Origin: Chitinophagaceae bacterium
GTDB lineage: Bacteria; Bacteroidota; Bacteroidia; Chitinophagales; Chitinophagaceae
Reading direction: 5' to 3'
DNA length: 64,000 nt
Assembly (NCBI GenBank): GCA_027486835.1
Contig: JAIXOJ010000068.1
Span: forward strand, 1-64,000
Below, piece after piece: positions 1-64,000 of the stretch. The notes under the pieces were generated by a model that was given only the letters and a program-made list of their open reading frames with translations, ran no database searches and was not told the DNA's origin. The number at the start of each line of letters is the position of its first letter. The first letter of the stretch is position 1. The position numbers and the translations under genes were made by a program.

Positions 1-209
1 GGTTAAAGGATGTTAGTTTAGCCCTGAACGAAAGTAGTTTAGGTCTAAAGGATGTTCGTTTAGCCCCAAACCAAAGTAGTTTAGGGTTAAAGGATGTTAG
101 TTTAGCCCTGAACGAAAGTAGTTTAGGGTTAAAGGATGTTAGTTTAGCCCTGAACGAAAGTAGTTTAGGTCTAAAGGATGTTCGTTTAGCCCCAAACCAA
201 GGTAGTTTA
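1..209. repeat. Tandem repeat, 42-bp unit (two 21-bp halves), 5 copies
   Basis: Five back-to-back units start at 1 (first base missing), 42, 84, 126 and 168, in the order A B A A B. Both 21-bp halves of a unit begin with TTTAG, so the basic period is 21 bp. The array touches the left edge and may extend beyond it. In the plus frame starting at base 3 it reads without stops as a leucine-rich heptad peptide (L-K-D-V-S-L-A / L-N-E-S-S-L-G), closing at a stop near 270. It could therefore be the 3' end of a repeat-protein gene or a non-coding array. The repeat itself is certain; its function is unknown. Confidence 0.93.
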
Positions 210-1104
210 GGGCTACAAAAAGTAAGATTAGTGCTAATTAGCTCGGTTAATAAGCTATAAAAGGCCAATATTACTGTAGTGATATTTCTTAAAAGGGTTA
301 AAAAGTCACTTGTTAGAGATAAATGAGTTGAGCTTGTATGCTCATTGTCATTGTTTGGGTGTTGCTGCTTTTTAGAGGGAATTGCAATAGTGCCAATGGG
401 AGCAATCAGGAACTTCCTGATGTTATTTGATCCTCTCCAATTGCCATTATTGAAAACCATGTGTTATCATCGCTTTTGTTGCGATATGGCAAAGAAAGGG
501 AAAATCTTTTATTCAAATTACACACGATTGCGAAAAAATGGAGAGTTGGAAAAAAAAGGCAAAAATCTTCAACTTTTTAACCTTTTGAGGCAATTTTCCA
601 ATAAAAATGCCCCATTTTACTCAGTTTTTTCATTTTTCTTAGCACCTTTTCCTATACAAATTATTTACAAAGGGGTTGATCCAATTCAAAAACCCATCTT
701 TATTTTGTTAACTAAAGGATGGGGATTTTACCATGAAGTGTACGGAAATCAATAGTAAGTACAAGGCTTTCAGTACCTATTGACTGCTTTTTTAAAAAAT
801 GGCGCTTTATTTAAACGCAGTATGTTTTTGCAATTACGCTTTAAAAAACGTAAGCAAGTTGACTTTTTTGAATTGTACTCGAAGTAATTATTTAAAATGA
901 GGTGTACAAGTGTTCGGGCCATTAGAGCGAATGTGACTACAATCATAATTGGTAAAGTGTTAGTCACCATTCGAGCATTCGTGGCATTACCCAAAATGAC
1001 TTATTTCTTAAACGCAACTATTTTGTTATTTAGGAAATTGCAAAAAATCATTCGTGCAATTCTATCAAACCCAAAGGAGGGCTTTTTACGATAGAATTAT
1101 GTTG
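210..1104. other. Non-coding stretch with a dispersed element
   Basis: I see no convincing gene here. The open frames at 345-755 (+), 770-994 (-) and 897-1094 (+) encode low-complexity peptides with no recognisable domain and no signal sequence. The stretch lies downstream of the helicase gene, which ends at 1105 on the minus strand. The segment 833-964 resembles 22875-23007 (listed separately). Confidence 0.6.
833..964. repeat. Dispersed non-coding element, copy A
   Basis: Two conserved blocks match copy B at 22875-23007. The first holds TTTAAAAAA, then TAAGCAAGT, then CTTTTTTGAA. The second begins CCATT, is followed by AGCGAATGTGA, and ends with TTGGTA. The distance from GCAAGT to the end of CCATT is 70 bp here and 71 bp in copy B, so the spacing is kept although the sequence between has diverged. 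No protein reads through both copies. It could be a degenerate mobile or REP-like element or a small RNA. Confidence 0.5.
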
Positions 1105-4100
1105 TTACCTCCCCACCAAATTCAATAAATCAGCTTTACTCAGTGAATGGAAAAAGTCGTTTTCGGCTGTTACTAAATGATTGGCTAAATCTTTTTTGCC
1201 CACTTGTAACAACTGAATTTTTTCCTCTACGGTTTCTGGACAAATCAGGCGGATGGCGGTTACTTTCTTTTCTTGACCAATGCGATACACCCTGTCTATG
1301 GCCTGCTCCTCTGCTGCGGGATTCCACCATGGATCTACTATATATACATAGTCAGCTTCGGTGAGGTTAAGCCCTGTGCCGCCTACTTTTAAGCTAATCA
1401 ATAATACTTGGATGTCCCCATCTTGCTGAAAAGTTTCCACTACTTCTTGTCTGTTTTTCGTGCTTCCCGTGAGGCTTAGGCAGCCGATTTGCTGTTGCTT
1501 CAATTGTATTTCTATCAGGTGTAGCATTTTCACAAATTGGGAGAATACCAACACTTTATGGTTGGCCGCATTGGTGGTCAATTGCTCCAATAGCACTTCA
1601 ATTTTGGCAGAAGTTCCTTCACCCGCAGGGGCATCATTTGCCAACAATAGAGTGGAGTTGCACAATTGGCGCAGCTTGGTAAGCCCTTTGAGCACGTGCA
1701 TGGGGCTGCGCTTGATTTCTTCGCTGCTAGCCGCATCCACATATTCCCTAAATTCTTTTTCATAGGCTTGGTAAATCTTTCGCTGCTCTGGTTTCATTTC
1801 GCAGTAAAGAATCATTTCAGTTTTAGGCGGCAGTTCTGTAGCCACTTGTGCCTTGGTGCGGCGCAATAAAAAAGGGCGAATGCGTTCTTTTAATTCAGCA
1901 GCTCTTTTTTGAATTTTAAATTGGTCGATGGGTACGGCATACACTTCTTTAAAATACCGTTTGTTGCCCAACAGGCCAGGACATGCAAAAGAAAATTGCC
2001 CAAATAAATCGAACGTATTGTTTTCCATGGGGGTGCCACTAATAGCGATTCTGTTGCGGGACTGTAGCAGGCAAACGGCCTTGTATCGTTGCGTTTCTGG
2101 ATTTTTTATTTGGTGCGATTCGTCCAGAAAAACATAACCAAATACAAACTTCTTCAAATGGGCAATATCCAGCAGTAGCGTGTTGTAAGAAGTGATAACC
2201 ACATCATATTCACTAAAGGATTGGCTGTTTTTATCTCTGCCTGCACCATATAATATATGTATAGAAAGGGAAGGGGCAAATTTGGTTAACTCCGTTTGCC
2301 AATTGAAAATGAGGGTAGTGGGTACTACTATCAAATGGGTTTCGGCTGCTCGTTTGCGTTTGAGCAGCAACATAAATGCAATAATTTGAATCGATTTACC
2401 CAAGCCCATATCATCAGCTAGGCAACCACCAAAGCCAAAACCATCTAAGAAATTGAGCCAATTAAGTCCCTCCTGCTGGTAGCTACGCAGCGTACCATTC
2501 AGGGTTTCGGGAACTGCTACTGGTTCAATGCCTTTGAAATTGTAAAGTCGTTGTTGGTATAAGCTGAGTTCGGCCTGCACAGATTCGTCCAACATTTCCG
2601 CATCAAATAATTGTGCTACTGTTTTAAAATTGATTTTGGGAATGTGGATGGATTCGTCATTCACTATTTCCCCCGCTTCAAAGTAGGAGGCGAATTTTTC
2701 AAGCCAATCAACTGGCAATATGCCCACGGTGCCATCATCGAGGGCTACATATTTGCTCTTGTTTCTGGCTGCGACCACCAATTTTTTTAAGGAAGCCTTC
2801 TTTTTGCCAAAACGCACACCTACCTGTACATCAAACCAGTTGATACCACTCACCACTTTTATTTGGATGCTCACTTTGTAAGGATTCAAGCGGTTGTTGG
2901 CTATTTCATTAAATCCAAGAATGGTAATTTGTTGATTTCGCCATACTTCGAAGGCATGGAGAAACCATTCTTCTGCCATAAAATGTTTTTTATGCAGGTA
3001 GAAATAAGTGAACTCATTGTCAATTTGTTCTTCAAAATCGGGGTGCTGCTGCATCAACAAAGCCGTGAACCGAATTTCTGCTGCATCATTTCTTGCCACT
3101 AGAAACGGATTACCTGCATTATCTACCCCATAAACTTGTCGTTTGGTCCGTACTGGTATCTCCACCTCACCATATCGCATCACGGGTTCTACCATCACAT
3201 ATTGGCCCAAATCGGACAGGTAAATAATGCGTTCTTCGGGTTGATCAAATCCGTTTTGGGATAATTGCTGTTTGGTAGCGGGGGGGATATAGGCATAATC
3301 TATGGGGATGGAATCACCCAATGTGGCCAATAATTGTGTCTGAAATATTTTATATTTTGACTGATGCACCAAGAGTTGGCCTTCTTTTTTGCGAAGCCAA
3401 TCTATTACTTGCAAAACCGGTAATTGGCTAATAAGATACCACACACTTTTTTCCGCCGATACAAAACATCCCATTTTCACCTGCAACTGGTGAAAACTGT
3501 ATTCCTCTTCTGCTAATTGCACTCGTGCTCCTATGAAATAAAAGGAATCTTTTTGTTCAATCACCAACCTAAAAGTAGTAGGCAATAAGCTTATTTGAAC
3601 CGATTCGAGACTATTTGCGATTATTTGGTCAGATATTTCGGATAGATGAACATAAAACTTGAAGTCAAGCGGATTTTTTACAATAGCTTTCAATGCCAAA
3701 AGGTCTGAAGCTGTAAATGCCACATTGGGCCGCTGTTGAAATCGGCTTACCGCAGTAAAAAAACGCAGTTCATCAGGGTTTATTGCATTCCAAATACGGT
3801 TTATTGCATCCAGTTTTACAAAGGGAGGTTTGGGCTTTCCTTCCTTAGTTATTGCTGTTTGGTACAATTCTACGAGCAGGTGTTTGTCGTATTTGTGTCG
3901 TTTAAGAATGATGGCAGTGCTAGTCTCTGTATCATCTTTGGTGAATGATGACTCAATAGCCGGGCTAACAGGAAATACTTGATGTTTTAATTGTGCGAGG
4001 GTTTCATTTGTTACCGGAGTTAGGCCAACTATTTTGGGGGTGATGTACAGTTGGGAATGTTCATAACGGAGTTGAAAATAAGCAGTTAAATCTGGTTCAT

Positions 4101-4503
4101 TATCTAAGCCATAATCTTTGGCAATCTGAGTGATTTTTGTTCTGCGTAACTGTTCATCAAAAAATACGGCCCAATCTTCTTTACGAAGTACAGATAGCAT
4201 TATTAGCGCTTGGTGGCTACACAGTTGCGAACCTGTAAAGCTGCAATTACAAAACAACATCAAATGCTGCCCTTCTTGTAGTAGCGACACCTGATAGCGT
4301 GGGGTGGTTTGTATTTGGAAAACAGCTTGATTGATTTGAAGGCTGGTAGGTACTATTTGTTGCCAAGCCCTTGCATCAAGAATAGGTACATTGGCAATAT
4401 GTTGGGCGATGTGGGTTTCGGAAATGGCCGAAAGCTTACGATGCTGAAACACAAATCGGTGATTGTTTGCCAATTCGTCATTGGTTTCCAAATGTTGCTC
4501 CAT
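1105..4503 (-). CDS. SNF2-family DNA helicase/ATPase with SWIM zinc finger
   Basis: The 1132-residue protein is a superfamily 2 DNA translocase of the bacterial SNF2 group, expected to remodel protein-DNA complexes in the cytoplasm. The N-terminus carries a SWIM zinc finger (C85-x-C87, C95-x-H97). A long SNF2-associated region follows to about residue 680. The ATPase core has Walker A DDMGLGKS (697-704), motif II DESH (794-797) and motif III SGTP (822-825). The C-terminal helicase lobe has motif VI QAIDRVYRIGQ (1067-1077). All core motifs are intact and the length is usual for this class. It is monocistronic and divergent from the giant secreted gene at 4991. The physiological role is not known from context. 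Confidence 0.95.
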   Translation of the reverse strand: MEQHLETNDELANNHRFVFQHRKLSAISETHIAQHIANVPILDARAWQQIVPTSLQINQAVFQIQTTPRYQVSLLQEGQHLMLFCNCSFTGSQLCSHQALIMLSVLRKEDWAVFFDEQLRRTKITQIAKDYGLDNEPDLTAYFQLRYEHSQLYITPKIVGLTPVTNETLAQLKHQVFPVSPAIESSFTKDDTETSTAIILKRHKYDKHLLVELYQTAITKEGKPKPPFVKLDAINRIWNAINPDELRFFTAVSRFQQRPNVAFTASDLLALKAIVKNPLDFKFYVHLSEISDQIIANSLESVQISLLPTTFRLVIEQKDSFYFIGARVQLAEEEYSFHQLQVKMGCFVSAEKSVWYLISQLPVLQVIDWLRKKEGQLLVHQSKYKIFQTQLLATLGDSIPIDYAYIPPATKQQLSQNGFDQPEERIIYLSDLGQYVMVEPVMRYGEVEIPVRTKRQVYGVDNAGNPFLVARNDAAEIRFTALLMQQHPDFEEQIDNEFTYFYLHKKHFMAEEWFLHAFEVWRNQQITILGFNEIANNRLNPYKVSIQIKVVSGINWFDVQVGVRFGKKKASLKKLVVAARNKSKYVALDDGTVGILPVDWLEKFASYFEAGEIVNDESIHIPKINFKTVAQLFDAEMLDESVQAELSLYQQRLYNFKGIEPVAVPETLNGTLRSYQQEGLNWLNFLDGFGFGGCLADDMGLGKSIQIIAFMLLLKRKRAAETHLIVVPTTLIFNWQTELTKFAPSLSIHILYGAGRDKNSQSFSEYDVVITSYNTLLLDIAHLKKFVFGYVFLDESHQIKNPETQRYKAVCLLQSRNRIAISGTPMENNTFDLFGQFSFACPGLLGNKRYFKEVYAVPIDQFKIQKRAAELKERIRPFLLRRTKAQVATELPPKTEMILYCEMKPEQRKIYQAYEKEFREYVDAASSEEIKRSPMHVLKGLTKLRQLCNSTLLLANDAPAGEGTSAKIEVLLEQLTTNAANHKVLVFSQFVKMLHLIEIQLKQQQIGCLSLTGSTKNRQEVVETFQQDGDIQVLLISLKVGGTGLNLTEADYVYIVDPWWNPAAEEQAIDRVYRIGQEKKVTAIRLICPETVEEKIQLLQVGKKDLANHLVTAENDFFHSLSKADLLNLVGR

Positions 4504-4990
4504 GTATAATGCCTAAAGAATAAATGTCTATGGGGTGATAAGAAATATTTTAAGAGCGGCGAAGTTGAGGGAAAAGTGGATGCGTGATTTTTTTCATTTT
4601 GGAATCAATTTTTTTGGGTAGCCATCTTTGGGTGCAACTGTACATAATCATTTTCGGTTAGGTAATTTTTGATAAAAACAATGATTTGCACTTTTCTATG
4701 AGTGATAAAGATTCTTATGATGCACACCGCATAATGTCTATATAGGCAAGCAACCAACATTTATGTTACAACCTTCATTGTAGGAATCAAGTTCATGTTA
4801 TACTAGGGTACTAGAGGGCTGGTAATACCAATGTCTTGTACTTACAAGAACATTTTTTATAAAAACAATTATCGCAATGGGGGTAGGTAATTAGTTTTTC
4901 GTCAATAAGCATATTGTTAATGATTCAAAACACTCCAGCAGTTTGTTTTGAATGCTTTGCCATGAAAATTCTAACGATAAATTTCTCAAA
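4504..4990. other. Divergent intergenic region
   Basis: This 487-bp spacer separates the helicase (-) from the giant secreted gene (+). It is AT-rich, with no open frame of interest. A possible plus-strand promoter lies at 4598-4630. Nothing else was recognised. Confidence 0.5.
4598..4630 (+). promoter_or_regulatory. Possible Bacteroidota sigma-70 promoter
   Basis: TTTG at 4598-4601 and CATCTTTG at 4623-4630 are 21 bp apart. This fits the Bacteroidota pattern TTTG-N19..23-TAnnTTTG with one mismatch in the -7 box. It would give the gene at 4991 a 5' leader of about 350 nt. This is pattern matching only. Confidence 0.28.
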
Positions 4991-7900
4991 ATGAAAGTCA
5001 AATTTTACAAAAGCAGTTTTGGCAGAGTTGCCATGTTTGCTCTTCTCTTGTTGGTAACATCAGTTTGGTGCAATGCCATTTATGGACAAACCACCTACAC
5101 CTGGCAAGGAGGCGGAACAACGGGTTCCCCAGGTGCTTGGGCCACCGCCAGCAACTGGTTTTCGTCCGCCACAAGTGCAACGAGTTTGGTTGTTCCGGGC
5201 GGTACAGCTACGGATATCGTGGTTGTTAATAATGGTTGCGTACAGCTTACTACTAACGTGACGATAGCCAAATTGACGGTTGGCAATACTGCGTCCAACC
5301 AAGGGACATTCATTATAGCGAGCGGAAGCACGTTGACGGTGAGCGGTAGTGCGCCAGTCATTATCTCTGGCGGGGTTCTTAACAACGCTGGTTCGTTGAC
5401 CATCACCGCTACAACGGGCAATGGCATTTCGTTCAACAACACAACAGGTACTACTGCATTGCTCACTTCCGGAACGGGTTATTTTGGCAGTGGATCTTTG
5501 AGCATAACCGTAAACACTGCTGGAGGTTTTGCGGTCAATTTTACGAATACCAATTGGGCAAGCCCTACAACAGTGCCTACCATGACATTCAACAACCCCA
5601 CCATTTCGTTGCCATCAAGTACCTCAAGTTCTTTGGTAAACGTTGCGGCTTGCTCCACAGGAACTACAAATGGCATTATTGCTGGTTCCGGAGTAACGTT
5701 GGCCTCTGGTCCTTATGCTTTGATCAGCCAATTGGGCGCGGGCAGCAACACTACGGGAAGTGGTTCGAATTTGACAATCAATTCGGGCTGTACGCTTTCA
5801 TGCACCGGCACTTCCACATCCACTTCTTATGGAATAAACATTAATAATAACTGGGGCGGTACAAGTAGTACCTCTGCCAACGCAACATTGACCAACAATG
5901 GCACCATCAACATTTCGGGTACTTACACCATAGGGGTTCGGATGGTATCCGCTATCGGCAACTCGGGTACCGGACTTACCAAGTTTACGAACGCCGGATC
6001 CTTGAACGCTAACCTGACCGCAGGTAGTAGCGGTGCGCCGATCACGATAAACACATCGAGCAGTAAATACGAAATCGCCAATAGCGGCACGATGAACCTT
6101 ACCAACCTTACGGCAAGCACGGCCCCCATAACTTTCGCTTCCAGCCAAACTGGTACTTTTGCTTTTATCAATAGTGGTACAATCACTGCAATAGGTGGTG
6201 CAGCCATCACGGCAAACGGAACTTTCACTTCCACTTCCATCAATAACACAGGCGGTACTTTTACTGCTAATTATGCACCATCTGGTTTTGCTGCAACAAC
6301 GGGAAATGCCATCAAAAATGGTATTACTTATGTTTGGGGAGGAGCTACTTCGCTGGATTATCAAGTTGCTACCAACTGGACACCTAACAGGGTAACAAGC
6401 AATATTTCATCAAGCGATATTCTGCAATTTTCCAGTAGTCCAGCAGGCACTATAAGCAATGTACCTACGCAATCAATTGGTCAATTGATTGTGAGTGGTT
6501 CCAATACCTCTGTGAGCTTACAAGCAGCCTCAGGTAGTAGTACTACTCTGACTGTAGGCAGCTTAAATAATTCTGGTGATGAAATAAGCGTGGCAAGTGG
6601 ATGTACACTGTCTATTGCTCAAAATGCTACAGGAATTACTTCGGAGATTTTTACCCTTGCTTTGGCAAACATATCAGGGGTCACAGGAAATATTGCAGGG
6701 ACATTGACCATTGCGAAAAATACCGCCACCACTTTTGCGAATGTGTATAACGCCGCAAACGGAGTAACAACTGTTTCTGGAACGGTTAACTATGCCGGAT
6801 TGATAAATAATGCCACCTCTGGTAGTTTGTCTTTTACCAATACATCCACTTTCAATAATCAACGTTCAGATGCGGCATTTCCTGCTGCTTTTTCCAGTAC
6901 CTACAACAGGGTGAATGTTAGCATTGCAACTGGCTTGACACAAAATACAGGGCAAATCCCGGTTAGCAATTTTCCAGCTTCCGTAAATACGCTAACTGTA
7001 AACGATGCTGGTATAACAGGATCTGCCATTTTGAATATTCGATCAGTTTCGGGAGGAGCAGGTGCTTCTCAGACCGCAGATATTACGACATTGAACGTTT
7101 CAAGTGGTAGATTAGGTTTTGGGGTCAATTCTACTGGTGTATCTACTGTCAATATAGGTGCAGGCGGTATCAATGTATCTGGTGGAACGCTTTCGTTGGC
7201 TTATAATAATGACCAAACCGTTATCGTAACAGGGGATATTGCACTTTCTAATTCAGGGATCATTAATCTTTCTTCAACAGGAACGACCAACACAGCCACC
7301 TTGACAGCGAACAATTATACACAGACTGGAAGTAGTACTTTTAATCTTAGTAGTTCAGCACTTGCTACTATAATTTTCAACGTAAAAGGTAATTTTTCGA
7401 TTGCAATAAATAGTACGTTTACGCAAGTATCAGGAGCGAATGCAACCTTAGCTTTCAATAGTTCTAGTCAAGCACAAACTGTGAGCAATGCAGGTACATT
7501 CTCAACTTTGATCAGTAAAGTCCAAATCAACAATACAAATACCTCACCTAACAATACAGTATCGCTTTCAAGTACTTTATCTATCAATGGCACATTGCAG
7601 TTGACTGCAGGGTTACTCGTATTGGGTAGTAATAATCTCACTTTAACTAGTGCAGCCTCACTTTCACCAACAACACCAACTAGTACGAGTTATATAGCTA
7701 CCAACAGCACAGGTAGATTAATCAGGCAATCTGTGCCTACATCCGGCAATACGATATTTCCTATTGGCACGACCAGTTATTATGCACCATTGTCTTTCAC
7801 AGGAGGCACTGCAGGGGCCAACATAACCGTTGGTGTTGCTGGCTCGTTTACAAATAATGTAGTAGTACCTACCAATGTGGTTGTTCTGCAATGGTCCATT

Positions 7901-10900
7901 TTGGCTAGTGCCGCAACGCAGCCCCAAGTTACTTTCCAATACAATAATGATAATGTAGCAGGTGGTTATTCGTCCTCCGGTGCAGTGTTGGGCACTTATG
8001 CAAGCGGTGCATATTCCGAATCTGATTTGGGTACGGTAACCGGATCAGACCCTTTCACCGCGACCAAAACCTTTACATCTAATTTGCCCACCGCCACTGC
8101 AAGTCTCTACGGAATCGGAAATCCCTATTCGTTCATTTCCGGGGTTCCTGGGGCACCCACGGGTGTTTCAGCAGTTGCAGGCAATGCGAGTGCTGCTGTA
8201 TCATTTTCTGCACCGGTTAATATTGGTTCTGGTGCAATTACAAGCTATACTGTTACCTCTAGTCCGGGTGGTATAACTGAGACTGGTGCTGGCAGTCCGA
8301 TAACCGTGAACGGTCTAACCGCTGGCACTGCCTATACGTTTACGGTAGTTGCAACCAACGGTACGGGCAATGGTGCTGCAAGTACCGCTTCGTCCAGCGT
8401 TACCCCCACGGGCACCTACACTTGGACGGGTGCTTCTTCCAACAATTACCAAACTTCCACCAACTGGTCCCCTAATAGGGCCACGCCTTCTTCTTTTGAT
8501 GTTTTGCAGTTCAACGGCAACGCATCGGTTATCAATGTGCCAACACAAACCATCAGCAGGTTGGTATTGTCCGGCACTGCTTCCGTAAGCCTTCAACCCA
8601 TTAGCGGCACGAGTACGACCTTATCTGTCGGTAAATCACATACCAACGGTGTGGACGAAATCAGTGTGCCATCCGGTTGCACGCTCACTTTGGCTGGCAA
8701 TGCTTCTGGCGGGTCGGAGTTTATTACCCTTGGTCTTGCCAGTGGCGTAACGGGTGCAACGGCCTCTTTTGCAGGCACTTTGACCATCAGCCCGAATGCA
8801 ACGGGTACTTTCTTGAACGTTTACAGTGCTGCCAACGGTGTTACTACCATTTCGGGCACCGTAAACAATGCAGGAAGTTTCAGCAGTGCAACCACATCCT
8901 CATTGCTGTTCAGCAGTGGTTCAACTTATAATCATACAAGGACGGACAACGGAACATTCCCTGCGGCTAGCTATACCACCGTCAATGTGGGCATGAGCAG
9001 TACAACTGGATCTTCGACCATTGCGGTCACGAATTTCCCCGCGTCCATCGGCACATTGACCATCAATCAACCTGTTGGGTTCACAGGCTCTTTGAGCATC
9101 AATTCATTGTCGAACGGCGGTGCGACATTGGGTATCGCAAATCTTACCGTACAGAGCGGAACGATAAGTTTTACATCCGCCGTTACAACGATCAACATCG
9201 GTTCCGGTGGCATCAACATTTCGGGCGGTAGGATCAATTTCGCAGCAGGAAGTTCCGCATATAGCTCGACAATTTTTTGCACGGGGAATTTGAGCTTATC
9301 GGGAACCGGCTATATCACGGTGTTTAATTTCTCTGCCGCAGCGTCAACCTGTAGCCTTACGGTAAATGATTTCACGCAATCAGGTTCCGGCAGCATTTTC
9401 TACATAAACTCCGCTTCCAACACCAGTTCCTCAGCAACCTTGACAGTATTGGGCAACTTTAGCAAGACAGCAGGAAGCTTCACGCAAGCAACTGCCGGCA
9501 CAAGCGGCACTTTGGTGATGAACGGAAACGCAGCGCAAACATTTAGTTCAAACGGCTTTGGTACTGGTTTCCCTTCCATCGTTGAAATAAAAAATACAGC
9601 TTCATCCCCTAACAATACCGTTACGCTAAGCACATCGGCAACATTGGGCGGTACATTGAAAATGACAAGTGGCTTGTTGGTTGTGGGTTCATTGAACGTT
9701 ACCTGCGCCGGCACAAGCGGCGGAAGCAGTACATCTTACGTAAACGCTAGCGGTACAGGTAGAATGATCGTAAACGCAGTTCCTTCCGTAGGCAACACGG
9801 TATTCCCTGTAGGTACGGGTAGCAGCTATGCACCACTGACATTTACTGGCGGAACGGCCGGGGCAAACATTACAGTAGGCGTGAAAGGGTCGTTTACTAA
9901 TGCGGTTTTATCGCCCAACAATGTGGTGAGCTTGCAATGGTCGATATTGTCCAGCGCATCCACCACGCCCATGGTGACCTTCCAACACAATTCTTCCGAT
10001 AGAGCCGTTGGGTTTACGTCAACAGGTGCCATCTTGGGAACTTATGCCAGCAGTGCCTATACGGAATCCGCTTTAAGCAACGTGAGCGGCAGCGATCCTT
10101 ACAGCTTTACCAGAACGTTTACTAGTTCATTGCCAACAACTACGGCCAGCCTATACGCCATTGGTAATCCCGGATCCTTTATCGCTACGGTTCCTGGCGC
10201 GCCGACCAATGTCGTAGCCGATGAAGGAAACGCAAGCGCAACCATCACTTTCGATGCACCCGTTAGCAACGGAGGCGCAACCATTACAAGCTATACGGTA
10301 ACCTCAAGCCCTGGCAATTTCACGGCAACAGGTTCCGCAAGCCCGCTAACGGTTACGGGGTTGACCAATGGAACTACATACACCTTTACGGTAAAAGCAA
10401 CCAACAGTGCAAGTGCCAGCGCGGCAAGCAGTGCTTCCAACTCCGTAGTCCCTACGCCAACAACTATTTGGGACGGTACTGCTTGGAGTTCAGGGGTGCC
10501 GACAACCACTTCCACTGTGGTATTTGCAGGGAACTATAGTACTTCCATTGCCTTGTCCGTTAAGTTGTTGACCATCAATTCCAATGTTACCGTCTCTACT
10601 ACATCTACCATTACCGTAACCGGTTCAACCTTTACTAACAACGGTACTGTTTCCAACGGAACGGTGGTGCTAGCAGGAACCAGTGCGCAAACCATTGCAG
10701 GTACGGGAACCGTAAGCAATATCACTGTCAACAACAGTGCTGGCGCAACCGTAGCGAGCGGAAGCAATAAACTGAACATCACGGGCATTTTGACCTTGCA
10801 GTCAGGCACATTGACTACCAACGGCAATGTGGTGTTGAAATCTACTAGTATCACCAATAGTGCATTTGTTGCCCCAGTAGGTACAGCTGGCAATAGTGGT

Positions 10901-12475
10901 AGCATTAATGGAACAGTACAAGTAGAGCGTTTTATTCCAAAAGGATATAGGGCTTGGAGAGATATTGCACCTAGTGTGTTCAATGCTGGTAGCATATTCA
11001 ATAACTGGCAAGAGACTGGTGGCTATGCCAATAATGGTTATGGTTTGTTTATCACAGGTACTACAGCGGCTACCAACGCCCATGCAGTAGATGCTACTAC
11101 TGGGCTTGACCAGTCTAGTAATAGCGTTAAATCTGCATATACCTACACAGGAGGCACTTGGAATGCAGTAAGCAACACCAAGACCACCAACCTCAACCCA
11201 TTCTTAGGTTACCGTTTATTGGTTCGTGGGGATAGAACATCCAATTTATTTACTACACCAGTTTCTACAGTAGGCACTACCGGTTGGTTGTTAATGTACA
11301 ATGCAACCATACTTCGTGCAAAAGGCAACTTGATTACAGGGAATGTACTTTATAGTACTTCGGGCATCACCAATAGTGTTGCTGGATCAACCTACAACAG
11401 TGCTTCATTTGGGTTAAACAGCAGTTCCACCACTGGATTTAGCTCTGTTGCCAATCCTTATGTTGCGCCGATTGATTGGAAAAACATTTGGGACAATGGC
11501 CGTGCGGTTAATTTAACTGCTAACTATTACTACCTAGACCCAACACTAGGTTCATCTGGCGCTTATGTTTCTTACAACGCAATTAGCGATGCTACTAGTA
11601 ATGGAGCAATAGGTACACGCCGTTATATCCAGGCTGGTCAGGCATTTTTTGTGGAAAACAACAACAGTACTGCACCAAGCTTAACCATTATTGAAGCAGA
11701 CAAGGCCATTACTTCTGCCAAAACAACAGTGTTTGGTAGCACAAACCGCAACCGTTTGACCATCAATTTGATAAAAGAAAATGGAAGTGAGTTGAAACAA
11801 ATGGATGGAGCTGTTGTAATTTTTGACAAAGGTTTCAGCAATGGAATTGGTCAAGAAGATGCAAGGAAGATGACCAATCCAGGTGAAAACCTCGCTATCA
11901 ACCACAATGGTCAATCATTAAGTATCGAAGGTCGTCAGCCAGCAATAGCAGATGAAAAGTTGCCTTTAAGCCTAAATCAAATGGTTAATGGTACATACCA
12001 GTTATCAATCGATGCATCTGCATACAAAACCGAAAATCTATCAGTTTATTTAGTGGACGCTTTAGATAACAGTGAAACATTGTTGAACAATGGTATCAAT
12101 AATAGCTGCTTTACAGTTGATGCAGCCAATCAAGCTACTTATGCCAACCGATTCAGTGTTGTGTTCAAAGCTGCTTCTAAAGCCGATAGAACTGTTCCAC
12201 AAATTATTGATGCAACATTCCAAGTTTATCCAAACCCAGTGGTTGGAAATAAAGTAAACATCAGAATGAGTAGCGATGCAGTATCAAATAAATATGTGGT
12301 AAGTATTATCAATAGCTTAGGTATGAAAGTGTATAGTAATCGTTTCAGTTATACGGCAGGTAAGAACGGTATTGAATGCATATTACCTGATGGTTTATCC
12401 AAAGGGGTTTATCAAATATCCATTCAAACTGAGTCGAAGCAACCCATTGGAACTACTAGCATCATTGTAGAATAA
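4991..12475 (+). CDS. Giant T9SS-exported surface protein with beta-solenoid-like repeats and two FN3 domains
   Basis: The 2494-residue secreted protein is Thr/Ser/Asn/Gly-rich. I chose ATG 4991 because it gives a normal signal peptide (n-region KVKFYKSSFGR, hydrophobic core, end at IYGQ near residue 32); an in-frame ATG at 4952 adds 13 residues. Modules of the type YxW-G...NW-x-P begin near residues 33, 446 and 1142, each followed by beta-strand repeats. Fibronectin III domains lie near 1053-1140 and 1735-1820, both opening with PGAPT. A conserved module with GYRL..RGDR (R2079) and ANPY follows. The last 85 residues form a type A T9SS sorting domain (FQVYPNP start, GVYQI near the end). It is probably an adhesin or matrix/cell-surface protein; no catalytic site was seen. 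Base composition changes abruptly inside the gene (see findings). Confidence 0.9.
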   Translation: MKVKFYKSSFGRVAMFALLLLVTSVWCNAIYGQTTYTWQGGGTTGSPGAWATASNWFSSATSATSLVVPGGTATDIVVVNNGCVQLTTNVTIAKLTVGNTASNQGTFIIASGSTLTVSGSAPVIISGGVLNNAGSLTITATTGNGISFNNTTGTTALLTSGTGYFGSGSLSITVNTAGGFAVNFTNTNWASPTTVPTMTFNNPTISLPSSTSSSLVNVAACSTGTTNGIIAGSGVTLASGPYALISQLGAGSNTTGSGSNLTINSGCTLSCTGTSTSTSYGININNNWGGTSSTSANATLTNNGTINISGTYTIGVRMVSAIGNSGTGLTKFTNAGSLNANLTAGSSGAPITINTSSSKYEIANSGTMNLTNLTASTAPITFASSQTGTFAFINSGTITAIGGAAITANGTFTSTSINNTGGTFTANYAPSGFAATTGNAIKNGITYVWGGATSLDYQVATNWTPNRVTSNISSSDILQFSSSPAGTISNVPTQSIGQLIVSGSNTSVSLQAASGSSTTLTVGSLNNSGDEISVASGCTLSIAQNATGITSEIFTLALANISGVTGNIAGTLTIAKNTATTFANVYNAANGVTTVSGTVNYAGLINNATSGSLSFTNTSTFNNQRSDAAFPAAFSSTYNRVNVSIATGLTQNTGQIPVSNFPASVNTLTVNDAGITGSAILNIRSVSGGAGASQTADITTLNVSSGRLGFGVNSTGVSTVNIGAGGINVSGGTLSLAYNNDQTVIVTGDIALSNSGIINLSSTGTTNTATLTANNYTQTGSSTFNLSSSALATIIFNVKGNFSIAINSTFTQVSGANATLAFNSSSQAQTVSNAGTFSTLISKVQINNTNTSPNNTVSLSSTLSINGTLQLTAGLLVLGSNNLTLTSAASLSPTTPTSTSYIATNSTGRLIRQSVPTSGNTIFPIGTTSYYAPLSFTGGTAGANITVGVAGSFTNNVVVPTNVVVLQWSILASAATQPQVTFQYNNDNVAGGYSSSGAVLGTYASGAYSESDLGTVTGSDPFTATKTFTSNLPTATASLYGIGNPYSFISGVPGAPTGVSAVAGNASAAVSFSAPVNIGSGAITSYTVTSSPGGITETGAGSPITVNGLTAGTAYTFTVVATNGTGNGAASTASSSVTPTGTYTWTGASSNNYQTSTNWSPNRATPSSFDVLQFNGNASVINVPTQTISRLVLSGTASVSLQPISGTSTTLSVGKSHTNGVDEISVPSGCTLTLAGNASGGSEFITLGLASGVTGATASFAGTLTISPNATGTFLNVYSAANGVTTISGTVNNAGSFSSATTSSLLFSSGSTYNHTRTDNGTFPAASYTTVNVGMSSTTGSSTIAVTNFPASIGTLTINQPVGFTGSLSINSLSNGGATLGIANLTVQSGTISFTSAVTTINIGSGGINISGGRINFAAGSSAYSSTIFCTGNLSLSGTGYITVFNFSAAASTCSLTVNDFTQSGSGSIFYINSASNTSSSATLTVLGNFSKTAGSFTQATAGTSGTLVMNGNAAQTFSSNGFGTGFPSIVEIKNTASSPNNTVTLSTSATLGGTLKMTSGLLVVGSLNVTCAGTSGGSSTSYVNASGTGRMIVNAVPSVGNTVFPVGTGSSYAPLTFTGGTAGANITVGVKGSFTNAVLSPNNVVSLQWSILSSASTTPMVTFQHNSSDRAVGFTSTGAILGTYASSAYTESALSNVSGSDPYSFTRTFTSSLPTTTASLYAIGNPGSFIATVPGAPTNVVADEGNASATITFDAPVSNGGATITSYTVTSSPGNFTATGSASPLTVTGLTNGTTYTFTVKATNSASASAASSASNSVVPTPTTIWDGTAWSSGVPTTTSTVVFAGNYSTSIALSVKLLTINSNVTVSTTSTITVTGSTFTNNGTVSNGTVVLAGTSAQTIAGTGTVSNITVNNSAGATVASGSNKLNITGILTLQSGTLTTNGNVVLKSTSITNSAFVAPVGTAGNSGSINGTVQVERFIPKGYRAWRDIAPSVFNAGSIFNNWQETGGYANNGYGLFITGTTAATNAHAVDATTGLDQSSNSVKSAYTYTGGTWNAVSNTKTTNLNPFLGYRLLVRGDRTSNLFTTPVSTVGTTGWLLMYNATILRAKGNLITGNVLYSTSGITNSVAGSTYNSASFGLNSSSTTGFSSVANPYVAPIDWKNIWDNGRAVNLTANYYYLDPTLGSSGAYVSYNAISDATSNGAIGTRRYIQAGQAFFVENNNSTAPSLTIIEADKAITSAKTTVFGSTNRNRLTINLIKENGSELKQMDGAVVIFDKGFSNGIGQEDARKMTNPGENLAINHNGQSLSIEGRQPAIADEKLPLSLNQMVNGTYQLSIDASAYKTENLSVYLVDALDNSETLLNNGINNSCFTVDAANQATYANRFSVVFKAASKADRTVPQIIDATFQVYPNPVVGNKVNIRMSSDAVSNKYVVSIINSLGMKVYSNRFSYTAGKNGIECILPDGLSKGVYQISIQTESKQPIGTTSIIVE

Positions 12476-12815
12476 TGGTATCATAAAATTGAATTTTAAT
12501 AGAGTAATCAATAATAAACAAACACTTATCAAAATAATAAGTGTAAAAGCAGTGCAGGATTTGTATCATTCCTGTGCTGCTTTTCTTTAAGTGGGTATTA
12601 ATGAATATGACCTAACGTAGGTAAGGAATCCTTTAGCGATTAGTTAATTCTTATTGTGACTTCTAAAGTAAGCAATGGCTAAAAACCAATTAAATTCTTC
12701 AAAAAGGAAAATGTAGTTCTAAGGATTTAATGTAAATTATCCATTCCTTTAATTCTAATTTTCAACTAAGTAACGCAGATTGGGCGTTAGTTTTTTCACC
12801 TGAAAAAAATGCATT
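12476..12815. other. Intergenic spacer with terminator
   Basis: This 340-bp AT-rich spacer lies between two plus-strand genes. It holds the hairpin at 12545-12584. No open frame or clear promoter was recognised. Confidence 0.5.
12545..12584 (+). terminator. Rho-independent terminator of the giant gene
   Basis: AAAAGCAGTGCAGGA and TCCTGTGCTGCTTTT form a 15-bp stem with two G-U pairs and a 10-nt loop. The T-rich tail TTTTCTTT lies 70-110 bp after the stop codon at 12475. Confidence 0.8.
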
Positions 12816-14879
12816 TTGATTAAGTTTTTATTATCACTAATGAGTTATTGTTTTTGTTGTCAAACTTTTGCCAACGAATATTTCGTATCCAAAACCGGCA
12901 ACGACAATAATGCCGGAACAAAAGAACAACCCTTTGCCACGATTCAAAAAGCAGCTTCGGTGATGAAGGCGGGCGATGTGTGTAATGTTCGGCAAGGCAT
13001 TTATCACGAGTCGGTAGTTGTTCCCAACCCAGGACAAAAGGGGCTGCCCATCCGTTTCCAAGCCTATCAGCAAGAAAATGTAGTGTTGGATGGAACCAAG
13101 ACGATTGTTACCGAATGGAAACCTTACAAGAACGGCATTTACAAGACGCATGTGGACATTGGCAAAATAGAACAGCTATTTGCGAACACGGCCATGATGA
13201 CGGAAGCAAGATGGCCCAACTGCAGCCTTGACCACATTTTCGAGCGCAGCAAATGGGCAGGTGTTGACAAGGGAAGCGAGCATGGCAAAATCATATCCGA
13301 TTCCATAGCCAAGACAGGCATCGACTGGACGGGCGCAATGGCTTATCTCAACGTGGCGCACCAATGGTGGACATGGAATCGACCAATCACGAAACACACA
13401 AAAGGCAGCAAGGAATTGTTTTACGATGCCAATTTGGTCGGGTTATGTGGTTATACCGCAGAGTTTCGGGACAAGAAATGGTTGGACGAAAAGTGGGGCG
13501 ACGATAACTTCTATCTCTTTGGAAAATTGGAAGCCCTTGATGTGCCGACCGAATGGTTCTTTGATGAAAAGACCCATGAATTGTATTTTTTCCCGCCCGA
13601 CAATAAGAAGCCTAAAGACATGACGATCAGTTATAAAACCGATAACTATGGTTTTTACGCCAACGAAAAACAATACATCGAAATAGAAGGGATTAATTTT
13701 TTTGCCACAACTTTTTTATTGGAAAAATGCAATTATTGCAAAGTCACCAATTGCAACCTGAAATATCCAACCTACAGCAGAACGATTACCGAATATGATG
13801 CGGAACGGAAAGAATCCGTTATAACAAAAATCACCGGCGACCACAATACGGTCGATAAGATTTCCCTTGCTTATGCCAATAATATGGGGTTGATGGTGAT
13901 GGGGAACGACAACAAGGTCAACAACAGCATTATACACGATGTGAACTGGTCTGGCACGTTGATTTATCCTGCCTTGCAATTGTCGGGAAGTCCCTATTTG
14001 GGAGTCAATTGGTTCAATACCATTCAGTATCCACCAACCCCGGTTACCATCGAAAACAACGAAGTGACATCCTATGGGAATATTGCCAGTAACAATTCCC
14101 TTTTTAATTGTGGCAATGCCTTATTGGTGTATCAAGCTGCCAATAGCATCATTGAATACAACCATGTTTACGATGGTGGAAAAGCCGCCAAGGACGTTTC
14201 ATTGATTTATGGTTGTTGGCCATTTTCGAGAGGGAGCGAAGTCCGCTACAATTGGGTTCACGGATGCGTTACGGACGATTGGTTCGGCGTAAAAGGAAAT
14301 GGCGGCATGGGCATTAGGGCTGACGATCAATCACGGAACAATATTTTTCATCATAACGTGATTTGGGACATTGGCGGGGAAGGAATTGTAGCCAAAGGCG
14401 AGTTTAATTTGATCTATAACAACACCCTTTTCGACATCAAAGGAAAAACCAATCCCAATAAAAGCATCGCCATTGTATTGGAACAAAATCCCGAGCCGGT
14501 CAAAATATGGGCAGCACAATGGCCGCAGTTGCAAAAGCAAAACCAATGGAGCAAAGTGTTCAATAATTTGGGAAAAACAATTAGTACCTCTGGAAATATC
14601 AAAGACACCATCCAAGATATAGTGCCCAATATTTTCAATAATTACAGAAAAGAAGAACAGACCCTGCCACTGGTCGATAAATATCATTTTGATTTCAGGC
14701 CCAAGGAAGGCTGTGATTTGATAGACAAAGGAAAATCCATTACGAAAGACAAGTTCATAGGAAATGCACCTGATATTGGGGCTTATGAATTTGGTGGTGA
14801 AAAATGGGCGGCAGGCGCAAAATGGGAGGAAAACAATGATTGGTTGAAATTGCTTTTACCTGCTTTGAAAAAAAATTAA
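12816..14879 (+). CDS. Secreted right-handed parallel beta-helix protein, putative polysaccharide lyase/hydrolase
   Basis: The 687-residue exported protein starts at a TTG codon, which gives an intact signal peptide (MIKFLLSLMSYC, cleavage after QTFA). The first ATG in frame (12840) would leave a very short leader. The N-terminal signature YFVSKTGNDNNAGT, followed by PFATIQKA, is typical of the PbH1 beta-helix enzyme class. It is followed by an EARWPN segment shared with its three paralogues here and by many N-N-x-I/V beta-helix turns. The C-terminus carries D-I-G-A-Y-E-F, the usual end of the solenoid. Unlike the paralogues at 14931, 23160 and 33480, it lacks the C-terminal FN3-like domain. 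It has no T9SS tail, so it is probably periplasmic. It is followed by four same-strand genes for a beta-helix protein and sulfatases. The catalytic class (lyase, GH or epimerase) is unresolved. Confidence 0.82.
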   Translation: MIKFLLSLMSYCFCCQTFANEYFVSKTGNDNNAGTKEQPFATIQKAASVMKAGDVCNVRQGIYHESVVVPNPGQKGLPIRFQAYQQENVVLDGTKTIVTEWKPYKNGIYKTHVDIGKIEQLFANTAMMTEARWPNCSLDHIFERSKWAGVDKGSEHGKIISDSIAKTGIDWTGAMAYLNVAHQWWTWNRPITKHTKGSKELFYDANLVGLCGYTAEFRDKKWLDEKWGDDNFYLFGKLEALDVPTEWFFDEKTHELYFFPPDNKKPKDMTISYKTDNYGFYANEKQYIEIEGINFFATTFLLEKCNYCKVTNCNLKYPTYSRTITEYDAERKESVITKITGDHNTVDKISLAYANNMGLMVMGNDNKVNNSIIHDVNWSGTLIYPALQLSGSPYLGVNWFNTIQYPPTPVTIENNEVTSYGNIASNNSLFNCGNALLVYQAANSIIEYNHVYDGGKAAKDVSLIYGCWPFSRGSEVRYNWVHGCVTDDWFGVKGNGGMGIRADDQSRNNIFHHNVIWDIGGEGIVAKGEFNLIYNNTLFDIKGKTNPNKSIAIVLEQNPEPVKIWAAQWPQLQKQNQWSKVFNNLGKTISTSGNIKDTIQDIVPNIFNNYRKEEQTLPLVDKYHFDFRPKEGCDLIDKGKSITKDKFIGNAPDIGAYEFGGEKWAAGAKWEENNDWLKLLLPALKKN

Positions 14880-14887
14880 ATAATTAA

Positions 14888-14920
14888 AAGGAAGGCTTGT
14901 GTTCATGTAAAACCTTCCTT
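14888..14920 (+). terminator. Weak hairpin between two beta-helix genes
   Basis: AAGGAAGG and CCTTCCTT form an 8-bp perfect stem, 8 bp after the stop codon of the upstream gene and 10 bp before the ATG at 14931. There is no T-run after it, so it may be an attenuator or an mRNA-stabilising hairpin rather than a full terminator. Confidence 0.4.
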
Positions 14921-14930
14921 CATTAAACAG

Positions 14931-17195
14931 ATGAATATGATGATGCTTAAAAAAATTGCGTGCTTGGTTGTTATGGCTTTTCCAATACTGGTCGCAGCTA
15001 ATGAAATTCACGTATCTCCAAAAGGGAATGATGCTAACGATGGAACACTCGCCAAACCGCTTCTTACCATTTCCAAGGCAATTGATAACATGCAAGCTGG
15101 TGATGTTTGCGTTCTTCATGGAGGTATTTACCGGGAAAATGTTGTGTTGAAAAAATCAGGCGAACCAAATGCTTATCTCAGTTTTCAAGCAGCAAAGGGC
15201 GAGACACCGATTGTGTCGGGTTTGGATGTGTTGGATTTGAAGTGGAGGGCTACTGATAAAAAGGGAATATATATGGCTGATTATAAAAACAACAATTTTG
15301 AACAACTTTTTTTAGATGGGAAGCCAATGTTGGAGGCTCGTTGGCCAAATGTTCCAAGAGACAAGAAACAGGATTGGAATTTTTTCTCCCCCGATGCTTG
15401 GGCAATTGTTGATAACACCGGCAATCATTATGGAACCGTAAAAGATAGTCGCTTGGCTGCTACAGGTTGGGATATCAATGGAGCAAAAGCTGTTTTAAAT
15501 GTATGTCATCAATTTTTCACTTGGACTCGAGTGATTACGGGTTATACGCCCAAGAGCGACACCTTTAACTATCCGAAAGATTTAGGAAAAAGCATAAAGG
15601 CAAAAGATGAATCAGGCGCAACGCTAGCTTTTAATGACGACAGGTATTATTTAGTTGGTAAAAAAGAATTTTTAGATGTGCCAGGAGAATGGTATTACGA
15701 CAACGAACAGCAAAAGCTTTATGTCTATACCGATGACGGCAATATGCCAAAGTCAGGTTCAATAGAAGTAAAAACAAGATGTTTTGCCTTCACTGCCAAT
15801 GAAAATGCCAATTATTTGACTTTTGATGGACTTACTTTTTTTGGCACAGCTTTTAAAATCGGGAAGGATTTTAATAAACGAAACAACAATATCGTATTTA
15901 GAAACAACCAAGTCCTGTATTCATCTTGCACCGAATATTTTTCTTTTGCCAATGACGACAGTAAATCAAAATTGGACAAAAACTTCCCAACAATTAATGC
16001 TGATTTTGCAACATTAATCAATAACACATTTGCCTATGGAACACTGAATGGGCTGTTGGTCAATGGTAAATATACACTTATTGAAAACAATATTTTCCAT
16101 GATTTCGACTATAATTCTTCTCTTACTTGTCCATTGTTGGAAGTGAATAAAAGTTGGCCGGGTTATATTGGCAAGGGGGGAGAAGCGGTTATCAGGCACA
16201 ATACTTTATACAATAGTGGCGGTATAATAGCTCAAGTGGCACAGAATGATAACAATGTTTATCTCAATGATTGCTACAATGCTTTTCGTGCTTCTTGGGG
16301 CGGCAATAAGGATGCTTCGGCATTTTACACGCAGAATGTTTTTTGTCATGGCACACGATTTCACCATAATTGGGTGCATGATAGCTACGCAGGAAATCCC
16401 CCACTTGAATGGGGTGGTGGTATGGGGATCAGGGGCGATGATAAAACGGCAGGTTTATCCATAGATCATAATGTAGTTTGGAATATAGGTAGTGTAGGCG
16501 TGGAATTGAAAACACCTGATAACCCAACCCCTGATCAAATTAATAAGGTATACAACAATACTATTTTCAAGCACAGCAAACATAATCGGGTAAAAAGCGG
16601 CATGATCATTCAAACCATTGAGGGTCAAAATAAATACAGCTTTGTATCTAATAATTTATCTGAATCTATTTATGGACATTGGTTTGCCAAACCTTTGGAA
16701 ACACTTGCGGAATTTAGTAATAATAATACAGGTGATGTAGTTGAATCTGTTTTAGAAAATCCTGTTCACTCAGATTTTAGACCAAAAACTTCAGCTACAA
16801 AAGTTTTAGATAAGGGAAAAGTTCTGGATGGATTTACTACTACCACAATTGGTTCAGCACCCGACATCGGTGCATACGAATACGGCGATAGTGTTTATTG
16901 GATTCCGGGTAGGAGAGAGTTCAAAGCCAGTTTTCCAATCGTAACTGATGGAGCAACAATTGCAACGGATAGGGACGTGTTGATGTGGAAACCTGCTTAT
17001 CAAGCAATAGGTCATAATCTATATTTCGGCACGGACAAAGACAATTTGAAATTGAAAGGAGGTTTTTTGGGAGAAAACAATGTGTTCAAATTGCCTAAGC
17101 TGATGGCCGGTAAAAAATATTATTGGCGGGTGGATGCGGTGATGAAAGACATGTCTGTTGTGAAAGGGGATATTTGGAGTTTCGCTACTAATTAA
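14931..17195 (+). CDS. Secreted right-handed beta-helix protein with C-terminal FN3-like domain
   Basis: The 754-residue protein has a signal peptide (MNMMMLKKIACLVVMAF, ending VAA near residue 24); alternative ATGs lie at 14937, 14940 and 14943. The beta-helix domain opens with IHVSPKGNDANDGT. It contains FEQLFLDGKPMLEARWPN, TRFHHNWVHD and GIRGDD, blocks shared nearly unchanged with the enzymes at 23160 and 33480. These conserved His/Asp/Arg clusters are good active-site candidates. Residues from about 655 form an FN3-like domain containing MLWKPAY, YFGT and YYWRVDAV. There is no T9SS tail. It sits between a paralogue and sulfatase genes, with 29 bp to the next start, so co-transcription is likely. 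It is clearly more AT-rich than its neighbours on both sides. The substrate is unknown; a sulfated uronic or neutral glycan is an inference from the sulfatases. Confidence 0.82.
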   Translation: MNMMMLKKIACLVVMAFPILVAANEIHVSPKGNDANDGTLAKPLLTISKAIDNMQAGDVCVLHGGIYRENVVLKKSGEPNAYLSFQAAKGETPIVSGLDVLDLKWRATDKKGIYMADYKNNNFEQLFLDGKPMLEARWPNVPRDKKQDWNFFSPDAWAIVDNTGNHYGTVKDSRLAATGWDINGAKAVLNVCHQFFTWTRVITGYTPKSDTFNYPKDLGKSIKAKDESGATLAFNDDRYYLVGKKEFLDVPGEWYYDNEQQKLYVYTDDGNMPKSGSIEVKTRCFAFTANENANYLTFDGLTFFGTAFKIGKDFNKRNNNIVFRNNQVLYSSCTEYFSFANDDSKSKLDKNFPTINADFATLINNTFAYGTLNGLLVNGKYTLIENNIFHDFDYNSSLTCPLLEVNKSWPGYIGKGGEAVIRHNTLYNSGGIIAQVAQNDNNVYLNDCYNAFRASWGGNKDASAFYTQNVFCHGTRFHHNWVHDSYAGNPPLEWGGGMGIRGDDKTAGLSIDHNVVWNIGSVGVELKTPDNPTPDQINKVYNNTIFKHSKHNRVKSGMIIQTIEGQNKYSFVSNNLSESIYGHWFAKPLETLAEFSNNNTGDVVESVLENPVHSDFRPKTSATKVLDKGKVLDGFTTTTIGSAPDIGAYEYGDSVYWIPGRREFKASFPIVTDGATIATDRDVLMWKPAYQAIGHNLYFGTDKDNLKLKGGFLGENNVFKLPKLMAGKKYYWRVDAVMKDMSVVKGDIWSFATN

Positions 17196-17224
17196 AATTA
17201 AATTCAGTCAACAAGTTATTGTTT

Positions 17225-18790
17225 ATGAAATACGTATTGTTTATAGTATTTATTCTGCCCTCTCTTGTATTTGCCCAGCAAAACAATCGTCCCAATATCA
17301 TCTTCATTTTCAGTGACGACCATGCCAATGCTGCCGTGAGCGCATACCATGATGACCGCAAACTATTGAACACGCCCAATATTGATAGATTGTCCAAGGA
17401 AGGGATGACGTTCAACCGTTGTTTGGTCACGAATGCTATTTGTGGTCCAAGCCGTGCTACCGTTTTAACCGGGAAATACTCGCACCAAAATGGTTTTTAC
17501 AACAACGAAACCACCCCGTTCGACGGTTCGCAACAAACTTTTCCTAAGCTATTACAGAAGGCAGGATACCAAACGGCACTCATTGGCAAATGGCACCTCA
17601 TCAGCGACCCTACTGGTTTTGACCATTGGGAAATATTGGTGAATCAAGGTCAATATTATAACCCGCCCATGATCAAAGACGGAAAGAAAGTGAAATACGA
17701 AGGGTATGTAACAGATGTTTTGACGGATTTGTCTTTGGATTGGCTGAACAGCAGGGATACTGCAAAACCATTTCTATTGATGTGCCACCAAAAGGCGCCG
17801 CACATGCCTTGGGAACCTAACTTGAAACACCTAAACTTTGATAATGACCGTAAATATCCTGAACCGCCCACTTTGTTTGATGATTACGGCAATAACCGTG
17901 GCTTGGCATGGAAAGACCAATACATGTCCATTGCCAAAACCTTCAACGATGACCATTTAAAATTGAACCCACCTGTTGATGTAAACGAGGAACAATTGAA
18001 AGAGTGGAACAAATATTATGAACCCAGAAATGCTGCTTTTAGGGCTTCCAAACGCTCTGGTCAAGATAGCATCCGTTGGCGTTATCAACGCTACATGCAC
18101 GACTATCTGGCCTCATTGGTATCGGTCGATGAAAGTGTGGGCAAAATATTGGACTATCTAAAAGCGCACGGATTGGACAAAAACACGATAGTCGTTTATT
18201 CCAGCGACCAAGGGTTCTTTCTGGGGGAACATGGTTGGTTCGACAAGCGTTGGATATTGGAAGAATCCCTGCGCACCCCGTTTTTATGTCGTTGGCCAGG
18301 CGTGGTTAAACCTGGGACTGAGAACAATAAAATCGTGTCATTATTAGATGTGGCAGAAACATTTGTAGAAGTAGCAGGTGTTCCTAAACCTTCGGATATG
18401 CAGGGCAACAGTTTATTGCCATTGTTAAAAGGTGAAAGCCCCAAGGATTGGCGCACCAGTTTTTACTACCATTATTACGAATATCCCCGTTGGCATCGGG
18501 TGCGTCCGCATTATGGAGTGGTAACGGACAGGTACAAGTTGGTGCATTTCTACAAACCCGATTTGGATGAATGGGAATTGTACGACCTCAAGGCAAACCC
18601 AAAAGAAACCATCAATTTCATCAAAACACCCTCCTACGCCAAAACCATCGTGAAGCTGAAAGCAGAACTTTCGAGGCTGGAGAAGGATTTGAAAGTCCCG
18701 CCCATCAGCGAAGAACATCGTTCCGATTATGGCAGTGCCCCCTTCAGCGACCCTGCCTTGATGCCATTGAATAGCGAGAAGAAGCATTGA
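17225..18790 (+). CDS. S1-family sulfatase, Cys-type (CGPSR)
   Basis: The 521-residue exported sulfatase hydrolyses sulfate esters, presumably from glycans in the periplasm. ATG 17225 was chosen because it starts a clean signal peptide (MKYVLFIVFILPSLVFAQ); the codon six bases upstream is TTG. The formylglycine motif is C73-G-P-S-R77. Metal-binding D31-D32 lies in IFIFSDDHANA, GKWH is at 121-124, and the second metal/active-site block SSDQGFFLGEHG is intact. The cysteine must be converted to formylglycine, in most bacteria without oxygen by anSME; no such maturase is in the window. It is first of three sulfatases in a row after two beta-helix genes. The sulfatase subfamily is not determined. 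Confidence 0.93.
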   Translation: MKYVLFIVFILPSLVFAQQNNRPNIIFIFSDDHANAAVSAYHDDRKLLNTPNIDRLSKEGMTFNRCLVTNAICGPSRATVLTGKYSHQNGFYNNETTPFDGSQQTFPKLLQKAGYQTALIGKWHLISDPTGFDHWEILVNQGQYYNPPMIKDGKKVKYEGYVTDVLTDLSLDWLNSRDTAKPFLLMCHQKAPHMPWEPNLKHLNFDNDRKYPEPPTLFDDYGNNRGLAWKDQYMSIAKTFNDDHLKLNPPVDVNEEQLKEWNKYYEPRNAAFRASKRSGQDSIRWRYQRYMHDYLASLVSVDESVGKILDYLKAHGLDKNTIVVYSSDQGFFLGEHGWFDKRWILEESLRTPFLCRWPGVVKPGTENNKIVSLLDVAETFVEVAGVPKPSDMQGNSLLPLLKGESPKDWRTSFYYHYYEYPRWHRVRPHYGVVTDRYKLVHFYKPDLDEWELYDLKANPKETINFIKTPSYAKTIVKLKAELSRLEKDLKVPPISEEHRSDYGSAPFSDPALMPLNSEKKH

Positions 18791-18829
18791 TTAGTGGTTA
18801 GTGATTAGTTGTTAGTTGTTAGAGGTTAG
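18790..18829. repeat. Short GTTAG-type simple repeat
   Basis: Overlapping TTAGT/GTTAG pentamers run from the sulfatase stop codon for 40 bp. No hairpin or protein signal is associated with it. Confidence 0.6.
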
Positions 18830-18886
18830 ACCTTTTTTGTAAATGGAACCAATCATTATAGTTGGCATGGGATAAAATCGTGCATC

Positions 18887-18919
18887 AACTTCCCGAAAGC
18901 TTAAAGCTTTCGGGAAGTT
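18887..18919. terminator. Perfect 14-bp hairpin after sulfatase gene
   Basis: AACTTCCCGAAAGC at 18887-18900 pairs perfectly with GCTTTCGGGAAGTT at 18906-18919 around a 5-nt loop. A T-rich but interrupted tail (TTAATTT) follows. It sits 97 bp beyond the stop codon at 18790, so it may terminate the first part of the enzyme cluster; it could also be part of a REP-like island. Confidence 0.65.
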
Positions 18920-18987
18920 TTAATTTGAATGATTCTTGTTACATCATTTTATCCCGATTACAGTAGAGATTCAAAAAGATTCTAAAA

Positions 18988-19031
18988 GCCCTGAAAGGGC
19001 GAAATATGTTAGCCAAGGGTGTAGCCCTTGG
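18988..19031. repeat. REP-like double palindrome
   Basis: Two adjacent hairpins, GCCCTGAAAGGGC (18988-19000) and CCAAGGG-tgtag-CCCTTGG (19013-19031), have the layout of repetitive extragenic palindromes mobilised by REP-associated tyrosine transposases. Only one copy is in this window, so dispersal is an inference. Confidence 0.5.
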
Positions 19032-19096
19032 TTAATTGGTTATTGGTCAATTGGTCAATTGGTTAATTGGTAATTGGTAATTGGTAATTGGTTAGT
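19029..19096. repeat. TTGGTAA/TTGGTCAA simple repeat
   Basis: About nine 7-9 bp variants of AATTGGT follow the REP-like element and end 35 bp before the ATG at 19131. The tract is AT-rich and has no stem of its own. It could lie in the leader of the next sulfatase gene. Confidence 0.7.
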
Positions 19097-19130
19097 TCAT
19101 TTTTTCATTAACCCCAAAAGAATAAATTGT

Positions 19131-20699
19131 ATGAATAATAAAACGATTGTTATGCCCCGATTCAAAACCTTATTCATCGCCCTATTAGGAATCTTATCAG
19201 CGCAAAAAGCCATTGCCCAAGAAAAGAAAACCACCAAACCCAATATCATCATCATCAAAACCGACCAGCATCGGTTTGATTTATTGGGGTGCATAGGCAA
19301 TAAAACCGTGAAGACCCCCAACCTCGATAAGCTGGCGGGCAGGGCATTTTTATTGAAAAATGAATTTACCGTTGCCCCTATTTGCACCCCGAGCCGCACC
19401 AGTTTTTTTACGGGCAAATACATCATTCGTACTGGCAATGTGTTCAATGGCGATGAACACCATTTGCAGCCCGATGATTGGAGTTTTATCGAACCGTTGA
19501 AAAAAGCAGGCTACATCATTGGGCTGGCAGGAAAGAACCACACATTCTCGGAAGGATTTTTCAATAAATATTTCGACTACAGGGAAGAAAGCTCCCATTT
19601 TGGAAAAATACACGGAGAAATCAGCAAAGAGGACAAAGAAGTTAGAACCTACTTGACCAAGGACAGCCGAAAAGGCTTTGAAAAATCAAAGATGTTGTTG
19701 GAAGGATTGGTGGACGGCCCCATGCCTTTTCCCAAAGAAGTTTGCCCTGCATATAGGACGGCTATCGACGGGGTCAATTTCTTGGATAAATACCACGACA
19801 AACCTTTTTTTCTGCATTTTTCCTTTGGCGACCCGCATTGGCCTACCGTTGCCCCCGAGCCTTATTATTCCATGTACAACCCCGATTCATTGACCCTGCC
19901 CGAAGAAAATTTTAATTGGAAAGGGCATCCTTTCAAGCATTTTGTGCAATCGCAGGCTGCTGGCTACGACCATTATAACCACCAAGAAAAAGCAAGGATA
20001 CTCGCCACCTACTATGCACAGATCAGCTTTGTAGATGCTTGCATCGGCTTGTTGTTGGACAAGCTCGACTCCTTTGGGTTGATGAAAAATACCATCATTG
20101 TTTTCACTTCCGATCATGGAGATTTTGGTGGCAATTATGGAATGGTTGCCAAAACAGGCGGCTTCCAAGAATCGCTTATCCGTATCCCGGGAATTGTGTA
20201 TCTCCCCAAATTGGAAGGAAAGGGCAAGGCTGTGGATGCCCTTATCAGCAATATCGATGTGATGCCTACGGTCTATGATTATTTAGGCATGGCCTATCCC
20301 AAACAAGTGCAGGGCAAATCGTTCTTGGGTGTTTTGCAAGGGAAAAATACCAGCCACCGGGATGTGATTTTTTCGGAAGTAGGTACCATCGATACACCGC
20401 CCCCTGCCATGCCACGGGAACAATACAAACAATATGCAGCCGAACGGGCCAAGAAAGACGGGATGTTCTGGTTTATCGATTATACCACCAAGGGCAGGAG
20501 CGTAATGATACGAAAAGGCGATTGGAAATACACCTACAACACGGGCGATTTGAGCGAGCTGTACAATTTCAAGAAAGACCCGCTCGAATTGAACAACCTG
20601 ATTGACAAACCCAAATATGCCGCAGTTCAAAAAGCGTTGAATAGTGAATTGATTGCTTGGTTATTGGCGGCTCCTGTTGAGAATATCAGGATGAAATAG
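19131..20699 (+). CDS. S1-family sulfatase, Cys-type (CTPSR)
   Basis: The 522-residue exported sulfatase has a start set at ATG 19131. The longer open frame would begin inside the TTGGT repeat. The signal peptide runs through FIALLGILSAQKAIAQ (about residue 30). The formylglycine motif is C85-T-P-S-R89, the N-terminal metal site is TDQH (44-47), and the second site is FTSDHGDFGGNYG. The TDQ-type N-terminus places it in a different S1 subfamily from the SDD-type enzyme at 17225, so a different sulfate position or sugar is likely. There is no T9SS tail. It is 18 bp upstream of the next sulfatase gene, with which it is probably co-transcribed. The spacer before it has a hairpin and repeats, so it may have its own promoter. 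Confidence 0.93.
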   Translation: MNNKTIVMPRFKTLFIALLGILSAQKAIAQEKKTTKPNIIIIKTDQHRFDLLGCIGNKTVKTPNLDKLAGRAFLLKNEFTVAPICTPSRTSFFTGKYIIRTGNVFNGDEHHLQPDDWSFIEPLKKAGYIIGLAGKNHTFSEGFFNKYFDYREESSHFGKIHGEISKEDKEVRTYLTKDSRKGFEKSKMLLEGLVDGPMPFPKEVCPAYRTAIDGVNFLDKYHDKPFFLHFSFGDPHWPTVAPEPYYSMYNPDSLTLPEENFNWKGHPFKHFVQSQAAGYDHYNHQEKARILATYYAQISFVDACIGLLLDKLDSFGLMKNTIIVFTSDHGDFGGNYGMVAKTGGFQESLIRIPGIVYLPKLEGKGKAVDALISNIDVMPTVYDYLGMAYPKQVQGKSFLGVLQGKNTSHRDVIFSEVGTIDTPPPAMPREQYKQYAAERAKKDGMFWFIDYTTKGRSVMIRKGDWKYTYNTGDLSELYNFKKDPLELNNLIDKPKYAAVQKALNSELIAWLLAAPVENIRMK

Positions 20700-20717
20700 T
20701 AATAAATTACTCAGGAT

Positions 20718-22193
20718 ATGAATAAAATGAAAAACAGTATTTTTTGTTTATTACTGCTTTTGTTAGTAAGCAACTTAGGCTTTGCGCAGCAAAAAAAATC
20801 CCTTAAACCCAACATCATTTTCATTCTTGCAGATGATTTATCGGCAAAAGAATTGAGCATGTATGGCAACCAAGAACACAAAACCCCCAACATAGACAGG
20901 TTGGCAAAGGAGGGCGTTCATTTCAGCACTTGTTGGGGTGCTGCGGTTTGTTCACCAGCAAGGGCCATGTTGCTTACTGGCAAATATGCCTATCAAACCC
21001 AATGGTACAGCGTTCGGCTTACGCCAAAAGGAGATGAACCCAATGCTTGTTTATATAAACAACATGCGCTATTGAGCACGATAGCCAAACAAGCGGGCTA
21101 CACAACGGCCATGTCGGGCAAATGGCAAATGGGCTGTGGCGACCCCACCAAAGATTGGAAGTGGGACGAATGGTCGTTGCCCTATAAATATTTGCCTTGG
21201 CATGGGGATGTTTGTCCCGATTCCTTTATACTGGCTGGGCAAGTGCCCATGTATTGGGGTGGACCTTTCGGTGCAAACGGGATAGCCAAGAAAACATCCC
21301 AACAAGATTTTACCGAAGATTTACACAACGATTTTATGCTCGATTTTATAACAAGGCATAAAAATGAACCTTTCTTTTATTATTACACCACCAATTTGCC
21401 CCATGTAAGTTGGGATTACGAACATCGAAACCCGAACGACATAGACAAGAAAACAGGTAAATACAATTGGAACTATGTGGAGATGCCCAAACGGGACAGC
21501 AATGGTACACAGCTTTTTCGTCCCGACGGTTCAAAGCAAAAAACAGAAGGCACATTGAAAGCCGATATTGAATACTTGGATTATCAAATAGGTAAGCTCA
21601 TCAAAAAACTAAAAGACCTCCATATCTACGATAACACCCTGATTATTTTCACGGCAGACAATGCAACTAAAGGCTGGAAGGGAAGCGTGGAAGAAGAACA
21701 TGGGCCACGGGTGCCTTTGATCATAGAAGGGCCGGGCATCATCAAAGACCCCAAGCCTCAAACTGCACTCGTTGATTTTACGGATTTTCTGCCCACATTG
21801 GCCCAGATAATGAAAACAGAATTGCCAAAAAATGAGCACATGGACGGTAAAAGCTTCTACCCATTGCTCTATGGCAAACCCTTTGAAAGCCGTGAATGGA
21901 TCTATACCAACCACGACCAATACAGAATGTTCAGGTCTTCGCAATGGATTTTGGATGGCTATAAAACACTTTGGTTCTCTGGCGAAAACAGAAACCACAT
22001 CGGCTATAAAAAACTACCGTACCAAGCCAACGATAGCACAAAGAATGCAATGGATTATTTCAACAAAGTGTCCAAGCAAATACCCGATTTAGACATCACC
22101 ACCGAGTTTTTCAAAAAGTCTAAATCCTATTACGAAGACTATAAAAAAGTAAAGGAAGTTGAGAATAGTACTATGCCGTTGGATAAGCCATAA
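20718..22193 (+). CDS. S1-family sulfatase, Cys-type (CSPAR)
   Basis: The 491-residue exported sulfatase has a signal peptide MNKMKNSIFCLLLLLLVS ending at GFAQ (residue 24). The metal-binding pair is D39-D40 in FILADDLS. The formylglycine motif is C78-S-P-A-R82. GKWQMG replaces the more usual GKWHLG, so the histidine of that motif is a glutamine. The later FTADNATKGWKGSVEEEHG block replaces the common DNG-x-F-x-GEHG form. These changes point to an unusual S1 subfamily rather than a broken gene, since the rest of the fold is intact. It is the last gene of the five-gene enzyme cluster. No convincing terminator was seen after it. Confidence 0.92.
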   Translation: MNKMKNSIFCLLLLLLVSNLGFAQQKKSLKPNIIFILADDLSAKELSMYGNQEHKTPNIDRLAKEGVHFSTCWGAAVCSPARAMLLTGKYAYQTQWYSVRLTPKGDEPNACLYKQHALLSTIAKQAGYTTAMSGKWQMGCGDPTKDWKWDEWSLPYKYLPWHGDVCPDSFILAGQVPMYWGGPFGANGIAKKTSQQDFTEDLHNDFMLDFITRHKNEPFFYYYTTNLPHVSWDYEHRNPNDIDKKTGKYNWNYVEMPKRDSNGTQLFRPDGSKQKTEGTLKADIEYLDYQIGKLIKKLKDLHIYDNTLIIFTADNATKGWKGSVEEEHGPRVPLIIEGPGIIKDPKPQTALVDFTDFLPTLAQIMKTELPKNEHMDGKSFYPLLYGKPFESREWIYTNHDQYRMFRSSQWILDGYKTLWFSGENRNHIGYKKLPYQANDSTKNAMDYFNKVSKQIPDLDITTEFFKKSKSYYEDYKKVKEVENSTMPLDKP

Positions 22194-22708
22194 ATACTAG
22201 GCTTAAAAACAATATATCGATTTAAAATAAGTGCATTAATATTTTGAATAGCATTAAGCTCTTAAGAAGTTTAAAAGCAGCGGTTTTTTCGGGAATCTTT
22301 TCACCCAATTTTATGGTTCAAAAATTGAAAGAAATTAATTACTTTTTGTAATTCCCAGCATACATTCATTCATACAAGTCATCCAGCACTTATTGCCATT
22401 TGATTGGATGCTAATAAGTTTACAATGGATAGTATTGGTCACGTAATAATCTCCAATTGTTCATTAGTAGCAGCTAACCAGAAGGTCTTTTTTCTTTTTT
22501 GGGTAGTATGCTTATAGGTTTAGAAAGCTTATATACTCAGCTTATTTGTTCTGTTGCTAAGGGAATTTTGAAGTATCCGTTTGCTGAATCGAGTGTTATT
22601 TACCATTGGAAGCTAGTAAGTTTTATTGTTTTTTTCATCTTGCCAATAGGGAAATTAGATACTGTCAATTTGTCTTTAGCAGAAACGAATATTTGCTTAG
22701 TTGTGACA

Positions 22709-22834
22709 ATTTGACTCCTTTTGAGGCTACTAACCTCCCTTTTGCGGCAGCTAAGTCCCCTTTTGCAGCAGCTAAGTTCCCTTTTGCGGCAGCTAACCTC
22801 CCTTTTGCGGCAACCAACCTCCCTTTTGCCCCTT
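22709..22834. repeat. Tandem repeat, 21-bp unit, 5-6 copies
   Basis: Units start at 22730, 22751, 22772, 22793 and 22814, and a weaker copy precedes at 22709. The core is CTAA-CCTCCCTTTTGCGGCA. All units are exactly 21 bp with no spacers, so it is not CRISPR. One frame on each strand is open through it (N-L-P-F-A-A-A on plus, a K-R-E-V-S-C-R type heptad on minus). Confidence 0.93.
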
Positions 22835-22874
22835 TTGAGCATTTTTAGAGCGTTTCTAGACTATTTTTTTAAGC

Positions 22875-23007
22875 ATTAGCGTTTAAAAAAATATAAGCAA
22901 GTAGTAACTTTTTGAAATTACCCGGATTCCTATAATTGGTTCAACTCATCCAACGATTAGTACCATTTTAGCGAATGTGATTATGTTAATATTTGGTAGT
23001 ATTTTAC
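22875..23007. repeat. Dispersed non-coding element, copy B
   Basis: This is the counterpart of 833-964. The same two blocks occur (TTTAAAAAA..TAAGCAAGT..CTTTTTGAA, then CCATT..AGCGAATGTGA..TTGGTA) at nearly identical spacing. It lies 41 bp after the 21-bp array. No open frame is conserved between the copies. Confidence 0.5.
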
Positions 23008-23159
23008 ATGTATTGATTGTATCCTTGTATTCTTAGCAATAACCCTTAATGGCTTTTTTGTTTGGTTTAATAAGACTAGATTTTTTGAACCGCATTGTTT
23101 AATGTCGTTAAATAAAAATAGAATAGGGGCTTCAAATACTAATTACGTCATTGTTACGA

Positions 23160-26100
23160 ATGATTGATGTAATTGTAAAAAATATTTTGCCTAAAAAAGT
23201 GTTTGCAGCTATGAAAATTTCGTCTGAAGCTAATTCCCTTCTTGAAAAAAACGATTGCCCCCAAAAATATTTCTTAAAGGTTGCTTTATTGATAATTGGA
23301 TTACTCAGCCTTTTTTATACAAACAGTCTCCATGCTCAAACCACCTACACTTGGAAAACTTCCCCCGTTGATAACAACTGGACTAACGGCAGCAATTGGA
23401 CCAAATCGGGTACAACCACTTCTAACACTTTCCCTGGATTGACAGCAACGGATATCGTGGTGATTGCTTCTGGTGCGCCCACGATTTCATCGGGTAGTTA
23501 TACCATTGCAAGGATTTCTGTCAACAATACCAGCTCAACGGTTCAAGGTAATTTGACCATTAATAACAATGCTACTTTAACTGTGAATGGCACGGGTACT
23601 ACTGCCACTCCTACAGTATCCATAGCGGGTGGTATCATCACAAACAATGGAACTTTATCCATTAGCACCACAGCCACAGGAGCTGGTTTTGGAATTATTT
23701 TCAACGATGCTCCCGACAAAACCATTGCCACCAAATATGACGGTACGGGCACATTGAACATCAACACTTCGGCAGGCAATACATCGAGCGGTGCAGTGTT
23801 GTTTAACAATACCACTACTACGTCTAACCCGCCCAACCTATTGTTCAATGGCACCACCAATTTGACTCTAAAAGCTGGTGCTTATGCCATCGTGACTACA
23901 TCGGGCAATGTCAATGCCGTGGTGGGCGGCACTGGTTTTACAATGGGTACGGTTGCCAATCCTGTTTCAAATGGCTTGATAAATCAAGCAGGTGGAGGAA
24001 GTACTTTGACCATTAATAGCGGTACAGCCCTCAATTGTGTAGGCGCAAGCACCAATACAATCAATGGGGTGCAAATAGCCCCTTCAACAGGCAACGCCAA
24101 TTTTCTAAACCTAGGAACAATCAATGTTGCTGGTACTTATACTTCCGGTGTTCGGCTCAATAGCTCTTCCACAGGAACCAACACTTTCAATAACCAAGGA
24201 TCGATTACTGTTGACATCACAAGCCCGACCAATTTTGCTGGGGCTTTGCATGTGGCAGGCAATGTGACTGCTACCAATTTCAGCATCACCAATAGCGGCA
24301 CAATGAGCCTAAACAACAATCGCTTTAGCTCAAACACCAGCACGGGCTATGCGGTTTTTATTGGCGGTACAAATACCCCCAATGTAGCAATTACCAATAG
24401 TGGAACTTTTACAGCTACAGGAGCCAATACTTTTTTTGGCGGCACATTGAGTACTACCAGTTTGACCAATACCGCAACGGGTGTTTTGACTACGAACTAT
24501 GAGTTGGACAAAATGACTATAGAAAATAGCGGTATCATCAATTTTGTGAATACAGGCAGCACACCTTCGGTCAATAGCGCGGCATCATATGTATCCATAA
24601 GCAATAGCGGAACCATCAACACGAATGCAGGGAATAGTGGTATTTTAACGAAATTGAGTAGTTTAGTAACCACTGCAAATAGTGTGTTGAACCCTGGCGG
24701 AACTGCTGGTTATGGCATTATTGATGTTTCAACCTCAGGCATAGCAACCATGCTTGGCACTTTGCAATTGCAAGTGGCTGGAAGTACTGCCGCTGGTACC
24801 GACTTCGATCAGATGAAAAACACAAGCGGTACGTTTTCGCTGAGTGGGCTTAACTTGAAAATATCTGGACTCTTTACCCCTACCACCAATTATACGCCCA
24901 TAACCATCATCAGTGCAAGTGGAGGTACAATCACTGGCACATTGGCAAGCGTGACAGGATTAACTTCTGGTTGGTCGCTGCAATACAATAGCACGTCCGT
25001 TCAGTTGGTTTATACGTTATCAACCTATTTTGTTTCACCTACGGGAAATGACAACAATGTAGGGTCTATCGATTTTCCTTTTTTGACCATTCAAGAAGCA
25101 TTTAATACGGCTGTTGCTGGCAATACGATCAATCTTAGGGCTGGCACTTACCGAGAGTCTGTGAATATCAATACCCATAATATCACTTTACAAGCATACA
25201 ATAATGAAGCAGTCATAATATCAGGAACGGACGTATATAACAACCTCACTTGGACACCAACGGCGGGAAACAGTGCGATTTATTCCGCTCCTTACACGGG
25301 TGCAGCATTTGAACAATTGTTTTTCAACAACAAACCCATGATCCAAGCCCGTTGGCCCAACCTGCCAAAGGATGCCAACGGTGATTGGAACTATTGGGAT
25401 ACTACTTTTTGGGCTGATGCAAGCAAAGGAGCCGTCTATGGAACAATGGTAGATTCCGCTTTGTCCACCTCTGGATTCAGTGCTGTGGGCGCATGGGCAG
25501 TGCTAAACGTTAGCCATCAATATTACACTTGGACAAGACCCGTTTTGAGCCACACCAAAGGGGCGCCTAGTTTTACTTATGCGCAAGATTTGGGCGGTAC
25601 GATTAGTCCAACATTGCCATATACCGATGATAGATATTACCTATTTGGTAAGTTGGATTTGTTGGATGCGCCTGGCGAATGGTTTTATGACACGATAGCC
25701 AAATTGATTTATTTCTATCCGCCCAATGGGCTCAACCCGAATACTTTGGGCATAGAAATTAAAAGCAGGAATTATAGCATTTCAGCAACTAGCGATACCA
25801 ACTTGACCATTCAAAACCTAACTTTTTGGGCCACGGCTTTTAAGTTCAATTCCATGACATCGGGATGCAACAATTTGATATTTAAAAACAATACTGTTCG
25901 TTATTCATCTTCTACGGAGTTTTTCAGCGTCAATACTGGGCAATATGGCGACAGTTTTGAAGATAATTATCCTGTCATTAATGGGAACAATTGTAAAATA
26001 ACAGGCAACACTTTTGCCGACGGAGGCCTATCTGCATTGTTGGTGAGTGGTTATGACAACTTGATAGAAAACAATATTGTCCACGATTTTAATTACACAT

Positions 26101-29100
26101 CCTCCTTAGTTACGCCCCTCTTTCAAGTATCAAGGACTTGGAATTCCTACATTGGCTATGCAGGCAGGGCTAAAGTTCAGTATAATGACTTTTACAATGG
26201 GGGTGGGGTGCTTTTATCTGTAGGCCAGAGTTACAACGATATCAGCAACAACCATTTTTACAATGGATTCATGTCCTGTTCTGGCGGCAACAAAGACCAT
26301 TCAATGGTTTATACCAACTGTGCGAATAACAATTCATCATCCATGGGCACAAGGTTTCACCACAATTGGATTCACGACGGCTATTGTGGCACGACCAAAA
26401 CCGATTGGGGCGGCGGCACTGGCATCAGGGGCGATGATACCACAACTGGGGTTACGATGGACCATTTGGTCACATGGAATCTCGGAAGCGTGGGCATCAA
26501 CATGAAATCACCAGTACCTCAAACTTCCAATCAGGCAAACTTTGTTTTGAACAATACCTCTTTCAATAATTCCAGCAACAACACGATAAATAGTTCTATC
26601 ATCATAGAAACCACAGGGTTGAACTCCAACAAGTTTAGTTCCCTATATAACAATGCAGGTTTAGGCACTTATGGAGGATGGTTTGCCACTGCCATACAAT
26701 ATCTAACTGCAAAGGGCAACAATTATGATACCTCATCGAAAGTGTTGCTGGAAGACACAGCTTCGTATGATTTCAGACCACTTTCAGGTTCAGTTATGGT
26801 GAATAATGGAACTGCTATTTCGGGCATAACCACTGATGTAACCGATGGCTTGCCCGATATCGGGGCTTATGAAAGAGGGTTGACCACCTATTGGATTCCT
26901 GGCTTTCGGGATGTAAAAACAAGTTTCCCGATTATTCCCGATGGCAGCACCTGTGTTTCGATTACAAGAGATCAATTGATGTGGAAGCCTGCCTATAAAT
27001 CCGTTTCCAACAATATTTATTTTGGTACATCTGCTGGTAGTTTGACATTCCAAACCACTACACCTGCCGAGCAGAACGTATTTGCATTGCCAACATTGAG
27101 TAATAATACAACTTACTATTGGCGAGTAGATGCGGTTATGAGCGATAATTCAGTGGTTACAGGCACGGTTTGGTCTTTTACCACCAAAAATGCCATTGTA
27201 CTTTCTTCTGCTGTTGGTTCCAATGCACAGACAGCTTGTATCAATTCGGCCATTACCAATATTACTTATAATGTTGGAAGCGCAACAGGCGCAAGTTTTA
27301 GTGGTTTGCCAACAGGTGTAACTGGGTTGCTTTCTGGGAATACAGTCACCATAAGTGGAACACCCACTCAATCTGGAACTTTCAACTATACTTTGACGCT
27401 TACGAGCAATTGCGGTACGTTCACCACCAATGGTACAATTGCGGTAACTGCAAACAATACCATTACAAGAACATCAGCAGCCGCCACTACTTCCCAAACA
27501 CTCTGCATCAATACTGCAATCACCAACATCACTTACAGTACCGTCAGGGCAACAGGAGCCAATTTCAGTGGATTGCCCACTGGTGTTACTGGGGCTTGGT
27601 CGAGCAATGTGGTAACCATAAGTGGTACTCCTACCGTGTCAGGCAGCTTTTCATACACGGTTACCTTGACAGGCGGATGTGGAACTATTACAGCATCAGG
27701 AACAATTACCGTAAATGCGACCAATACAGTAACACTTTCATCGGTCACAGGTACGGATGCGCAAACGCCCTGCATCAATACCCCAATCACCAATATTACC
27801 TACAGCACGACTGGAGCAACAGGGGCATCGGTAACAAGTTTGGGAGGTGGAATAACTGGTGCTTGGTCAGGCAATGTGGTAACCATTTCTGGTTCGCCAA
27901 CTGCAGCAACCAATAGAAATTACACGGTTACGTTGACTGGAGGTTGTGGTACGGTAACAACAACAGGAACTATCAATGTCATAGCCAACAATACCATTAA
28001 TAGAACTTCTACTGCTGCCACTACTTCACAAACTGTTTCGCTGAATGCTGCCATTACCAACATCACTTACAGTGCTGTTCGTGCAACAGGAGCCACTTTT
28101 AGTGGTTTGCCCAATGGAGTAAATGGAGTTTGGTCGGGCAATGTGGTCACCATAAGTGGATCCCCTAGCCAAGCAGGTACCTTTAATTATACGGTTACCT
28201 TAACAGGAGGATGTGGCAATGTAACCACCACAGGGAGCATAACCGTAAACAAGGCAACACCAACATTGAGTGTTTCGGGGACACAGACTTTTACGTACAA
28301 TGGCAATTCACAAGGACCAGCAACCATTAATTACAATGGCGATGGAACAACCACATTGTTATATACCAATACATCAGGTTCTGCCTATTCGTCCAATACA
28401 CCCCCGACCAATGCAGGCAGCTATCAAGTAGTGGCAAGCGCAACGGCTGGTGCAAACTACAATGCCGCAACTTCAAGTACTTATAGTTTTACTATCAATA
28501 AAGCAACACCAACGATAAGCGTATCGGGTACACAAGTCTTTACCTATAGTGGTACATCACAAGGTCCATCGAGCATTAGCTACAGTGGCGATGGGGCTAC
28601 TTCTTTGTTATATACCAATACATCAGGAACAGCTTATTCTTCCAGCACACCTCCTACCAATGCAGGCAGCTATCAAGTAGTGGGAAGTGCAGTATCAACT
28701 ACGAATTACAATGCTGCCACTTCATCAGCTTACACATTTACGATAGGAAAAGCCACTGCAACCATTAGCGTTTCGGGCGTTCAATCTTTCACTTATAATG
28801 GTACTTCACAAGGGCCTGCCACGATTACCTATTCAGGCGATGGCGGCACTACTTTGCTCTATACCAATACATCTGGCACTGCTTATTCATCCAACCAAGC
28901 CCCGACCAATGCGGGCAGCTATCAAGTAGTGGCAACGGCAAGTGCTGGCACCCACTATTTAACTGTTAGCTCCAATGCCTACACTTTTACTATCAACAAG
29001 GCAAATTCAAGCATATCGGTATCGGGTACCAATACATTCACTTACACGGGCGCTGCCCAAGGTCCAGCCACCATTACCAATACAGGCGATGGAAGTGTTT

Positions 29101-32100
29101 CATTATTGTACACCAATACTTCTGGCACGGCTTATTCTTCCAATACCCCACCAACCAATACAGGAAATTATCAAGTGGTAGCAACGGCTACTGCTGGAAC
29201 GAATTATAATGGAGCTGTTTCCGGTGCGTATTCATTCACGATAACCAAAGCAACTTTATCCATAACCGCCAATAATCAAACTGTAACATTCGGAACCAAT
29301 GCTTCTACTGTACTCGGCAATGGTAGTTATACGGCTTCTGGTTTTGTAAATGGCGAAACTGCAACTGTTATCACGGGTTCGGTCACTTATTCGACCAATT
29401 ATACCTCGATAACAACACCAAATACTACTGGGGTAACCATTACACCTTCAACGTCAGGATTGTCAGCTACCAATTATACTTTTTCAGCGGTCAATGGTTC
29501 AATAACTGTTGCTTGTAATACCATTAGCGCAACCTTGAGCGGAACTGCTACGATTTGCGCGGGTTCGAGTGGCAATATTTCCTTGTCGATAACCGGAGGC
29601 AATGCCCCTTATACGATAGTGTATTCCGATGGAACGTCTAATACGACTTTAAACAACTATTCCGACAACGCCTTGATTGCAGTATCACCAACTATAAATA
29701 CCAATTATACCCCGATTTCCGTTACGGACATCAACGGATGTACGGCAGCATCACTCACCGGTACTGCATTCATTTCGGTCTTGTCCAATTCCACGGCCGC
29801 TAATTCCTTAACCGCTTCCACTTCTCCGATATGTTCTGGAAGCAGCACGACAATTACACAATCAGGTGGCAATCTTGGCTCGGGTACAGTTTGGAAATGG
29901 TATTCAGATGCAGCATTCACTACTTTGATAGGAAGTTCCTCTTCTTCAAATGCAAGCTTATCCGTATCGCCAACTGTCACTACGACCTATTATGTTAGGG
30001 CAGAGTCGGGGTCGGCTTGCGGTCCAGTGAGCGACAATTCAAAAAGCGTTACAGTGACCGTCATCACGCAATCCATAGCAGGAACGACTATTAGTGCGAC
30101 GGTGACCAATATCTGTTCAGGAAGCAATACGCCAACGACCCTAACCCAATCAGGCGGTACACTCGGCACGGGGGCAACTTGGAAATGGTATTCCAATGCC
30201 ACGTTTACCACCTTGGTTGGAACATCCACAAGTCCGAATGCGAGCTTGACGATTACGCCCACCGTTACCGCATCCTATTATCTAAGGGCAGAAGGCACTT
30301 CAAGCCCTTGCGTGAGCGTTAAAAGCAATAATTCTTATTTCGTAACCGTAACAATCAGTACCAATTCCACTGCTGCAACATCGGTTGCTGCCAGTGCCGC
30401 TTCAACCTGTATTGGTTCAATCACAACGCTTACGCAAACGGGTGGAACGCTTGGCAACAATGCTGTTTGGAAATGGTATTCCGATGCTACTTATGCCACG
30501 TTGGTTGGTACATCCTCACAGGCAGATGCTAGTTTGACAGTTTCTCCAACCAATAGCACGACCTATTATGTAAGGGCAGAAGGTTGCGCCAATGTGGGCG
30601 ATAACAGCAGAAGCGTAACGGTTAGTAGTGTGACACCTTCCGTAGCTGCCGTTTCGTTGAGCGCAACGACCACCAACTTTTGCGCAGGCAGTGTTTCCTC
30701 CACTACTTTGACCCAAAGCGGTGGCTCATTAGGATCTAACGCTGTTTGGAAATGGTATTCCAATCCTGCATACACCAACTTGGTCGGTACTTCAAGCTCG
30801 GCCAATGCCAGCTTAACCATCACACCTTCTGCTACAACCACGTATTATGTAAGGGCGGAAGGCACTTCAAACCCTTGTACGACCAATGTGGGCGATAATA
30901 CCAAAGCGGTTACGGTCAGTGTCAATACATCATCAGTAGCAGCTACTACAATTACCGCTTCTGCCAACAATCTCTGTGTAGGAAGCAGCACCACGCTCAC
31001 GCAATCAGGCGGCACCTTGGGAACGAGTGCCACATGGAAATGGTATTCCGATGCCGCATTTAACAATTTGGTGGGTAGTTCATCCAATGCCAACGCAAGT
31101 TTGACCGTAACCCCGACCGTAACCACCACCTATTATGTTCGAGCCGAGGGAACAGCAAGCCCTTGTGTTAGCGTTAGGAGCAACAATGCCTTTTTCGTAA
31201 CTGTAAACATGGCTACTTCAAACACTTGGACGGGTGCGACCAATTCGGACTGGAATGTGCCAAACAACTGGTGTTCGGGTCAAGTTCCGGCAATAAATGC
31301 CGACGTAATCATTCCCAATACTTCCAACAAACCTTTATTGACTTCCAATACCACTGTGGGAGCTTTTAACCTCGCCAATGGTGCAACCCTCTCCTTAGCG
31401 AACAATACTTTGACCATCAACGGCGCCATTTCAGGTACAGGATTGATATCCAGTTCGCCAACTTCTAACTTGATTTGTACTGGCAGCAGCAACGGCACGG
31501 TTTATTTTAGTACAGCCACCAAAGACACGACGAACGTCTTGAAAAATCTTACCATCAATACTACTGGAACCGTTGTCTTGGGCAATAGTCTCTCACTGAA
31601 AGGAACCCTGTTCCCTTTATCAGGAACATTGAACACGGGGGGAAATCTTACCTTGTTATCCGATAGTAACGGAACAGCAAGGGTGGACAAAGTGCTTGGT
31701 ATTATTTCGGGCAATGTGACCGTCCAACGTTACATCACAGCGAAAACCGCCCGCAAGTATAGTTTCATCGGTTGCCCTGTTAGTGGTAGTAGCATCAAAA
31801 ACGGTTGGCAACAGCAGGCATTTATTACAGGTAGCGGAAATGGAGGAGTGGTTTGTGGCAGTACCAATGGGTTAGGCGGCACAACGGACAAATACAACAG
31901 CAATGGATTTGATGTTACAGTCAGCAACAAGCCTTCGATGTTTCTATATGCTGCAACCCCAGTAAGCGGGACACGTTGGGTAGGTATTTCGAATACCAAC
32001 AATGCCAATTTAATCCCCGGAAAAGGATACCGCCTGAACATCAGGGGCGATAGGAACAGTGCCAACACCAATTGCAACAATCAATTGAACTCGAACGCCC

Positions 32101-33455
32101 CAATGGCTCCGGAGGCAGTAACCCTTTCGGCTACAGGAGCTTTGACTACGGGCGACTTTTCGGTTGCCTTGAACGATACAGGCGTCCATAAATACAGTCT
32201 CATTGCCAATCCCTATCCCAGCCAGATCAGTTTCACCGCATTGCAAGCGGGCAATCCATTGATTGATAACGCTATGTGGGCATATAGCCCTTTTGGCAAC
32301 GGGAATTATTCCACCTATTCATTGGGCATCATCGCCAATGCGGCAAGGGGCTATGACAATAATTCCGCCGACATCATCGCAAGCGGCCAAGCGTTTTACG
32401 TTCGGGCCAATGCCAACGGCAACATTGTTTTCAAGGAAAACCATAAAACCAATATCGATTTACCAAATACCCAGTTTTTTGGCAACCTAAATCGTCAACT
32501 AATAAGAATTAAATTGCTTTCATTAAATCAAACATCTTTAGATGAGGTGGTTGCACGATTTAATAATAATGGTGCTAATAACTATCAGCCTTCCTTCGAT
32601 GCAGAATCGTTGAATGCTGGAAGTGAAGCTTTGGCAATTATGAAAGGAAATAACAGAGTTGCCATTGGTTCTTTTTCTGAAACTAAATCTACCGATACCA
32701 TTCGTTTGGATTTAGGCAATAACTCAGCGGGTGGTTATTCTTTGAAATTTAGCGAGATGGAAACATTAGATAGCTTAAGTAGTTTGGTATTAGTAGATCA
32801 ATACCTGAACTTTAGACAATTTATTACAGCATCTCTTATTTACAACTTCAATATCACAGGAGATTCACTAAGTAGAGGTAACAATCGTTTTATGTTGATT
32901 TTTGTTAGAAATCCAGTGCTACTTCCAATTAATATCAATTATTTCAATGCAGAAATGAAAGGTGCCAGCAATTTGCTAAGTTGGGAAATCACTTCTAATA
33001 ATAATGTTCGTTCTTTCATCATAGAAAGAAGTGCTGATAAATACGCATGGCAAACAATTGGAAATGTACCCGTTCAGCATAACAAAATTGACTATACTAT
33101 AGAGGATAGTTTGCCGCTAGATATTTCCTATTATCGATTAAGACAGATTAATGGCGAAGGCAAATTTGTTTTTTCGAGAATTTGTTTGGTAAATAGAAAA
33201 CATAATGTATCGATAGTGATATTCCCTAATCCAACCAAAGAAAAAGTTTGGATTAAAGTACCTACCACTTTCATTAACAATACAGTTAGTAGCACTCAGC
33301 TAAACATGTACAATTCATTGGGGCAAAAAATCTTTGTCCAAAAATTGAGTAACGAACTGAATGAAATAGATGTAAGAAAGTTTGCAAAAGGATGGTATTG
33401 GATAGAAGTAAAATGTGGTCTTCAATTATGGAAAGAGAAAATCTTGATTCAATAG
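23160..33455 (+). CDS. Giant T9SS-exported multidomain protein with embedded beta-helix enzyme and Ig-like repeats
   Basis: This is a 3431-residue protein. ATG 23160 is used; ATG 23211 is equally possible and shortens the long n-region before the hydrophobic core (ALLIIGLLSLFY). Domains in order: an adhesin-like region similar to the N-terminus of the 4991 protein (about 60-620); a right-handed beta-helix enzyme domain (622-1250) with EQLFFNNKPMIQARWPN, TRFHHNWIHD and GIRGDD; an FN3-like domain ending WSFTTKN (1343); four about 89-residue He_PIG-like Ig repeats (1344-1698); four about 83-residue MBG-type repeats (1699-2030) with GPATI and LLYTNTSG; two further beta domains (2031-2210); five Ig-like repeats marked WKWYS (2211-2683); a GYRLNIRGDR/ANPYP module (R2962); and a T9SS sorting domain from FPNP (3350) to the end. 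It is probably a surface-anchored enzyme on a long stalk. The substrate is unknown. Confidence 0.9.
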   Translation: MIDVIVKNILPKKVFAAMKISSEANSLLEKNDCPQKYFLKVALLIIGLLSLFYTNSLHAQTTYTWKTSPVDNNWTNGSNWTKSGTTTSNTFPGLTATDIVVIASGAPTISSGSYTIARISVNNTSSTVQGNLTINNNATLTVNGTGTTATPTVSIAGGIITNNGTLSISTTATGAGFGIIFNDAPDKTIATKYDGTGTLNINTSAGNTSSGAVLFNNTTTTSNPPNLLFNGTTNLTLKAGAYAIVTTSGNVNAVVGGTGFTMGTVANPVSNGLINQAGGGSTLTINSGTALNCVGASTNTINGVQIAPSTGNANFLNLGTINVAGTYTSGVRLNSSSTGTNTFNNQGSITVDITSPTNFAGALHVAGNVTATNFSITNSGTMSLNNNRFSSNTSTGYAVFIGGTNTPNVAITNSGTFTATGANTFFGGTLSTTSLTNTATGVLTTNYELDKMTIENSGIINFVNTGSTPSVNSAASYVSISNSGTINTNAGNSGILTKLSSLVTTANSVLNPGGTAGYGIIDVSTSGIATMLGTLQLQVAGSTAAGTDFDQMKNTSGTFSLSGLNLKISGLFTPTTNYTPITIISASGGTITGTLASVTGLTSGWSLQYNSTSVQLVYTLSTYFVSPTGNDNNVGSIDFPFLTIQEAFNTAVAGNTINLRAGTYRESVNINTHNITLQAYNNEAVIISGTDVYNNLTWTPTAGNSAIYSAPYTGAAFEQLFFNNKPMIQARWPNLPKDANGDWNYWDTTFWADASKGAVYGTMVDSALSTSGFSAVGAWAVLNVSHQYYTWTRPVLSHTKGAPSFTYAQDLGGTISPTLPYTDDRYYLFGKLDLLDAPGEWFYDTIAKLIYFYPPNGLNPNTLGIEIKSRNYSISATSDTNLTIQNLTFWATAFKFNSMTSGCNNLIFKNNTVRYSSSTEFFSVNTGQYGDSFEDNYPVINGNNCKITGNTFADGGLSALLVSGYDNLIENNIVHDFNYTSSLVTPLFQVSRTWNSYIGYAGRAKVQYNDFYNGGGVLLSVGQSYNDISNNHFYNGFMSCSGGNKDHSMVYTNCANNNSSSMGTRFHHNWIHDGYCGTTKTDWGGGTGIRGDDTTTGVTMDHLVTWNLGSVGINMKSPVPQTSNQANFVLNNTSFNNSSNNTINSSIIIETTGLNSNKFSSLYNNAGLGTYGGWFATAIQYLTAKGNNYDTSSKVLLEDTASYDFRPLSGSVMVNNGTAISGITTDVTDGLPDIGAYERGLTTYWIPGFRDVKTSFPIIPDGSTCVSITRDQLMWKPAYKSVSNNIYFGTSAGSLTFQTTTPAEQNVFALPTLSNNTTYYWRVDAVMSDNSVVTGTVWSFTTKNAIVLSSAVGSNAQTACINSAITNITYNVGSATGASFSGLPTGVTGLLSGNTVTISGTPTQSGTFNYTLTLTSNCGTFTTNGTIAVTANNTITRTSAAATTSQTLCINTAITNITYSTVRATGANFSGLPTGVTGAWSSNVVTISGTPTVSGSFSYTVTLTGGCGTITASGTITVNATNTVTLSSVTGTDAQTPCINTPITNITYSTTGATGASVTSLGGGITGAWSGNVVTISGSPTAATNRNYTVTLTGGCGTVTTTGTINVIANNTINRTSTAATTSQTVSLNAAITNITYSAVRATGATFSGLPNGVNGVWSGNVVTISGSPSQAGTFNYTVTLTGGCGNVTTTGSITVNKATPTLSVSGTQTFTYNGNSQGPATINYNGDGTTTLLYTNTSGSAYSSNTPPTNAGSYQVVASATAGANYNAATSSTYSFTINKATPTISVSGTQVFTYSGTSQGPSSISYSGDGATSLLYTNTSGTAYSSSTPPTNAGSYQVVGSAVSTTNYNAATSSAYTFTIGKATATISVSGVQSFTYNGTSQGPATITYSGDGGTTLLYTNTSGTAYSSNQAPTNAGSYQVVATASAGTHYLTVSSNAYTFTINKANSSISVSGTNTFTYTGAAQGPATITNTGDGSVSLLYTNTSGTAYSSNTPPTNTGNYQVVATATAGTNYNGAVSGAYSFTITKATLSITANNQTVTFGTNASTVLGNGSYTASGFVNGETATVITGSVTYSTNYTSITTPNTTGVTITPSTSGLSATNYTFSAVNGSITVACNTISATLSGTATICAGSSGNISLSITGGNAPYTIVYSDGTSNTTLNNYSDNALIAVSPTINTNYTPISVTDINGCTAASLTGTAFISVLSNSTAANSLTASTSPICSGSSTTITQSGGNLGSGTVWKWYSDAAFTTLIGSSSSSNASLSVSPTVTTTYYVRAESGSACGPVSDNSKSVTVTVITQSIAGTTISATVTNICSGSNTPTTLTQSGGTLGTGATWKWYSNATFTTLVGTSTSPNASLTITPTVTASYYLRAEGTSSPCVSVKSNNSYFVTVTISTNSTAATSVAASAASTCIGSITTLTQTGGTLGNNAVWKWYSDATYATLVGTSSQADASLTVSPTNSTTYYVRAEGCANVGDNSRSVTVSSVTPSVAAVSLSATTTNFCAGSVSSTTLTQSGGSLGSNAVWKWYSNPAYTNLVGTSSSANASLTITPSATTTYYVRAEGTSNPCTTNVGDNTKAVTVSVNTSSVAATTITASANNLCVGSSTTLTQSGGTLGTSATWKWYSDAAFNNLVGSSSNANASLTVTPTVTTTYYVRAEGTASPCVSVRSNNAFFVTVNMATSNTWTGATNSDWNVPNNWCSGQVPAINADVIIPNTSNKPLLTSNTTVGAFNLANGATLSLANNTLTINGAISGTGLISSSPTSNLICTGSSNGTVYFSTATKDTTNVLKNLTINTTGTVVLGNSLSLKGTLFPLSGTLNTGGNLTLLSDSNGTARVDKVLGIISGNVTVQRYITAKTARKYSFIGCPVSGSSIKNGWQQQAFITGSGNGGVVCGSTNGLGGTTDKYNSNGFDVTVSNKPSMFLYAATPVSGTRWVGISNTNNANLIPGKGYRLNIRGDRNSANTNCNNQLNSNAPMAPEAVTLSATGALTTGDFSVALNDTGVHKYSLIANPYPSQISFTALQAGNPLIDNAMWAYSPFGNGNYSTYSLGIIANAARGYDNNSADIIASGQAFYVRANANGNIVFKENHKTNIDLPNTQFFGNLNRQLIRIKLLSLNQTSLDEVVARFNNNGANNYQPSFDAESLNAGSEALAIMKGNNRVAIGSFSETKSTDTIRLDLGNNSAGGYSLKFSEMETLDSLSSLVLVDQYLNFRQFITASLIYNFNITGDSLSRGNNRFMLIFVRNPVLLPININYFNAEMKGASNLLSWEITSNNNVRSFIIERSADKYAWQTIGNVPVQHNKIDYTIEDSLPLDISYYRLRQINGEGKFVFSRICLVNRKHNVSIVIFPNPTKEKVWIKVPTTFINNTVSSTQLNMYNSLGQKIFVQKLSNELNEIDVRKFAKGWYWIEVKCGLQLWKEKILIQ

Positions 33456-33479
33456 CTATTTTTGACCAAATTTTAAGTA

Positions 33480-36287
33480 ATGATGCTTGTTAGTATGAGA
33501 AATGTAAAGCGTTTAATGACATTGTGTATTTACTTATTCTTCGTCCTTCCTCAACTAAAAGCTTCCACCTATTTTGTTGCACCAACTGGAAAGAATAGTA
33601 ACACTGGTACAATAAACGCCCCTTTTCAAACTATTGCTTATGCACTTACAAAAGCTAAAGTTGCTGGTGATACCATTTATGTAAGAGCTGGAATCTATAG
33701 GGAAACAGCAAATTTTTTATATGGGGGTTCGATATCGGCAAGGATTACTTTAACTGCCTACAACCATGAACAAGTAATTATTTCAGGTAATGATGTTTAT
33801 TACAATTTGGTTTGGACTCCTAATACTTCAAACCCCGCTATTTATCAAGCAACTTATACAGATGCAACCTTTGAACAAATGTTTTTTAATGGAAAACCAA
33901 TGATTCAAGCCAGATGGCCAAATTTGCCAACAAAAGCCAACGGAGATTGGGATCAGTGGAGTGCTAATAAATGGGCAGACACAGATACGGGTTCTACTTA
34001 CGGTACAATCAAAGACTCGGCATTAGCGAAATCTGGCTTAAATGCCAACGGAGCGTGGGCTGTTCTTAATGTAAATCACCAATATTATGTTTGGACAAGA
34101 AAGGTGTTAAACCATCTTGCAGGTTCTGATACTTTTAACTATACCCAAGATTTAGGACAATCAATTAGTACCACTGTCTCCAATGCAGACGACCGATATT
34201 ACTTATTCGGAAAGCTATCTTTTTTAGATGCACCAGGTGAATGGTACAATGATACTATTACCAAGACACTATATTTCTATCCACCGAATGGTCTCAATCC
34301 GAATAATATAGGAATAGAAATTAAACGAAGAAATTATGGGTTAACCGCAACCAACAAAGATTACTTGACAATAAACGGCATCACTTTTTTTGCTTCCGCT
34401 TTTCAGTTCAATAGTTTAAATAGCGGGAGTGATTACCTTATTTTCTCTAACAATACAATTCAATATTCCTCATTTACTGAGTTTTACAATGTTGTAGCAG
34501 GTCAGACTGGAACAGGTGCTGAAGCCATTTTCCCTACTATATTTGGTAGCAATTGTAAGGTTTATGGGAACATTTTTACCGAGGGCGCTTTAAGCGCACT
34601 GTTAGTAAGTGGATTTAATAATCTCATTGAAAACAACATTGCTTACAATTTCGATTATAATTCATCCTTAGTTACCCCGCTTTTCCAGGTATCTCGCACT
34701 TGGGATGCCTATATTGGGAAAGCAGGAAATGCCATTGTTCGATATAATACATTCTACAACAGTGGTGGTGTCATTCTTTCTGTTGGGCAATCAAACAATG
34801 AAGTATATCAGAACTATTGTTACAATGCTTTTTTAGCTTGCTATGGGGGTAATAAAGACCATTCTATGTTTTACACCAATTGTCAAACAAACAGTTCATC
34901 TTCATTAGGTACACGATTTCATCACAACTGGCTACATAATGGATATTGCGGTACTACTGCATCTGATTGGGGTAAAGGAATCGGCATCAGAGGTGATGAC
35001 AATACATCAGGAATCACCGTAGATCATAATGTTATTTGGAATTTCGGAAGCACGGGCATTCAAGTAAAATCTCCTGATACACCTACATTAGCTCAAGCAA
35101 ATATTACCGCTAACAATACCATTTTTAGAACTTCCAGAGATAATACACCGCAGGCATCGATTATCATGCAATCTCGCACGAATAATCAAAACAAGTATAG
35201 TTCCATTTATAACAACATAGGGAAAGGTATTTATGGTGCTTTTAGTGGGCTTAATTTCACTTACCTAACACAAATTGGAAATAATTACAACAACACTGCT
35301 TTGCCTGTAGAAGATACGATTGATTATGATTTTAGACCAATAAGTACATCTACGGCCTTAATCAACAAAGGCAAAACAGTTGGCAATTTAAACACAGATG
35401 TGACAGACGGATTACCTGATTTAGGTGCTTATGAAAAAGGAATACGTACTTATTTCATACCAGGGTTTAGAGATGTAAAAGCAAGCTTCCCTATTTTGCC
35501 CAATAACAAAACCAATGTCGCTACTACAAGAGACCAACTGATGTGGAAACCAGCATATAATGCCCTTTATCATCGAGTTTATTTTGGTACCTCGCCCGAT
35601 ACACTTTTGTTCATGAAGACAGATAGTGCTGAACACAATGTATTTAAACTCCCTACGCTCAAAACTGCTACCAATTATTATTGGCGCATCGACTCCAAAA
35701 TGCCTGATAGTAGTCTTATAACAGGAGATGTATGGAGATTCTCGACCAAAGGCGCAGTCTTACCATTGAAATTGTTGAGATTTATGGCTTCGGCTATCCA
35801 AAATTTCAACCAATTAACTTGGCAAATTAACCCTGATGCACCCGTCCATAATTTTGTTGTTGAGCGAAAAACAGCTATGGATGATTGGAAAACAATTAGA
35901 ACAATCAACAACCAACCCAATCAAACTCGCTATACCTACATAGACTCTTCTCCAAGTACAATAAGTAGCTATAGAATAATACAGCAATCATTAGACGGAA
36001 GTGCTACTCTATCAACCGTAGAAACTGTAAATAGGGCATCAACTCAGAAAACAAAAGTGTTGACTTATCCAAATCAAGGCAAAATCGTATTAACTTTTCC
36101 GTCCACAATAAGCTTAACCAGTAAACCAAGAGAAATTGCTTTGTATAACAGTAATGGCAAAAAGGTATTAAGCACACTTCAAAAATCTACCATACTTGCG
36201 CTCAATGTAGCCCATTTGCCAAGTGGTATTTATTTGTTAGAAATAGTATCCGATACAGAAATGCAAGTTGAGAAAGTGGTACTGTAA
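33480..36287 (+). CDS. T9SS-exported right-handed beta-helix enzyme with FN3-like domain
   Basis: The 935-residue secreted protein has a signal peptide (CIYLFFVLPQLKAS, cleavage near residue 29). The beta-helix domain (about 30-640) is closely similar to the embedded domain of the upstream giant protein, sharing EQMFFNGKPMIQARWPN, TRFHHNWLHN, GIRGDD and the DGLPDLGAYEKG end. It is followed by an FN3-like domain (YFIPGFRDVKASF, MLWKPAY, YYWRID; about 655-750). A beta-rich linker of the LPLKLLRF type comes next, then a T9SS sorting domain (YPNQGK near 850 to the C-terminus). It starts 24 bp after the giant gene and is likely co-transcribed. It is AT-rich while the homologous part of the giant gene is GC-richer, so the pair is not a recent local duplication. 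Confidence 0.86.
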   Translation: MMLVSMRNVKRLMTLCIYLFFVLPQLKASTYFVAPTGKNSNTGTINAPFQTIAYALTKAKVAGDTIYVRAGIYRETANFLYGGSISARITLTAYNHEQVIISGNDVYYNLVWTPNTSNPAIYQATYTDATFEQMFFNGKPMIQARWPNLPTKANGDWDQWSANKWADTDTGSTYGTIKDSALAKSGLNANGAWAVLNVNHQYYVWTRKVLNHLAGSDTFNYTQDLGQSISTTVSNADDRYYLFGKLSFLDAPGEWYNDTITKTLYFYPPNGLNPNNIGIEIKRRNYGLTATNKDYLTINGITFFASAFQFNSLNSGSDYLIFSNNTIQYSSFTEFYNVVAGQTGTGAEAIFPTIFGSNCKVYGNIFTEGALSALLVSGFNNLIENNIAYNFDYNSSLVTPLFQVSRTWDAYIGKAGNAIVRYNTFYNSGGVILSVGQSNNEVYQNYCYNAFLACYGGNKDHSMFYTNCQTNSSSSLGTRFHHNWLHNGYCGTTASDWGKGIGIRGDDNTSGITVDHNVIWNFGSTGIQVKSPDTPTLAQANITANNTIFRTSRDNTPQASIIMQSRTNNQNKYSSIYNNIGKGIYGAFSGLNFTYLTQIGNNYNNTALPVEDTIDYDFRPISTSTALINKGKTVGNLNTDVTDGLPDLGAYEKGIRTYFIPGFRDVKASFPILPNNKTNVATTRDQLMWKPAYNALYHRVYFGTSPDTLLFMKTDSAEHNVFKLPTLKTATNYYWRIDSKMPDSSLITGDVWRFSTKGAVLPLKLLRFMASAIQNFNQLTWQINPDAPVHNFVVERKTAMDDWKTIRTINNQPNQTRYTYIDSSPSTISSYRIIQQSLDGSATLSTVETVNRASTQKTKVLTYPNQGKIVLTFPSTISLTSKPREIALYNSNGKKVLSTLQKSTILALNVAHLPSGIYLLEIVSDTEMQVEKVVL

Positions 36288-36364
36288 TTTAGTAAAATGC
36301 TTCTTACACTAATTTATTCCATTTTTTCTCTTTGTTTTTTCCAGAACAAGCCATTTTATTTTGA

Positions 36365-37078
36365 CTAGTCTTTTTCATTACTAGTATGATGATGAATCAA
36401 CTTCTTATTATTGATAGTTACCTGCAAGGTTGATTGTAAATAGTTTTTTTCAGATTCTTTTCCTGTTTTATCAAAATTACTTTCATGTAGCACACCTATT
36501 TGAAATGCAAGCTGCTTGGTCAATTGCATCCCCCCACCCCAATAATACCTATTTGACTCAAAGCGTGGGAAAACATTACTCAAAAATATTTCGTCAAAGC
36601 AACTTACAAAGAGTGTGTGCGGTAGCAACGTAGCATGATTAATCAATAATGTTGTATTCAATCGATATCTTAACCTTGCTTTGTAATCATTGTTAATCCA
36701 CCGTAGTTCTAATCTTATTCGATGTTCAATTTTTATGTGGCTATATTGATTATTGATAGTCATCTGCTCCCACAACCTTGTTTCAGAAGTACTGATTGGC
36801 AATTTGAAATTGCCAGTAACATCATAATTAGCATATCTGCCAACACCAACAAACAAGGTATAATCTGTTTTGGGGATGTTAAAATACATTCCACCTTTAA
36901 ATTGATGGTGATAGAAGTTATTAATTAGTTGCTGTGATCTTGTGTGCACTTCCTCCATCCTGTATAGTTGTTATTGACCTTAATATGTCCATCAAGCATA
37001 TTCCATGTACCTAATTCCGCAATTTGTGCCTTACAAACGGTAGCTAGCAATAAGCTATTTAATAGCATTATTTTATCA
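36365..37078 (-). pseudogene. DUF2490-type outer-membrane protein, frameshifted
   Basis: The open frame 36365-36958 (197 residues) has beta-barrel-like alternation but no signal peptide. Reading upstream in another frame from ATG 37078 gives a signal peptide and the family start (MLLNSLLLATVCKAQ, then IAELGTWNMLDG), running to a stop just past the overlap. The two frames join at about 36955-36962, where one missing base restores a continuous protein resembling DUF2490 family members (roughly 235 residues). Either the gene is inactivated by a single-base deletion or there is a sequencing error. DUF2490 proteins are poorly characterised outer-membrane proteins. It is convergent with the enzyme gene at 33480. 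Confidence 0.68.
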
Positions 37079-37915
37079 TTATATGGCTAAGCGTTTTGGT
37101 AAATTAAGTAAAACGAAAAGGGTTATAATTTGCCAAATCAATTTTGTATTATTTTCAGGAAAACATATAAAATATGAAAAAGAATGCATGTGTAGTGTCT
37201 TTTTTAATAAAATATACTGCCATAACCCATGGTTTTGACTGTGAATTAAAAGCGAGGGTAGCCTACTTCAAACCTTTTTAATAGTTTCAAGCTTTCATCG
37301 CTTCAATCCAAATTCATACAATCCCTAATCTGCAAAGAGATGTATCTACAATAGCTTAGGACACAGTGACTGTGTTACAAAAAGCATCTAAATAAACTGA
37401 TTTTTGTATCTAAAACCGACGGCATGTCATGCGTCATCGACAGCATGTCATGCGAAAAAGACGGGATGTCATTCGTCATCGACAGTATGTCATGTGAAAA
37501 GGTCGGGATGTCATTCTTCATCGACAGCGTGTCATGCAAAAAGGACGGGATGTCATGCGTTGCCGACAGCGTGTCATTCGAGAAGGACGGGATGTCATGC
37601 GAAACCCTCGGAAAATGTCTTGAATACCAAAGAAAATGTCCTGAATACCAAAGAAAATGACCTGAATTTGAGATAAAATGTCTTGAGTTCGAAAAAAAAT
37701 GTCTTGAATTGCAATACAAATAACCTGAACAATGCAGTATGCCTCCTAAAACCATTTGAAATCATCATGAATACGCTTGTTGGTGTCATCAAGTCTTACG
37801 AATAAGCCATTGCTCCTTCTATAAATCAACATGTTTTCAAAAAATTTAAGACGATTGTCCTCGTTTTCAAACCATCCTTACAAAACATGAATTGCTCACC
37901 CACAACAGATTAATC
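37079..37915. other. Intergenic region with 21-bp array
   Basis: This 837-bp spacer has no supported gene. A 51-codon frame beginning at 37083 has no recognisable features. The array at 37422-37736 takes up over a third of it. The rest is AT-rich and featureless. Confidence 0.6.
37422..37736. repeat. Tandem repeat, 21-bp period, 15 units in two blocks
   Basis: Units start every 21 bp from 37422 to 37716. Block 1 (37422-37610, nine units) alternates two versions built on ATGTCAT, one ending TCATCGACA and the other AAAAGGACG, giving a 42-bp super-period. Block 2 (37611-37736, six units) has a different sequence built on AAAATGTCTTGAAT yet keeps the 21-bp step. There are no spacers and no cas genes. 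Frames open through it on both strands encode heptad peptides. Confidence 0.93.
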
Positions 37916-39400
37916 CTACTGCCATACCGATTTCAATTCATGAACCACCAAAGAAGTAATTTTCGTATTCCCATTACCGCTAATAGACATTCCCAATTCA
38001 TCTGCTTTTGGCACACCAAAAAAACTGGCAACACTTGCACCTTCATTGGCAAATAGTTCTATAGAAGAACGATCTATCAATACACGCAAACTCACTTTGC
38101 CATTTTCCCTTATGGGTGCAGGAATCATGACGCTGTTATAAGCAAAAGCACCGAGGCTTTTGTTATAGCTCATTTCAAGCCCTCTAAGTGTTAGTTTTAT
38201 TGAATCTGTTGGTTCAAATTCTATAGAAAAGTCTATTAGGGCTGCTTTAATGGGGGCCAATTTCTCCGTTGCTTTATCTAGGTGTAGGTTTTTAAATTGA
38301 TACGACTTGGTATATAAAGCTTCAATTTCTTTTATTGGCCAACGAAATAGTCTAATGCCTTCTTTAGTATTTTTTAAATCTAATTTACTCGGAAACGAAA
38401 ACTGCCCACTAAACGGCATCCCTTCTTTTTCGTGCGCACCATTGCTGCCATTCATCCATCCAATCAATACTTTCCTACCATCGGGGCTGTTGTTGAAGGT
38501 TTGTGCAGCATAGTAGTTTTTGCCAAAATCGCCTTGCAATTTGATGCTATCTGTTGTGAGTGTTTTGCCATCAAAATCGCCAATTTCATAATGGAATCCT
38601 GCATCAAAAACCACCCATTTTTTATTTTTCTTGTTTCCATCCACGGGTAGTTCTATCAGGTTCATACATTCATACACCCATTCCCTATCAAAATCACTTG
38701 CCATCGTCCAATCTGTTAAATTATGAGAGGTGAAAATGCGAACCTTACCCATTTTATCTGCTGCCGACCCTTCCTTTGCCGCCCTTTTTATCCATAAAAC
38801 CATGATCCATTTCTTGCTTGCCTCATGCCAAAAAATAGACGGGTCTCGCTCTCCTTTGTTGATGCCCGTAGGCTTTACAATCGGGCCGCCATTGTTAAGA
38901 AGTAGAAAACTACGCCCCTTGTCGGTGCTGTATGCACCCGACTGCCCATTGCCCCAAGCAGTATAAATGGCAACAATAGTTTTGGTTTTTCCCACTTGTT
39001 TGCCCAACACATTTTGCTCATCTACTACGGCACTGCCAGAAAAAATAGTGCTTTTGCCATAAGGCAAAATAGCATGGGGCAATTGTTTCCAATGAACCAT
39101 ATCTGCACTCACAGCATGTCCCCAAGTCATATTCCCCCATTTGATGCCTACTGGGTTGTGCTGAAAATACAAATGATATTCTCCATTATAATACACCATC
39201 CCATTAGGGTCGTTGATCCAATTTTTTAAAGATGAGAAATGAAATTGAGGGCGCAATGTTTGGTTATAATCAACATCTTTATAAGTATTAAATGTCTGCC
39301 ACTGCATATCCTGAACAGGGATGCTATCGCTTTGGGCAAGGATATTTGTGGAGAGCAATAGTATCCAAATTGCACTTAAACTTACTTTTTTACAAATCAT
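37916..39400 (-). CDS. GH32 beta-fructosidase (levanase/inulinase-type), exported
   Basis: The 494-residue protein has a signal peptide (MICKKVSLSAIWILLLST, ending LAQ). The five-bladed beta-propeller of GH32 shows the nucleophile motif W-I-N-D64-P-N-G, the R185-D186-P transition-state stabiliser motif and E244-C245 with the acid/base glutamate. All three catalytic residues are present and a C-terminal beta-sandwich completes the usual length. The expected activity is hydrolysis of terminal or internal beta-fructosyl links. It is the last gene of the minus-strand utilisation locus. It is separated from the transporter gene by the sialidase remnant and a 21-bp array, so it may have its own promoter. 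The exact linkage preference cannot be told. Confidence 0.94.
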   Translation of the reverse strand: MICKKVSLSAIWILLLSTNILAQSDSIPVQDMQWQTFNTYKDVDYNQTLRPQFHFSSLKNWINDPNGMVYYNGEYHLYFQHNPVGIKWGNMTWGHAVSADMVHWKQLPHAILPYGKSTIFSGSAVVDEQNVLGKQVGKTKTIVAIYTAWGNGQSGAYSTDKGRSFLLLNNGGPIVKPTGINKGERDPSIFWHEASKKWIMVLWIKRAAKEGSAADKMGKVRIFTSHNLTDWTMASDFDREWVYECMNLIELPVDGNKKNKKWVVFDAGFHYEIGDFDGKTLTTDSIKLQGDFGKNYYAAQTFNNSPDGRKVLIGWMNGSNGAHEKEGMPFSGQFSFPSKLDLKNTKEGIRLFRWPIKEIEALYTKSYQFKNLHLDKATEKLAPIKAALIDFSIEFEPTDSIKLTLRGLEMSYNKSLGAFAYNSVMIPAPIRENGKVSLRVLIDRSSIELFANEGASVASFFGVPKADELGMSISGNGNTKITSLVVHELKSVWQ

Positions 39401-39425
39401 TAAATTCGTTTAAACTTATTTTTTG

Positions 39426-39637
39426 TTAGATCAATTGCGCTTGACTTCCTTCGTAAATAATTCCAATAGTTTCATCATTAATTGTTATGATTTTAGAATA
39501 ACCACTGCCCTTTAATTCGTCCAGTAAAATATGTTTTTCGGAAGGCAAAGTATTGCTTGCGTTCAAATTTGATGTGAAGTAAAAAGCAATAACAAGCAGG
39601 TGCAGCTTATTATTACTTTTATTTTAGAGCGTATCAT
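39426..39637 (-). pseudogene. Remnant of a sialidase-like (GH33) gene
   Basis: On the minus strand ATG 39637 opens a good signal peptide (MIRSKIKVIISCTCLLLLF) that runs into a stop in its own frame. A frame shift within the T-rich stretch leads into about 50 codons ending at stop 39426-39428. The last part, with G-S-G-Y-S-K-I, T-I-G-I-I-Y-E-G-S-Q-A-Q, strongly resembles the C-terminal end of bacterial exo-alpha-sialidases. The whole catalytic propeller is missing. It is best explained as a gene that lost its middle by deletion and then frameshifted. The family assignment is from memory of the C-terminal signature, so moderately sure. Confidence 0.6.
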
Positions 39638-39866
39638 ATTTTAATGAGATAAAAATTATTCAACTGATTCTTTGAAAAAAAAGCTTGAACACATACCTAT
39701 TGATTTGAGATTGCAAAACCCTGTTCATTATTTCAATATCACCCATTGCTTTGTCATTATCTTTTAATTGAAATTCATATTTGATTATGGATTTTGATTC
39801 ATTTTTTTCAACTGTAACTCAATTACTAATCAATCCTTATTTTCAGAGATTTTATAGAGTATGCTG

Positions 39867-40139
39867 GAGCTTTCATAAAGTATTTGGGAGCTTCCACGTA
39901 TTGCGTGAGAGCTTTCACGGAGTGTGCGTGAACTTTCACGGAGTACGCGTAAGCTTCCACAGAGTGCGCGTGAGCTTCCACGTATTGCGAGTGAGCTTCC
40001 ACGGAGTGCGTGGGAGCTTTCACGGATTGTGCGTGAGCTTTCACGGAGTACGCGTAAGCTTCCACAGAGTGCGCGTGAGCTTTCACGGAGTGCGCGTGAG
40101 CTTTCACAGAGTGAACGGGAGCTTACATGATTTGCAATA
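39867..40139. repeat. Tandem repeat, 21-bp unit, 13 copies
   Basis: Units of the form GAGCTTTCACGGAGTGCGCG+T start every 21 bp from 39867 to 40119 without a single indel. Units 3-5 and 8-10 match each other in their private variants (TACGCGT, AAGCTTCCACAG), showing a higher-order duplication of five units. Frames on both strands are open (S-F-H-G-V-R-V on plus; S-V-K-A-H-A-H on minus). It lies between the sialidase remnant and the transporter stop codon. Confidence 0.94.
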
Positions 40140-40162
40140 AAATATAAACAGCTTAATATGTA

Positions 40163-41449
40163 TTAAGCTGTTGCAGTAGCAGCTTCTTCCTTCTCACAAT
40201 CTTTAACAATGTTCTTTCCTAATAATATAGATAACAACATAATGGCAGCAATAAAGAACAATCCAAATCTTAAAGCAAAATCTACATTGATTTGAAAAGC
40301 CAAGAACAACACGATTAAAATGGCACTTACCCTTCCAATAAACAAGGTAAATTCATGATTGATGATATAGGCAAACTCATTGCGTCCTTCCTTTTTACTC
40401 ACAATATCTATTACCCTAAACTCAGTTGGAAAATAAGAAACATCATGCAAAGGCTTGGCTATAAATTGCAGGATATTATAGATAATAACACCCATAACCG
40501 AATACAACGTTCCATGTATGGCAATAGCAGCCACAAAAAAGGAAATTGAAATAATATAAATCAACATCCTGTGTTTGGGCTTTGCAAAACGACCAATTAA
40601 ATAGAGCATTATGGCAGATAAAATTTGCCCGCCCGATACAATAATGCCCAACATATTCACCCCGCCAATTATAGACAGGATTAATAGTATGGGGAAAATC
40701 ATGATTGCCCCCTGCATTACTCCTTTGGTAATGGAAAAAAGAATCATTTTATTCCATAGCTTATCGAACTTAAAGAACAGTAATTGCTCGCTTTGTGGGT
40801 TATTGAATTTTTCTTTGTTGATAATAATTGCTGCAAGGGCAGTAATGATAAACACAGCTATAGTAACCCCTATGTAGGCACTTTTTTGGGTGTATAAATG
40901 ACTATCTGTACCAAAAGTGATAAAATAGCCTACAGCTGCCGGTACAATAATCCAAGTAATGGTATAAAAAATAGTATCGATACTGAAATAGTAATTTCTG
41001 GTTTCATCATCAGTTACGCCTAAGGACATAAAATCTCTATTTGCCCAGAAAAACCCATAAGATGCACCCATGATTAAGCCTGCCCCTATTACACCCATAT
41101 TGTCTAAATGCTTTAATGACATCATAAACGTCATTGAAACACCACTTAGCATCAGTCCCAAAGAGTATAAATAGGTCACTTTTATTTTGCGCAGCAAAAA
41201 ACCATTGATGATAAAACATACAGGGATGCCTGTGTAGAGTGCAAATTGATAATAGAGGTATAAATTGATTTTATCGTGCTTTTCTATTGCCGTTAATGCA
41301 GTGCCCGGGTCAGGTGGCGATACAATATAAGCACCAACAAAAAGTTCGATAACGGGCAAAACAAATGCGTAGAGCATACCTGCGAACAACAGATAGCGCA
41401 TATTTCGTGGAAACGACTTAAAATGGTTAATCTCTGATGATAAAAACAT
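40163..41449 (-). CDS. Major facilitator superfamily sugar transporter
   Basis: The 428-residue inner-membrane protein has about 12 hydrophobic segments (for example YLLFAGMLYAFVLP, VIGAGLIMGASYGFFWA, WIIVPAAVGYFITFG). The layout and length fit an MFS permease. It lies 86 bp downstream of the GH130 gene. GH130 enzymes are cytoplasmic or periplasmic mannoside-processing enzymes often found beside a dedicated disaccharide permease. Uptake of a small mannoside or other oligosaccharide released by the locus is therefore the likely role, by context only. A terminator-like hairpin separates the two, so expression may be partly uncoupled. Confidence 0.85.
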   Translation of the reverse strand: MFLSSEINHFKSFPRNMRYLLFAGMLYAFVLPVIELFVGAYIVSPPDPGTALTAIEKHDKINLYLYYQFALYTGIPVCFIINGFLLRKIKVTYLYSLGLMLSGVSMTFMMSLKHLDNMGVIGAGLIMGASYGFFWANRDFMSLGVTDDETRNYYFSIDTIFYTITWIIVPAAVGYFITFGTDSHLYTQKSAYIGVTIAVFIITALAAIIINKEKFNNPQSEQLLFFKFDKLWNKMILFSITKGVMQGAIMIFPILLILSIIGGVNMLGIIVSGGQILSAIMLYLIGRFAKPKHRMLIYIISISFFVAAIAIHGTLYSVMGVIIYNILQFIAKPLHDVSYFPTEFRVIDIVSKKEGRNEFAYIINHEFTLFIGRVSAILIVLFLAFQINVDFALRFGLFFIAAIMLLSILLGKNIVKDCEKEEAATATA

Positions 41450-41483
41450 GGTGGAATAAATTTTAACTTATGGCAAGACAAAT

Positions 41484-41521
41484 AAAAAAAGCCGAGAAGC
41501 AAACTTCTTCGGCCTTTTTTT
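41484..41521. terminator. Bidirectional-type terminator between GH130 and MFS genes
   Basis: AAAAAAGCCGAGAAG and CTTCTTCGGCCTTTTTT form a stem with one bulged T and a 4-nt loop. T-runs occur on both sides when read on either strand. On the minus strand it follows the GH130 stop by about 15 bp. Confidence 0.72.
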
Positions 41522-41535
41522 AAGGTTGAAAACGA

Positions 41536-42591
41536 TTAATAGTAAGTGAGTTCAGAGAATATTTCTTGTAAGGAAACTTCTGCATAACAAACAGAGGTAT
41601 CAGCAGCACCATAATATAGTTTTACGGTATCGCCTTCTACAAGGCATCCACATAAGAATATTACTGGACCATAAAAGCCCCATTTCTCATAAGAAGCCAA
41701 AGGCTCCATCAAAGGTTTGAAAGATTTACCCAATACTTTGGTTGGGTCGTCTTTATCTAACAATAATGCACCTAAGCAATATCTGTCATTTGCATCTGCA
41801 GCATGATAAATTTCTAACCAACCTTTTTCGGTCATGAATGGCACAGCACTACAGCCAATGCGACCATTGTCCCAATCAGTTTCATTCACAGAAGCCAAAT
41901 GTTTGTGGTTGCCCCAATGAACTAAGTTGGTGGACTCAGAAATCCAAATTTCTCTTCTTTTATATTCAGCAGAAGCAGGGCGACACAAAGCCATGTATTT
42001 TCCATTAATCATTTCAGGGAAAATGGCTACGTCTTTATTGTCTGGCGTAAAAATGACTCCTTTGCGCTCAAAGGTTTTGAAATCTTTGGTTACTGCAAGA
42101 CAGGTGGTAACGCCCACACTTGCACAACAACTATAGTTAATCCAATAATTGCCATCAATCAAAGTAATACGAGGGTCTTCAATACCAAATTCTTCATACT
42201 TATTGCATGGATACATTGCAGGAGTTTCTTCTACTACGAAATTGATTCCGTCTTTGCTTCTTGCAACTCTAAGGTGAGAGATAGTGGTTAAAATTCTATC
42301 TCTTTTATCAGCAGGTTCAATTACACGTGGGTCACTGAAATCAATTGTTGGATCATGGGTATCAAAGGTTTTTACTTCTACTTTGCCAGTGGCTTCGTTG
42401 AAATAAGGTGCCATTACGATGTTTGGATTCCGATTAATCGGCGTTTCTGCCACACGCAACAACAACAACACATCTCCTTCAAACTCAGTAACACCACAGT
42501 TCATTACATAATGTACTTCAAAATCTTCCCTTGATGCTTTTACATTATCGGGTAAAATCAGTGGGTTGTGGGGACTTCTTAAAACTTTCAT
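41536..42591 (-). CDS. GH130 mannoside phosphorylase/mannosidase
   Basis: The 351-residue protein has no signal peptide and is therefore probably cytoplasmic. It folds as the five-bladed propeller of GH130. The signature G-I-E-D139-P-R (136-141) carries the catalytic aspartate, and IFPEMINGKYMALCRP and YYGAADT are further family blocks. GH130 includes inverting beta-1,4/beta-1,2-mannoside phosphorylases and beta-1,2-mannosidases. Phosphorylases usually have basic residues for phosphate near the H-R-P block; here the sequence is C-R-P, so the reaction type is undecided. It lies between a sulfatase and an MFS gene in the SusC/D locus, suggesting intracellular breakdown of an imported mannose-containing oligomer. 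Confidence 0.92.
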   Translation of the reverse strand: MKVLRSPHNPLILPDNVKASREDFEVHYVMNCGVTEFEGDVLLLLRVAETPINRNPNIVMAPYFNEATGKVEVKTFDTHDPTIDFSDPRVIEPADKRDRILTTISHLRVARSKDGINFVVEETPAMYPCNKYEEFGIEDPRITLIDGNYWINYSCCASVGVTTCLAVTKDFKTFERKGVIFTPDNKDVAIFPEMINGKYMALCRPASAEYKRREIWISESTNLVHWGNHKHLASVNETDWDNGRIGCSAVPFMTEKGWLEIYHAADANDRYCLGALLLDKDDPTKVLGKSFKPLMEPLASYEKWGFYGPVIFLCGCLVEGDTVKLYYGAADTSVCYAEVSLQEIFSELTYY

Positions 42592-42680
42592 TTTTATTTT
42601 ATTTTACAGTGAAAAAAATTATTAGCATTTTATTATTTAAACTATAATGTTCTATTCAAATTAGAATTACAACCTTTCCT

Positions 42681-44159
42681 TTATTTGCCATCTGCTACAC
42701 CAGCTTTTCTAATGTCGCCATTTCCTTTTCTTTTGGTTAAGCCATCGCCCAAATCCGTACGAGCAACTTCTGCGATTGTTTGCAACTCAGCCACCACTTC
42801 GGGGTATTGATCTTTTACGTCATACCGTTCATTTGGGTCGTTAGCTAAGTCAACCAAAGCCAATTTAATATCAGTTGTAGAAGTTTTGCCAGGAAATCCA
42901 TCTTTACCACGGGGCAAATCTTCATTAGACAAAGTGCCATTATTGGGCAGTATCAGTTTCCAATTATCCCTTCTTACAGCCTTCAAATCGTTTTTGCCAT
43001 AGTAATAGTAAAAATATTTTCTTGGCGATTCATCTATCTTTCCCTTTAATAACGAGATAATGTTTAACCCGTCAATTGTTTTTTTGGGTAAATCAGCGCC
43101 AGTGATATAAGCAATCGTAGGTAAAATATCAAGGGTACTTGTAAGTTGATTACAAATTAATCCTGCTGGAATTGTTCCTTTCCAGTTCATGATACAAGGC
43201 ACTCTCGAACCGCCTTCGTAAACAGTGGTTTTGCCCTCTCTAAAACCACCATTTGAACCAGCATGGTTACCAAATTTTAACCATGGACCATTATCACTTG
43301 TGAAAATAATAAGGGTGTTTTTATCCAATCCTTTCTTTTCTAAAGCCTTCACCACTTCGCCAATTGACCAATCAATTTCCATCATCACATCGCCATACAA
43401 CCCTTGCCTACTCTTGCCCTTAAACTTGTCTGAAACAGCTAATGGTACATGGGGCATAGAATGAGCTAAATAAAGAAAGAAAGGTTTTTTGCCAGCATGT
43501 TCAATATAATCAACCGCTTTCTCGGTATAAGTAGTCGTAATCTTCTCCTGATCTTTCAAACTGCTGATGAGCGATTTTTTTTCATTGCCTTCCAAATAGG
43601 CAAGTGGCATATCAGCATATTTTCCTTTAACCGTATCATCTGGGTGAATGGTTCCATCATAGCCAACCTGCCACATATCATTAGAGTAAGGCAAACCAAA
43701 ATACTGGTCAAAGCCCTGTTGCAAGGGCAAGAATTTAGCGTTATCGCCCAAATGCCATTTACCAATCATGGCAGTTTGATAGCCTTTGGTTTTCAGCATT
43801 TCAGGCAAAGTGGTTTCATCGGGATTTAAACCTATCGGGCTTTTGGGCATGAGAGCGCCATACATTCCAATTCTATTTGGATAGCAACCAGTTAATAATG
43901 CCGCTCTTGATGCTGTACAAACAGGCTGTGCCACCAAGAAATTGGTAAACCTGATGCCATCATTTGCCAATCTATCCAAATTAGGAGTGGTATAATTTAA
44001 AGCACCCGTAACACTCAAATCGCCATAGCCCATATCGTCCATTAAAACGAGTACGATGTTGGGGTTCGCATTCATTTTCACCATATCCTTCGATTGAGCA
44101 ATACCCCAATAATTAAGTAAGGAAAAACAACCAATGGCAATTATTTTATTTCTTTTCAT
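42681..44159 (-). CDS. S1-family arylsulfatase-like enzyme (CTASR)
   Basis: The 492-residue exported protein has a short signal peptide (ending GIAQ near residue 22). Metal-binding D41-D42 lies in VLMDDMGYGD. The formylglycine motif is C81-T-A-S-R85, the less common C-x-A-x-R form. GKWHLG is intact and the second metal block FTSDNGPWLKFG is present. It belongs to the arylsulfatase A-like part of S1, different from the three plus-strand sulfatases. It lies 36 bp after the SusD gene, so it is part of the utilisation locus. It would remove sulfate before or after import. It needs a formylglycine maturase encoded elsewhere. Confidence 0.93.
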   Translation of the reverse strand: MKRNKIIAIGCFSLLNYWGIAQSKDMVKMNANPNIVLVLMDDMGYGDLSVTGALNYTTPNLDRLANDGIRFTNFLVAQPVCTASRAALLTGCYPNRIGMYGALMPKSPIGLNPDETTLPEMLKTKGYQTAMIGKWHLGDNAKFLPLQQGFDQYFGLPYSNDMWQVGYDGTIHPDDTVKGKYADMPLAYLEGNEKKSLISSLKDQEKITTTYTEKAVDYIEHAGKKPFFLYLAHSMPHVPLAVSDKFKGKSRQGLYGDVMMEIDWSIGEVVKALEKKGLDKNTLIIFTSDNGPWLKFGNHAGSNGGFREGKTTVYEGGSRVPCIMNWKGTIPAGLICNQLTSTLDILPTIAYITGADLPKKTIDGLNIISLLKGKIDESPRKYFYYYYGKNDLKAVRRDNWKLILPNNGTLSNEDLPRGKDGFPGKTSTTDIKLALVDLANDPNERYDVKDQYPEVVAELQTIAEVARTDLGDGLTKRKGNGDIRKAGVADGK

Positions 44160-44195
44160 TTTGCTTTGAATAGGAGCTTGATATAGAATAGCTAT

Positions 44196-45872
44196 TTACC
44201 AACCAAAGTTTTGACTAATATTGGCATTAACCCCAATTTCATTAGCAGGAATTGGGTACAATAAATACTTTTTGTCATAAGGAATAATGTTTGTTTCTTC
44301 TGTTCTACCACTTGACCAACCTGTAGCTTTAGTATATTTAGGTTTGCCAGGAGGTAGAGTTGGTAAGAAAGTGCCGAACTGGTATTCATACATGGTTCGA
44401 GTATTGTCTATATAGCGCATTCTAACTAAATCGAACCATCTATTAAATTCAGCAACCAATTCCAAGCCCCTTTCATCAAAAATTGCCATTCGCATGTCCT
44501 CTTTTGTTGGCGCATCAGCAATAGTTAGGTCGGCAGGTGTAGTTCTAGCAGTTCCATTTGCGTTTCTTGCTCTTTGTCTTAGCTTATTAAATGATGCAAA
44601 GGCATTTGCTGGTCCATTTATTTCGTTTTCTGCTTCTGCTCTTATCAAATAAATTTCAGAAAGTCTTAGTAGAAAAAGGTCATTCTCTGAGTTTTGACTA
44701 TTAATTGCATTGGGGTCAACATATTTATTAATGTAGGGTTGAGATTCAATCAGAAATACACTAGCAGGGGGAATCAAAGGAAATGTAACAACAGTTCTTG
44801 CAGAAGGGTCAATCCATGTAGTAGTAAACGAAACTTCAGTTCTGTAATCCTTCACATATTGCCCTTTGGTATATTTTTCATAAAACCAAGGATGCACTCT
44901 AATTTGACTACCTCCAACCTTGTTGGTTCCATTACCACCTGAGTTTGGTCGAGATTGAGGATTGAAGATAAATGGCCAATTGGAACCATCGGATGTAATA
45001 TCCGTTACGGTAGCATCTCTTGTATAGGCAATACCAAAAATTACTTCATTGTAAGCATTTTTTTCTAAAGTAACATCCCACAATTTGGCATAATCTGATA
45101 TTAATGAATATTGACTGGAGCTAATTACAGAATCAGCATAATCTCTTGCTTTGGCATAGAAAGTATTTGATTCTGATGTGCGATTGTTCAAGTTTAAATA
45201 GTTGGCATAAGTTAAGTTAGCCTTTGATAAAAAACCAAAAGCAGCACCACGAGTTGCTCTATTAAATTCTATACTAGGTTGTGCAGAACGTGTAGGTAAA
45301 GCTGTAGTTCCTACAGCAAAATCACTAAAAATTTGTTGATAAACAGAATCTACACTGCTTCTTTTAGGTTTCAAATCTGAATCAGCATTAAACACAGTTG
45401 TGGTAATGGGTACTGCACCAAAATACTGCACCATATAGAAATAGCTTAACCCCCTAACAAATTTTGCTTCTGCTATCATTTTAGCCCTAGTACTATCGGT
45501 CATGGAAATATTATTGGCATAATCAATAACAGCATTGGCATTTGAAATAGCTTTATAATATCTGTTCCAAATATTGGATAAATTGCCAACTCCAGAATTG
45601 ATATTTACTTTAGCTCCCCAAGTGCCAAGATTATTGACTGCAACAGATGATAAATCATCAGCAAATGGATAAAGTATAAATTGTTGGTCTTTAAATCCCG
45701 ACCATGAATTAAATTGTGCATAAAGACCTATGATTGCATTGTCAACATCTGCTGTAGTTTTTATGGCATTAGCAGGTGTGGGCGTATCAAATATTTGCTG
45801 ATCTACTTTAGTACAGCTATTTATTGTAATTAGAAGAAGAACCAACGAATAAGAAAGAATACTATTTTTCAT
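44196..45872 (-). CDS. susD: SusD/RagB-family outer-membrane glycan-binding lipoprotein
   Basis: The 558-residue lipoprotein starts at the ATG giving MKNSILSYSLVLLLITINSC, with lipobox I-N-S-C; a second ATG lies four codons upstream (45884). The N-terminal SusD-like segment contains NRYYKAISNANAVIDYA and EAKFVRGLSYFYMVQYFG, the TPR-like helices typical of SusD. The C-terminal RagB part contains FDERGLELVAEFNRWFDLVRM. It caps the SusC pore and binds the oligosaccharide on the cell surface. It follows SusC by 51 bp. Confidence 0.95.
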   Translation of the reverse strand: MKNSILSYSLVLLLITINSCTKVDQQIFDTPTPANAIKTTADVDNAIIGLYAQFNSWSGFKDQQFILYPFADDLSSVAVNNLGTWGAKVNINSGVGNLSNIWNRYYKAISNANAVIDYANNISMTDSTRAKMIAEAKFVRGLSYFYMVQYFGAVPITTTVFNADSDLKPKRSSVDSVYQQIFSDFAVGTTALPTRSAQPSIEFNRATRGAAFGFLSKANLTYANYLNLNNRTSESNTFYAKARDYADSVISSSQYSLISDYAKLWDVTLEKNAYNEVIFGIAYTRDATVTDITSDGSNWPFIFNPQSRPNSGGNGTNKVGGSQIRVHPWFYEKYTKGQYVKDYRTEVSFTTTWIDPSARTVVTFPLIPPASVFLIESQPYINKYVDPNAINSQNSENDLFLLRLSEIYLIRAEAENEINGPANAFASFNKLRQRARNANGTARTTPADLTIADAPTKEDMRMAIFDERGLELVAEFNRWFDLVRMRYIDNTRTMYEYQFGTFLPTLPPGKPKYTKATGWSSGRTEETNIIPYDKKYLLYPIPANEIGVNANISQNFGW

Positions 45873-45923
45873 TGTATTATGCAAGAATATCTATGATTGA
45901 ATAAGGATTAATGTATTACTGAA

Positions 45924-48900
45924 TTAAAACTTTAGATAAATACCAGCAGAAAATGTTTTTGATTGAGGGTAAGTGCCATTATCTACACCTGGAGTAAGGG
46001 GATTATTATAATTGGTATTTACCTCGGGGTCATAGCCAGTGTATTTAGTAATTGTAACAAGGTTTGTTGCTGTAACAAAAACTCTGGCGTTTTTAACCAC
46101 TTTTACTTTGCCTATAGGAATATTATACCCAAGCGTTATATTTTTTAGTCGAATAAAAGAGCCATCTTCTAACAAGAAATTGGAGAACCTACTATTAAAA
46201 TAACCACCCGACAGCCTAGCCCTTGGATAATAATTGCTAGTTCCTTCGCCAGTCCATCTACCATCAAAAGCTGTTTTTGAAACATTATTCAGTGTACTAG
46301 TTAAGGCATCTAGGCGGTAACGATTTAAGTTGGCTATTTTATTTCCATAGGTACATTGTATAAACACAGCCAGCGTAAAGCCTTTGTATTCAAAATCATG
46401 GATTATGCCCATGATGAATTTGGGATTGGAATTACCAATGATAGTTCTATCATCTGCTGTTATTTTTCCATCCCCATTGATATCTATAAATTTAAAATCA
46501 CCAGGTTTTGCAGAAGTACTTTCTGGACCATTGGCAACTTCTATATCATTTTGATAGATACCATTTATTTGATACCCATAAAAAGAGCCAATAGCATTGC
46601 CTAAGCTAGTAACGTGAATAGGCTGGCTAAGCAAGCCTCCTGAATTCAAAAAGTTAGAACCGAAAATTTTTCCTGACTCTCCTAAGGGGCCCATATCTAT
46701 CATTTTGTTTCTATTGATAGATAGATTAGCGGAAAAGTTCCATTTGAATTTGTTCTGTAATAATCTTGCCTTCAAGTCAAACTCTATACCCTTGTTTTCT
46801 ACTGCTCCAGCATTCGTAATTAAAGTGTTAAATCCAGAAACACCTGAGATAGGCAACGTAATTAAAAGATCGGTTGTGTTCTTCTTATACAAATTCACTT
46901 CAAGAGAAATTCTGTTTTTCAATATACCTATTTCAGTTCCCAAATTGATTTGTCGGGTGTTCTCCCAACCCAAATTAGGATTACCAATATTATTTAGGAT
47001 ATAGCCCCTAGTTAGCACACTACCAATTACAGCAGCATCATTGGTTAGAAATTGATCTGTTGCACCAATGCTTACTGTTTGGTTACCAGAAAGACCATAG
47101 CTAGCCCTTATTTTAAAAGTAGATAGCCACTTTAGTTTTTGTACAAAGTCTTCTTTATTTACATTCCAACCAACAGCAGCTGAAGGGAAAAATGCAATTT
47201 TATGCCCAGGAGCTAATCTTGAAGCTGCATCCTGCCTTCCAGTAAGTGTAAGCAGATACTTATCCTTCAAACTATATACTACCCTTCCAAGAAAAGATGC
47301 TAGCGACCACTGTTGGTGAGATGTAAAGGTTTGCCCATAAGACTGAGCCATTTGAAAACTATAATAGCCCAAATTATCACTTGGAAAACTGGTAGCTTGA
47401 GCAGCAAAACCATCAACAAACCATTTTTGATAGGTATGCCCAATAACTGCATTGATATTGCTTTCTCCAAATCTTCGATTATAGTTGATGGTCAACTCTC
47501 CAAGATAATTAAAACGCGAGTCTTGATTTTGATAGGCATAGCCACTAGCGGCATTTCCAACAAAAGTACCCTTAGGATAATATGTTTGTCTTAGTGATTG
47601 TGAAAAGTTGGCACCTACATTTGCCTTTACACTCAAATATTTATTTACTTGGTAATTGCCAGTCAAATTGCTAAAAAACAATGTGTTAGCATACACATCT
47701 TTTAACAAGTCAGTTAGCGTATACGGATTTGCGTCAATTGTTTGATCTATATCTCCATCAATATTAAATGGTTGGATATATGGACGAGCATATAATGCAC
47801 TAGCTATAACACTAGAAGAGTTAAGCCCTGTAGAAATGCCATTAACGCCTAATCTCGATCTCGATTTACTAGCATTTACATTCACCCCAATTTTAAATTT
47901 GCTAGATACTTCTCTATCAATGTTCACTCGAATACCACCTCTTTCAAAATTTGAATTTCTCACAATTCCGTTGGTCTTAGCATAATTACCAATAATAGCA
48001 TAGTTGGTTTTACCCTCTCCACCAGAAATACCCAATTGATAATCACTAGATATTGCTTGTTGAAAAATTTCTTCCTGCCAATTGTGGTTGATACCTACAT
48101 TTTTTGCAATTGAATTGGTATCAGTTGAACCCATTTCTTTAGCATAAGTGAGAAAATCATTTGTTCCTAAAACTGGTAATGTTTTTCTCACATTTGCAAC
48201 ATCCGTTCTACAATTAAATTCCACTTTGTCACCACCTTTTTTTCCACGTTTGGTGGTAATCAGAATAACTCCATTTGCACCCCTAGAGCCATAAATAGCA
48301 GTAGAAGAAGCATCTTTTAAGATCTCAATATTTTCAATTTCATTGGGATTCAAATTTGCCAAAGGATTGGTTGGTGGTGTTGCTACTGCTTGGCCATTTC
48401 CTCCACGTTGTAAATCACCATTACCAACTTCTACTGGGTAACCGTCAATAACATACAATGGCTGATTATTGCTTGTTGAATTACCCCCTCTTACTACAAT
48501 GCTAAAGCCTGCACCTGGTGCTCCACTTCCTGATTGAATCTGTACACCTGAAACCCTGCCTTGTATCAATTGTTCAACTGACATAATTGGTTTTTCTGAA
48601 ACCCCTTCTGATTTCAACTGCGATACTGCCCCCGTCAAATCACTCTTTCTTACACTTCCATAACCTATTACTACTACTTCGTCTGCTTTTATTTCAGACT
48701 GAGGTTTTAAAACTACTTTTAACTCTGTCGCTTTTGAAACCTTTATAGTTGTCGGTTCAAATGATACAAATGAAAAAAAAAGCGTTCCCCCATTAGCTGG
48801 AGCAGTAATGGAAAAGTATCCATCTTTATTTGCCTGAGTTCCCTTGTTTGTTGCAACTAACACAACTGAAGCCCCTTCTAGCGGCTTTCCTTTTTCATCC

Positions 48901-49352
48901 ATTACTTGTCCTGTTACAACAAAAGGTTTATTTGGTCGCACAATAATGGAATTTGAAGCAGCTTTTTCTTTTATTATGATGTTTTTCCCAGAAATAGTAT
49001 AGCCAAGGCCAAGGTTTTTGAACAATAAATCAAGTGCTTCAACTATATCAATATTATCAACTTTAAAATCAATAGGTTTTAATTTTTCAATTTGTGTTTT
49101 TGCATAAATAAACGAATACGAAGACTGGTTTTCAAATGCTTTAAATACTTGTTGTACCGCTTTGTTTTTTACATCAATGTTTATTTTCTGACTATATAAA
49201 TTAGTACTAATAAACAAGGTAAAGAAAAAGGCAACCGAATAGAATAGATTTTTATTAATTAAAAAAATAGGATAAAGTCCATTTCTTAGGCAAAAAATAG
49301 GCTTTAATAAAGCGTAAATCATATTAAGCAATCGTTTAGATTTAATTAGCAT
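45924..49352 (-). CDS. susC: SusC/RagA TonB-dependent transporter with STN signalling domain
   Basis: The 1142-residue outer-membrane transporter has a signal segment ending at YSQ (54), preceded by an unusually long n-region. A later start (M11) is possible. An STN domain (about 65-128, ending GKNIIIKEK) is followed by a carboxypeptidase-regulatory-like beta domain (143-220), the conserved DEVVVIGYGS segment and plug (to about 350), and the 22-strand barrel to the C-terminal aromatic residue. The STN domain is known to contact FecR-type anti-sigma factors, matching the FecR and sigma genes just upstream. It should import the glycan oligomers captured by SusD. The substrate is unknown. Confidence 0.96.
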   Translation of the reverse strand: MLIKSKRLLNMIYALLKPIFCLRNGLYPIFLINKNLFYSVAFFFTLFISTNLYSQKINIDVKNKAVQQVFKAFENQSSYSFIYAKTQIEKLKPIDFKVDNIDIVEALDLLFKNLGLGYTISGKNIIIKEKAASNSIIVRPNKPFVVTGQVMDEKGKPLEGASVVLVATNKGTQANKDGYFSITAPANGGTLFFSFVSFEPTTIKVSKATELKVVLKPQSEIKADEVVVIGYGSVRKSDLTGAVSQLKSEGVSEKPIMSVEQLIQGRVSGVQIQSGSGAPGAGFSIVVRGGNSTSNNQPLYVIDGYPVEVGNGDLQRGGNGQAVATPPTNPLANLNPNEIENIEILKDASSTAIYGSRGANGVILITTKRGKKGGDKVEFNCRTDVANVRKTLPVLGTNDFLTYAKEMGSTDTNSIAKNVGINHNWQEEIFQQAISSDYQLGISGGEGKTNYAIIGNYAKTNGIVRNSNFERGGIRVNIDREVSSKFKIGVNVNASKSRSRLGVNGISTGLNSSSVIASALYARPYIQPFNIDGDIDQTIDANPYTLTDLLKDVYANTLFFSNLTGNYQVNKYLSVKANVGANFSQSLRQTYYPKGTFVGNAASGYAYQNQDSRFNYLGELTINYNRRFGESNINAVIGHTYQKWFVDGFAAQATSFPSDNLGYYSFQMAQSYGQTFTSHQQWSLASFLGRVVYSLKDKYLLTLTGRQDAASRLAPGHKIAFFPSAAVGWNVNKEDFVQKLKWLSTFKIRASYGLSGNQTVSIGATDQFLTNDAAVIGSVLTRGYILNNIGNPNLGWENTRQINLGTEIGILKNRISLEVNLYKKNTTDLLITLPISGVSGFNTLITNAGAVENKGIEFDLKARLLQNKFKWNFSANLSINRNKMIDMGPLGESGKIFGSNFLNSGGLLSQPIHVTSLGNAIGSFYGYQINGIYQNDIEVANGPESTSAKPGDFKFIDINGDGKITADDRTIIGNSNPKFIMGIIHDFEYKGFTLAVFIQCTYGNKIANLNRYRLDALTSTLNNVSKTAFDGRWTGEGTSNYYPRARLSGGYFNSRFSNFLLEDGSFIRLKNITLGYNIPIGKVKVVKNARVFVTATNLVTITKYTGYDPEVNTNYNNPLTPGVDNGTYPQSKTFSAGIYLKF

Positions 49353-49439
49353 AATTAAATGCTATAAAAAGTTTTACAAAAAACTATCAATTACCTGTAC
49401 AGAGCGTTTATAATAATTGATGTTAATTATTCCTAGAGA

Positions 49440-50642
49440 CTACTTCCTTACAATTACCTTATTACCTTCTATAGTAAAATGTACTAGGTTCGTCAATTCA
49501 AGTTTTTTTAAAAACTCTGAAATATTTATTTGGCGATCTACTTTAGCGTAAAATTCATAGTTTATGTCATCTTTGAATTCTACTTGAACATTATAATAGT
49601 TTTCAACTTGATGCATAATGGTTTTTAAATCAGTACCATTGAAATAAAATCGACCATTTTTCCAAGCCATTACTTCTTCAATATCTACATTTTTATTAAT
49701 TCCTATACTTCCATTTGTTACATCTGCTTGCTCACCCGGTTTTAGTTTTACCTGATTATACCCCATTGAAACACTTACGCTTCCCTCTAATAAAGTCACT
49801 TTATTGCTAGATTCATGTTGGTAGGTACTTACATTAAAATGAGTGCCATATACTCTTACAGTCATGTCATTATGAGTTACATAAAATGGCATCTTCGCAT
49901 TATGAGCCACTTCAAAATAAGCCTCGCCAGTTATAGATACTTTTCTTTCAGAACCAGTAAATGCTGTTGGATATGTAATGGATGAAGCTGCATTTAACCA
50001 TATAGCAGTACCATCTGCCAAAACCAATCTCAATGGAATACTACCTTTTGGTAAACTTATAGTGTTGTTTGTAGCAATAGCATTGATTTGCTCTTCATAC
50101 ACTATTGAACCATTTTGGGTTTTGTTTATTTTTATATTTCCCTCAGCAGTTATTACACCAGCATCAATACTTTTTAAAGCAATTTTTTGTCCATTTGCTA
50201 AAGTAAGTATAGGAAAACTACCTTTTGGTGCAGCAATATCTTTAGTGTATCTATGCGTATTTTTAGTGGATACATCTGTTGCCCTTTGGGTAGAATAGAT
50301 GATATTAAAAAGTAGTCCAGTGCAAACCAAAATCAAAATTGCAGCAGCAACTGAATACCAGCTACGCGTCATAAAAACCACTGGGAGGGGGTTTTTTTTC
50401 TTCTTTGTCGTTTCAAAAACATCTGATTCGCTTATTGCCGCAAGTACGTTTTTTCTGATTTTTTCAATATTTATCTGCCGATGATGGATTTTATCCTTTT
50501 TTGAATAAGGTAAATCCCAATAATCTTTCATCCATTCTTTAATTGTAGCATCATTTGATGGGTCTAATATAAATTGCGTTACCTCCTCCTCTTCTTCTGG
50601 GGAACATGAAGTTTCAATAAATTTTTTAAATAGTTTATCCAT
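49440..50642 (-). CDS. FecR-family anti-sigma factor
   Basis: The 400-residue inner-membrane protein has a cytoplasmic N-terminal anti-sigma region (1-90), one transmembrane helix (about 95-117), a periplasmic FecR domain (about 140-240, with ILTLANGQKIALKS and LVLADGTAIWLNAAS) and a C-terminal DUF4974 domain that in this family interacts with the STN domain of the partner transporter. It relays the substrate-loaded state of SusC to the sigma factor encoded 48 bp upstream. The gene order sigma-fecR-susC-susD is the standard trans-envelope arrangement in Bacteroidota. Confidence 0.95.
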   Translation of the reverse strand: MDKLFKKFIETSCSPEEEEEVTQFILDPSNDATIKEWMKDYWDLPYSKKDKIHHRQINIEKIRKNVLAAISESDVFETTKKKKNPLPVVFMTRSWYSVAAAILILVCTGLLFNIIYSTQRATDVSTKNTHRYTKDIAAPKGSFPILTLANGQKIALKSIDAGVITAEGNIKINKTQNGSIVYEEQINAIATNNTISLPKGSIPLRLVLADGTAIWLNAASSITYPTAFTGSERKVSITGEAYFEVAHNAKMPFYVTHNDMTVRVYGTHFNVSTYQHESSNKVTLLEGSVSVSMGYNQVKLKPGEQADVTNGSIGINKNVDIEEVMAWKNGRFYFNGTDLKTIMHQVENYYNVQVEFKDDINYEFYAKVDRQINISEFLKKLELTNLVHFTIEGNKVIVRK

Positions 50643-50690
50643 AAATGTACTTTATAGCTAGAATAATGACGAAATAACAAATGGCAACCC

Positions 50691-51278
50691 CTATTCGATA
50701 AAAAGAAAAACCGAAACAAGCATAAAACAATCGATATCATGCTTTTTAAAATGGGATTTAAGATAAAATAAGGCAGCGGTCATTTGGTTTTCCACGGTTT
50801 TCACGGATATTGATAACTTTTCTGCTATTTCCTTATTCGTCAGCCCTTTGTGCCTACTTAGAATAAAAATTTCTCTTCTTTTTGGTGGTAATATTGAAAG
50901 TCCTTCGCTATAGATTTGTTCAAATTCATGTTTATTTAAGTAATCTTCAGTTGTATTTTCATGCTTGATGCCTTCATAAGTATTTGTATAATCAATTAAT
51001 TGAGCGTACTTACCTCTGGATGACCTAAAATAATCAATTGCAGTTCTATGAGCTATAGTAAACAAGTAACCCCCAATGGAATTTACATCTTTTAAAGCGG
51101 CTCTTTTTTCCCAAATTTTAATAAACACAACTTGAGTTAAATCTTCTGATTCTGTAGGATTCTTCAACAAATTGTTGATGAATTCATAAACCTTTTTGGC
51201 ATAAAAATCAAAAAAGCGCATGAAGGCTTTTTCGTCAGAAGAGCTAATTAAGAGTAGTAATTCTTTTTCATTTGTCAT
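50691..51278 (-). CDS. ECF RNA polymerase sigma factor of the utilisation locus
   Basis: The 195-residue protein has sigma-70 region 2 (about 20-90, with EDLTQVVFIKIWEKR and YLFTIAHRTAIDYFR) and region 4 (about 128-178, with LPPKRREIFILSRHKGLTNK and IAEKLSISVKTVENQM). It has no region 3 and is typical in length for ECF factors. The C-terminal tail CFMLVSVFLFIE is hydrophobic, which is often seen in this Bacteroidota group. It is first in the minus-strand locus and should activate susC/D and probably downstream genes when FecR releases it. Confidence 0.94.
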   Translation of the reverse strand: MTNEKELLLLISSSDEKAFMRFFDFYAKKVYEFINNLLKNPTESEDLTQVVFIKIWEKRAALKDVNSIGGYLFTIAHRTAIDYFRSSRGKYAQLIDYTNTYEGIKHENTTEDYLNKHEFEQIYSEGLSILPPKRREIFILSRHKGLTNKEIAEKLSISVKTVENQMTAALFYLKSHFKKHDIDCFMLVSVFLFIE

Positions 51279-51997
51279 TTACAATACCTTTGAATTAATG
51301 ATGCAAGCATTTAAAAAGCAAATTTTATTATAACGAGAGGATTTAATTCCATTCTAATGATTTAAAAAACTGATTTTTTATTTATGATGAATAATAAAAT
51401 TGGTAGGTCTTTTTGAGAAAGATTGTTAATAATTTCAATTAGCTGATTAGTCTTTTCTATATTCATCATGCAACAAGCTTTCCTTTCCTTTCTTTTAGGT
51501 TGTATGATTGACTAGATAGATTAAGGATCACATATAAATTGCAAAGGGGTAACCCTAATAAACATTAGAAAAAAAAAAAAAAAATCATGGGTTTATGAAA
51601 TTGGGGTTGTTAACATAGGCAAAACTAAGGTATTGTTTCAATACTCATAATAGCACAAAAGGAGAGTAGTTAAAAGTTAAAGAGATACATTATTGGAAAA
51701 AGCCTAGTCATTAATTGTAGGAAATATTTTTTAATGATGAATGAGCTTATGAGTGAGATTATTTTAGAAATAATTGAATTGATAAAGTATTTATTATTTG
51801 GTGATGCTAATTTCTAAAAAATGAATAAAGAGGTGGAATAAAGTGGCTGTTTACGCTTTCCAAATTATCTTATATGCCAAACAAACGATTAATTAATGCC
51901 TATTATTTTAGATACTTAATTACAATCTGAGTGTTTGGGGATTTCAATCGGTACGAAACTATTGGGAGATTGTAATTTGAAATTGATGAATTGTTTT
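51279..51997. other. AT-rich intergenic region
   Basis: This 719-bp spacer lies upstream of the locus sigma factor. There is a 16-A homopolymer at 51569-51584 and no recognised gene, hairpin terminator or repeat. It must hold the promoter of the utilisation locus, but I could not place it. Confidence 0.55.
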
Positions 51998-52300
51998 TCA
52001 ATGCTTCAACAAATAAATTACTCCAAAAGCCAAGCAACAGATAGTGAGAACAATCAAAACGGTGGTGATTGTCCCATTGATGTCCATTAATGGCTTTCTT
52101 TTTTTCAATTGTTTGGTTCCTAATTTCTTTTCCAATTGCTTATTTAACTGGGCAACAGTATTTGAAAGATGGATTGGATTAGACACATGTTGAAGCCCTT
52201 CTTTGGCGTCATTCTCAAATTCATCCGCTAAATTGTCATGATTGCCAAGTGGAATCTGATTCATAAATAGGCGATTTTCTGGGGTAGTATTCGAGTTCAT
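51998..52300 (-). CDS. Small single-span membrane protein, possible anti-sigma partner
   Basis: The 100-residue protein has a charged N-terminal half (DEFENDAKEG), a basic patch (KQLKKRKP, 64-70) and one transmembrane helix at the C-terminus (about 77-97, TTVLIVLTICCLAFGVIYLL). The start overlaps the stop of the upstream sigma gene by 4 bp, so the two are translationally coupled. That arrangement is usual for sigma/anti-sigma pairs. No zinc-binding HC2 motif is present. Function by context only. Confidence 0.72.
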   Translation of the reverse strand: MNSNTTPENRLFMNQIPLGNHDNLADEFENDAKEGLQHVSNPIHLSNTVAQLNKQLEKKLGTKQLKKRKPLMDINGTITTVLIVLTICCLAFGVIYLLKH

Positions 52301-52869
52301 AATGATTCTTTTAGTTTTTTTTCCACCAATATTTTTAGATTTCTTTTGCCATTTTGGATATAGCTTTTCACTTTAAGCATATCTATTGAAAGCAATTCGC
52401 TGATTTCCACGTAGCTTTTATTTTCTAGATAGAATAAAGTAACACAATTTCTTTGGTCTTCTTTCAAATCTATCAGGCTGCTTTCCAATGCAGATAGTGT
52501 TTGCTCGTTCAATAAATGTTTGTTAAGATCAAAAGTGTTGTCATCCATTTGGTCTATTGTTTCTATAGAAGAAACATGCAGCATCTGACTGCCGCGTAGG
52601 CACAAAAGGCAATGATTTTTTGCAACGATGTACAACCAACTTTTAAAAAATTGAACCTGCTGATGGGGCAATACCGTAATTACTTTTAGGAAAATCTGCT
52701 GCACAGCATCTTGCGCAGCAGATTCATTTTTAAGGTATTTCATGCAGGTACCAAAAAGCAAGAGCGTGTAGCGTTGTAATAAGCAGCCCAACCATTTGTT
52801 GTCAAGTGTTTGTTGATACCTACTCAAGAGGTCTGCATCAGAAAGTTCGTCGAATTTTTTTCCCTGCAT
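52297..52869 (-). CDS. ECF-type RNA polymerase sigma factor
   Basis: The 190-residue protein has region 2 (about 24-95, with AAQDAVQQIFLKVI and FKSWLYIVAKNHCL) and region 4 (about 130-182, with LKEDQRNCVTLFYLENKSY and VEISELLSIDMLKVKSYI). It has no signal for FecR-type control; instead it overlaps a small membrane-protein gene. It is distinct from the locus sigma factor at 50691. The regulon is unknown. Confidence 0.9.
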   Translation of the reverse strand: MQGKKFDELSDADLLSRYQQTLDNKWLGCLLQRYTLLLFGTCMKYLKNESAAQDAVQQIFLKVITVLPHQQVQFFKSWLYIVAKNHCLLCLRGSQMLHVSSIETIDQMDDNTFDLNKHLLNEQTLSALESSLIDLKEDQRNCVTLFYLENKSYVEISELLSIDMLKVKSYIQNGKRNLKILVEKKLKESL

Positions 52870-52994
52870 GGGTCAATTTAATTAATGGCTCAAAATCAGT
52901 AGAGAGGAATTATTTGTTTTTCCATAAAACCTAAATGTGTAATGGTGTGTAGCAGTAGAAAGAAAATTCCAAATTGAGTACATCTTTAGAACCT

Positions 52995-53831
52995 TTATTT
53001 CACTTCATACGCCACCACTTTGTTAGCATAAAATGTGGGTATGTACAGTATTTTCTTCGTAGCATCGTAGCCTAAGTCTGCACTATTCAATTTTTGACTG
53101 CGGTTGTCAAATAAGATTTCTTTACTGCCATCTACAGTTACATAATAAGTTATACCGGCCCAGCAGCTAATAATAAAATCTGTAGGATTAACCATTACAA
53201 TTCCATCGGAACTTGCATCCATACCATCTGCAATTTTGAGAACTTGCTTATTCTTGTCCACTTTCAAAAATCGCCCTTTGTCTAAAACAAGTAAATCATC
53301 TTTCACACACAGTAAACCATTAGGGCTTTTGAGGCCATTAAGACTATCTAAGTAAAGGGTGGCTTTACCTAGTTCAATTTTATGGATTTTAGAGGCTCTG
53401 GTATCACTCACAAACACTACACCTTTATCATTTACCGTAATATCGTTCAAGAAAATGGCATTTTCAACAGGAATTCGTTGTGTAATCAGAGCCTTTTTTA
53501 TGTCGATAACCACTACCTCATTTAAGTCGGCTACATATAAAAGATTGCCGAAACGCCCCATTCCTTTCGGTGCATTTAAGCCACTTACCCAATCGGTTTG
53601 AATGATTTTACCATCTAGTCCAATTTTTCCAATCGAACCTTTTCCATCTTTTTCAGCAGGTTTTCCATCAATGTTAGATACAAAAAGCAGTTTGTCTTTT
53701 TTGTCGAACAAAACACTTTCCGGTGTTTTTAAAGTGGTGTCTGTTTCCCACAATTTTACTAACGAATGTTTTTGGGCAAATGATTGGTTTTGCCACATCA
53801 AAATAGCCGCTACAATGATTAATTTCTTCAT
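52995..53831 (-). CDS. Exported SMP-30/NHL-like beta-propeller protein
   Basis: The 278-residue protein starts at the ATG giving MKKLIIVAAILMWQNQSFAQ, a clean signal peptide; the longer frame to 53897 lacks one. Repeated blades contain L-x-V-S-N/D patterns (KLLFVSNIDGK, LLYVADLNEVVVIDI, VVFVSDTRASKIHKI), as in SMP-30/gluconolactonase-like and NHL propellers. These blocks resemble ligand-binding or lactonase folds, but I cannot identify a specific metal site. It stands alone on the minus strand, divergent from rpmB. Substrate and role are unknown. Confidence 0.75.
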   Translation of the reverse strand: MKKLIIVAAILMWQNQSFAQKHSLVKLWETDTTLKTPESVLFDKKDKLLFVSNIDGKPAEKDGKGSIGKIGLDGKIIQTDWVSGLNAPKGMGRFGNLLYVADLNEVVVIDIKKALITQRIPVENAIFLNDITVNDKGVVFVSDTRASKIHKIELGKATLYLDSLNGLKSPNGLLCVKDDLLVLDKGRFLKVDKNKQVLKIADGMDASSDGIVMVNPTDFIISCWAGITYYVTVDGSKEILFDNRSQKLNSADLGYDATKKILYIPTFYANKVVAYEVK

Positions 53832-54118
53832 TTTATACATTTTTTGGTACGATTCAATTACAAACAAACAGATTTTTGTTCGGAATCGCTCGTACAAATC
53901 TTTAGGAATTATGGGTTTCTGTGTGGATGCGATAGCGTAATGACTATTTAACTATTAGGTCATGAATCGCCGTAACATTTGTACAGTCGTATTTTAATCA
54001 AAAAAGAAAGAACATTACTTTGCGCCACAAATAATATATGCACACTTAGGCCAATCTAAAGTGGATAAGTAATTTTAGGTTTTAAAAAGAAAACACAAAT
54101 AAATTGGCTCATTCCCCC

Positions 54119-54127
54119 TACATTTGC
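54119..54127 (+). promoter_or_regulatory. -7 box of the ribosomal-protein operon
   Basis: TACATTTGC is a perfect match to the Bacteroidota -7 consensus TAnnTTTGC, 20 bp before the rpmB ATG. The -33 TTTG element is not at the ideal distance, which is common for strong ribosomal promoters of this phylum. A second box-like TACTTTGC lies near 54013. Confidence 0.45.
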
Positions 54128-54146
54128 CGTCCGAAAAAATTAGATA

Positions 54147-54383
54147 ATGTCTAGAGTATGTCAAGTAACTGGCAAGAAGCCAATAAGTGGAAATAGCGTT
54201 TCGCATTCAAATATTAAAACCAAGCGTAGGTTTTTGCCAAACCTACAAACCAAACGTTTCTTCTATGCTGAAGAAGATCGTTGGATTGTTTTAAAACTTT
54301 CTTCAGAAGCCATTAGAACCATCAATAAAAATGGTTTGTCTTCTGTGGTAAAGGAATTAAGGGCTAAAGGAACTAAAATTTAA
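54147..54383 (+). CDS. rpmB: 50S ribosomal protein L28
   Basis: The 78-residue protein matches bacterial L28: start [11 protein letters not shown], then [16 protein letters not shown] and [14 protein letters not shown]. Length is normal for Bacteroidota. It is a structural part of the large ribosomal subunit. It is first of a three-gene string with rpmG and the DUF4295 gene, which is characteristic of Bacteroidota. Confidence 0.98.
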
Positions 54384-54413
54384 TTGATAACACCCAAAAC
54401 TATTTAAATAGCC

Positions 54414-54596
54414 ATGGCAAAGAAAGGAAATAGAGTTCAAGTCATCTTAGAATGCACTGAACATAAAACTAGTGGGCAGCCGGGAACGAGCCGCTACATC
54501 ACTAAAAAGAATAAGAAAAACAACCCCGAGCGTTTGGAGTTGAAGAAGTTTAACCCGATTTTGAAAAAAGTAACTGTTCACAAGGAAATTAAATAA
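54414..54596 (+). CDS. rpmG: 50S ribosomal protein L33
   Basis: The 60-residue protein is typical of L33: [27 protein letters not shown] and the end [14 protein letters not shown]. It lacks the two C-x-x-C pairs of the zinc-binding form, so it is the zinc-independent type. It is 30 bp after rpmB and 2 bp before the next gene. Confidence 0.98.
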
Positions 54597-54598
54597 TC

Positions 54599-54772
54599 AT
54601 GGCAAAAGCGGCTAAAACGGCGATTAAAACGAAAGATCAGAAAGCGGCAGCAGAGGCTAAAAATTACACTAAAGTAATTAAGGCTGTTCGTAGTCCAAAA
54701 ACTGGTGCATATACTTTTAAAGAAGCCATCGTCCACAAGGATAAGATTAAAGATTTTTTAGCAGATAAGTAA
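54599..54772 (+). CDS. DUF4295 small basic protein
   Basis: This 57-residue gene is shorter than usual gene-finder limits. The protein begins MAKAAKTAIKTKDQK and contains VIKAVRSPKTGAYTFKEAIV, with a lysine-rich, ribosomal-protein-like composition. It starts 2 bp after the rpmG stop. The family is found next to rpmB and rpmG throughout Bacteroidota and is probably ribosome-associated, though the function is unproven. In many relatives ftsY comes next; here a terminator follows instead. Confidence 0.92.
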   Translation: MAKAAKTAIKTKDQKAAAEAKNYTKVIKAVRSPKTGAYTFKEAIVHKDKIKDFLADK

Positions 54773-54791
54773 TCTTGCTACAAATTCTCAC

Positions 54792-54824
54792 AAAGCTACC
54801 ATACAAAATATGGTAGCTTTTTTT
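54792..54824 (+). terminator. Terminator of rpmB-rpmG-DUF4295
   Basis: AAAGCTACCATA and TATGGTAGCTTT form a perfect 12-bp stem with a 5-nt loop, directly followed by TTTTGTTG. It is 20 bp after the DUF4295 stop. Confidence 0.9.
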
Positions 54825-55170
54825 GTTGTCCCTAACTCAACATTAATTTACCAGGGTAAAAAGGAAGCAGTTTTGGGCGATATCTGGTTTATAATTTTTC
54901 CAAAATCAAATGGGACTATTATAATTTCCTACCACCATTTGCAAACGAGCAATGATTAAAACGGGAAGAGGCACGCAATGCCTTGTGATAGATCTTTTCT
55001 ATAAAAACGCTAAAACGGAGTTCATTTGTCCATTGAAATATGGAACTTGGAAGCCACTAATTGTGGTTTTTTGTTGCAAAATAGCTTGATGAAAATCAAA
55101 GTTGGTACTAATTAGATTACTTCTTGAAAAAGGTTTTGTTTAGTCACAGAAACTTAATGCTATAAGCTAC

Positions 55171-55178
55171 TACATTTG
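55171..55178 (+). promoter_or_regulatory. Possible -7 box of the response-regulator gene
   Basis: TACATTTG matches TAnnTTTG 47 bp before the ATG at 55226. No TTTG was found at the usual -33 distance (the nearest, 55135-55138, is 32 bp upstream). Low confidence. Confidence 0.25.
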
Positions 55179-55225
55179 TTGGCTATCGATTGCTATTTGC
55201 AAAACCCAAAACATTTTTTAAAACG

Positions 55226-55852
55226 ATGAATATTCTAATTGGCGATGACCACAGTGTGGTGAGAAGAGGTATTATCATGATACTTTCAGAGTCCTATCCT
55301 CATGCAATTATCGAAGAAGCAAATGATGGTGCTGAACTAATCAAGAAATTAGGTGAAAAACCATGGTCGGTGATCATTTCAGATATTTCGATGCCAGGTC
55401 GTTCTGGATTAGACATCATTAAAGTGGTGAAAGAACATTATCCTCAGATTCCTATTTTAATTCTGAGCATGCACGCCCCCGAGCATTATGCCATTCGGGC
55501 TTATAAGGCTGGCGCATCAGGATATTTAACTAAGGAGACAGCCACCGAAGAATTAGTGAAAGCAGTAGAAACTGTACTTGCAGGCAGAAAATATATTACC
55601 AAAGAAGTAGCGGATATGCTGCTGGAGTACCAACTAGACCACAATACAGAAGAACCACATAAATCTTTATCGGATAGAGAGATGGAGGTTTTTGAATTAT
55701 TGGCAAAGGGCAGAAAATTATCAGAAATCGCTGAGGAGTTATCCTTGAGTGTTAATACTATTAGCACGTATAGAGGTCGGATTTTAGAAAAGCTACACCT
55801 TACTTCTAATGCAGAAATTGCAAAGTATGCGCTACAGCATGGCTTTTCTTAA
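55226..55852 (+). CDS. NarL/LuxR-type response regulator
   Basis: The 208-residue protein starts at ATG 55226 (MNILIGDDHS). The longer open frame begins with a TTG codon and adds 12 residues that are not part of the receiver domain. The receiver has acidic D7-D8, phospho-acceptor D53 in ISDISMPGRSG and lysine in GYLTKE. A LuxR/GerE helix-turn-helix follows (about 145-205, LSDREMEVFELLAKG, LSVNTISTYRGRILEKL). No histidine kinase is adjacent, so it is an orphan. It is expected to bind DNA as a dimer when phosphorylated. Targets unknown. Confidence 0.93.
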   Translation: MNILIGDDHSVVRRGIIMILSESYPHAIIEEANDGAELIKKLGEKPWSVIISDISMPGRSGLDIIKVVKEHYPQIPILILSMHAPEHYAIRAYKAGASGYLTKETATEELVKAVETVLAGRKYITKEVADMLLEYQLDHNTEEPHKSLSDREMEVFELLAKGRKLSEIAEELSLSVNTISTYRGRILEKLHLTSNAEIAKYALQHGFS

Positions 55853-56116
55853 ACCAAATTTGCACCTAGAAAAGGAGAGCCTTTTGTTAAGAAGTTTTTA
55901 TTGAGTGCTGTTATACCGCAAATGGGGTATTTTTTCACTAAAGGGCTTGCCTTTTATTCGTTGTTTGTTGCAAACTCCACATCCAATCGCTATTTTAAAA
56001 TTTATTTTCTGAAAAAGTAAAAAATTAATTGCGTTGTATGCTTTTAATCTACAAATTTGCCACCGAAATGGAATGTGTAAAATGTACACATTAATTAACC
56101 ACTTTAAATTGCTATT

Positions 56117-59100
56117 ATGAAAAAACTATTTACTTTTTTGTTTGTGCTATTGGGTATAATAGCTCAAGCACAGTTGCTAAGTTGGACGCCAACTTTTATT
56201 AAAGAAGGTTCTGGTTCCATAACCATAACCTGTGATGCCACCAAAGGAAATACGGGCATCAAAGATTACACCCCAACTTCAGACATTTATCTACACATGG
56301 GGGTAATTACCAACAAGAGTACCTCATCAAGCGATTGGAAGTACTCAAAATATACTTGGGCCACTACAGTTGCTGGTCAAGCTACTTCTTTGGGTGCAAA
56401 CAAGTGGTCTTTTACCATTAATGGGGGTTTGCGTTCTTTCTTCGGAATTACTGACCCCACTGAAACGGTGAAATACATTTCTATCCTTTTTAGAAATGGG
56501 GCGGGTACAAAAGTTTTGCGTAATGCTGATGGAAGTGACATGTACATTCCTGTTTACGACAATAACTTTAAAGTAAGAATTGACAATCCTTTTAGGCAGC
56601 CTCTGTTTGTTCCTGCTCCTGAAACCATTAATAAGGTGGTAGGTGATGCCATTAGTATTACAGCAAACGCTACCCAGTCAAGCAATTTGGCGGTTTACTT
56701 CAACGGTAATTTGGTGAGCTCACAATCTGGCGCAACGACTATTTCCACGAGTGCTAACATTACATCCGCCGGTAATCAACAGATTATTGCAATGGCAGAT
56801 AATGGTTCTACTTCTTCCAGCGATACCATCAATTTTGTGGTAGCTAACCCTAACACAGTTGCTAACTTGCCTGCAGGTGTTGTAGATGGCATCAATTACG
56901 ACCCTTCTGATCCTACAACTGCTACATTAGTATTGTATGCACCTAACAAGCAAAATGTATTTGTAATTGGTGACTTCAACAACTGGCAGCAAAATGCAGC
57001 TTATCAAATGAACATTACCCCAGATGGTAATCGTTATTGGATAAAATTAAACGGACTTACAGCAGGAGTGGAGTATGGGTATCAATTTTTAATTGATAAT
57101 TATTTGCGCGTAGCGGATTACAACACCGAAAAAGTGTTAGACCCTTGGAACGATAAATACATTCCTGCTACTACTTACCCTAATCTTAAAGCTTACCCTG
57201 CTGGATTAACTTCTGGGGTGGTAAGTATATTGCAAACTGCAAAACCAGCTTATAATTGGAATGTAACTTCATTCACTAGACCCAATAAGAATAATTTGTT
57301 GGTGTATGAGTTGCTAATTAGAGATTTTACTGCAGCACAAACTTACCAATCAGTTATTGATAGTTTAGGGTATTTAAAAAGATTAGGGATTAATTGCATT
57401 GAATTAATGCCCATCAATGAATTTGAGGGTAACAATAGTTGGGGCTATAATCCAAGTTACTATTTTGCTCCTGATAAGATCTATGGTACGGAATACGATG
57501 TACGCAAGTTTGTAGATGCTTGTCATGCACAAGGAATTGCAGTAGTATTAGATATGGCACTTAACCATTCTTTTGGTATGTCGCCAATGGTGCAGATGTA
57601 TTGGGATGCTGCCAACAGCAAACCAGCCTCAAATAGCCCTTGGTTTTATCCAGATGCGCACCATCCTTTTAATGTTGGGTATGATATTAACCACAATACC
57701 CAAGCAAGTAAGGATTTTGTAGATAGGGTAATAACTCATTGGTTAACCAACTATAAAATTGACGGTTTCAGATGGGATTTATCTAAAGGATTCACCCCTG
57801 ACAACATGAATACAACCGATATTGGCGTATGGTCAGCCTATAGTCAAGGAAGGATTGATATTTGGAAACGTATCTACGATAAAATGCAATCTGTTTCCGC
57901 TGGTTCTTACTGTATTCTTGAACATTTAGGTGACAATGGCGAAGAAGCGCAATTGGGCAATTATGGAATGATGTTGTGGGGTAATATGTCTAATCAATAT
58001 GGCCAAGCAACTATGGGTTTCCCTACCAGCAGTGCCGATTTATCTTATTCATTTGATAGACAATTTTGGACTAAGAGAAATCTTATTGCTTACCAAGAAA
58101 GCCATGATGAAGAGCGTTTAAATTATAAAAACAAAACCTTCGGAGCTAACCCTGGAATTAAGTTTGATCTTACTACGCAAATGAAAAGGAATGCGGCTGC
58201 TACTGCTTTGTTTGCCGTAATGCCTGGTCCAAAAATGATTTGGCAGTTTGGTGAAGTGGGTTATGATTTCAGTATTGGTACTTGTACTAACGGTACTATT
58301 GATGCTGGTAACTGTAGAACAGACCCTAAACCAATTCGTTGGGATTATTATGCTGACGCAAAAAGAAGAGGATTGTACGATGTATATGCTCAGCTATTTA
58401 GCATGAGAAATATTCCACAGTTTGTTACAACTTTTACTGATGGGTCTGTAATGAATGGAGGTACCCCAACCTATAGCTTAAACGGAAGTGTTAAACAAAT
58501 AAGGATGTATCACGCCGATATGAGTGTAGTTGCTTTTGCTAATCTTGGTACTGGTACTACAAGTGCTAATATCGATTTTCCTGCTAATGGTACATGGTAT
58601 AGAGTAGTGGGAACTGCGGGTAGTGCCACCATTACCGTGTCTGGTTTTGCTGCTAATTATAGTTTAGCTGCTGGGGATTATGCAGTTTTTGCTACTAAAA
58701 ATGTTAACCAAATACTACCAGTAGATTGGTTAAGTGTAACTGCCAAGAAAGGATTGAACAAATCTGTAAGCATCGATTGGTCAGTTGCCTCTGAAGTGGG
58801 CAACCATCACTACGATGTGGAAAGAAGCATCAACGGTAAAGAGTTTGGTTATATAGGTACTGTTAATGCAACCACTAGCATTTTCAAATCTGTATCCTAT
58901 CAATTCACTGATTTGTCAACACCAACTGGCACCATCTATTATAGAATCAAGCAAGTGGATAATGATGGAAAATATAGCTATTCTAAAGTGGTTTCAGTAA
59001 CGGTTTCTAAATCCACCGATTGGAATTATACAGTTATTGGTAAACAAGTGAAGCTAGTTGCTCAAGAAGAGGCTAACATGTTTATCATCACTTTACATGA

Positions 59101-59254
59101 TATCTCTGGCAAAACATTGTATCAACAAAATGCTGAGAAAGTAACGGTAGGACAAACATTTACCATACCAGCTCAAAAATTTGCTGCTGGGGTTTATTTA
59201 GTAGAAGTAACTACACCTTCTGGAAGTAGAACTGAAAAGATTGTACTACCATAG
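56117..59254 (+). CDS. T9SS-exported GH13 alpha-amylase-type enzyme
   Basis: The 1045-residue protein has a signal peptide (MKKLFTFLFVLLGIIAQAQ). N-terminal beta domains run to about 250, followed by a CBM48/E-set-like domain (about 262-350, VFVIGDFNNWQQ). The GH13 barrel (about 380-780) shows LDMALNHSFG (region I), G-F-R-W-D554 (nucleophile), L-E602-H (acid/base) and E-S-H-D664 (stabiliser), so all catalytic residues are present. A beta domain and a C-terminal sorting-type domain of the T9SS class (ITLHDISGKTLYQ, GVYLVEVTTPSGSRTEKIVLP) finish the protein, although the usual YPNP start is absent. It cleaves alpha-1,4-glucans outside the cell. It stands alone, with no susC/D next to it. Confidence 0.93.
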   Translation: MKKLFTFLFVLLGIIAQAQLLSWTPTFIKEGSGSITITCDATKGNTGIKDYTPTSDIYLHMGVITNKSTSSSDWKYSKYTWATTVAGQATSLGANKWSFTINGGLRSFFGITDPTETVKYISILFRNGAGTKVLRNADGSDMYIPVYDNNFKVRIDNPFRQPLFVPAPETINKVVGDAISITANATQSSNLAVYFNGNLVSSQSGATTISTSANITSAGNQQIIAMADNGSTSSSDTINFVVANPNTVANLPAGVVDGINYDPSDPTTATLVLYAPNKQNVFVIGDFNNWQQNAAYQMNITPDGNRYWIKLNGLTAGVEYGYQFLIDNYLRVADYNTEKVLDPWNDKYIPATTYPNLKAYPAGLTSGVVSILQTAKPAYNWNVTSFTRPNKNNLLVYELLIRDFTAAQTYQSVIDSLGYLKRLGINCIELMPINEFEGNNSWGYNPSYYFAPDKIYGTEYDVRKFVDACHAQGIAVVLDMALNHSFGMSPMVQMYWDAANSKPASNSPWFYPDAHHPFNVGYDINHNTQASKDFVDRVITHWLTNYKIDGFRWDLSKGFTPDNMNTTDIGVWSAYSQGRIDIWKRIYDKMQSVSAGSYCILEHLGDNGEEAQLGNYGMMLWGNMSNQYGQATMGFPTSSADLSYSFDRQFWTKRNLIAYQESHDEERLNYKNKTFGANPGIKFDLTTQMKRNAAATALFAVMPGPKMIWQFGEVGYDFSIGTCTNGTIDAGNCRTDPKPIRWDYYADAKRRGLYDVYAQLFSMRNIPQFVTTFTDGSVMNGGTPTYSLNGSVKQIRMYHADMSVVAFANLGTGTTSANIDFPANGTWYRVVGTAGSATITVSGFAANYSLAAGDYAVFATKNVNQILPVDWLSVTAKKGLNKSVSIDWSVASEVGNHHYDVERSINGKEFGYIGTVNATTSIFKSVSYQFTDLSTPTGTIYYRIKQVDNDGKYSYSKVVSVTVSKSTDWNYTVIGKQVKLVAQEEANMFIITLHDISGKTLYQQNAEKVTVGQTFTIPAQKFAAGVYLVEVTTPSGSRTEKIVLP

Positions 59255-59275
59255 TTTGATTATAATTGCATAGAG

Positions 59276-59313
59276 AAAAAGGCGTGGTTTCTTAAGTGAA
59301 ACCACGCCTTTTT
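59276..59313. terminator. Strong terminator after the amylase gene
   Basis: AAAAAGGCGTGGTTTC and GAAACCACGCCTTTTT form a perfect 16-bp stem with a 6-nt loop, followed by ATTTTAA. It is 22 bp after the stop codon. A-runs on the left make it active on both strands in principle. Confidence 0.92.
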
Positions 59314-59608
59314 ATTTTAATAAAAGGATGTTATGCTAACACCAATTTCAAATCCTACATTAATTTGAGTCATCCTAAAAACTGTTGAAAAATTTAGGTG
59401 TAATTGACAAAAATGTAGTTGTTTTTTGTCTTAGTGTTGTTTTTTTTACACCCTTTTTCGTTGTAAGTTTTATAAAGCTTTTTCAATCAATATCAGCCTT
59501 TGTTTAAAGCCTTATTTTTACTCAAAACCATTCCAATAGATCGTTTTGAGGCCATCGCTGAGTTAAGAATGATGGTAATAAATGGCCCCATACTTAAATT
59601 CTAATAAC

Positions 59609-60238
59609 AATAGGAGAATTCCGACTGGTACAAATTGACCGATTTGCCCTGGTGGGAGAACTCCGACTGGTATAAATTGTCCGATTTGCCCTAGTAGGAG
59701 AACTCCGACTGGTACAAATTGACCGATTTGCCCTGGTAGGAGAACTCCGACTGGTATAAATTGTCCGATTTGCCTTGGTAGGAGAACTCCTACTGGTATA
59801 AATTGTCAGTTTTGCCCTAGTAGGAGAACTCCGACTGATACAAATTGACCGATTTGCTACGGTAGGAGAACTCCGACTGGCATAAAACAGTTGTTTTGCC
59901 CTAGTCAAGAGAAGGCGACTGGCATAAAACAATTGTTTTACCCTAGTCAAGAGAAGGCGACTGGCACAAAACAATTGTTTTGCCCTAATCAAGAGAAGGC
60001 GACTGGTACAAAACAATTGTTTTGCCCTAGTCAAGAGAAGGCGACTGGCATAAAACGATTGTTTTGCCCTAGTCAAGAGAAGGCGACTGGCATAAAACAA
60101 TTGTTTTGCCCTAGTCAAGAGAAGGCGACTGGCATAAAACAATTGTTTTGCCCTAATCAAAAGAAGGCGACTGGTACAAAACAATTGTTTTGCCCTAGTC
60201 AAGAGAAGGCTACTGGCGTAAAACGTTACCTTTTTATG
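59609..60238. repeat. Tandem repeat, 42-bp unit, 15 copies in two families
   Basis: Units start at 59609 and then every 42 bp to 60197, with no indels. The first six contain GGAGAACTCCGACTGGTA and GATTTGCCCT. The last eight contain TCAAGAGAAGGCGACTGGCA and TTGTTTTGCCCT. The seventh unit (59861-59902) is a hybrid: left 20 bp from the first family, right 22 bp from the second. The last copy (60197) decays. Both families share GACTGG and TTGCCCT at fixed positions. Confidence 0.95.
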
Positions 60239-60370
60239 GGCGATGATTTAACTCTGTAGGTTGTTTTACTCCTCATTTATAAGCAACAAGAAGTGGATAT
60301 TCACAGAACAAAATGGTGTAACTACATTCTTTAGTTGCAAATAATTCAAAGCCAATTTACAGACTCCAAT

Positions 60371-61000
60371 TTAAAAGGTATTCAGCAGCTTAATCTCATT
60401 CCGATACAACAATAATTTACCCTCATTTTCCAATTGTTTAAGCAGTCTAGAAATAACAACTCTTGATGTGGCTAATTCATCGGCAATTATATAATGCGAA
60501 GCTTTGATAACACTAGAGCCAGTAAGCCTTTGTTTTTCTTTAAGATAAGCAATTAGTCGTTCATCTAGTTTGTGAAAAGCAATACTCTCTATTGATTTCA
60601 ACAGCTCAAGAAAACGTTCATTAAAGCTGCGCATGATATAGTTTTTCCAAGTGGGGTATTTACACAGCCATTGGTCAAGCTTGTCGTGTGGGATGGCAAT
60701 GAGGTCAACATCATCCTCTGCAATGGCTCTTACCTCGCTCTTTTTTGCTTCCATACAGCAGCTATAAGCCATGGAACAGCTTTCGCTGCTCGACAAATAA
60801 TACAGCAACAATTCTTTTCCAGATTCATCCATTCGCAACACTTTGATGGTTCCTTTTATAATGAGCGGCATCATGCGGATGTATTTGCCATAGTCCATGA
60901 TGATGTCGCCTTCTTTAAAAGATCGCAACTGACCGTACTGTTCAATTTCTGCAAGTAATTCTGGTTCGAAACTGATATTAAAATCCCTAAAAATATTCAT
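60371..61000 (-). CDS. Crp/Fnr-family transcriptional regulator
   Basis: The 209-residue protein has a cyclic-nucleotide-binding-type beta-roll (about 20-115, with FKEGDIIMDYGKYIRMMPLI and IKGTIKVLRMDESGKELL) and a C-terminal Crp helix-turn-helix (about 160-205, YIIADELATSRVVISRLLKQ). Two cysteines in SMAYSCCMEAKK (about 80-81) lie in the effector region. They could be redox or sulfur/metal sensing, which is an inference. It is the last gene of the minus-strand RND operon and probably its regulator. Confidence 0.9.
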   Translation of the reverse strand: MNIFRDFNISFEPELLAEIEQYGQLRSFKEGDIIMDYGKYIRMMPLIIKGTIKVLRMDESGKELLLYYLSSSESCSMAYSCCMEAKKSEVRAIAEDDVDLIAIPHDKLDQWLCKYPTWKNYIMRSFNERFLELLKSIESIAFHKLDERLIAYLKEKQRLTGSSVIKASHYIIADELATSRVVISRLLKQLENEGKLLLYRNEIKLLNTF

Positions 61001-61077
61001 GCTAAAACGATAAATGAGTGCAAGTAATGCTCGTAAAAATAGCGCAATACTTACACTTATTTACTTTGTTTTTTTAT

Positions 61078-61287
61078 TTAGCAACATGTTTTATTGGCTT
61101 CATCGTTTTTAACTCCAACTGCATCTAATAGATAGTTTAATGGACACCATTGGGTGAAGGATGATTGCAATAAATTCACTCCTACAAAAACACCTAACCA
61201 TAACCAATTGATACTGATAAAATAGGTTAGCGTTATGCTAGTCAACATTACTAAACCTGCTACAGCCCTTACAATTCTTTCTTTCAT
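61078..61287 (-). CDS. DUF2892 (YgaP-like) small membrane protein
   Basis: The 69-residue protein has two hydrophobic segments (AVAGLVMLTSITLTYFI, WLWLGVFVGVNLLQSSF) and the family marks M-x-x-R-I-V-R and C-P-L-N-Y-L-L. It ends in a Cys-Cys pair (NKTCC). DUF2892 members are often next to rhodanese, sulfur-handling or metal-efflux genes. Here it sits in the RND operon before the Crp-type gene. Function unknown. Confidence 0.88.
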   Translation of the reverse strand: MKERIVRAVAGLVMLTSITLTYFISINWLWLGVFVGVNLLQSSFTQWCPLNYLLDAVGVKNDEANKTCC

Positions 61288-61313
61288 GTTTCTTAGTTTA
61301 CTATTATTAATGG

Positions 61314-61634
61314 TTACGGATTTCTCTTAAAACTTGTTGATTCAACTGGAATAATAAACGCTCTTATTGGAAAATTAGACGCAAAATTGCTATTAAACTG
61401 CTTGATTAATTCCATACCATTATTGGCCTGAGCGGTACTTGTGAAACTAAACATCATTAAGGAATCGAATTTTTCATCGCCAGCGGCAAACCATGCTCCG
61501 AGCAAATTTTCTGCTTCTGCATCTTTGAAGCCTGTAACATCGGTGGTACTAAAAGTTTTAATGTTGGCTTCTTTAAATATTTGATATACGGTGTTAGAAT
61601 TTTCTTTCAAACAAGTTACTATTAAGCACTTCAT
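61314..61634 (-). CDS. Small PII-like protein of RND operon
   Basis: This 106-residue cytoplasmic protein has a beta-alpha-beta start (MKCLIVTCLKENSNTVYQIF) that suggests a ferredoxin/PII-like fold. That would be consistent with small regulatory proteins found beside heavy-metal RND pumps; the fold call is my inference. It starts 10 bp after the RND stop and is clearly co-transcribed. I do not recognise a named family. Confidence 0.6.
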   Translation of the reverse strand: MKCLIVTCLKENSNTVYQIFKEANIKTFSTTDVTGFKDAEAENLLGAWFAAGDEKFDSLMMFSFTSTAQANNGMELIKQFNSNFASNFPIRAFIIPVESTSFKRNP

Positions 61635-61644
61635 ACTATTATTT

Positions 61645-64000
61645 TTATTTTTTGATGATAGGATATTGTTTGCGCATCATTTTAAAGTAAAGCAACGGCA
61701 CCACCAAAAGAGTAAGGAAAGTGGAAGTGATTGTGCCACCCATTAACGAAATGGCTAGCCCTTGGAAAATGGGGTCGAACAAAATGATGATTGCTCCTAA
61801 GGCTACAGCCCCTGCAGTAAGCAAAATAGGGGTGGTTCTTACAGCTCCAGCCTCAATAATGGCTTGCTTTAGCGGTACATTTTCCCGAAGGCGGATATTG
61901 ATAAAATCTATCAGCAGCACAGAATTGCGCACCATCACACCTGCTAGGGCAATAAAACCAATCATAGAGGTAGCTGTGAAATATGCCCCCATCAACCAAT
62001 GACCCAGCACAATGCCCACTAATGATAAAGGAATGGCTGCCAGCATAACAAGTGGTACTGTGAAATTCTGAAACCAGCCTACTATCAAGATATAAATCAT
62101 AATAATCACAACCCCGAAAGCAATACCTAAGTCTCTAAATACTTCATAGGTAATTTGCCATTCGCCATCCCATTTTATGGTGAAATTATCTTCCAAATCT
62201 GGCTGGTGCGTATAGGCTTCTGTGAGGGTAAAGCCTGCTTGAAGCGGCGTGTGTTTCAAACTGTCAGATATTGCGGCTATGGCATAAGAAGGACTTTCTA
62301 AACTACCAGCCATATCTGCCAACACATATACTACTTCTTTTTGGTTTTTTCTGAAAATACTCTTCGGTTTTATTTGTTTTGAAATAGTTACAATATCTCT
62401 GATTGCAACTTTATTGCCTTGCACGCCTATAATAGTTAGGTCTAAAATATCATCGATATTGGCTTTGTTTGAGTCGCTCAACTGTAGGTTAATAGGGTTT
62501 TGGTTATAGGCATTGGGTGCATACATATTACCTACGGGCATACCTGAAAGTGCAGCATTAATAGTGGCCACTACTTGAGCAGTTGCAACTCCAAAGTGCA
62601 TAGCCTTTTCTTTATCTACTGCAATGTGAAATTCGGGTTGGTCGGCTTCTACCATCCAATCAATATCTACCACATCTTTGGTTTTGCTAAAACGAGTTTT
62701 TATTTCAGTGGCTATTTTTATTTGTTCTGCATAATCAGGCCCATAAATTTCTGCCACCAAAGTGGATAGAACTGGAGGCCCTGGTGGCACTTCCACAATT
62801 TTTACATTGGCATTATATCTTTTTCCAATTGCCTGAATAGCAGCACGCATTTCTTTGGCTATGCCATGACTTTGTATTTTTCTATTCTTTTTATCCACCA
62901 GATTCACTTGTATGTCAGCCACATTTTCACCACGCCTTAAATCGTAATGGCGAACCAATCCGTTAAAGCTTATTGGGGCAGATGTGCCAATATAGGTTTG
63001 ATAGTTTTCTACCATTGGCTGTTGAGCCACAAAGTCTGCAATGTCTTTTGCTACAGCTTGCGTTTTTTCCAAAGTAGTGCCTTCTGGCATATCAATAACT
63101 ATTTGAAATTCATTTTTATTATCAAAGGGTAGCATTTTCACAGCCACAGCTTTTGTATAAAACATGGATAAAGAGCCCAAAAGAATGCCTACTATTACTA
63201 AGATAAAAGTCCAACGCTTCCAACGAGATTCTAGTAAAGGATAAATAAATGCTCGGTAAATCTTGTAGATGCCCGTGTTTTCTAAAGCAATTGGTTTACT
63301 TGATTCGTGAGCGAAACTTTGCTTTTCTTTTTCACGCAAAAAGATATACCCAAGATAAGGAGTGAGTGTGAGGGCAACAATGAGCGACAGCATCATAGCA
63401 ATAGATGCCCCAATAGGCATTGGACTCATGTAAGGCCCCATCATTCCAGAAACAAAAGCCATAGGCAATACAGCAGCCACCACCGTAAAAGTGGCCAAAA
63501 TGGTTGGGTTGCCCACTTCATTGATGGCATAAATAGCCGCTTGAAGTGGTGGTAGTTTCTTCATTTTGAAATGGCGGTGCATGTTTTCAGCAATAATGAT
63601 GGAATCATCTACCACAATACCCGTAATAAACACCAAAGCAAAAAGGGTGATTCTGTTGAGTGTGTAGTGCATCATGTAATAGCTAAACAGCGTTAAAGCA
63701 AATGTGACTGGCACAGAAAGAAACACCACCAATCCACCACGCCAGCCCATTGCCAACATCACAAAAAGCGTAACCACAACAATGGAAATAAACAAGTGGA
63801 ATAGCAATTCCGAAACCTTGTCTGAGGCAGTTTCGCCATAATTTCTACTCACAGTTAGTTGCACTTCACTGGGTAGTAATTTGGCTTTCAAATGTTCTAC
63901 TTTGCTCAGAATTTGTGCAGACAATTGCATTGCATCGGCCCCTTTTTTCTTGGCAACTGAAAGGGTAATAGCTGGATAGTTGCTTTTGAATTGTCGAGCG
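61645..64000 (-). CDS. RND-family efflux permease, N-terminus beyond the window
   Basis: About 784 residues of an AcrB-type inner-membrane permease are visible. The coding frame continues without break through 64000 (residues RQFKSNYPAITLSVAKKKGA precede the first in-window ATG at 63930), so that ATG is not the real start. Typical blocks are the TM4 aspartate pair in GIVVDDSIIIAEN, pore-domain segments, and the second half's GVMVRNSVLLIDFINIR. It exports small molecules or metals by proton antiport with a periplasmic adaptor and TolC-type channel, which should lie beyond the right edge. It is first in the visible operon with the small PII-like, DUF2892 and Crp/Fnr genes. Confidence 0.93.
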   Translation of the reverse strand, partial: ARQFKSNYPAITLSVAKKKGADAMQLSAQILSKVEHLKAKLLPSEVQLTVSRNYGETASDKVSELLFHLFISIVVVTLFVMLAMGWRGGLVVFLSVPVTFALTLFSYYMMHYTLNRITLFALVFITGIVVDDSIIIAENMHRHFKMKKLPPLQAAIYAINEVGNPTILATFTVVAAVLPMAFVSGMMGPYMSPMPIGASIAMMLSLIVALTLTPYLGYIFLREKEKQSFAHESSKPIALENTGIYKIYRAFIYPLLESRWKRWTFILVIVGILLGSLSMFYTKAVAVKMLPFDNKNEFQIVIDMPEGTTLEKTQAVAKDIADFVAQQPMVENYQTYIGTSAPISFNGLVRHYDLRRGENVADIQVNLVDKKNRKIQSHGIAKEMRAAIQAIGKRYNANVKIVEVPPGPPVLSTLVAEIYGPDYAEQIKIATEIKTRFSKTKDVVDIDWMVEADQPEFHIAVDKEKAMHFGVATAQVVATINAALSGMPVGNMYAPNAYNQNPINLQLSDSNKANIDDILDLTIIGVQGNKVAIRDIVTISKQIKPKSIFRKNQKEVVYVLADMAGSLESPSYAIAAISDSLKHTPLQAGFTLTEAYTHQPDLEDNFTIKWDGEWQITYEVFRDLGIAFGVVIIMIYILIVGWFQNFTVPLVMLAAIPLSLVGIVLGHWLMGAYFTATSMIGFIALAGVMVRNSVLLIDFINIRLRENVPLKQAIIEAGAVRTTPILLTAGAVALGAIIILFDPIFQGLAISLMGGTITSTFLTLLVVPLLYFKMMRKQYPIIKK

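Follow-up and report, generated by a model that had tools for sequence, protein, structure and literature searches.

The window, a 64,000-nucleotide stretch of a contig from a Chitinophagaceae bacterium, contains five tandem repeat arrays that share a step of 21 bp, and a few hundred such patches, mostly with this step and unlike one another in sequence, are present in this bacterium and its sister species. We tentatively regard the arrays as lineage-specific, non-coding intergenic minisatellites in which a constraint at the level of the DNA, probably a bound protein, fixes the unit length at two helical turns. The class is marked by unlike sequences, a single step length, an intergenic location, the absence of both a codon phase and an RNA-strand signature, and turnover between species.

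When the window was scanned at lags of 4-129 bp (72 % identity within 60 bp), only lags of 21, 42, 63, 84, 105 and 126 gave matches, and these were at five places (Table 1). The original prediction of five arrays with a common 21-bp step (two drawn as 42) was borne out. It also stated that no indels could be seen in the arrays, and this holds for the TRF rows with a period of 21 or 42 in the window, which have 0 % indels, but not for array 3, which consists of two sub-arrays with a 23-bp step at the joint (37592 to 37615). Longer-period TRF rows that bridge 5a and 5b have 1-2 % indels. The five arrays are mutually unlike, as had been stated, but arrays 2, 3 and 5 do have relatives elsewhere in the genome. 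Those of array 2, which has a sulfatase gene on one side and a 3434-codon ORF on the other, are on contigs C63, C101, C125 and C202 of the same genome. The relatives of array 3a are diverged (72-79 % identity; C16, C101, C173 and C212), and a counterpart of array 5b is 91 % identical (G000:C77:16866-17171). No second copy of array 4, which lies between GH32 and MFS genes, was found in the genome.

Table 1. Repeat arrays in the window
Array	Position	Range in scan	Strand	Unit and copies
1	1..215	1-242	.	Ten 21-bp steps, GTTTAG-containing units; 21-bp lattice carrying a 42-bp superstructure
2	22717..22829	22707-22843	.	21-bp unit, 5.4 copies
3a	37417..37605	37399-37734 (array 3)	.	Nine 21-bp steps
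3b	37611..37721		.	About five 21-bp steps; one 23-bp joint offsets 3b from 3a
4	39888..40124	39854-40141	.	21-bp unit, 11.3 copies; 105-bp superstructure
5a	59611..59880	59592-60246 (array 5)	.	42-bp unit, 6.4 copies
5b	59874..60224		.	Related 42-bp unit, 8.4 copies; register as in 5a

Core words recur at a 21-bp step in array 1 (GTTTAG, 10 times), array 2 (CTTTTG, 6 times) and array 4 (CAC(G/A), 11 times), and GACTG is spaced by 42 bp (84 bp once) across 5a and 5b. The 42-bp unit of array 1 has reverse-complement symmetry (z 5.6 relative to column shuffles), and this array is possibly truncated, because the start of the contig abuts it. By eye, the ATGTCAT core of array 3a is mostly constant and its linkers are of two alternating kinds, forming a 42-bp superstructure. 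The unit of array 5a includes, also by eye, the dyads GGAGAACTCC and AAATTGACCGATTT with centres 21 bp apart; when 5a and 5b were pooled, their consensus lacked the second dyad at +21 (rank 0.77). The only other TRF rows in the window were a 249-bp repeat within a large ORF and repeats of 7, 8, 14 and 23 bp at 18788-18829 and 19028-19094.

A 662-kb sample of the same genome yielded 53 intergenic arrays, of which 40 have a period of 20-22, 40-42 or 82 bp. Other species of the genus, sampled over 655 kb, yielded 54, of which 36 are also in this period class, bringing the total for the genus to 76/107 in 1.32 Mb. The identical scan of 781 kb from outside the genus gave one weak case. In a TRF census, which allows indels, 94/134 arrays in the genus were in the class versus 2/15 outside it. 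The histogram of periods for the genome and its relatives is not evenly spread but peaks sharply at 21 bp and near its multiples (40-42, 63 and 82), and this peak, with almost nothing outside the genus, supports the shared cause that had been proposed for the period. However, to call the period exact was too strong, as the step ranges from 20 to 22 bp. Extrapolation from the density suggests about 300-400 arrays per genome. Within the sample, 18 of 61 contig ends are within 120 bp of an array, and the presence of arrays at about one third of the sampled ends helps to explain the poor assembly of these genomes. TRF recorded no indels in 61/81 arrays, with indel bases numbering about 5 for every 100 mismatched ones, and the register test revealed one real +1 shift among 72 trimmed arrays. 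Depletion of indels is not claimed here as a sign of selection, because 7 of 11 other arrays are likewise indel-poor.

Where arrays are placed tracks spacer length and not gene orientation. The 56 arrays assigned to spacers (33 tandem, 16 divergent and 7 convergent) match the background, and no preference for promoter-bearing spacers was detected among them. One genome was sampled per species, and comparisons of copy number are between species only. Whether a particular gene has a neighbouring array is mostly not conserved. For one sulfatase gene, 21- or 42-bp arrays lie upstream in each of the four close orthologues that were examined (G004, which is the query, G006, G007 and G008); by eye, the units in G004 and G006 are related, G007 has a similar core with other linkers, and G008 differs. 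More distant copies of this sulfatase family have arrays at 4/11 loci, and arrays were found beside 2/8 and 4/13 loci of two other gene families. Between species, the arrays next to orthologous genes vary in copy number as well as in sequence.

The arrays of 42 bp are themselves 21-bp lattices (lag-21 identity, z 5.4). For the 12 arrays with a 42-bp period, the mean local dyad score peaked at 10.5 bp (3.17) and 21.0 bp (3.67) from the main dyad, with the remaining non-zero distances scoring 1.54-2.67. Mirror symmetry in the 19 arrays of 40-42 bp exceeds that of random intergenic DNA (z 4.3), and the second dyad is absent (rank >0.5) in 5 of these. By contrast with these, the 51 arrays with a 20-22-bp period had no excess of dyads over random intergenic DNA (z 1.0). 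A dyad in every unit was rejected as a defining trait, since relative to intergenic DNA only arrays of 40-63 bp stand out. In all, 13 of 72 arrays had dyads at p<0.05 when compared with shuffles and 8 when compared with intergenic DNA, and 27 passed the test of whole-unit symmetry against column shuffles. A purine/pyrimidine wave of 21 bp was detected (z 3.7 over intergenic DNA), and helical phasing of A-tracts was weak (z 1.3 versus intergenic DNA for S/W at 10.5 bp). In L045 (16203-16352) and L056 (7752-7793), a core is kept between unlike linkers of equal length, as judged by eye, and L144 and L147 include units of opposite orientation that are in register. Mismatches between adjacent units are clustered 1.46-fold (z 12) in the class versus 2.07-fold in other arrays (14 pairs) and, because arrays outside the class cluster too, this leaves a selected core unproven. 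Counts of k-mers over 65 consensuses, after 7 family duplicates were dropped, revealed no general motif; small excesses were seen, for example of GCGACAA (in 3) and TAACTGA (in 4, versus 0.27 expected).

If a two-turn constraint is responsible, slippage or unequal recombination would grow and shrink the arrays, which may sometimes spread into other spacers, and a unit length of about two turns of B-DNA would be kept by an agent that wraps or otherwise binds double-stranded DNA and needs successive units on one face, with the sequence itself almost unconstrained. The likeliest agent would be a DNA-binding or nucleoid-associated protein of the genus, bound as a series of dimers; this would explain both why cores outlast linkers and why many arrays of 40-42 bp have dyads about 20-21 bp apart. 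The periods of 41, 82, 20, 40 and 22 bp are a better fit to about 10.25-10.5 bp per turn than to codons. Also in favour are the shared period across the genus, the 21-bp lattice within the 42-bp arrays, the dyad spacing and mirror symmetry of arrays of 40-42 bp, the purine/pyrimidine wave, the kept cores in L045 and L056, and the sulfatase orthologues, in which the step persists as sequence changes. However, the analysis turned up neither such a protein nor a motif common to the arrays, dyads are at background level in the 20-22-bp arrays, few genes keep an array from one species to another, and placement that tracks spacer length would be expected of neutral repeats too. Nearly as likely as a bound protein, and likewise no better than possible, is a purely mutational 21-nt ruler, namely an enzyme of the genus, active in replication, repair or recombination, that duplicates about 21 bp regardless of sequence, with neutral arrays that are purged from genes by purifying selection. 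Such a ruler would be consistent with a period independent of sequence, the dependence on spacer length, the turnover among species and the existence of dispersed array families. Two-copy repeats outside the catalogued arrays (period 16-70) also point to it, with 2/2 at 21 bp when 90 % identity was required and 12/27 at 80 % (2 are heptamer-like and 2 represent one place). The 9-mer lag test was dropped as evidence of births at 21 bp, as 5 of the 8 pairs in the genus are heptamer repeats. However, in some of the two-copy repeats the cores are identical while the linkers are unlike, and the one at L049 4695, which matches at 15/15 core bases and 2/6 others, is poorly accounted for by duplication and random decay. 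The opposite orientations in L144 and L147 and the dyads in the 40-42-bp arrays would demand an extra step, and we know of no enzyme with a duplication ruler of about 21 bp. Whether it is a protein or an enzyme, a sequence-agnostic ruler of two helical turns may build or maintain several hundred unrelated intergenic arrays on one lattice, though this is somewhat doubtful; if true, it would mean a phased, satellite-like scaffold within a bacterial chromosome.

It is unlikely that the arrays are operators. Transcription factors of the AraC/HTCS type bind direct repeats spaced by about 21 bp, and the arrays resemble direct-repeat operators (AraC/XylS-type and iterons) in placing repeats two turns apart on one helical face. 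Several are close to carbohydrate genes, and an excess of exact 9-mer pairs at lag 21 extends beyond the genus (6 versus 0.7, 2 of the 6 heptamer-like). However, this genome has 24 AraC-type domains for a few hundred arrays, and the numbers of domains and arrays do not track each other, because ten other genera of the family, arrayless in the sampled stretches, carry from 3 to 126. Promoter-bearing spacers are not favoured, and no recurrent binding motif was found across the 65 consensuses. Spread as REP/BIME-like palindromic mobile repeats by a Y1 (IS200/RAYT-like) transposase appears just as improbable, though Y1_Tnp matches are present in 12/13 genomes of the genus. REP/BIME elements (PMC3733652) are likewise numerous, short and intergenic, with dyads, clusters and both unit orientations, but the dispersed, partly dyad-bearing arrays are on a fixed 21-bp lattice. 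REP families have one genome-wide sequence, and no single palindromic family was found here, the arrays having no common sequence and array 4 being unique. The 20-22-bp units are no more palindromic than the intergenic background, and there are only 4 Y1 matches in this genome for a few hundred arrays. Tandem RNA hairpins acting as terminators, mRNA stabilisers or processing sites are less probable still; some units are self-complementary and many arrays are between co-oriented genes, but wobble-type mismatches at dyad pairs in 27 arrays are strand-symmetric (G.T 69, A.C 61), with 23 sense and 29 antisense in co-oriented spacers. Spacer orientation is that of the background, and the single Rfam match in the window is away from the arrays, with none at them. 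Selection for heptad-peptide repeats, also part of the original prediction, can be rejected with little hesitation. Seven codons do equal 21 bp and some frames remain open, but the variable columns have a codon-phase bias at p<0.05 in 0/62 arrays (summed maximum 328 versus 329.7 expected), open frames are not in excess (113 versus 106 expected) and periods of 20, 22, 40, 41 and 82 bp are not multiples of three.

No class that matches the arrays was found in the literature searched. Their head-to-tail, intergenic units with internal variation are like those of bacterial VNTR minisatellites but, while ordinary VNTR periods differ within one genome, most arrays here are on one period. The periods of bacterial intergenic repeats are usually viewed as accidents of local sequence, and a genus whose unlike arrays keep to one period offers a natural experiment on the determinants of repeat length. 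The outcome either way would be a novel mutational ruler or helical-phase selection, and a DNA-organising protein could emerge. By eye, most arrays repeat the whole unit including linkers, unlike CRISPR, in which unique spacers of constant length separate the repeats. Intergenic tandem repeats underlie noncoding deletions in lake Planctomycetota, according to PMC9426551. Heptamer (TAACTGA-type) intergenic direct repeats are recorded, in PMC4679880, from Beggiatoaceae, Cyanobacteria and some Bacteroidetes, and are, like the arrays, intergenic, patchy among lineages and of fixed unit length, certain species having many sets in one genome; they may also terminate contigs and be lacking in close relatives. 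However, heptamers are of one sequence, and the arrays differ in sequence, have a step of 21 bp and are not built of a 7-bp (STRR/TAACTGA) unit. An origin of the 21-bp units from 7 bp was rejected on this basis (lag-7 similarity, z -0.75 in 48 consensuses of 21 bp). A separate class of 7/14-bp repeats is also present in the genus.

Tandem similarity in the window, scanned at lags of 4-129 bp, was confined to multiples of 21 bp, and the matches coincided with the five places named in the original prediction, with TRF concordant. Word positions gave a step of 21 bp in arrays 1, 2 and 4 (numbered along the window) and mostly 42 bp in array 5. The steps had been predicted to be exactly 21 or 42 bp, and this stands except in array 3, where a single 23-bp step separates two sub-arrays. 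The source genome is 6.40 Mb in 219 contigs (99.3 % complete), the window lies within an 83.4-kb contig, and the closest named relative encountered was a Chitinophagaceae bacterium MAG (L035; 76 % identity in one protein). Including the window, relatives of array 2 occur on five contigs and of array 3 at five places; the array 5 family occupies two places, and array 4 had no second copy in this genome.

We sampled 40 further stretches of this genome (662 kb with the window) and 11 other congeneric species (655 kb in all), calling genes with a script that uses codon usage. Sets from beyond the genus comprised 363 kb from 13 genomes, a further 289 kb from the order, and 129 kb from 29 loci in the phylum. 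Intergenic arrays of unlike sequence stepping by 20-22, 40-42, 63 or 82-83 bp are referred to here as the class. The shared period was borne out genome-wide, as class periods were found by lag scan in 40 of the 53 intergenic arrays of this genome. In the rest of the genus this was true of 36/54 arrays, from 8 of the 11 species, and samples from the three species without class arrays were just 8 to 23 kb. Exact multiples of 21 (21, 42 or 63) made up 35/53 and 27/54, respectively. None of the three intergenic arrays detected by lag scan in the first outside set belonged to the class, the second set yielded one weak lag-21 case (L189, a candidate intergenic array at a contig end), and tandem arrays of any period were absent from the 29 loci (129 kb) scanned in the third. 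With indels allowed, TRF placed 48/67 arrays of this genome, 46/67 from the rest of the genus and 2/15 from the first outside set in the class. Two class arrays were genic by scoring. The density in this genome, 6.0 per 100 kb, scales to 386, and we give the total as 300-400 because arrays are common at contig ends and these are over-represented in the sample; a class array lay within 120 bp of 18 of the 61 true contig ends sampled, compared with 2 % of internal sequence. Twenty SNF2 helicase-gene loci of the genus were left out of these counts, and five of them, including that of the window, carry class arrays.

Upstream of a sulfatase gene, arrays were present in all four close orthologues (81-100 % protein identity to the G004 query) for which the upstream region was obtained (G004, G006, G007 and G008), a count that leaves out three close orthologues represented by N-terminal pieces (G001, G010 and G011; 84-93 % identity). 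Both flanking genes were confirmed to match for G004 and G008 only. By eye, the units of G004 and G006 are related, the G007 array has a similar core and different linkers, and G008 has an unlike 42-bp unit. More distant copies (57-67 %) had class arrays upstream in 4 of 11 cases (G001, G004, G007 and G011), and two of the other seven had 7/14-bp arrays instead. Arrays precede a carbohydrate-kinase gene in 4/13 species, two of the nine array-less loci having upstream sequence of no more than about 106 and 306 bp. Here, the unit appears by eye to be common to G003 and G004 and to differ in the others; in these two species, units of opposite orientation meet and form hairpins whose arms measure 19 and 27 bp. 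A third gene had an array on its 3' side in 2/8 species, with unlike sequences and a different neighbour past the array in each. Of 56 arrays, 33 lie in tandem, 16 in divergent and 7 in convergent spacers, a distribution that tracks spacer length, spacers >100 bp amounting to 111, 50 and 25 kb, respectively, with array bases counted.

No motif common to the arrays was found among the consensus units of 65 arrays, and no 7-bp sub-period in the 21-bp consensuses. A 21-bp lattice underlies the 42-bp arrays. Self-complementarity exceeded the intergenic background in 19 arrays of 40-42 bp (z 4.3) and in two 63-bp arrays (z 2.5), with no excess in 51 arrays of 20-22 bp (z 1.0). The mean dyad score of 12 arrays of 42 bp peaks at offsets of 10.5 and 21.0 bp relative to the main dyad. 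For the 19 arrays of 40-42 bp, the half-unit site ranked in the best 11 % in ten and in the lower half in five, among them the pooled consensus of array 5 (combined p 3e-5). All array lengths pooled, a purine/pyrimidine wave of 21 bp stands out over intergenic DNA (z 3.7). Conserved and variable columns are clustered (71 arrays, z 6.6), as are mismatches between adjacent units (1.46-fold, z 12; orthologous intergenic DNA gave 0.95), but mismatches also cluster in a small set of other arrays (2.07-fold, 14 pairs). In 30 arrays, paired cells at dyad positions numbered 285 versus 256 in shuffles (z 4.8) and double changes 24 versus 14.8, figures to be taken with caution because units within an array are related.

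These data ask for a sequence-blind ruler near two helical turns. A bound protein would account for periods close to helical values, for dyads in the longer units and for the contrast between core and linker, and is slightly preferred over a mutational ruler that sets the step; the latter would account for the neutral placement and rapid turnover of the arrays. At 24 in this genome, AraC-type regulators are too few, and their counts in other genera (3 to 126) do not follow the arrays; Y1 transposases are present but few.

Selection for heptad peptides, as originally suggested, found no backing, variable columns being even across codon positions in the 62 arrays with periods divisible by three (328 versus 329.7 expected; p<0.05 in 0/62). 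Open frames numbered 113 against 106 expected from column shuffles, and arrays of 20, 22, 40, 41 and 82 bp cannot stay in frame, which argues against peptides. Departures from dyad pairing were of G.T type in 69 cases and A.C type in 61 (sense 23, antisense 29), and thus neither RNA strand is favoured; RNA hairpins likewise found no support. Rfam had no match at the window arrays, the sole window match falling elsewhere. Titles and abstract starts, with subscription journals thinly covered, revealed no 21-bp-locked class of unlike intergenic arrays, which is weak evidence of novelty.

Two-copy repeats outside the catalogued arrays (period 16-70, 80 % identity) had a period of 21 in 12/27 cases in the genus (two at one place, two heptamer-like) and 3/8 beyond it. 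Exact 9-mer pairs peaked at lag 21 (8 versus 1.9 in the genus, 6 versus 0.7 beyond), 5/8 and 2/6 of these being heptamer repeats. Small repeats therefore also prefer 21, though numbers are small. A weak preference may exist beyond the genus, perhaps reflecting ordinary operator pairs spaced two turns apart.

TAACTGA is among the enriched 7-mers, occurring in 4/65 class consensus units (0.27 expected); PMC4679880 describes this heptamer as repeated between genes in other bacteria. A second class of intergenic arrays has a 7/14-bp period (TTAGTGG-, CTAACCA- or AAGTTGA-like) and also occurs beyond the genus.

Positions of hairpins, other repeats and further elements
Feature	Position	Remarks
Opposite-orientation hairpin	L144 749-794	Reverse strand
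Opposite-orientation hairpin	L147 949-1006	Reverse strand
7/14-bp-class arrays	Window 18788-18829, 19028-19094	
7/14-bp-class arrays	L013 3107-3222; L048 6592-6749; L080 18251-18351	
7/14-bp-class arrays	L092 1741-1856; L109 2897-3091	
7/14-bp-class array	L056 14668-14747	Unit orientation flips mid-array
Acido-Lenti-1 RNA (RF01687)	Window 18987-19031, - strand	43.3 bits, E 1.7e-6; abuts start of 7/8-bp array at 19028
2507-codon ORF	Window 4952-12475	
3434-codon ORF	Window 23151-33455	
249-bp repeat, 2.8 copies	Window 28246-28935	Inside the 3434-codon ORF
CCCCTAAAGGGG-type palindromes	L009 15511-15648; L015 6300-6430	Distinct element adjoining 21-bp arrays, by eye
54-57-bp intergenic arrays	L012 8990; L019 8704; L085 7640; L089 15100; L096 14034	Small group, same genome as window
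72-bp-period array	L171 (G012) 3612-4992	Long; adjoins SNF2 helicase gene; possibly intragenic
19-bp tandem array	L194 15122-15343	Near-perfect; same order, beyond genus
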